The notes below the pieces were generated by a model that did not search any database, had not been told where the DNA came from, and saw only the letters and a list, made by a program, of their open reading frames with translations. A stretch of 24,930 bases of DNA from a virus. A program made the position numbers and the translations under genes. Location: IMG/VR virus record IMGVR_UViG_3300037141_000023, positions 1-24,930 of that record; one strand, written 5' to 3'. Positions 1 through 24,930 of this stretch are shown here, in pieces. Numbering within the stretch: position 1 is the first letter of the stretch; the number at the start of each line of letters is the position of its first letter.

Positions 1-308
1 CGCCAGTCGCGGTGCAGCAAATCACCAAGCAGGGCGCCAAAGTCGTAGGGTTTGCCAATCTGCGCTTTGAGAAACTGGTATAAGTCGGCTTCCTCGCCAG
101 GGGTCAAGTAGTCAACCTGTTGGTAGAGCACCTTGGCGTTCGGCCCGGCGTAGTTGAATGGTCGGATCTTAACGCCGTCAACCTGGGCGCCGAGCAAACC
201 AACGCCAGGGATAACGACGTCAACATGCGAGTAATCGCACCAGGTTTGCCAACGAATGAGCTGGCACGTAAGTGCACCAGGGACGGTGGAGAATCGTAAG
301 GTAATCAT
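1..308 (-). CDS. Permuted papain-fold (NlpC/P60, YiiX-like) protein, C-terminus cut by window edge
   Basis: The frame opens at an ATG at 308-306, overlapping the stop of the next gene upstream (ATGA), and runs without a stop to base 1, giving 102 codons read by direct translation. The N-terminus MITLRFSTVPG is followed by LIRWQTWCDYSHVDVVIPG, then GLLGAQVDGVKIRPFNYAG, and later QIGKPYDFGALLGDLLHRDW. The YSHVD, LLGA..DGV.IRP and IGKPYD motifs are typical of phage proteins of the permuted NlpC/P60 (YiiX-like) papain superfamily, where the His of SHVD comes before the catalytic Cys. That Cys would lie beyond the left edge and cannot be checked. Family members hydrolyse amide or thioester bonds; the phage substrate is not known. 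It is the last visible gene of a coupled lysis-proximal set. The family call is fairly secure, the activity is inference. Confidence 0.75.
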   Translation of the reverse strand, partial: MITLRFSTVPGALTCQLIRWQTWCDYSHVDVVIPGVGLLGAQVDGVKIRPFNYAGPNAKVLYQQVDYLTPGEEADLYQFLKAQIGKPYDFGALLGDLLHRDW

Positions 309-511
309 CGCTTAGTCGCCCGTGCTTTCTTTTCGTCGGCGTTGGTGACTCGCCAAATTTCCATAACCGATTCTATTACGCAGGAAGCGATTATGCTGTC
401 AGCTTCCGCGTTGCCGATCTTAAGCTCCGCCATAAAGTGCGATGCTTGAGCTACGACGCGCTTACTCTCGCGTTCAAATGCGAACGTTTCGGTGGGCTCG
501 TCGTCGCTCAT
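305..511 (-). CDS. Hypothetical 68-aa acidic/helical protein
   Basis: I place the start at the ATG at 511-509, which overlaps the TGA of the protease gene upstream (ATGA). The frame stays open further upstream, but that extension lies inside the protease gene and is basic and low-complexity. The product begins MSDDEPTETFAFERESKRVV, has a central segment HFMAELKIGNAEADSIIASC, and ends in a lysine/arginine-rich tail (DEKKARATKR). It has no signal peptide, membrane segment or recognisable motif. There is no clear Shine-Dalgarno sequence, so translation probably depends on coupling to the upstream gene. It sits between two papain-fold enzymes, and I cannot assign a function. Confidence 0.6.
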   Translation of the reverse strand: MSDDEPTETFAFERESKRVVAQASHFMAELKIGNAEADSIIASCVIESVMEIWRVTNADEKKARATKR

Positions 512-1473
512 GGGCTGATGAGCGGGCACAGGTCGTCGAATAGTGGTTTGCCGATCGCGCAAACGATGCGGGCAACCTGAATCCAATCGGCGCCTTTTAG
601 CGCCGGCATGGCCGCTTTGCCCTTTTCGATAAACGTGTCAAGCGCGGTCGAGCCGCCTTTGAAGCCAACTGAGTGAACACACCAGAAGTCGGAAGCCCGG
701 TTAGGGTTCAGAAGAACCTCGTTCCACGGCATATAAAAATGCCCGTTGTCGCCCCAGCCGGCGCCCCACGAGTTGCGGCAGATTGCCCACTCGGTAACGC
801 CCTGGTCGCCCATGGCCTTGTTGGGGAGGTAACCGACGACCGCGACCGAGTGACCGCCGGCAACGCCGTCAAGGAAGCCAGGCTTAGGCATGACACCAGA
901 CTTAGCGACCGCGTCGGTCATGAAGGAGTTGTGCACGGTGAATCCGATCTGAATCGGGTATCCGGCAGCCAAGACCGCTTGCATGGTGGCATAGTCTTGC
1001 GGCACGTTTTCGTAGGTTAACGCGACGTGCAGCCTAGCATCCTTATAACAAGGATCTGGCGGCTTGGTTTTGAACTGGGTGGCGTCTACCACGTACGGCC
1101 ACGACCAATCCGGATTGCCATTTTCTGGGCACACGCCAAACTCTGATATGGATTTGAAGGTGTTGGCAATGGTGGCGCCGGCGTCGGTGTCGGTTGTGCC
1201 CTCAAGTGACCGCGTGTTGTAGTAGATGAACTGGCGGCTTGGGGTGAACAACCACGGGTAGCCCTGTTCTTTTAGCGGGAAGTCGATCATAAACGCGCCG
1301 GCGTTGCCCGTGCACGATCCCTCTTGCCCCTGGTCGTAGACGGCGGGGTAGTGAGGTAAGGTGCGCAGGTCGCTTGCAACCGGGCCGTAGGTGCCTTTGG
1401 GAAGCCTAAAGTTCAGCGTGAGCGGCTTAGGCTCAGCCGGTAGCGATGGGCGCCAACCAAATTTATAATTCAT
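508..1473 (-). CDS. Papain-like (C1A family) cysteine protease
   Basis: The start is the ATG at 1473-1471, which overlaps the lysozyme TGA (ATGA) and has a strong Shine-Dalgarno (AGGAG, 7 nt upstream). A longer frame to 1611 is shadow sequence inside the lysozyme gene. The 321-aa product carries the full papain signature: oxyanion Gln48 and nucleophile Cys54 in DQGQEGSCTGNA (Q-to-C spacing of 6, as in papain Q19/C25), His208 in GGHSVAVVGY, and Asn234 in CRNSWGAGWGDNGHFYMPW. Only about 40 residues precede the catalytic core, so there is no classical inhibitory prodomain, and no signal peptide is seen. The C-terminal 40 residues are hydrophobic with two Cys. It lies directly after the endolysin, so it may act on a host envelope or adhesin protein, or process virion proteins; both roles are inference. 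The fold and triad are clear from sequence. Confidence 0.88.
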   Translation of the reverse strand: MNYKFGWRPSLPAEPKPLTLNFRLPKGTYGPVASDLRTLPHYPAVYDQGQEGSCTGNAGAFMIDFPLKEQGYPWLFTPSRQFIYYNTRSLEGTTDTDAGATIANTFKSISEFGVCPENGNPDWSWPYVVDATQFKTKPPDPCYKDARLHVALTYENVPQDYATMQAVLAAGYPIQIGFTVHNSFMTDAVAKSGVMPKPGFLDGVAGGHSVAVVGYLPNKAMGDQGVTEWAICRNSWGAGWGDNGHFYMPWNEVLLNPNRASDFWCVHSVGFKGGSTALDTFIEKGKAAMPALKGADWIQVARIVCAIGKPLFDDLCPLISP

Positions 1474-1922
1474 GCATACGCTCCTGTCGCGAATAGCGAC
1501 GCTGTTTTGCCTTGGCGCGGCACCAAACCTGGCACCACGTTGCCGTGAAAGTCGTGTACCCACCTGATCATCTCTCGGGGTACGAGGAAAAGTTTGCCCG
1601 CGAGGACGCACTTACGCGCAGTCGAACCGCGCCAGGCGCCTACGCCGATGTCATATACAAAGATGACAAGGGCGTCCACTTGCTGCTGATTCAACGGGAT
1701 CATCCCCTGCAGTTGGTTAAGCTCGGTCAGCACGTTGGTTAGATCCTCAGTTAAGTACGTTTCCGCTTGCGCCTCGTTGATGCGCGAGTAAACGATCTGC
1801 GGGTTCAAAACGCGGTGCCCCCAACCAATGGTGGGAAGCCCGCACGCGTCGTAGTAGAGCGTGAGTCGGAGCGCCTCAAAGCCCTTAAGCATCCCTTCGC
1901 CCTTGGGGGAAAGCTCATACAT
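1470..1922 (-). CDS. Endolysin, GH24 (T4-type) lysozyme
   Basis: This 150-aa protein cleaves the beta-1,4 bond between MurNAc and GlcNAc in peptidoglycan. The GH24 catalytic signature E-x8-D-x5-T is exact: Glu16, Asp25 and Thr31 in FEALRLTLYYDACGLPTIG, followed by WGH at 34-36. The C-terminal half has QVDALVIFVYDIGVGAWRGS, matching the family's helical lobe, and a GLVPRQGKTASLF segment resembling the usual GLxxRRxxExxLF. There is no N-terminal hydrophobic anchor, so this looks like a canonical cytoplasmic endolysin that needs a holin. It overlaps the putative holin by 8 nt upstream and the papain-like protease by ATGA downstream, forming a tightly coupled lysis cassette. Length is typical for the family. 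Confidence 0.93.
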   Translation of the reverse strand: MYELSPKGEGMLKGFEALRLTLYYDACGLPTIGWGHRVLNPQIVYSRINEAQAETYLTEDLTNVLTELNQLQGMIPLNQQQVDALVIFVYDIGVGAWRGSTARKCVLAGKLFLVPREMIRWVHDFHGNVVPGLVPRQGKTASLFATGAYA

Positions 1923-2205
1923 CAGCTTCTTTCCTCGCTCGCCAGCGCCTGACGACTGTATCCAGAATCGGCTTTAGGATTAGCGGGATGACGATGTTAC
2001 CCGCGTCTGGGTGGATAAAAGAAAGGTATATGAATTCGCAAGCACAGAGCACCATGCCGGCGGTTAGGATCGCCTCTGCTAGTGGGTGTGGTAGTAGTCT
2101 AAGAGGACGCTCGCAATTAGGACAAACATGCCCATTACCCACTTCAGCACTGGCACTGACAACAGTATCGTTTCCAATTTCATTTACCTCGGTCACTAAT
2201 GCCAC
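1915..2205 (-). CDS. Putative holin with N-terminal CxxC motif
   Basis: The product is up to 96 aa. The hydrophilic N-terminus contains GHVCPNCERPLRLL, a CxxC pair like half a zinc ribbon. Two hydrophobic segments follow, about residues 42-64 (containing LCAC) and 70-86, and then a basic tail RRWRARKEADV. Small size, two membrane segments, a charged C-terminus and position just before the lysozyme (8-nt overlap) point to a pinholin or class II-like holin. The start is uncertain: GTG at 2205 has no good ribosome site, whereas the in-frame GTG at 2196 has AGGTGG five bases upstream and may be the real one. A membrane protein with another lysis-related role remains possible. Confidence 0.6.
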   Translation of the reverse strand: MALVTEVNEIGNDTVVSASAEVGNGHVCPNCERPLRLLPHPLAEAILTAGMVLCACEFIYLSFIHPDAGNIVIPLILKPILDTVVRRWRARKEADV

Positions 2206-2218
2206 CTGTCGAAGACGT

Positions 2219-2251
2219 TAAAAGTCTAAGTGAGTTCCCCCTAAAAGTCTA
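2219..2251 (-). repeat. Pair of 10-bp direct repeats in the fibre-holin gap
   Basis: The 50-base gap between the tail fibre and holin genes holds two copies of TAGACTTTTA on the minus strand, at 2228-2219 and 2251-2242, 23 bases apart. This is close to two helical turns. I see no sigma-70 promoter or terminator here. It could be a binding site or chance; support is weak. Confidence 0.3.
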
Positions 2252-2255
2252 CAAG

Positions 2256-3557
2256 CTAGATGGTGGAGTAGTACACAGTGCAAACACAAGTGCCCGTACC
2301 TGCGGCGAAGTTCGCGGATGTGGTTTCAAAGATTACGTCATCATTTTGCACACCAAGGGTACCCGTTGTTGAAGTGCCGTCAAGCGCGTTAAACACGTAA
2401 TCGAGCGTGCCTAGCGTAGAGCCGGTAACAACGGTCGCCGATGGCCCGTTGGTTATGTCAACGGTGCCGGTTCTGTAGCAAAAATGGCCGCCCCCACCGC
2501 CCGTATACCCAGTGCTAGTGCGCGTCATGCGCCAATCAATGCAGTGAACCACGGTCAAGTGGGTTGCGCCAGGCGCGGGAACCAAAATGATCGGAGTCGT
2601 TTTGCTTAGCAGCAGTTGAGCCGAAGATACGTTAACGGTGGCAACCAAATAGTTTTGGGCTGCCGGTGCCGATCCCGCCGTGGCCGTCGTGGTGCGCCCT
2701 TGGTTGTCTACCGTTATAGACGTCGGGTATGCGTAAGTAGCACTACCAAGACCGGTGTTTTTTAAGGTGGTAACGCCGGCGTTGTTCATGGTGACGTCGC
2801 CGCTTAGTGCGGTCGCTACGGGCACGTTAGAAGCGTTGCCCACGTAGGCGCTACCGCTAGCGAGTGGGAGCATTTGAGCGCCGGTTAGGTTGTTCTCAGG
2901 GCTGATCGTGGCCCCGTTTCCCGCCCAGTAACCGACTTGCCCGGCGACGCCATTGGCAACAGTGCCGGACCCGCCACCGCCGCCTGATCCGTTAGTGGCG
3001 GAAGTTAGGCGCCCGTCGGCGCCCACGGTGGCGTTTAAGTCGGTGTACGAACCGGGGGTTACCCCAGACGGGGCCACGTCTAGGTTGTAAGTACCCCCAC
3101 CGCCAGTGATCGCCACGGAGGCGCCAGAACTTGTCAAGTTTATACCAGCGCCCACTAGCGCCGCCGTTTGCTGGCACATGATGGTTACTTTGTCCATCAT
3201 AGACTCTAGAGTTTTTAGCGGGATGGCGCCGTTGTTATTGAACGAGTTCATTTGCAATAGGTCGCTTACCCGTTGGATAACCAGCGGTAGCGACGCCGTA
3301 GGCGCTGAGTTAAACGTAACCGTGCCGCCGATACCGTTAGTGTTTTGGTACACCGTATACGAGCTGGTCGCTTGAGTCGCACCGTTAACCGTCACCACCA
3401 TCTGTGTCGGGTCAATCAACCTCCACGTAAACGCATAGACGGTCGTCACCCCGTCGGTCGTGTAGGAACTGAGTGACGTAGTGTTAGGGACGGTTGCCCA
3501 TGCCGTGGTGAAACCAAACAGCAGGAGCGCGAGTACCGTTAATAAGTAGCGTTTCAT
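2256..3557 (-). CDS. Tail fibre with T7-type attachment domain behind a signal peptide
   Basis: The start is the ATG at 3557 (ATGA overlap with the previous gene; GGAG 8 nt upstream). The 433-aa product begins with a Sec-type signal peptide, residues 1-21 (MKRYLLTVLALLLF, ending TAWA before TVP). Residues about 27-130 resemble the N-terminal virion-attachment domain of T7 gp17 (TTDGVTTVYAFTWRLIDPTQ, VTVNGA, TFNSAP, PLVIQRVS, and a late IPLKTLESMMDKV helix). Residues 165-300 are stalk repeats typical of phage fibres (YTDLNATVGADGRLTSATNG; GVAGQVGYWAGNGA; TSITVDNQGRTTTATAG), and 302-433 form a beta-rich tip domain with four Cys. No alternative start lies between the leader and the attachment domain. 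The stop is TAG. It probably recognises the host surface; the leader is unexpected for a fibre assembled in the cytoplasm. Confidence 0.8.
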   Translation of the reverse strand: MKRYLLTVLALLLFGFTTAWATVPNTTSLSSYTTDGVTTVYAFTWRLIDPTQMVVTVNGATQATSSYTVYQNTNGIGGTVTFNSAPTASLPLVIQRVSDLLQMNSFNNNGAIPLKTLESMMDKVTIMCQQTAALVGAGINLTSSGASVAITGGGGTYNLDVAPSGVTPGSYTDLNATVGADGRLTSATNGSGGGGGSGTVANGVAGQVGYWAGNGATISPENNLTGAQMLPLASGSAYVGNASNVPVATALSGDVTMNNAGVTTLKNTGLGSATYAYPTSITVDNQGRTTTATAGSAPAAQNYLVATVNVSSAQLLLSKTTPIILVPAPGATHLTVVHCIDWRMTRTSTGYTGGGGGHFCYRTGTVDITNGPSATVVTGSTLGTLDYVFNALDGTSTTGTLGVQNDDVIFETTSANFAAGTGTCVCTVYYSTI

Positions 3558-4390
3558 TGTTCGTTCTCCGGTGGCTTCTTAGGGGTCAAGTGGTCGAGCC
3601 ATTCTAGCGGCTGCTTAGGTATCGGCCGGTTAAGCCCTTGCACTACATGGGTCATCATCAGCACAACGTGGTGCGCGGTTTCCTCGCCGCTCATGATCTC
3701 TTGCATGTCGTGCGGGAGATCCACCAATACGTTTATGGCGTGCAGTATCGGGTGGTCGAGCTTAAAGACTTTGTTTTTCTCGTTACATACGAGGTTGCCT
3801 ACGCCGCTGTCAACGCCGTGGGCGATCTCCGATGCAGGGTAAGTGAGCCCGGCAAACTTCATTTTCTGCACCCATTCGTGGGCGTTGTCGTCCGCATTCT
3901 CTTTGGTGTCGAAAGCTATTTTCCAAAGGAGGGGGACCAAAGCGAACAGCCCGGCTGATATGCTGCCGACGACCTGCGCCCGCACCAAGTTTTTTACGTT
4001 CTCTTCTGTCGGGAAGTTCGCAGCGATGCGCGCTTTCTCCATTACGGCCGAGGCGATCGCGTCCTCCGGTTGGTGGAATTGCTTAAGCGACTTGCCCCAC
4101 GGGTGGCGCCCCAAGTCGGATACCTTCGCAACCGAGCTTGACGCGAGCAGGGATTCAACCGCCTGCACGGCTTCTGTGTTGGCCGTCTCTTCGCCGCCGC
4201 CCTCACTTCTTACGAAGTCGCGCACGGCGGCCATGATGGCGTAATACGCCTTGGCGTCACCGAAAGGAAACGGCGCCATGCCTGCGTTCTGTATTCGGCG
4301 TGTGCGAGGCGTTAACGAGTCGGGGCTCACGTTGGCGCCGATGCGCGATTTATGGGCGTACCTAACTCGCGCCGCGTCCCACTGGGACAT
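3554..4390 (-). CDS. C-terminal part of gp16-like internal virion protein, after an in-frame amber
   Basis: This 278-aa frame is continuous with the upstream 942-aa frame: only TAG at 4418-4420 and nine sense codons (TDGGAARAE) separate them, in the same phase. The first ATG is at 4390; its GGAG abuts the ATG with no spacer, so independent initiation looks poor. The product has a helical N-terminal region rich in basic residues, a hydrophobic helix around VVGSISAGLFALVPLLW, and ends in GLNRPIPKQPLEWLDHLTPK. Nothing resembles a stand-alone enzyme. Together the two parts would make about 1230 residues, close to the size of T7 gp16 (1318). I infer that it is the C-terminal segment of one ejection protein, made by readthrough, or a fragment created by a nonsense mutation. 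Confidence 0.65.
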   Translation of the reverse strand: MSQWDAARVRYAHKSRIGANVSPDSLTPRTRRIQNAGMAPFPFGDAKAYYAIMAAVRDFVRSEGGGEETANTEAVQAVESLLASSSVAKVSDLGRHPWGKSLKQFHQPEDAIASAVMEKARIAANFPTEENVKNLVRAQVVGSISAGLFALVPLLWKIAFDTKENADDNAHEWVQKMKFAGLTYPASEIAHGVDSGVGNLVCNEKNKVFKLDHPILHAINVLVDLPHDMQEIMSGEETAHHVVLMMTHVVQGLNRPIPKQPLEWLDHLTPKKPPENEQ

Positions 4391-4417
4391 CTCCGCTCGG
4401 GCCGCGCCGCCGTCGGT

Positions 4418-4420
4418 CTA
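4418..4420 (-). other. Single in-frame amber codon interrupting the gp16-like reading frame
   Basis: Reading on the minus strand gives S I W K F, TAG, then T D G G A A R A E M S Q W D A A with no further stop until 3554. The distance from TAG to the next ATG is exactly 27 bases. The surrounding codons are TTT TAG ACC. Other genes here also end in TAG (2256, 10161, 10591, 14662), and none of the other accepted coding frames contains an internal TAG, so general amber recoding is not supported. Local readthrough, a natural gene split, a nonsense mutation and a sequencing error all remain open. Confidence 0.85.
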
Positions 4421-7246
4421 AAACTTCCAGATGCTATCACCAAACATTTTGGCGGGGATCATCTTCCCTTTATATGAGTACATCAATCCGCGCTGCATGG
4501 TAAACCAGTGGTTGAGCGCTTGCAGGGGCTTGCCCCACAAATCTTGGATTGAGATGTTGGCCATGAAACCGTCGATAGCTTTATTGGCGCGCCCCTGCGC
4601 TTCCATGCGCCCGCTTACCGCGTCGACGTAGCCGTTCTTGAGCGAGGTGTACAACCCGCTAAGGCGCGCGTCCAAAATATTTTTAGTGTCGGGGTGTCCC
4701 ATAAAGGCGTCCCAAAGCTTCGCCGGCTCCGTCACCATCGCCCAGTTAGCCTGGCTGCGCACACGCTGGTTAAGCTCCGCAAAGAGGTCGCCGGGCATAA
4801 TGAACTCCTCCAAGCCCGCTCGCTGCAGGGTGTAGCTGGGGTTTTCTTTGGTAAGGCGCGCGCGGTGCGCCTGCTCATATTCGTACTCGTCGCCAGGCAT
4901 AGCCGGCTGTAGCTCGTGTCCCGTTTTCTCCACCATGCCTTCGCGTCGGACCGGGCCGCTGTGGGTGCCCTTGGGCTGCAGCTTCAAAGTCTTGCCGGGG
5001 TTCAGCCGTGCGTAGACCTCGGCCAGCAAATCGCCAAGATCGTCAAAGGCCGACAGCACGCCTTCGATCATGTTGAGGTACGTGGCGCCTTCAAGCGGCT
5101 TGCGCGCCCCTACCAAGTCTGAGCCCATAACGCCGGTCGTACGCGGTATCTGCGCAGACGCGAGGGCTTGCTCGAAAGCCTCCTCTGTTGATACTTGATG
5201 CGGTTCAAGCCCGCTCGCCCCCGTGGTGTAGGCGTTGCCGTGCTTGCTCGTTAGCCCTACCAACGCATCCGCGTTTTTCATAAGCGCGTAATACTTGGCG
5301 ACGGCGGCGAGTGTTAAGTGTACACTGTCCGGCTCCCCGTGCGCGTTTGTGTAATTGATCTCCACCATGGTTCTGGAGGCGTGCCACGCTGCGGTTTCCA
5401 GTTGGTAGGCGTTCAAGCCGGTTGCGCCTTGCATGTGCGCGTCAACAATCTCGGACAGCTTAAGCGCGTAGGCGTCTGAGTCTTGCGCCGCTTTCAAGGT
5501 ATCGAGCGCAAGTGACAGGTCGTGCACCGCTGCCGGTGGCGCGTACTGAAACGCGATGCCAAGTTTAACCCGGTGGGCGGCGTCGTACATTCCCGCGCCA
5601 GGCTTCCACGGTAGGTTTTTCTTAAGGAAGCTCTCAAGCTGGTGTTGCAGCCGCTCTTTGTTGTGGTCGGGCTTTGTGCTCAGCATGGTTTCACGGTCTA
5701 GCTGCGCCTGTTCCTCGGGTGTGATCTCGCGCCCTTCCGCCTGCGCGTTCCTGGCGGCTGCTAAAACTTTAGGCGCCGCGCCTTTGAGCACGCGCATATA
5801 AACCAAAGCGGTATCTACGATGCGCTGGTTTTCTTCCTCGTTAGGCGCTGCGGCGGCTGGCGGCAGTTGCTTCTTAACCGCCTTTACCTTCTCTGCGGTT
5901 TCCTTCTGCCTGTCGGTCAACTGGCGTGCCGGCTTACCGAAGCCCATCTCTTCGTTAGCGGCGGCCGCGTCGATCGGGATGCCTGGCGCGTCGCTACCAA
6001 GCGCCTCGGACTGTTCCACGTTGCCGGTCAGCTTCAGCCATCGTTGGTAGGTCCGCGCGTGCATCTCGGGGCTTAAACCGAGTTTCATCATGAAGTCGAG
6101 CCCGGATGCGTCCATGGCGTTAAACTTCTCTTCGAAATGCGCTTGGTCCTCGTTAAGTTTCTGTTTCTTTCCTACTTCGCCAAGTATCCGCGCATCGCGT
6201 TCTTGCTTCTTTGCCGCTACCATCTCGTCAAGTTTGTCTTGCAGCGCCTTAACCGCCTCTTCCGGCAGGAGGCTAAACGGCGAGGCGCTGCCCCGTTCCT
6301 CAGACAAGAAGTTATTAACCGTGGCGCTACCAGCCAGGCGCCCAACTACCTCTGTGCCGGCTGCGTTTATGGGCGCCATTGCGAAAGTCTGCACGACGGC
6401 TTCGCTCATATCGCGCATACCGTCGGCTAGCGTGTATGGGCGGTCGACGCCTGCGGCATTGGTAGACACAAACTTGATAACCGAGTCTTGCAAATTTTGA
6501 ACCAAGGTAGCCGGGATCTGTACTTTCATATTGGCGACAAGGCGCCCAGCCAGCGTGGTTACGCCTGCGCTGGATGCAGCACCAAGGGCGGTGGCAGTAG
6601 CCTTGCCACCAAGAATCCCCAGGGCGTAAGCCCCGATGCCGGATGCGAGCGCGGCAACCTTAGACGTGTTCAGATCGACGCCACGGTTAACGTGTTGGTC
6701 GTACATCATGTGCCCAGCCGCGAGCGCGCCCATAATCGCGCCGCCACCAAAGGCTATTCCCCAACCGGGCGGTGTGCCCAGAAGTAAAGCCGCGCCCGCA
6801 CCAAAGCCCATGCCCGCGCCGACGGCGCCCAAAGAGGGCACTTGCCCAGCTTCCCAGCCGCCGCCAATGTTTGCTAGAAACTGCTTGTAGCCGTCGCCAT
6901 TTGCATAGTCGTGGATGTTTTGGGTAGCCTGCGCGTAGTCGGCTGTCTCCACTTGCTTCTTTGCGTTAGCTGCAGTGTTAACACCTGTGAGGATACCGTA
7001 ACCGTTAACCGACGCAGCCATGCCGCTCATGCCTTGCTGCAAGTGGTCCTGCAGCATGCTTACGTAACCTTTCTGCCAGCCAGGTTTTGGCTCGTAGCTA
7101 AGCTTGGTTGGTGACTGTTCGAGCGGCGGCACCACGGGCGGTACTGTCATGATTTGTTGCGGGTCAGTGTAGCCACCGGTTGCGGCGGTCACGCCCTCGG
7201 GCACTTGCGGCCGCGTAGCCATTATGTCCTCTGGTCTGACTGCCAT
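4418..7246 (-). CDS. Large gp16-like internal virion (ejection) protein, N-terminal part
   Basis: The start is the ATG at 7246, overlapping the previous stop as TAATG, with AGGCGG six bases upstream. The 942-aa product has a proline-rich N-terminus, then a long Gly/Ala-rich hydrophobic region at about residues 138-235 (AGMGFGAGAALLLG, GGGAIMGALAAG, GIGAYALGILGG), then long charged helical stretches. In T7-like phages the largest core protein inserts such segments into the host membrane to form the DNA channel. Unlike T7 gp16 I see no lytic transglycosylase motif at the N-terminus. The position after gp14- and gp15-like genes and before the tail fibre matches gene 16. The frame ends IPAKMFGDSIWKF at an amber codon and stays open beyond it (see 3554-4390). 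Confidence 0.75.
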   Translation of the reverse strand: MAVRPEDIMATRPQVPEGVTAATGGYTDPQQIMTVPPVVPPLEQSPTKLSYEPKPGWQKGYVSMLQDHLQQGMSGMAASVNGYGILTGVNTAANAKKQVETADYAQATQNIHDYANGDGYKQFLANIGGGWEAGQVPSLGAVGAGMGFGAGAALLLGTPPGWGIAFGGGAIMGALAAGHMMYDQHVNRGVDLNTSKVAALASGIGAYALGILGGKATATALGAASSAGVTTLAGRLVANMKVQIPATLVQNLQDSVIKFVSTNAAGVDRPYTLADGMRDMSEAVVQTFAMAPINAAGTEVVGRLAGSATVNNFLSEERGSASPFSLLPEEAVKALQDKLDEMVAAKKQERDARILGEVGKKQKLNEDQAHFEEKFNAMDASGLDFMMKLGLSPEMHARTYQRWLKLTGNVEQSEALGSDAPGIPIDAAAANEEMGFGKPARQLTDRQKETAEKVKAVKKQLPPAAAAPNEEENQRIVDTALVYMRVLKGAAPKVLAAARNAQAEGREITPEEQAQLDRETMLSTKPDHNKERLQHQLESFLKKNLPWKPGAGMYDAAHRVKLGIAFQYAPPAAVHDLSLALDTLKAAQDSDAYALKLSEIVDAHMQGATGLNAYQLETAAWHASRTMVEINYTNAHGEPDSVHLTLAAVAKYYALMKNADALVGLTSKHGNAYTTGASGLEPHQVSTEEAFEQALASAQIPRTTGVMGSDLVGARKPLEGATYLNMIEGVLSAFDDLGDLLAEVYARLNPGKTLKLQPKGTHSGPVRREGMVEKTGHELQPAMPGDEYEYEQAHRARLTKENPSYTLQRAGLEEFIMPGDLFAELNQRVRSQANWAMVTEPAKLWDAFMGHPDTKNILDARLSGLYTSLKNGYVDAVSGRMEAQGRANKAIDGFMANISIQDLWGKPLQALNHWFTMQRGLMYSYKGKMIPAKMFGDSIWKF

Positions 7247-9618
7247 TACTTACCGCCTGTAAACGTTTTACGCACCACGTCTACCGTGTCAACAACGGGG
7301 TTGTGCTCTTCACCGTGCCCGTCTTGGTGCTCGGCGCCGGGTATGACGTGCTGCCTAACAACATCAATCGGGTTCTGACCACCACTCACTACGCCGCGTC
7401 CTTTATAGACTTCATAACCTTCTGGAATAGAGCGAACCGCGCTGGGGTGCCCGTCTTCCAGCACCATATTCTGCGCCTTCTGCAATTGTATCTGAAGTTC
7501 TATAGGTGTCCACTTCTGCGCCTTTGCTGAGTCGCGGGCTATCTGCGCAAGACCGTCGTAACGATCTTGCATGTCCGGCGTAAAACCAAGCTCGTAGTTG
7601 TTATTCCGCGCCTGCTGGTCGTTCATCAGCCCGTTGATGATCCCGGTTATCTTGGCGGCGGCTGCCGAGCGCTGTTTCTGCGCCTGGTCAAAGTTGGCTT
7701 TCTTTTGTCCGAACATGTTAAGGATCGCTGGATGCACTGGGATATGCATGTCAAACGGCCCCGCTGCCATGTGGTTTTCCTGGTTCACCATAGGGTACCG
7801 GCCGAATGTTTGCGGAACGTCCCAAACCACGCTGTTACCCTGGTCAGAGATCGCCAGCGCGGCGTCCTTAAGACTGGCTGCGCGCCTTGGATTGATGAGC
7901 CCCTTGGCCTCGGCTTGGGTTACCTGGCGGGTTAAGTGCTGCCCGAGCTCGACTATGGACCCCATGTTCTGGATAGCGTCGATGTCCGCGTAGCCCTTCA
8001 TCTGCGTAATGATGTGGTACGCTTCGCCGTCGGCGCTTAAAATGGCTGCTTTCTTTTGGGCTTTATTTACCGCAGCCGTAGACGCGCCCTTGATAAAGTG
8101 GTTGGCCTGCGCTGGCGTGAGGACACCCGCTGCCTGGGCGGCAAGCGCCTTCTTCTCGACGCTACCATGTAGCGCTTTTATCTGGTCTGCGTTAGCCTCG
8201 GGGTTCTGGTTTAAGTCGGCTATCTGGCGCGTGTCCGCGAATAGTTCCATTTGCTTAACCGCGTTCATGCTGCGATCTTGTAACCGCTGTTCGCGCCGCG
8301 CGTCTGACTGCTCGCGCCGCGCTTCCATCTCGGCTTCGTGACGCGCTTGTTTGGCCGCGGTCGCTATCGCGTTTCGGTTGGTGGTTGCCTCACCATAAGC
8401 CGTTCTAAGGTTGCTTATACGCGCATCGCGGTTAGCTATGTACTGGTTCTGCACCTCTTCCGGTATGCTTTTGTCCGCAAGTTTCCCCGCCACGTCTGTT
8501 TCGACGTTCTTAATCGCGCTCAGGATATGAAGCTGCGCGCCTTGCTGGTAGCGATCGCTACCCGCGTTTACTTTGATCTCACTATGAAGCTTGGCTACTT
8601 CGTTGTCCTCGTGCAGATTCATATGCTTAAGGTGCTGCCCGAGTTCCGTGCCGTACTGCCGCATATCTACGCTGGCCGAATCTAGTAGCCCTATTTTGGC
8701 CGTCGCGTCCATCGGTCCTAGCTCGTCGTTGGCTATCGCGTTGCCGATATTACGCGCATACGCTACGCGCCCTTCCATAACTTTTGTTTTCTCTTCCGGC
8801 GTGGCGTCGTACGGTACTCGCGGCGCGCTCTCCAATAGTTTCTGACCAAGGGTTACCGGTAGACCGCGCACTTGCTGAGCGGCTTTCAGCGCCTCCACTG
8901 GTAGTGCAGTGGCCGAGCCCTTCAGCGCGTTACTTGCGATGGCCATGATATCGCTGCCCTGCTTAAGCATCTCTTCCGGCGTGCCGGTCATAGACGAGAT
9001 CTCAGCGGCTGCCTTTAGCGGGACGCCCTCGACAAACGCTTGCGACTGGGCGTGCTGCTTGCCCTGCATCCAACTATACGCAGCCTTGTTCTCCGACAAA
9101 GCGCTAGCATCGATGCCCGCCTCTAGCTTGTTACGCGCGGCAAGCTGCGTACTGTTCCCCTTTGCGTCGTTGTACTGCTGGTCGAACATGCCGAGCGTGA
9201 GATCTCTAGCCTGCTCGTGGTAGTCTTTTAAATCCGCGACTGCCTGCGCGGGGTTATCCGCGTTCTTGGATTGCAGGTCCATGCGCTTCTGGTAGGCGAC
9301 GCTGGCGTATTGAGAGTTGCCCTCTTCCGCGCCCTGGTCGGCTTGCAACGTGGCTTGCTGAGCGGCTTTGTGCGCCACGTCATTAAGATGGCGCGTGATC
9401 TCACCACCAATAGCTGACCCTAAATACGGTGCCTGTTTGGTAAACGGTTCGAGTATCGCGTTTAGCTTCGTGAGCTTCGATTGCCCTATCTGTTGGCGCA
9501 CGTCGCCAATATCTTTGGCCAGTGACCTAAAAGTTTCGCCCGGCGCGTTGTTAATCCCCGGCGTGCCGACTGCCAGGTTTGGTATTGAGCCTTCGCTGTA
9601 TGGTTTTATCTCTACCAT
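7246..9618 (-). CDS. gp15-like internal virion (ejection) protein
   Basis: This 790-aa protein is close in length to T7 gp15 (747 aa). It is almost entirely charged, alpha-helical sequence rich in Ala, Gln and Lys, with coiled-coil-like stretches such as QARHEAEMEARREQSDARR in the middle. It has no signal peptide or membrane segment. Such proteins form part of the internal core and then the trans-envelope conduit for DNA. The order gp13/gp14-like, this gene, then the gp16-like gene matches T7. The ATG at 9618 follows the upstream TAA directly, with AGG about nine bases before it. The assignment rests on order, size and composition more than on a diagnostic motif. Confidence 0.72.
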   Translation of the reverse strand: MVEIKPYSEGSIPNLAVGTPGINNAPGETFRSLAKDIGDVRQQIGQSKLTKLNAILEPFTKQAPYLGSAIGGEITRHLNDVAHKAAQQATLQADQGAEEGNSQYASVAYQKRMDLQSKNADNPAQAVADLKDYHEQARDLTLGMFDQQYNDAKGNSTQLAARNKLEAGIDASALSENKAAYSWMQGKQHAQSQAFVEGVPLKAAAEISSMTGTPEEMLKQGSDIMAIASNALKGSATALPVEALKAAQQVRGLPVTLGQKLLESAPRVPYDATPEEKTKVMEGRVAYARNIGNAIANDELGPMDATAKIGLLDSASVDMRQYGTELGQHLKHMNLHEDNEVAKLHSEIKVNAGSDRYQQGAQLHILSAIKNVETDVAGKLADKSIPEEVQNQYIANRDARISNLRTAYGEATTNRNAIATAAKQARHEAEMEARREQSDARREQRLQDRSMNAVKQMELFADTRQIADLNQNPEANADQIKALHGSVEKKALAAQAAGVLTPAQANHFIKGASTAAVNKAQKKAAILSADGEAYHIITQMKGYADIDAIQNMGSIVELGQHLTRQVTQAEAKGLINPRRAASLKDAALAISDQGNSVVWDVPQTFGRYPMVNQENHMAAGPFDMHIPVHPAILNMFGQKKANFDQAQKQRSAAAAKITGIINGLMNDQQARNNNYELGFTPDMQDRYDGLAQIARDSAKAQKWTPIELQIQLQKAQNMVLEDGHPSAVRSIPEGYEVYKGRGVVSGGQNPIDVVRQHVIPGAEHQDGHGEEHNPVVDTVDVVRKTFTGGK

Positions 9619-10185
9619 TTAGAAACCTAACGCCTTCATGATGGACGGTGTAGCGCCGGCAAGGATGCCGCCACCGAAACCGGCGCCCATACCAAGGAAT
9701 GACATCATCGCTTGTGTTTCCTCTTGCTGCTGCGTGATCTGGTTTTGCTGAGCGGCGATCTGGTTCTGACCTTCAGCCCCTAGAATATCTGACAATCCGG
9801 TTAACTGAGCCTGATTAGCCTGAGTTAATAACAAGCTCTGTTGTAGCGCGCCTTGCTGTTGGATCAAGCTAACTTGTTGCTCACCCTGCATACGCGTTTC
9901 GTTAAGCATGGTTAGCGGACTGCCCGTCTGTTCCACGCCGTTACTCGCGTATTGCTCGTCCTGGTTGCCGTAAGCCGTTTTCCACTGAATGGTAGCTTGG
10001 CTGGCTTCTACCTGCGCCTGCTCGAAAACGTCGCCGGCTTCCTGCGTCAGCGCGGTAGCCTGAGCCTGAGCCGATTGGTTCTGCAGGCTGGCGCCGATCA
10101 TGTTCGTGCCTTGCTGCAAGTTCAGCAAGGAGTTCTGCCCGCCGGCGTCGATTAAATTTCCTAAGCCTGCGCCCATCTCACCCAC
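9619..10185 (-). CDS. gp14-like internal virion protein
   Basis: The protein is about 188 aa and strikingly rich in Gln and Ala, with helical repeats (QQGTNMIGASLQNQSAQAQA; AQQNQITQQQEETQAMMSF) and a Gly-rich hydrophobic C-terminus (GMGAGFGGGILAG). The central motif YASNGVEQTGSPLTMLNETR matches a pattern common in gp14-type proteins (GV..GSPL..L...R). These proteins are ejected first and probably form an outer-membrane pore, which fits the hydrophobic end. The start may be GTG at 10185 or ATG at 10176; neither has a strong ribosome site, and both overlap the end of the gp13-like gene, suggesting coupling. Position and composition support the call. Confidence 0.72.
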   Translation of the reverse strand: MGEMGAGLGNLIDAGGQNSLLNLQQGTNMIGASLQNQSAQAQATALTQEAGDVFEQAQVEASQATIQWKTAYGNQDEQYASNGVEQTGSPLTMLNETRMQGEQQVSLIQQQGALQQSLLLTQANQAQLTGLSDILGAEGQNQIAAQQNQITQQQEETQAMMSFLGMGAGFGGGILAGATPSIMKALGF

Positions 10186-10604
10186 TTCTTGTATTCAGTG
10201 CCAGTATAGCCCTCACAACTAAAACCCAACGCGGTCATCCACCTATTAACCTGGTAGCGGTTAACGCTGGCGGTTTCCGCGCGATCACACCAATCTTTCC
10301 TCAAGACGTGCTCGAGGAACCTCCTGGCCAGTTTGTGAAAAACTTTCGGGTGCTTCTGTATCCCGGTCTTCTCGGGGATGACGAAGACTTCCGCTACCCC
10401 AGGGCTCGACTCGAGAAACCCGCCGACAAACAAGACCTGACCGTCACGTCTCACCGTGCCGCAGAAAGCGCGGTCAGTGTTAGCGGCGTTTAACGACGCC
10501 ATCTTATCCGCCATCTCAAGCGCTACGCCTTGCTCACCGACGAACTTAAACCCGTCGAAGTCGAGAAACTTAAATGGAGTTACCTCGGTTCTAAGGGGGT
10601 GCAC
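10161..10604 (-). CDS. gp13-like protein with GNAT-like fold
   Basis: The start is GTG at 10604, supported by AGAGGGG about seven bases upstream inside the end of tail tubular B (14-nt overlap). The 147-aa sequence has the layout of a GNAT-like domain: a helix at 27-40, strands around QVLFVGGF (56-63) and AEVFVIPE (71-78), a helix at 86-103, and a terminal NRYQVNRWMTALGFSCEG block where GNAT proteins place the final helix and GF strand. T7 gp13 and relatives (DUF2833) share this layout and position and are needed for virion morphogenesis. The usual acetyl-CoA loop (Q/RxxGxG/A) is not seen, so enzyme activity is doubtful. The stop is TAG. Confidence 0.65.
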   Translation of the reverse strand: MHPLRTEVTPFKFLDFDGFKFVGEQGVALEMADKMASLNAANTDRAFCGTVRRDGQVLFVGGFLESSPGVAEVFVIPEKTGIQKHPKVFHKLARRFLEHVLRKDWCDRAETASVNRYQVNRWMTALGFSCEGYTGTEYKKWVRWAQA

Positions 10605-13251
10605 TCTTGTACCCCTCTACATCTAGGCCGAGGACGCAGCACCGCGTGGGGTCTTGCTGCACTACCACAACTTCTTTTACGCCGAGGTCGTACTGATCCC
10701 AGTTCACGGTATCGACTACGCCAGTAAACGGCTGCGCAGGCGTGCCCGCTGCTTGCCCAGCGGGTCTGAAATAAATCTCTTGCAGGTCGTAATCAGACGT
10801 ACCAACCTTGCCACCAAAGGAAGTATCAAACCTCGGGCGAATCCTGTTGACTATGCGCGGCTTGTTGGTGCCCGGTCCTGAAGACGTGAGGAACGCCAGG
10901 TTCTGCGTAGCGAGACGCCCGGTGTAGGAGAAGCCGAAGTTTGCCACGCTTACGTAGTATTCAAGCGTCGCTACGCCGGTAGCCGACACGGTGACCGCTG
11001 GGTGAGCGCCGCCGTCTGCTTGAACGTTTATCGTCTGCCCAGCAAATAGCTGCAGGTTTACCACTTGGTTAACGGCGAAGTACCATGAGCCAGCGGCAAT
11101 CGGGGTTAAGCTGTCGAAGTTCACCAATACGTCGGCGGTAACCGTGGTGCTGTTCACGTACGCGGTGATTCGCGCCTGCCCGGTAAACGCGCCGCCGGCA
11201 CCCAGGTTTTTCCAGACTTGAGAGCCCACGTCGGCTGGTTGGAAAACCGCCGCGCTGGCTGTCAAGGTTATGCACGCGCCAGTTGTGGCGCTTGGCGTCA
11301 TGGTGGCGCCGGCGGCCAGCCCCCGTGCGGTGCCGTTGTAATTTAGCGCCATGTCGAGGTAGCACAGTCCCTTAGCCGCTTCCCAGCATGAGTTAGCCCA
11401 AAGCTGGTCGTCGGCGTACTTCGCTGCGTCGCCCGAGCCCCCAGACCAAAACGTCCGACGCAAAGGTAGCTGAGTCGGGATCGACATAACCTCGACGGTG
11501 TTCACTACTTGGGCGCTGATCGTGCGCTGGACCGTCATGTAGAGGCGGTCGTAGCCGCTTGATTCGCGTATGGAACAAATGTCTATTACTTGCCCACCGC
11601 CCCCGACGTAATGGCGCGCCCAGGCGCCCACGTAGCTGTCTACCGCGGTTGCCACCAAGTCTTTTGAATCGGTGTTAGTGAAGGTGAAGGAGAGCAAAAC
11701 CCCGTCGGCGCGCAGTACGAAAATTACCTCCGGAACGCCCTTGACATGGCAAAGCTTGATGAAAGGCGACTCCTTACCAAAGTGCTCTGAGTCCTTGTTC
11801 ATGTCGAGCGGCACGAAAGCGCTTGAATAAAAATTGAATTGCAGCGCGCGTAGCTTCTTTTGGTTGGCGTCAACGAACATAAGACTTTGGTTAATCGCCA
11901 CGGGCTGCACATTGGCAGCGCCCTGAATCGTGGAGAGCTCCCCGATAGCCGTTGGGTTTGGTGGCTGCCCTGTTTGAGCGCCGTAAGCTTGCTGCACAGC
12001 GGTATTACCAAGTAGCGACAACATGCCGCCAAACGGCTTCACTTCTAAGATCGCGTCGATCTCGCCGTTGATGGGTGAGAATTGGTAGGCGTACGCCATA
12101 TCGTCGGTAGCGCCGGTTGAAAAGTCGTCGTAGTTGGTTTGCGTGCCGGGGGTGTATCCGCTACCCGAGCCGGCGCCAGGCAGCCGAGAAGCCCACAAGC
12201 CCATCGGGTTTAACCGCGAGTTAACGTAGCACAGGCGCCCGTCTGGGGTGAAGCAAACGCCGCGCGGGAAGTTGTTGACCAGCTTAACCGTGCCGCCACT
12301 TGAGTATGAGTGGTATCTGGTTGTGTCAAGGGGGTTGCCGGCGGTGTCCTCAAGCGAAAACGTAGTGCTGGTCAGGTTCGCCACGATATAGTTGTTGCCT
12401 GCTAGCTGTTTCATGGACCCGCTACCAAGCCCATAAATCTGGATCACGTTGCCGTTTGCCAAGCCCGTGGTCGACGCAACCGTCACGACACCGGGGAGCG
12501 CTCGGGTAATCCCGGTTATGGCGTAAGTGGTGCCACCGGTAAAAGGATCGTTTGTGCGGCTGAACGTGTTGATCGCCCAGCTAGCAAACGCGCTGCGCAC
12601 TAGTTTTTCAGGCGCGTAGTTTTGATTGACGATGTAACCGACGTCGGCAGTTTGCGCCCAGCGAAGCAGCGGGAGGTCAGGAAGTAAATAGGGCGTGGCA
12701 AGCGTGTAAACCGACGCCACGGTGCCGTTAGCGGTCCAAGCCGTGTACGTAGTCGAATCGACGTTATTACCAAATTGGTCTTGAAGCTGGAACGTGTTGG
12801 TCGTCTGGCCCGCCACGGTGTAGAGACGCCCGTTAACCTGCTGCATACCCCATACGCCTGAAATATAGACTTGTTGCCCGTTTGAGTAACCGTGCGCGGT
12901 AGCGGTGACGACTGCGGGGTTCGCTTGGGTGACACCGGATATGGTGACAGGCGAGTTTAGTATGAGCCCGCCGTTACGGTAAAACCGCATGGTGCTGTCG
13001 GTTATCTCAATAACGATCGCGTCTAGCGCGCTGAACTGCCACGGCATTAAATACGCGGTGGCGTTCGCATTGGTGGTCGCGCAAAGCTGGTTACCTGTGC
13101 GGTAATCCGCGGGCCCTTGCGGCTGAATAATAAAGTTCTGGCACCAGGTAAGCGACTTGGCGTAACCGGGGTCGTCTGTGCGTGCTGCCATGAGCGGCGA
13201 TTTTTCACCGCCTGAAAAGTCTATCAGTGACGGGCTAGCGCGCTCTGCCAT
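10591..13251 (-). CDS. Tail tubular protein B (T7 gp12-like nozzle)
   Basis: This 886-aa protein (T7 gp12 is 794 aa) opens with SLIDFSGGEKSPLMAARTD and a TWCQNFIIQPQGPADYRTG segment, both hallmarks of podovirus tail tubular B proteins (FsgGe.sp....R.D...Y...l....N....p.G....R.G). Two beta modules of the type often annotated as FCCH-like sit at about residues 102-178 (VTISGVTQANPAVVTATAHG) and 243-324 (YAITGITRALPGVVTVAST). A later beta module lies near 670-740. The protein should form the hexameric tail nozzle. It directly follows tail tubular A (ATG at 13251 next to its TAA) and overlaps the gp13-like gene. The stop is TAG. Confidence 0.87.
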   Translation of the reverse strand: MAERASPSLIDFSGGEKSPLMAARTDDPGYAKSLTWCQNFIIQPQGPADYRTGNQLCATTNANATAYLMPWQFSALDAIVIEITDSTMRFYRNGGLILNSPVTISGVTQANPAVVTATAHGYSNGQQVYISGVWGMQQVNGRLYTVAGQTTNTFQLQDQFGNNVDSTTYTAWTANGTVASVYTLATPYLLPDLPLLRWAQTADVGYIVNQNYAPEKLVRSAFASWAINTFSRTNDPFTGGTTYAITGITRALPGVVTVASTTGLANGNVIQIYGLGSGSMKQLAGNNYIVANLTSTTFSLEDTAGNPLDTTRYHSYSSGGTVKLVNNFPRGVCFTPDGRLCYVNSRLNPMGLWASRLPGAGSGSGYTPGTQTNYDDFSTGATDDMAYAYQFSPINGEIDAILEVKPFGGMLSLLGNTAVQQAYGAQTGQPPNPTAIGELSTIQGAANVQPVAINQSLMFVDANQKKLRALQFNFYSSAFVPLDMNKDSEHFGKESPFIKLCHVKGVPEVIFVLRADGVLLSFTFTNTDSKDLVATAVDSYVGAWARHYVGGGGQVIDICSIRESSGYDRLYMTVQRTISAQVVNTVEVMSIPTQLPLRRTFWSGGSGDAAKYADDQLWANSCWEAAKGLCYLDMALNYNGTARGLAAGATMTPSATTGACITLTASAAVFQPADVGSQVWKNLGAGGAFTGQARITAYVNSTTVTADVLVNFDSLTPIAAGSWYFAVNQVVNLQLFAGQTINVQADGGAHPAVTVSATGVATLEYYVSVANFGFSYTGRLATQNLAFLTSSGPGTNKPRIVNRIRPRFDTSFGGKVGTSDYDLQEIYFRPAGQAAGTPAQPFTGVVDTVNWDQYDLGVKEVVVVQQDPTRCCVLGLDVEGYKSAPP

Positions 13252-13953
13252 TTAGAAAAACCCGCCCCAGTCGTCGGACCCGGTTAAGCGCCCCGCGCGA
13301 ATCGGATCAGGTTGCACCCACGTAATTGGGTTCTCTTGGCAGTTCGCGCCAATGGCGAGCTTAAGCGACTCTTCGTAAAACTCGGTAAGCGCCCCCACCA
13401 TTTGGGTGTTGCCGGTTACGGGGAAGCACAAAGCGATAGCGAGCTTATACACCAAGACGTCGATAAACAGCGGGTCGTAATCAGAGATCGCCGTATCATC
13501 GGAAACATAGAGGATGTCAATTGACGGTATCGGCACCGGCGGGCATACCTGCACCGGCTGCTGATATATAACCGCAGGACCGAGCGCCGGCTGAAATGGG
13601 TTTGTCAGGACGTTGCGGCCCTGAACCTTATAGAAAATTTTGCAATAGTCGTTGTAGACGTCCCAACCAATTTGGCACAGTCTGAGCAGGTTATTCGGAA
13701 AAGCGTAGGTATATAGCTGCGCGAGCCCGTCCATGCTGATGATCGGTGCCGCTTCGGTGAGCGTGACCACGCCTCGCACGGTGGCGAAGTTCCACGGTTC
13801 TTGACGCAGAAGCGATCGCCGCTCTTGGTCGTAAACCATGTTGCCCGCGCGAGCCGCGGGGCTGTTTAGGTCGTCGAGCGAGGTTATCGGTTTAGCGTAG
13901 AGTTTCGATAGCGCCAGATTTACCAGGTCCAGCGGTACCCCCGGCGCCGCCAC
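13252..13953 (-). CDS. Tail tubular protein A (T7 gp11-like head-tail adaptor)
   Basis: The protein is 233 aa (T7 gp11 is 196). The N-terminal half carries the family pattern: DLVNLALSKLYAKPITSLDD, NSPAARAGNMVYDQERRSLL, RQEPWNFATVRG, and a YTYAFPNNLLRLC segment. It forms the dodecameric ring between portal and nozzle. The start is GTG at 13953, three bases after the TAA of the preceding gene, with only a weak ribosome site, so translation is probably coupled. It lies directly upstream of tail tubular B, as in T7. The C-terminal 40 residues (NPITWVQPDPIRAGRL) are also typical. Confidence 0.85.
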   Translation of the reverse strand: MAAPGVPLDLVNLALSKLYAKPITSLDDLNSPAARAGNMVYDQERRSLLRQEPWNFATVRGVVTLTEAAPIISMDGLAQLYTYAFPNNLLRLCQIGWDVYNDYCKIFYKVQGRNVLTNPFQPALGPAVIYQQPVQVCPPVPIPSIDILYVSDDTAISDYDPLFIDVLVYKLAIALCFPVTGNTQMVGALTEFYEESLKLAIGANCQENPITWVQPDPIRAGRLTGSDDWGGFF

Positions 13954-13956
13954 GGC

Positions 13957-14604
13957 TTAGCTTTCGCCAAAAATATCGAGCCCGTTAATCACGACGTCGG
14001 CGGCCCCAGTGGTCGCTGGAACGCTAATCTTAACGTCCAGGGCCCCTGTGGTAGTTTGGGTTTCGGAAGCGCTGAGCCCGTTTAACAAAGCTGCGTTGGC
14101 GTACCCACCAATGTTTAATTGCTGGGTGTTGAGCCCGGTTGGGTAAATCTCAAAATCTATGCAGAAGTCTTTGGCGTTTGACGCCGCGTTTAACAGCGCA
14201 ATGGTGGCAGTGCCGAACACTAAGTTAATTACTTTGGTGTTGCCGTTAGCGGCGCACTTGCCGTAAACCCTGCCGCGCAATACGCGGGCGTCGCCTTGCA
14301 CCGGGGTTGCCTTGGTTGAGAAGGTGTAAGCCGGCAGGGTCTGCCCAGCCACCACCGTAGCGGTAGTAAGAGACGAAAGCGGCGTAAGCAGCGCGTATAT
14401 TTGCCCGATAGCGAGGTGCTGCTGAGCGATACCGCCAAGCGGGCCTCCCCCCATGTGCAGCGTTACCTTGCGGTAAAAGTGCGCGTTAGCCCTGAACGCT
14501 TGCTCGTTAGACGCGTTAATCTGCCCGTTGGTTTGGAGTTGCGCGAGAGCCGGGCTCATGGAGCTTATAAGGCTAAGAATCGCGGCTGCTAGTGCTCGTT
14601 TCAT
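13957..14604 (-). CDS. Signal-peptide beta-sandwich protein, probable virion or fibre-type protein
   Basis: This 215-aa protein begins with a clear Sec signal peptide, residues 1-21 (MKRALAAAILSLISS, ending in PALA before QLQ). The ATG at 14604 has AAAGGA six to seven bases upstream. The mature part has a segment VLRGRVYGKCAANGNTKVIN (about 108-127), then LVFGTATIALLN and alternating beta strands to a DVVINGLDIFGES end. A G.v.g....NgN.K.i.l.fG pattern is common in jelly-roll domains of phage fibre and decoration proteins. It sits between the capsid unit and tail tubular A, immediately after a hairpin. It might be a head or tail decoration or a secreted adhesin; which one is not decided by sequence. 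Confidence 0.65.
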   Translation of the reverse strand: MKRALAAAILSLISSMSPALAQLQTNGQINASNEQAFRANAHFYRKVTLHMGGGPLGGIAQQHLAIGQIYALLTPLSSLTTATVVAGQTLPAYTFSTKATPVQGDARVLRGRVYGKCAANGNTKVINLVFGTATIALLNAASNAKDFCIDFEIYPTGLNTQQLNIGGYANAALLNGLSASETQTTTGALDVKISVPATTGAADVVINGLDIFGES

Positions 14605-14621
14605 TGTCTTTCCTTTTAGAA

Positions 14622-14641
14622 AGCCGGGGTTACCCCCGGCT
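14622..14641 (-). terminator. GC-rich hairpin after the capsid unit
   Basis: Arms AGCCGGGG (14622-14629) and CCCCGGCT (14634-14641) form a perfect 8-bp stem with a 4-base loop. On the minus strand the hairpin is followed by TTCTAAAAGG, a weak U-tract; on the plus strand it is followed by GTTTTT. It may thus be a leaky terminator or an mRNA-stabilising stem for late transcripts. Its place, after capsid and head protein and before the tail tubular genes, matches Tphi of T7. The Shine-Dalgarno of the next gene starts just downstream. Confidence 0.65.
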
Positions 14642-14661
14642 GTTTTTCGACTCTTCTAGTC

Positions 14662-15171
14662 CTATTGCGAACGGGACAGCTTGCCGCGTACCGTCATGAG
14701 GATTTGTGCAACGCCTGCAGCGGTAACCGCAGTCGCTACCAAGTCATAACGGGCTTTCTTTGTGGTGATCGTGTCGCCCGCCAGTTCCCAGACTCTTTGC
14801 TTAGTCTGAGCGTGGGTGAGCGCCAGCATCAAATCGAACGGTGCTAACTTGGTGCTGCCAGCCGCCACGTTTTGGTGCAGCGAATAGCAGGCGATGGCCT
14901 TCGCGGTGCCAAGGTCGGAGTCGTACAAACCAACGCTTAGCGACGTGAAGTCGGCGTCAGCGTCGATCTCGCCCCATAACTCAGAGATGATCGCGCCAGC
15001 CGGAACGCCTTGCATGATGCAATAGGTTGATCCGTTGCCGTCAGTCGTAGGGATGGTGAAGTCCTTTTGGAAAATAAACGCTTCAATGCCGCCCTGTTCC
15101 AAGGCCCAATCTTCAGGCACCCCGTTTAGGTCTTCTGCTTGCCCCTTGTAGGGGAAATAGTTTTTGCTCAC
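14662..15171 (-). CDS. Small head protein following capsid, possible decoration protein
   Basis: The start is GTG at 15171 with AGGAG eight bases upstream. The 169-aa product starts MSKNYFPYKGQAEDL and is predicted mostly beta: FIFQKDFTIPTTDGNGSTYC, VPAGAIISELWGEID, LSVGLYDSDLGTAKAIACYS. A central pattern of a beta-sandwich with SVGLYD-type strands is common in head proteins that follow capsid genes. It has no signal peptide. It shares a transcription unit with the capsid gene, between the 16245-16273 promoter and the 14622-14641 hairpin, which fits a protein needed in high copy. The stop is TAG, followed two codons later by another TAG. The exact function is not recognised. Confidence 0.6.
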   Translation of the reverse strand: MSKNYFPYKGQAEDLNGVPEDWALEQGGIEAFIFQKDFTIPTTDGNGSTYCIMQGVPAGAIISELWGEIDADADFTSLSVGLYDSDLGTAKAIACYSLHQNVAAGSTKLAPFDLMLALTHAQTKQRVWELAGDTITTKKARYDLVATAVTAAGVAQILMTVRGKLSRSQ

Positions 15172-15204
15172 TTGTTTAGCTCCTATAAGCTCTTGGGATG
15201 CGCC

Positions 15205-16116
15205 TTAGTAGGCTTGGGTAGTGATTGCCTGAACGCGAGGGCCTTCCATACGGACCACGCCCATTTGACCTTCAGCGGTGATTTGGGTTGTTCTCCACAC
15301 GTTCTCCAATTGCTGGATAACGCGCACTTCCCAGGCTTTCTGCAACCGAACCCGCAGACCGCCGGAAGCGACGGCAAAGCATGTACGAAGCGTGTTGACC
15401 ACTGGAAGCTGCGGAGTGGGCATGAGCGAACCAAAGACAACCACCTCAAAGTCACCGGCTCGGGTCAGCTTGCCGTTTTCAACGACGCGCTGTTCCACGT
15501 AGTCACGTGAGGTTAGGGTGCCTTCCTTCATCAGTTGTTGGTGCTCTTGCTCAGAGATGAACAAGCCCTTGCGCATTTGAGTCTGACCGCGTGAGTCTGT
15601 CTCAATTTCAGCGCCCTGGAAGTAAGCATCCAACTGCAAAATCGTTTCGTACGTGAAGCCTTGCGAGGCGTCAAGGGTCTTCACGCCATCAGTACCAGAG
15701 GTTACCGGTACGCTAGCGGCTCTACCTGTGTTGACGGTTGCGGTTAACGCGGTAACGCACAAGCGGTCGAACTTACGCTCAAGAGCTTGGATGCAACGCA
15801 TTGCGACGATGCTGTTAGGATCGGTGAGCATACGCTCGGCGTCCCATCGATCAATCCAGATCGGTACGCCGAAAGATTGACCCACCAATTGGCGGGTATC
15901 CCAAGGCATGTCGTCTGGGTTGATACGCGGTGACCTGGTATTCAAGTCTTGCGCTTCTACGGAGCCGACTCGGTTTTCCATCGAAAACTCGCCGGTTAAC
16001 TCTTTTAGCTCAACAAATGGGCGAAAACGCGCCTCTGTCTGTTGGGCCAGTTCAAACATGGTATCGGAAAACTGCGTAACGAGTACGTCAGCAATAGTTG
16101 CGCCAGTAGCGGCCAT
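15205..16116 (-). CDS. Major capsid protein
   Basis: This 303-aa protein has features of HK97-fold capsid proteins of BPP-1-like podoviruses. An N-terminal helix (TIADVLVTQFSDTMFELAQQ) leads to an E-loop-like region with SMENRVGSVEAQDLNTRSPR. A RWDAERMLTDPNSIVAMRC spine-like helix follows, then RKGLFISEQEHQQLMKEG and the beta-rich C-terminal part VRVIQQLENVWRTTQIT. It builds the icosahedral shell on the scaffold. The ATG at 16116 has GGAG eight bases upstream and a 120-base leader from a strong promoter. Its separation from the scaffold gene by 5.5 kb is unusual, because the two are normally adjacent. Confidence 0.85.
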   Translation of the reverse strand: MAATGATIADVLVTQFSDTMFELAQQTEARFRPFVELKELTGEFSMENRVGSVEAQDLNTRSPRINPDDMPWDTRQLVGQSFGVPIWIDRWDAERMLTDPNSIVAMRCIQALERKFDRLCVTALTATVNTGRAASVPVTSGTDGVKTLDASQGFTYETILQLDAYFQGAEIETDSRGQTQMRKGLFISEQEHQQLMKEGTLTSRDYVEQRVVENGKLTRAGDFEVVVFGSLMPTPQLPVVNTLRTCFAVASGGLRVRLQKAWEVRVIQQLENVWRTTQITAEGQMGVVRMEGPRVQAITTQAY

Positions 16117-16269
16117 AGGTGTTTCTCCAAAGAGGGACAGTGCGTATACAAAAGATGTATTTGGCTGTGATCTTTGGGGCGCTACCTGGGCTATCCCAGA
16201 CGTCTTACGGATTGCGGACCCCGCCGAGGGCTGCCCACGCGTTAGTTATATAACTAAAAGTTTTAACTG
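16117..16269 (-). promoter_or_regulatory. Capsid 5' leader, 153-base intergenic region
   Basis: This is the longest gap between accepted genes. Apart from the promoter and palindrome listed separately, it contains two small inverted repeats. One is CTGGG/CCCAG at 16186-16190 and 16195-16199 with a 4-base loop. The other is ATACA/TGTAT at 16146-16150 and 16156-16160 with a 5-base loop. These could fold in the mRNA leader. The capsid ribosome site GGAG lies close to the 3' end of the leader. I see no small gene in it. Confidence 0.55.
16242..16257. promoter_or_regulatory. Perfect 16-bp palindrome over the promoter -10 region
   Basis: TTAGTTATATAACTAA reads the same on both strands and covers the whole -10 hexamer and seven bases of the spacer. 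A dimeric regulator could bind here and block the polymerase, or the AT-rich dyad could simply aid melting. No cognate regulator gene is visible in the window. Confidence 0.5.
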
Positions 16270-16273
16270 TCAA
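16245..16273 (-). promoter_or_regulatory. Sigma-70-type promoter for capsid
   Basis: On the minus strand TTGACA (16273-16268) is followed by exactly 17 bases and TATAAC (16250-16245). The -35 is a perfect consensus and the -10 differs at one base. The -35 overlaps the TGA of the glycosidase gene (16270-16272). Initiation would be expected near 16238, giving a leader of about 120 bases before the capsid ATG. It is the only match of this quality that I found in a gap between genes, and it implies that host RNA polymerase boosts capsid expression. Confidence 0.75.
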
Positions 16274-18522
16274 TTACTGTACACGCGTAGGTCATCCATC
16301 GTCAAATGCGGCGGGCTGCCCTGCCAGGTGTAAGGCGCATTGCTCACGTGCGCTGAGTCGTAATCCGGGTCGTTGCCCCAGGTTGCCGCTGTCAGGTTGT
16401 ATCGGATAGCCGTGACGTTGGTGAGCGCTGTCGGCAAAACAAAATGCTGCTGCCATGTTCCAGCCGTGAATGACTCGAAGTTGCAACCTGTACCCATGTT
16501 GGCGAAGCTTGTGCTAACAGAATCAGCAGTGGGCGCAGTGTAATTTGCAATGCCGTTCTGCCAAGTACCTGCTACAAAGGCATCAATGGTGTAAGCGAGC
16601 GCCGCCGACTGACTTTGGAACGGCCGCCCTGATAATACGCCGATGCGCTTGACGGTCTGACCTGAGCCCCATGTCAAAGTAAGTGTGATCGGCATGATGT
16701 TATTCGTGTCGCTGTACATCAGATTCGACGGATCGTAATAACCGCTGTTAAGTAGATTGTCGTTGACTCGTGACAGTATTGTGAGCGATGCGCCGCTTGT
16801 TACCGTTGGCGTAGCCGTAGTCGCGATATTGGTTGCAGTCATCAAGCCGTTACCGATATCAGTGACAGACAAAGCTGTGGTGCTGGTTACGTAAATCGGT
16901 AAATCAGTCAAAGTAAGATTGCCGCCAGCAACCGATACTGAGTTGCCCCAAATGTCGACGGCAGAGGTGGCACCACTGACAGTGCAGTTAATCGATGCCA
17001 GTCCACTTGTGAATAGCTGTGTTACGTAGCCGCTAGCATTGGACCACTGATATGCTTTTACGTAGTCGCCTGCATTACCGAGATTGAGCGCACCGACTGG
17101 AGTGGCGCCCCAGGTTTGTTGACTGAGCACACGCAAGGCGGGAATCGACGGTAGACAATCTTGATTTGTTTGGCCTATGGTCACACCGGTAGTGATGTTT
17201 TGCTGGATCATCGAAAACGTAGGGAATGTCCAGAACCCGTGCGAGATGTCGTAGAACCATGACTGTTGTTGATGCGGTATGCCGTACATTTCCATTTGCC
17301 CTGCTTGCCGCACCGCTTGAGCGGCTTGGCGCCGGAACTTGTACAAACCGTCAGGGTTTGTGCCGCACGCCATACCAACTTCGTCGCACCATATGGGTGT
17401 AGAGCCGTAGCCGTTATTGGACATGGTTGTTTTTAGAGCGGGTAGCGACTGCTCCCCTTCCCATATTTCATCCCCTTGAACGGTGTTGTATAGGTGGATA
17501 GACAGTCCGTCAAGGTGTGGGGATAAGGCGAGAAAAGAGTTAAGCCAGGTTTGTAAACCGCCGCTAAGATTGAAGCCAACGATGCTAGGTCCGAGAATCT
17601 TTGCACCGGGCGCCCCCGCGTGCACGGCAGCAACAAATTGAGCGTGGAGTGCGGCAAACGCTGAGGGAGTGTAAGCGGATTGCGGTTCGTTGTAACCTAT
17701 GTACGCAACCTGAGTACCAAGGATAGCCGCGCAGGCGGTGACGTTTGCAATGTCTTGTGCACTGCCTGAGAAATTTGGGAAGCTAGCTAAGTGCAGATGA
17801 GGGCGCACAGAATCCATGGTCATAGCGCACCAACCAGCGGTTAAATCTGTGTTTAGATCAGCAAGGTACGCGTTGGCGTCCGCTTGTGCCGCTGCTGTTG
17901 TGGTGCGCTCAGGAAAAGCTAGCCTCATTGGACCTGTATCAAAACACCCATGCATACCTGGACACGCGCTTATGTCGCCAGGGTCGCTAGCGAGATTGCC
18001 TGCATTCCAACTGTATGCAGGCGCTGATAAGTATCGAGCATCCGACGGTTCGTAATTGAAGAGGCACCAGCCCCTAGCATTGCCCGCAAAATTCGTAGGC
18101 TCTAAATTGGGGTCGAATAACCGCAACTCGTACCAACCGTATTTAGATATTGCCGGGGGTGTGAGTGTATACGGGAGCGCCGGGGTGCCTCCGATTAGCG
18201 TTTGAGGTACAATCAAAGCGCCGCTAATATCTGAGATCGTGTACGCGATACCGGCAGGCATCGTCGTATAAATTGGGCCGCCGCCACCTGTAGTTAGCTG
18301 CGATGCAATCGTGAACGAGATTGCCCCGCTCGTAAAGGTGTTGTACGCATTAGGCGTGGACACCGAGAGCGGCCACCTATACGGGATCGTATTAGGGTAG
18401 TTTATTGTGGGGTAACTGAGTGGACCGCGTTGCGGCGAGAGCGTGCTACCGGTTGCCCCTTGTGCAAACGACGGAAGCGCTACCGTAAAGAAGCATATTA
18501 TGAGCGCTAGCAGTTTCCGCAT
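16270..18522 (-). CDS. Secreted clan GH-A-like glycoside hydrolase with C-terminal discoidin-like module
   Basis: This 750-aa protein starts with a Sec signal peptide (MRKLLALIICFFTVALPSFA, then QGA). Residues about 195-460 look like a TIM-barrel glycosidase. YIGYNEPQSAY holds the NEP motif with predicted acid/base Glu279, DGLSIHLYN (338-346) matches the H.Y strand, and TPIWCDEVGMACG holds the predicted nucleophile Glu381; WFYDISHG follows at 422-429. A beta-sandwich with VDIWGNSVSV and LPIYV (522-545) is like that found after the barrel in GH39-, GH51- and GH79-type enzymes. Residues 580-750 resemble an F5/8-type carbohydrate-binding domain ending in MDDLRVYSN. It probably cleaves a surface or extracellular polysaccharide. 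The start has no clear ribosome site and lies one base after the previous stop, so coupling is likely. The family number cannot be fixed by eye. Confidence 0.75.
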   Translation of the reverse strand: MRKLLALIICFFTVALPSFAQGATGSTLSPQRGPLSYPTINYPNTIPYRWPLSVSTPNAYNTFTSGAISFTIASQLTTGGGGPIYTTMPAGIAYTISDISGALIVPQTLIGGTPALPYTLTPPAISKYGWYELRLFDPNLEPTNFAGNARGWCLFNYEPSDARYLSAPAYSWNAGNLASDPGDISACPGMHGCFDTGPMRLAFPERTTTAAAQADANAYLADLNTDLTAGWCAMTMDSVRPHLHLASFPNFSGSAQDIANVTACAAILGTQVAYIGYNEPQSAYTPSAFAALHAQFVAAVHAGAPGAKILGPSIVGFNLSGGLQTWLNSFLALSPHLDGLSIHLYNTVQGDEIWEGEQSLPALKTTMSNNGYGSTPIWCDEVGMACGTNPDGLYKFRRQAAQAVRQAGQMEMYGIPHQQQSWFYDISHGFWTFPTFSMIQQNITTGVTIGQTNQDCLPSIPALRVLSQQTWGATPVGALNLGNAGDYVKAYQWSNASGYVTQLFTSGLASINCTVSGATSAVDIWGNSVSVAGGNLTLTDLPIYVTSTTALSVTDIGNGLMTATNIATTATPTVTSGASLTILSRVNDNLLNSGYYDPSNLMYSDTNNIMPITLTLTWGSGQTVKRIGVLSGRPFQSQSAALAYTIDAFVAGTWQNGIANYTAPTADSVSTSFANMGTGCNFESFTAGTWQQHFVLPTALTNVTAIRYNLTAATWGNDPDYDSAHVSNAPYTWQGSPPHLTMDDLRVYSN

Positions 18523-18523
18523 T

Positions 18524-20077
18524 TTAGTTCTGATCCATAAGTATCGACCGTACTCGGACGTTAACCGCAGTGGAAAGCAGGTTAGTTATGGAAACGCCTG
18601 GGATTAATTGGTAGTTAGTATTCGTCGTGGGTAAACTTGTGGTGATCACTGCAACCGATACACCGTTGATGTAATACGTAATCTGTCCAGCGGTCGACGT
18701 ATCTATGGCAAACGTGTAGGTAGTGTTGGAAGTAACCGCTACGGTTGTGGTGGTTACCGCCGAGTTACCGCTTGTATTGCCGTTAAAGCATCTCCAGTAA
18801 GGCGTACCATCAGCCGTGGTGTCATACCGGAAACCTGTAAAAGCATCAGAGGGGGTGGCTGTTGCAAAATCTGTAGCGGGGCTGTTGAACATCCCTATCC
18901 AGTATCTGCAAGTCACAATGTCGGTTGAGTTAGGCCCGGTGCTAACCGTTGCTATCATTCGCGGCAACTGCCCGGTGTACACGGCGGCGCCAACGTCGTA
19001 AACATACGCGCTATTATTAGTACTGGCAGTTGTCGCCAAGTTAACAAAACCGGTGTAATTCACCCCGGCCAACGTTCCTGCTGTGGTCCCGTTCCCCGGA
19101 GCGGCTACACCGCCAATTCTGTTAAAATTGTTGCCATTTGTAGATGCGTTAATCTGCGTAAAGGTACGCGGGGTTGTTGTCGTTATCGCGGGGAATGCGC
19201 CGCTTGAACCGCCGCCAGAGCCGTTAGCAGCGGCTGTAATCAAACCTTTCGCGTTTACCGTTATGTTCGCGCTAGTGTATGAGCCAACATTGCTGTTAAC
19301 GGTGGCAAGAGTACCGACACCTGTTGAACCGGGTAGCGTAAAATCGCCGCTTACGGTAGGTGTGCCACCAAAGGCCCCGCTGTTGTTGTATTGAAGGTTG
19401 CCAGAAGAGCCACCAGGTGAACCGGAGCCAGCATTAGCCCAAGTCAATTGGAGCGGGCTGGTGGTGCCGCCCGGCGTTAAAACTTGTGTTGAACCCGTCG
19501 GCAAAGCTGCTGGGAGCTTGTAGACGACCGATACGCCGGTTGCCGGTGCTTCAATGGTGCTTGTGTTGGAGTCACCGCTATCGGCAAAGAGGATGCCGCC
19601 AAGCGTTGAGCCAGGGTTGCCTAGACTCAAAATGCCGTTGGTAATCGTCATCAGCGCATTGCCGGTTAGCTGCGCACCGGATGACGCGTAGTATGCAACT
19701 TGGCCAGCTATAGCAGCGTTGACGGCGTTTGCGTAAGCGCCAAATACGGTTGCCCCATTCCAACCTAAGCTTGTGTTTGCTGTCGGCGTGGCATTAACGT
19801 CTAGCGTTGGCGCAGAACTTGTTCCGCCCACAACTATGGTCCCCAAGGGACTTGTGATAGTGACCGAACCCCCGCCACCGCCAGATGAGTTGATTGTGAC
19901 AGCGCCCACACCAGAAGTTGGGCTGATGGTGACGTTTGTACCAGCGATGATGCTGGTCACACCGCCAGCACCCCCGGCAGCTTGAAACGTGTAAGTGTCG
20001 GCGTAGACGTAACCGATCGACGCAAAAAGAGAAAACAGGATTGCGACCCAGGCCGCCGTCAACTTAGCGTATTTCAT
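18524..20077 (-). CDS. Fibre-like protein with signal peptide and lectin-like C-terminus
   Basis: I choose ATG at 20077 (517 aa) because GGAG lies six bases upstream; a TTG two codons earlier is possible. Residues 1-26 are a signal peptide (MKYAKLTAAWVAILFSLFAS, cut after YVYA). Residues 27-39 (DTYTFQAAGGAGG) match the upstream gene exactly. The middle has fibre-stalk motifs: AGQVAYYASSGAQLTGN, GSSGNLQYNNSGAFGGTP and YTSANITVNAKGLITAAANG. The last ~135 residues look like a concanavalin/LamG-type sandwich (RYWIGMFNSP, FRYDTTADGTPYWRCF, TYTFAIDTSTAGQITYYING). It overlaps the preceding gene by 14 bases. It probably binds host or environmental glycans; whether it is part of the virion is unknown. 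Confidence 0.75.
   Translation of the reverse strand: MKYAKLTAAWVAILFSLFASIGYVYADTYTFQAAGGAGGVTSIIAGTNVTISPTSGVGAVTINSSGGGGGSVTITSPLGTIVVGGTSSAPTLDVNATPTANTSLGWNGATVFGAYANAVNAAIAGQVAYYASSGAQLTGNALMTITNGILSLGNPGSTLGGILFADSGDSNTSTIEAPATGVSVVYKLPAALPTGSTQVLTPGGTTSPLQLTWANAGSGSPGGSSGNLQYNNSGAFGGTPTVSGDFTLPGSTGVGTLATVNSNVGSYTSANITVNAKGLITAAANGSGGGSSGAFPAITTTTPRTFTQINASTNGNNFNRIGGVAAPGNGTTAGTLAGVNYTGFVNLATTASTNNSAYVYDVGAAVYTGQLPRMIATVSTGPNSTDIVTCRYWIGMFNSPATDFATATPSDAFTGFRYDTTADGTPYWRCFNGNTSGNSAVTTTTVAVTSNTTYTFAIDTSTAGQITYYINGVSVAVITTSLPTTNTNYQLIPGVSITNLLSTAVNVRVRSILMDQN
19965..20077 (-). repeat. 113-bp direct repeat, copy A (signal peptide cassette)
   Basis: This matches 21136-21248 at an offset of 1171 bases with a single mismatch (A at 20040 versus G at 21211, giving Ile versus Thr at residue 13). 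It encodes the first 37-38 residues of the fibre-like protein. The last codons and the stop of the upstream gene (EIR and TAA at 20066-20064) are read from the same repeat in another frame. Confidence 0.95.
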
Positions 20078-21248
20078 CGCCAACTCCGAGCAGGCAAACT
20101 TCGCCGTGTCCGTCGAGTCCTACGCCGTTGTTGAGCAGGAACGCAGTTTGGCGGAAAGTGTCGTTATCCTTGCTTTCAAGCGCTGCGATAAAGCTTGTGT
20201 TCTCGCGCTGCGTCCACTTCACCAGCTCGCCTTGTCGCCCTAATGCTTGCTCGCACTGCGCCAGGGTTTTCATGTCAGCGGTGCGCTTTTCGTGCATTGC
20301 GATAAGCGGGAGAGATGGCGTTCCAGTAATAGAAATAGCTACGCCGGAAGAGCCAGCGGCGCTGAGCCCTACGCCGGAAGAGCCAGCCGCCCCGCCTGAA
20401 ACGTTAGTGGTTCCGCTGAGCGTATTCGAAGGGCTCATTGCGAGGCTAAAGCCACCGCCTCCTCCTCCACCAGCACCTCCAGTCCCCACTGAACCACCAG
20501 CCCCCCCAGAAACATTAACGGTCGAGCCCGAAGAGTGGGTAATTGAGACGAGGGAGTACTCATACTCGCCACCACCTGAGCCACCACCACCTGCGTTATA
20601 GTTTGGAGTTGTAGTGACACTGCCTCCTACTGCTGATATGAGGCCGCCACTGGGAAGAGAAATAGGACCGGCGGAGACCAGCCGGACACATCCGCCCCCT
20701 GCTGCGCCGGAAGAGCCACTGGAGCCACTGGTGCCGCTCCCACCTCCGCTCCCAACAGCCCCGTAACTTAACGCTACTGCGGCACCGCCAGTACCTTGGT
20801 ACGAAGAGTTACTGTCTTCCGTATTTCCACCGGCACCGCCGAAGCCACCGCCACCGCCACCCGTGTTATAGGTACTGGTCCCTCCGGATACCCCGCTGCC
20901 AAACGCATAATTGTTGGAGCCGACGAGGTAAACCCCTCCCGGCATTGCGGTTGCAACCGACAACGTTCCCGGCACAGAGATAGAGGTTGTGGCATCTATC
21001 TGCGAGCCGCTTTGCACCGTGTACGTGTCGCTGGCTGTGTTTGTCCAAGTGGTGGCATTCTGTTGGATAATTGTTGATTCGGTTGTCGCTACTTTGGTAA
21101 TCGCGCCATCAACACCGTTGCCGCCTAATGCGCCACCAGCACCCCCGGCAGCTTGAAACGTGTAAGTGTCGGCGTAGACGTAACCGATCGACGCAAAAAG
21201 AGAAAACAGGGTTGCGACCCAGGCCGCCGTCAACTTAGCGTATTTCAT
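20064..21248 (-). CDS. Glycine-rich adhesin-like protein with signal peptide
   Basis: This 394-aa protein starts at ATG 21248, overlapping the previous stop as TAATG. Residues 1-26 are a signal peptide nearly identical to that of the next gene. Residues 40-120 are beta-rich (TWTNTASDTYTVQSGSQIDA). Residues 128-310 contain at least five runs of Gly (TYNTGGGGGGFGGAGGN, AAGGGCVRLVSAGPI, NYNAGGGGSGGGEYEY, GGAGGGGGGGFSL), like polyglycine domains of phage adhesins such as gp38 of T4-like phages. The last 75 residues change to charged helix (HEKRTADMKTLAQCEQALGR). Its last residues are encoded by the leader repeat of the next gene. Host receptor or polymer binding is plausible; a structural filler role is an alternative. 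Confidence 0.7.
   Translation of the reverse strand: MKYAKLTAAWVATLFSLFASIGYVYADTYTFQAAGGAGGALGGNGVDGAITKVATTESTIIQQNATTWTNTASDTYTVQSGSQIDATTSISVPGTLSVATAMPGGVYLVGSNNYAFGSGVSGGTSTYNTGGGGGGFGGAGGNTEDSNSSYQGTGGAAVALSYGAVGSGGGSGTSGSSGSSGAAGGGCVRLVSAGPISLPSGGLISAVGGSVTTTPNYNAGGGGSGGGEYEYSLVSITHSSGSTVNVSGGAGGSVGTGGAGGGGGGGFSLAMSPSNTLSGTTNVSGGAAGSSGVGLSAAGSSGVAISITGTPSLPLIAMHEKRTADMKTLAQCEQALGRQGELVKWTQRENTSFIAALESKDNDTFRQTAFLLNNGVGLDGHGEVCLLGVGDEIR
21136..21248 (-). repeat. 113-bp direct repeat, copy B (signal peptide cassette)
   Basis: This is the second copy of the repeat at 19965-20077, covering the ATG, signal peptide and first mature residues of the glycine-rich gene. Identity ends precisely at the start codon on one side (CATTAG versus CATCGC) and within the GGAGG codons on the other, so the duplicated unit is a translated leader module. 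Confidence 0.95.
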
Positions 21249-21589
21249 TAGTGCGCGAAAACCCCCACGGAAACCGTCCCGGTACCAGTGATTAGCGAAA
21301 AGCTTTTAAGCGCCGCGTTTGGGTCAAAATAGCTATACGCGGTTTGCGGCAAAATCGGTGCACTGCTCGTAGTGGCTGGCGCCACGGCGCTGAAATAAAC
21401 CGTCGCCGTGGTCGAGAGGTTCACTACCGTGATACTCGCACTCTGCGAGTTAAGCGACACGACGCCGCTTGTCCCTGTGGCCGAAATCGTTTCAAAGGTC
21501 ATCGCCGCAGGGCCGACAATCGGACCCGCCAACGCTGGCGAGATAACCAGCGACAACGCCACCGACAGTGCCGCTAAAAATCTACGCAT
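21248..21589 (-). CDS. Small secreted beta-rich protein
   Basis: This 113-aa protein has a textbook signal peptide, residues 1-21 (MRRFLAALSVALSLVIS, then PALA before GPI). The ATG at 21589 has AGGAG eight bases upstream, overlapping the scaffold stop region. The mature part of about 92 residues is beta-rich and Ser/Thr-rich (TSGVVSLNSQSASITVVNLS, ATVYFSAVAPATTSSAPILP) and ends TGTVSVGVFAH. The pattern resembles small phage proteins that form a single beta-sandwich. It is the first gene of the cassette between scaffold and capsid. I do not recognise the family. Confidence 0.65.
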   Translation of the reverse strand: MRRFLAALSVALSLVISPALAGPIVGPAAMTFETISATGTSGVVSLNSQSASITVVNLSTTATVYFSAVAPATTSSAPILPQTAYSYFDPNAALKSFSLITGTGTVSVGVFAH

Positions 21590-21594
21590 TTTCG

Positions 21595-22497
21595 TTACTC
21601 CTTTTTACTTTTCATATCGTGCTCTAACTTATAGAGCGCGTCAAGCTTTGTCTTCGCGTCGTTGTACTCGGGATTTTGAAACCCGTTTTTTAACCCCGAA
21701 AGGTACGAGCGTTGTTTCATGATCTCGGCTCGCACGTCGCCCACCGCGTTAGCGGCATTAGCGCCTGGGCGCATGACCGAATCGCCTTTGAAGCCTTGCT
21801 CATGAATGTAGTTAAGCGCCGCTAACAAGCATATCTCCGGGTCTTTAGTGTTGCGCACCGCCTCCGGCAAAACCTTTAGCGCCACCTCTTTCGCGGTTGC
21901 GTGCGCTGAATCCGCCTTATCCCCGTAGATGGCTTTTACTTTGGTGTTTTGCTCAGCGACGTAATTCGCGCGTGCGGTTTCGTTAGCCGCGACGATACCC
22001 TTAACCTGCTCCACCGTGTGCGCGTCGTACTGCCCAGCCAGCGCGGCGAACTGCTTGTCAGAAAGCCCGGCTTTGTGGGCCGCTTCGCGCATTTTATTAA
22101 GGAAGGCGTCGTTTGTGATCCCCTTGATCACGGTCTGAACCTGCTCGGGCTCTTTGGTGACGTCTGGCGGCGTGTACTGGTAGCCGTCAAACTTCTCGGG
22201 CACGCCGACCGCTTTATTCCAGGCGGCGATCTGTTCCGGCGTTGACTCGGCAGTTGGCACTTGCAAGCCTTCCGACTTCCTACCAATTAGCTCCCGGGCG
22301 TTTACGTAGCCGTTGAACAGGTTTTCAAAGGGCTTGTCCGTGCCGGCGTATTCTTTTACCCACGGCGTCTCTTTGTAAGCGTCGGGAACGAACGACATAA
22401 AATCAGGCGTGCCGGCTGCCGCAGGCGCCGCTACGGGCGGTGGTGCCGCTGCCGTGCCGGTCGGTACTTGAAACGATGTGGTGCCTTCGTCTGCCAT
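21595..22497 (-). CDS. Capsid assembly scaffolding protein
   Basis: This 300-aa hydrophilic protein starts at ATG 22497 with AGGGGAT seven bases upstream. The N-terminus is Ala/Pro-rich and flexible (residues 10-30), followed by FMSFVPDAYKETPWVKEYAG and ENLFNGYVNARELIGRKSEG, a motif seen in podovirus scaffold proteins (a short domain with K..ENLV..Y.ELE...G). The long central helices are rich in Ala, Lys, Glu and Gln, and the basic C-terminus ends KLEHDMKSKKE, as expected for a capsid-binding tail. Scaffolds guide procapsid assembly and then leave. It directly follows portal and Bbp19-like genes. Confidence 0.83.
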   Translation of the reverse strand: MADEGTTSFQVPTGTAAAPPPVAAPAAAGTPDFMSFVPDAYKETPWVKEYAGTDKPFENLFNGYVNARELIGRKSEGLQVPTAESTPEQIAAWNKAVGVPEKFDGYQYTPPDVTKEPEQVQTVIKGITNDAFLNKMREAAHKAGLSDKQFAALAGQYDAHTVEQVKGIVAANETARANYVAEQNTKVKAIYGDKADSAHATAKEVALKVLPEAVRNTKDPEICLLAALNYIHEQGFKGDSVMRPGANAANAVGDVRAEIMKQRSYLSGLKNGFQNPEYNDAKTKLDALYKLEHDMKSKKE

Positions 22498-22498
22498 C

Positions 22499-22855
22499 TT
22501 AAATATCCCCTAAAATCGGGTTTTCAATTTCTCGTAGCTCTTTCGCGTCTAACATGCCCCTAAGCTCGACCCACAGGTCACGCCGGGCTACGTTATACAT
22601 TGTTGCCGTGGTATCAAATCCGGTGGCGCTTCTCTGCGCTAGAAAGCTTGAGTAGCCCGTCATCGCATAGATACGTCGCATCACCACCATACCAAGCTCG
22701 GACGCCGCCACTTGCCTAAACGCAGCGCGCACCGCCTTTTCGTCTTCAAGCACTTTATCCAGCGTGGCTTCCTTTTCGCCTTCGCGCAGGTCGGATTGAT
22801 CGACCGGCATGTGTCGCTCGAAGTCGTCGGCCATGTCGTCAAGGTCATGCGGCAT
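22499..22855 (-). CDS. Bbp19-like small phage protein
   Basis: This 118-aa protein starts at ATG 22855, overlapping the end of the portal gene by 11 bases, with GGGGAT eight bases upstream. Residues about 43-108 (AAFRQVAASELGMVVMRRIY, SATGFDTTATMYNVARRDLW, VELRGMLDAKELREIE) follow the pattern of Bbp19-type proteins of BPP-1-like phages: a helix with G..V..R, a short linker, a T...YN.GRRD-like helix, then an acidic end. The function of this family is not established. Position between portal and scaffold agrees with the family's usual place. Confidence 0.65.
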   Translation of the reverse strand: MPHDLDDMADDFERHMPVDQSDLREGEKEATLDKVLEDEKAVRAAFRQVAASELGMVVMRRIYAMTGYSSFLAQRSATGFDTTATMYNVARRDLWVELRGMLDAKELREIENPILGDI

Positions 22856-24644
22856 TTGGTGCGATCCCCTGTCCGTTCATCATTGGCTGTTGAGGCGCTA
22901 TGCCCGCTTGTGAGTTGTTCTTGTTCGCCTTGGCGATCTTGTCCTGGATAACCGCACCCTGCTCCTGCATAGCCATTTTCATTTGCTCCTGCAGTTGATC
23001 GGCTTTCATCTTGCGAACCTTCTTTTTGCTATCGCCGCTGCGCAGTGCTGCCAACGGTGCGCCGTAAGCATCCTGGGCAAGTTTAATAGAAGCGTCAGTG
23101 TCGATGTTATCCAGGGCGTCGGTAACACCCGCGTTATGCAAAGTGAGGCAGAAGTTAATTAACTGCTCCAAGCCGTATTGGCTGTCGGCTTTCATGGCTC
23201 GGGCGGCCGGTGAGATGAACCGCACGGTAAATGCATCCTTGCCGTTATCCATCAAAGCAGCCACCGCGACTGGTATAACGAAAACCGTTTTACCCTCCGC
23301 TTTCGCCTGGTTGATCTTGAGCATATCCTTAATAGGGTGTAAGCCAAGCCTTCTACGACGGTAAAGCAAACGGACGACCCACTTAATTAGCGGGTGGTAA
23401 ACTTCGATAATCTGGGGACCAAACACCCCGCCTAGCGCCTGGTTGCGGAAGTCACCGCGCATCTTCGCTTCGCCAAGGGTCATACGCGATTCGTTGTTGA
23501 AGTCAAGCAGCTTATCGATCAGGAACTTTATGCGCAGTTCAGCCATGAGCTCTTGTATGCGCTCGCCTGCCTTCTGCGGTTCCTGCACGTTAAGCAGTTC
23601 GAAAATGGGCTTCTGACCTTCCGGCGCCCGCGTGCTGTTGTAACAGGGGACACGGGCGCCCGGTCCTGCCTCTACCTTGGTAACACCACCAAGCATCTCG
23701 GGGTAGTACCCAAGCGGGACATCAAGCGCTTTCTCCAATGAGAATGAGTAAGCGCGGCGAATGATGTTAAGCTCTTTGATCGTCGGCAACGCGTACATCG
23801 CCAAACTGCGCCCGTAAATTTCAGCGGGGCGCTGGCTAAATCGCGATACCCAAACGGGGCAATCGTCTATGCCCGACTCTTTCATAATTAGCCTGGCGGT
23901 GGGATCGACGTGCGTACTAGAGTAAGGCTTCTCGTCGTTCTTAGCGCCGCGCTTGCCGCCGGCTCGCGGTTGGATAGCCTGGATGACCTTAACGCGGTCC
24001 TCTGTCTTGTTGCTGTTGTAGAGCGCGCGCACCGCCGGCGCCACCTTGTCGTACTTCTCGACTATCTGCCGAGCCGACATGACGTACTCAAAGTAAACTG
24101 TGTCTATGCGCCCGTTTGGGCCCTCATCGACCACGCAAGTTTCAACGCTCACCGGATGGAAGCAGATCGGGTAATCGTCGTCGTCCATCTCTTCGCCGTA
24201 GAGCCCAGACGTACCCATGATGACGTTTTCCTCAAGGTGCATCGTGTTGGCCTTGAGGAAGCCCGCTTCTGGCGCGTCAATGACATGATAAGCTTCCTTG
24301 CTGGCTTGCGCCCAGTATTCGTTTATCTCGGTCGTGTCGTATGTGGCAGAGTCGCCACCAAACGGTACCTTAGCCACCAATTCAAAAGTGTTAGGCGTGT
24401 TCGGCCACAACGCGCCACCAAGGGCGGTGGCGCAGGTTCGCGCCACGTCTACGGTTGTGTCATCGGCAACGCCGGCAACCGAAAGCATAGGCGTGCGGCT
24501 GGGCACGCCGGTATCGCCAAACCAGACTACGCGCATAAGCACGTATCGAGAAAGCAGCGCAAATATTTTCCGCCACGCGTCGCGCGTTATGCACATTTCA
24601 CGATAGCGATATAGTATTTGCTCGACGCTCGCCTTACCGGCCAT
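22845..24644 (-). CDS. Portal (head-to-tail connector) protein
   Basis: This 599-aa protein matches podovirus connector proteins of the T7 gp8 type (536 aa). Residues 1-60 contain QILYRYREMCITRDAWRKIF and GDTGVPSRTPML; further on there are VDVARTCATALGGALWPNTP, a middle region with PVWVSRFSQRPAEIYGRSLA and MYALPTIKELNIIRRAYSF, and RMTLGEAKMRGDFRNQALGG. The portal forms the dodecamer through which DNA is packaged and ejected. The last 70 residues are Gln/Met/Asn-rich (QLQEQMKMAMQEQGAVIQDK), a low-complexity tail that is probably flexible. The ATG at 24644 directly follows the stop of the upstream gene. Confidence 0.9.
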   Translation of the reverse strand: MAGKASVEQILYRYREMCITRDAWRKIFALLSRYVLMRVVWFGDTGVPSRTPMLSVAGVADDTTVDVARTCATALGGALWPNTPNTFELVAKVPFGGDSATYDTTEINEYWAQASKEAYHVIDAPEAGFLKANTMHLEENVIMGTSGLYGEEMDDDDYPICFHPVSVETCVVDEGPNGRIDTVYFEYVMSARQIVEKYDKVAPAVRALYNSNKTEDRVKVIQAIQPRAGGKRGAKNDEKPYSSTHVDPTARLIMKESGIDDCPVWVSRFSQRPAEIYGRSLAMYALPTIKELNIIRRAYSFSLEKALDVPLGYYPEMLGGVTKVEAGPGARVPCYNSTRAPEGQKPIFELLNVQEPQKAGERIQELMAELRIKFLIDKLLDFNNESRMTLGEAKMRGDFRNQALGGVFGPQIIEVYHPLIKWVVRLLYRRRRLGLHPIKDMLKINQAKAEGKTVFVIPVAVAALMDNGKDAFTVRFISPAARAMKADSQYGLEQLINFCLTLHNAGVTDALDNIDTDASIKLAQDAYGAPLAALRSGDSKKKVRKMKADQLQEQMKMAMQEQGAVIQDKIAKANKNNSQAGIAPQQPMMNGQGIAPNAA

Positions 24645-24930
24645 TTAGACTAACCCCATGCTGCCAGTGTTTGGCGTGTTTAACAATCCTTGTGGAGAAG
24701 TCTTTAGAAAATCCATCTGACCGAAGTTAACGGCGGCTTTCTGCTGCTGCGGCGTTTCGCCTAGTATTTGTTGAGTGAGTTGGTTGTACTGGGCTATCGT
24801 GGCTGCGTTTTGCCCCGGCACTAAAGCGCCGGCTGCGGACTGGGACGAGGTTAACCCGCCAAGCTGTTGTAACATCTGCTGAATCAGCGAGTTGTCAGAG
24901 CTTGCCAGTGAACCGCCGCCGATACCGCCT
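24645..24930 (-). CDS. Q/G-rich protein upstream of portal, N-terminus cut by window edge
   Basis: The frame is open from the TAA at 24647-24645 to the last base of the window. A possible ATG lies at 24875, but at least 18 sense codons precede it (GGIGGGSLASSDNSLIQQ), so the gene probably starts outside. The visible 94 residues are rich in Gln, Gly, Asn and Ala (MLQQLGGLTSSQSAAGALVP, QYNQLTQQILGETPQQQKAA, FLKTSPQGLLNTPNTGS). No domain is recognised. The composition is like that of small virion-associated proteins encoded beside portal genes. Confidence 0.6.
   Translation of the reverse strand, partial: GGIGGGSLASSDNSLIQQMLQQLGGLTSSQSAAGALVPGQNAATIAQYNQLTQQILGETPQQQKAAVNFGQMDFLKTSPQGLLNTPNTGSMGLV

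Follow-up and report, generated by a model that had tools for sequence, protein, structure and literature searches.

Sec signal peptides in front of a T7 gp17-type tail fibre suggest that some tailed phages may complete their virions outside the cytoplasm

To our knowledge, the assembly of tailed phages is taken to be wholly cytoplasmic. The question raised by the locus described here is why a late phage gene module should then encode a tail fibre, and a set of further proteins, with N-termini that resemble Sec signal peptides. The DNA analysed (the window) is the whole of IMG/VR record IMGVR_UViG_3300037141_000023, a linear viral fragment of 24,930 bases. Its late module lies on the minus strand and runs from the portal through a small protein, a scaffold-like protein and four signal-bearing genes (113, 394, 519 and 750 aa) to the major capsid protein. 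These are followed by a 169-aa protein, a 215-aa signal-bearing gene, tail tubular proteins A and B and an acetyltransferase-like gene, and finally by internal virion proteins, a 278-aa protein, the signal-bearing fibre, a 96-aa protein with one hydrophobic segment, a lysozyme and a papain-like peptidase (Table 1). Pelagiphage HTVC035P, Alteromonas phage ZP6 and uncultured phage MW202485 are annotated with the same late order but lack the signal-bearing extras.

Table 1. Features of the window; a slash marks the predicted signal peptidase cut.
Feature	Positions	Strand	Evidence and remarks
Portal (head-tail connector), no signal peptide	22845..24644	-	PHROG 332, E=2.8e-65; score -7.95
113-aa protein; signal peptide 21527-21589	21248..21589	-	score 13.85; SD AAGGAG
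394-aa Gly-rich protein; signal peptide 21171-21248	20064..21248	-	score 12.55
Signal cassette copy 1: signal peptide plus TYTFQAAGGAG	21136..21248	-	113 bp, one mismatch to copy 2
517-aa protein (519 aa if TTG 20083); signal peptide 20000-20077	18524..20077	-	score 13.8
Signal cassette copy 2	19965..20077	-	113-bp block, one mismatch to copy 1
750-aa protein; signal peptide about 18463-18522	16270..18522	-	score 14.5; cut SFA/QG
Major capsid protein, no signal peptide	15205..16116	-	Phage_capsid_2, E=7e-21; PHROG 3437; score -2.7
215-aa protein; signal peptide 14542-14604 and beta-sandwich fibre-type C-terminal domain	13957..14604	-	score 12.5
Tail tubular protein A, no signal peptide	13252..13953	-	PHROG 394, E=1.5e-30
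Tail tubular protein B / nozzle, no signal peptide	10591..13251	-	PHROG 376, E=1.4e-86
Tail fibre, 433 aa: signal peptide, T7 gp17-type head domain and C-terminal beta-type region	2256..3557	-	score 14.75; PHROG 1640
Fibre signal peptide MKRYLLTVLALLLFGFTTAWA, 21 residues	3495..3557	-	scorer; cut AWA/TVPNT; absent from nearest relative L007
Phage-lysozyme endolysin, without signal peptide or SAR-like N-terminus	1470..1922	-	PF00959, E=1.2e-26; score -6.1

Several other features of this region were recorded in passing. Tail tubular protein B contains an insertion matching the E1_FCCH domain (PF16190, E=4.4e-12), and the related nozzle proteins of two other contigs discussed below, L002 and L115, appear to resemble it. 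The peptidase gene (508-1611, minus strand) encodes a papain-family (C1) cysteine peptidase (PF00112, E=7.8e-12), stands at the end of the late and lysis region and overlaps the lysozyme gene. A small putative NlpC/P60-like or permuted papain-type protein adjoins the lysis genes and is common to the window (3-308, minus strand) and the related fragment L007 (5681-6145, plus strand), a similarity that was judged by eye. A strong GC hairpin of eight pairs with T-rich flanks (14622-14641) separates the 169-aa gene from the signal-bearing 215-aa gene and could be a terminator or an RNA-processing site; as a class, terminator-like sites are not in excess in the window.

Signal peptides were evaluated with a home-made log-odds scorer that combines n, h and c regions with a -3/-1 matrix. 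It was calibrated on 147 kb of E. coli K-12. In the calibration set, 22 annotated Sec substrates scored 7.5-13.9 (21 of them at 10.4 or above) and the maximum for 66 cytoplasmic proteins was 4.34; inner-membrane proteins overlapped the range of the Sec substrates, and most of these have later membrane segments. Against this scale, the six window genes (113, 394, 519, 750 and 215 aa, and the fibre) score 12.5-14.8, while the remaining 15 genes score -0.9 or less, with zero overlap. Both parts of what a sequence-only reading had claimed, namely Sec signal peptides at precisely these six N-termini and none on head, tail-tube and ejection genes, are thereby borne out. A score of 10 is reached by 0.8-3.9% of the shuffled N-termini of the six genes and by 1 of 73 spurious ORFs; on these controls, together with the calibration, a chance origin of the six signals was rejected.

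All six products have a basic n-region, a hydrophobic h-region and small residues at positions -3 and -1. Their cleavage motifs are ALA, VYA, VYA, SFA, ALA and AWA, so that the AxA type attributed to the whole set describes three of them (ALA twice and AWA) and not the VYA pair or SFA. Neither a transmembrane segment past the signal, nor a lipobox for SPase II, nor a twin-arginine (Tat) motif was seen when each was looked for in the six products, and export by the Tat or lipoprotein route was rejected given the absence of the respective motifs. Cysteine enrichment across the exported set was also considered and not found.

For the tail fibre, the placement of the signal can be read against homology. 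The PHROG 1640 tail protein profile matches fibre residues 22-132 (E=1e-15), and since residue 22 corresponds to profile position 2, homology begins at the residue immediately after the predicted cut. Over the head, the fibre aligns with its homologues at 29-37% identity. As in HTVC035P and ZP6, the gene belongs to the late tail module, where it comes behind those for the tail tubular and internal virion proteins. An incorrectly assigned start codon was rejected as an explanation, because the fibre ATG overlaps the stop codon of the preceding gene (ATGA), a usual phage junction, and because the next in-frame start codon does not occur before codon 36. With alternative starts available only this late, a signal-less form of the fibre would be hard to produce. 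Among the relatives found, the closest is the L007 fibre of IMG/VR contig 3300009510_000011, which starts GTG-TVPNTNYV and lacks a signal peptide; on the same contig is L002, whose capsid protein is 48% identical to that of the window. Export is thus not essential to this phage type, since the L002/L007 relative has a signal-less fibre. The low-charge composition of the window fibre, considered as an adaptation to export, proved not to be specific, as the signal-less L007 fibre has the same composition.

The rarity of this arrangement was assessed in IMG/VR, in 80 homologous heads obtained by tblastn or with a profile of the head domain and in 70 more obtained with a pattern beginning at ATG. 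A signal peptide was found on none of the 150 gp17-type heads examined (0/80 and 0/70, respectively), and nearly all of these control heads begin with Met followed by TV or TI, the first of these residues being equivalent to residue +1 of the mature window fibre. A degenerate DNA pattern requiring AxA directly before the head, for which the chance expectation is well below 1, identified in IMG/VR the window plus two more contigs. These encode a 724-aa spike (L114; MKRLLLALIFVFVGVSIAGA/TVNITT, score 15.1) and a product of 707 aa (L115; MKRLTAALVWALLLSWLTLVASA/TVTTTT, score 15.4). Relaxing position -3 added a product of 738 aa (L245; MKRLFLAIMLLWAGLVRA/TVTSTT), along with two noise matches. As a noise control, the strict pattern was applied to 257 Gb of bacterial and archaeal genomes and returned one unrelated match; this was considered as a host clue and set aside, as it lies in an unrelated frame of a LuxR-type regulator and matched by chance.

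The first mature residue also falls at position 2 of the PHROG profile in L114 (residue 21) and L115 (residue 24), and a canonical -3/-1 cleavage site is located at the homology boundary in all four signal-bearing gp17-type fibres. Like that of the window, the L114 fibre has no alternative start near the cleavage site. All of the signal-bearing fibres are known from metagenomic contigs. By profile search, each of the four contigs contains exactly one gp17-type head, with the proviso that the contigs may be incomplete, and the sole gp17-type virion anchor found there is therefore the one that carries the signal.

The four signal-bearing heads do not form a group in a maximum-likelihood tree built from 53 heads and imply four changes of state, both on the best tree and across the bootstrap range. 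The well-supported branches force at least two changes, and this is the safe number given that the bootstrap is not fully settled. The window head is sister to the signal-less L007 head (support 98/90), and a single origin of the signal-bearing fibres is not supported by the tree.

The other signal-bearing genes of the window are less readily assigned. The neighbouring 394- and 519-aa genes share a duplicated 113-bp 5′ block and differ in the rest of their products; since the two copies of this block have a single mismatch, the signal behaves as a cassette. The 519-aa ORF has GGAG just upstream of an ATG at 20077, and this ATG (517 aa) is more likely to be the start than the TTG at 20083. The description of all six genes as virion- or fibre-type stands, by homology, for the fibre (PHROG tail families) and for the 215-aa product (fibre-type C-terminal domain). 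It does not extend to the 113-, 394-, 519- and 750-aa products, which gave no significant family match in profile searches, the 519-aa product having one weak PHROG match of unknown function (E 0.01).

The C-terminal domain of the 215-aa protein yields a low-confidence beta-sandwich model with weak matches to lectin/CBM-like folds (best E 2.3e-3, low TM). Its counterpart in L002 (219 aa, 32% identity) occupies the same place before tail tubular A, and in the more distant L015 (contig 3300032893_000073) a longer, 375-aa counterpart is flanked by the capsid gene and a tubular-A-like gene. Both have signal peptides at comparable positions, so that comparison with homologues finds the signal of the 215-aa gene kept in relatives and that of the fibre absent from L007. 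Two further small signal-bearing genes are present in this nearest relative (L002 2680-3000, minus strand, and 9487-9825, plus strand), one of them between the scaffold and capsid genes, where the window has four.

The proposal that the set includes a glycosidase could not be established for the 750-aa protein, which failed every profile search, with no match in Pfam, PHROG, NCBIfam or PDB, and whose single-sequence structure model (pLDDT 32) is uninformative and not usable. Its motifs YNEPQS and WCDEVG (N-E-P and a later D/E), read by eye, make a clan-A glycoside hydrolase possible. No homologue of this protein was found in 299 Pseudomonadota genomes by a search without a positive control, and the 215-, 519- and 750-aa proteins gave no tblastn match in 50,697 phage records.

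Fibres with signals are in several cases accompanied by other signal-bearing products. The L114 contig (G005) encodes products of 724, 216 and 355 aa, the latter two fibre-like; the L245 contig (G305) encodes products of 738 and 215 aa; and G002 encodes products of 814, 375 and 148 aa. The 814-aa signal-bearing tail fibre of contig 3300032893_000073 has a C-terminus that matches the signal-less L007 fibre. In approximately 411 kb of flanks around signal-less gp17-type fibres, the signal-scoring genes are mostly spanin-like or lipoprotein-like, or apparently belong to a host that flanks a prophage. One large product stands apart, a 422-aa acidic signal-bearing protein downstream of a signal-less gp17-type fibre (L072 14051-15319, plus strand), which may be a further late protein that is exported.

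The sequences themselves show the signal peptides, where exactly they are placed, how rare they are, that they were gained repeatedly and that the head behind them is intact. Export of the six products as a set is well supported by the scores, by the exact prepending of the signal, by its absence from 150 homologous heads and by its recurrence in separate lineages, and also by additional fibre-type genes with signals that some of these phages carry. We accordingly regard Sec export with signal-peptidase cleavage, as predicted from these N-termini, as very likely. The sequence-only reading had left open what the exported proteins might do, listing coating or modification of the host surface, release of decoys or polymer-degrading enzymes, and attachment to virions at or after lysis. 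Among these options attachment is favoured, because the head is intact behind the signal and is the sole such head on each contig.

In the mechanism that we propose, the six products would be made late in infection as Sec preproteins, exported to the periplasm or beyond and then cut by signal peptidase I. Cleavage of the fibre would leave it with the same N-terminus as an ordinary gp17-type fibre from which Met has been removed. In its mature form the fibre would keep a working virion-attachment head and stay apart from the tails assembling in the cytoplasm until holin and endolysin lyse the cell and the compartments mix. Virion completion would then end with docking of the fibre on the tails, in which some of the other fibre-like products that are exported would probably take part. 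Given cytoplasmic tail assembly, an export signal and an attachment head, waiting outside and docking at lysis is the simplest reconciliation. Fibres and spikes of some tailed phages can join fibreless particles in vitro. For T4, the attachment of long tail fibres to fibreless particles is mentioned in a review (PMC3004832).

We hold this sequence of Sec export, cleavage and docking on tails at lysis to be the best explanation overall, with modest confidence. Docking at or after lysis, taken by itself, follows more weakly than export, and on the present sequences we would judge it evenly balanced. The more general proposal, in which virions are completed outside the cytoplasm by Sec-exported fibres that are folded, stored in the periplasm and docked on fibreless virions only at lysis, with several origins through grafting of a signal onto the fibre N-terminus, is offered tentatively, at slightly short of even confidence. 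Several considerations weigh against the best explanation: conserved heads could also persist if export were incomplete and a cytoplasmic fraction assembled, a second, signal-less fibre could lie beyond the 24.9-kb fragment, the L002/L007 relative has no signal on its fibre, and the signal-bearing fibres are all of metagenomic origin.

Of the other explanations, the one that survives best is that the fibres and spikes, once exported, work before lysis on the envelope of the host or on its surroundings and are not, or not mainly, virion parts. By blocking or destroying receptors they might keep superinfecting phage and new progeny from becoming trapped on the dying cell or on its debris; alternatively, they might be released as decoys or polymer-degrading enzymes. 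Such a role would suit the 750-aa protein, which lacks a virion-type head, and several other signal-bearing proteins without a known virion-anchoring domain, as well as the pectate-lyase-type GAxGDG motif present in the L114 and L245 spikes and in the 215-aa protein of G305. However, it leaves a virion-attachment head intact behind the signal in four fibres that are ungrouped on the tree, a head that would be superfluous for a purely secreted blocker, and no second, signal-less anchor was found on those four contigs. We therefore consider it unlikely as the main explanation.

Dual localisation, in which a leaky signal or fast folding and trimerisation of the fibre leaves a cytoplasmic part that assembles and an exported part with a side function or none, appears less probable still. 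Fast-folding trimeric fibres are in principle poor Sec substrates, and the signal-less relative indicates that cytoplasmic assembly works for this fibre type, but the signals are strong (12.5-15.4) and were gained repeatedly, and neither the window nor L114 has a downstream start from which a signal-less form could be made. A reading of the N-terminal segments as hydrophobic anchors that stay uncleaved, or as chance sequences, in either case without an export role, could be entertained given a home-made scorer, but is very improbable in view of the canonical cleavage site at the homology boundary in 4/4 gp17-type fibres, scores that overlap those of genuine E. coli Sec substrates and lie above every cytoplasmic control, the independent gains and a scorer that fires on 1 of 73 spurious ORFs.

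With respect to folding after export, the L114 and L245 heads each contain a Cys at mature head position 13 and a second at 73 or 68. This pair occurs in none of 110 unique control heads, 101 of which have no Cys at all; it is present in two of the four signal-bearing heads and absent from the window and L115. The Cys-pair heads, located at L114 4260-6434 and L250 375-2591, contain a candidate disulfide. A periplasmic disulfide, formed as the protein folds in an oxidising compartment, would fit this pattern, and in some lineages the folding of exported fibres perhaps involves such a bond.

That a cleavable export signal has more than once been grafted to the end of a fibre that attaches to the virion breaks the rule of wholly cytoplasmic assembly. 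It suggests either an assembly step that follows lysis, by which progeny could be kept from adsorbing before their release, or a second role of the fibres as secreted proteins that act on the envelope. A signal peptide directly before a gp17-type head also provides a simple sequence signature with which cultured examples might be found.

With respect to known systems, the window head is complete and is homologous to the T7 gp17-type fibre/spike head (PHROG 1640 and 13893; solved in Dpo31, PDB 8ck1 / 28lx), and its gene has the same place in the late tail module, downstream of the genes for tail tubular and internal virion proteins. Whereas T7 gp17-type fibres start the head at, or within a residue of, the translation start, the window's cleavable Sec signal replaces the initiator Met. 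Late proteins with Sec signals are familiar in tailed phages as SAR endolysins and Rz1 lipoproteins, and signal peptides have been reported on SAR endolysins and spanins (PMC9144972, PMC10820202, PMC10194101), on Lom (PMC12309495) and, in JKP2, are also listed on an internal virion protein (PMC10194101). Those SAR endolysins and Rz1 proteins serve lysis, whereas the window's six signal proteins are fibre-like or unassigned and its own endolysin (1470-1922) is signal-less, without the N-terminal signal anchor on a muralytic enzyme that defines the SAR type. Lom of lambdoid phages is likewise a phage-coded secreted or outer-membrane protein encoded near tail-fibre genes (PMC12309495), but it is an outer-membrane beta-barrel expressed in lysogens (lysogenic conversion), whereas the window's signal proteins are encoded among the late structural genes and comprise, with others, the very fibre that attaches to the virion. 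Similarly, the minor coat protein G3p of the filamentous phage M13 serves virion adsorption and is made as a preprotein that is exported through Sec (PMC8310372). M13 proteins, however, stay membrane-anchored and join virions during extrusion without lysis, whereas the window phage is a tailed phage whose fibre is soluble, whose tails assemble in the cytoplasm and whose lysis is of the holin/endolysin type. No report of a tail fibre with a Sec signal was found in the open-access literature searched, and what appears to be new here is a gp17-type tail fibre whose defining cytoplasmic N-terminus is replaced by a predicted export signal.
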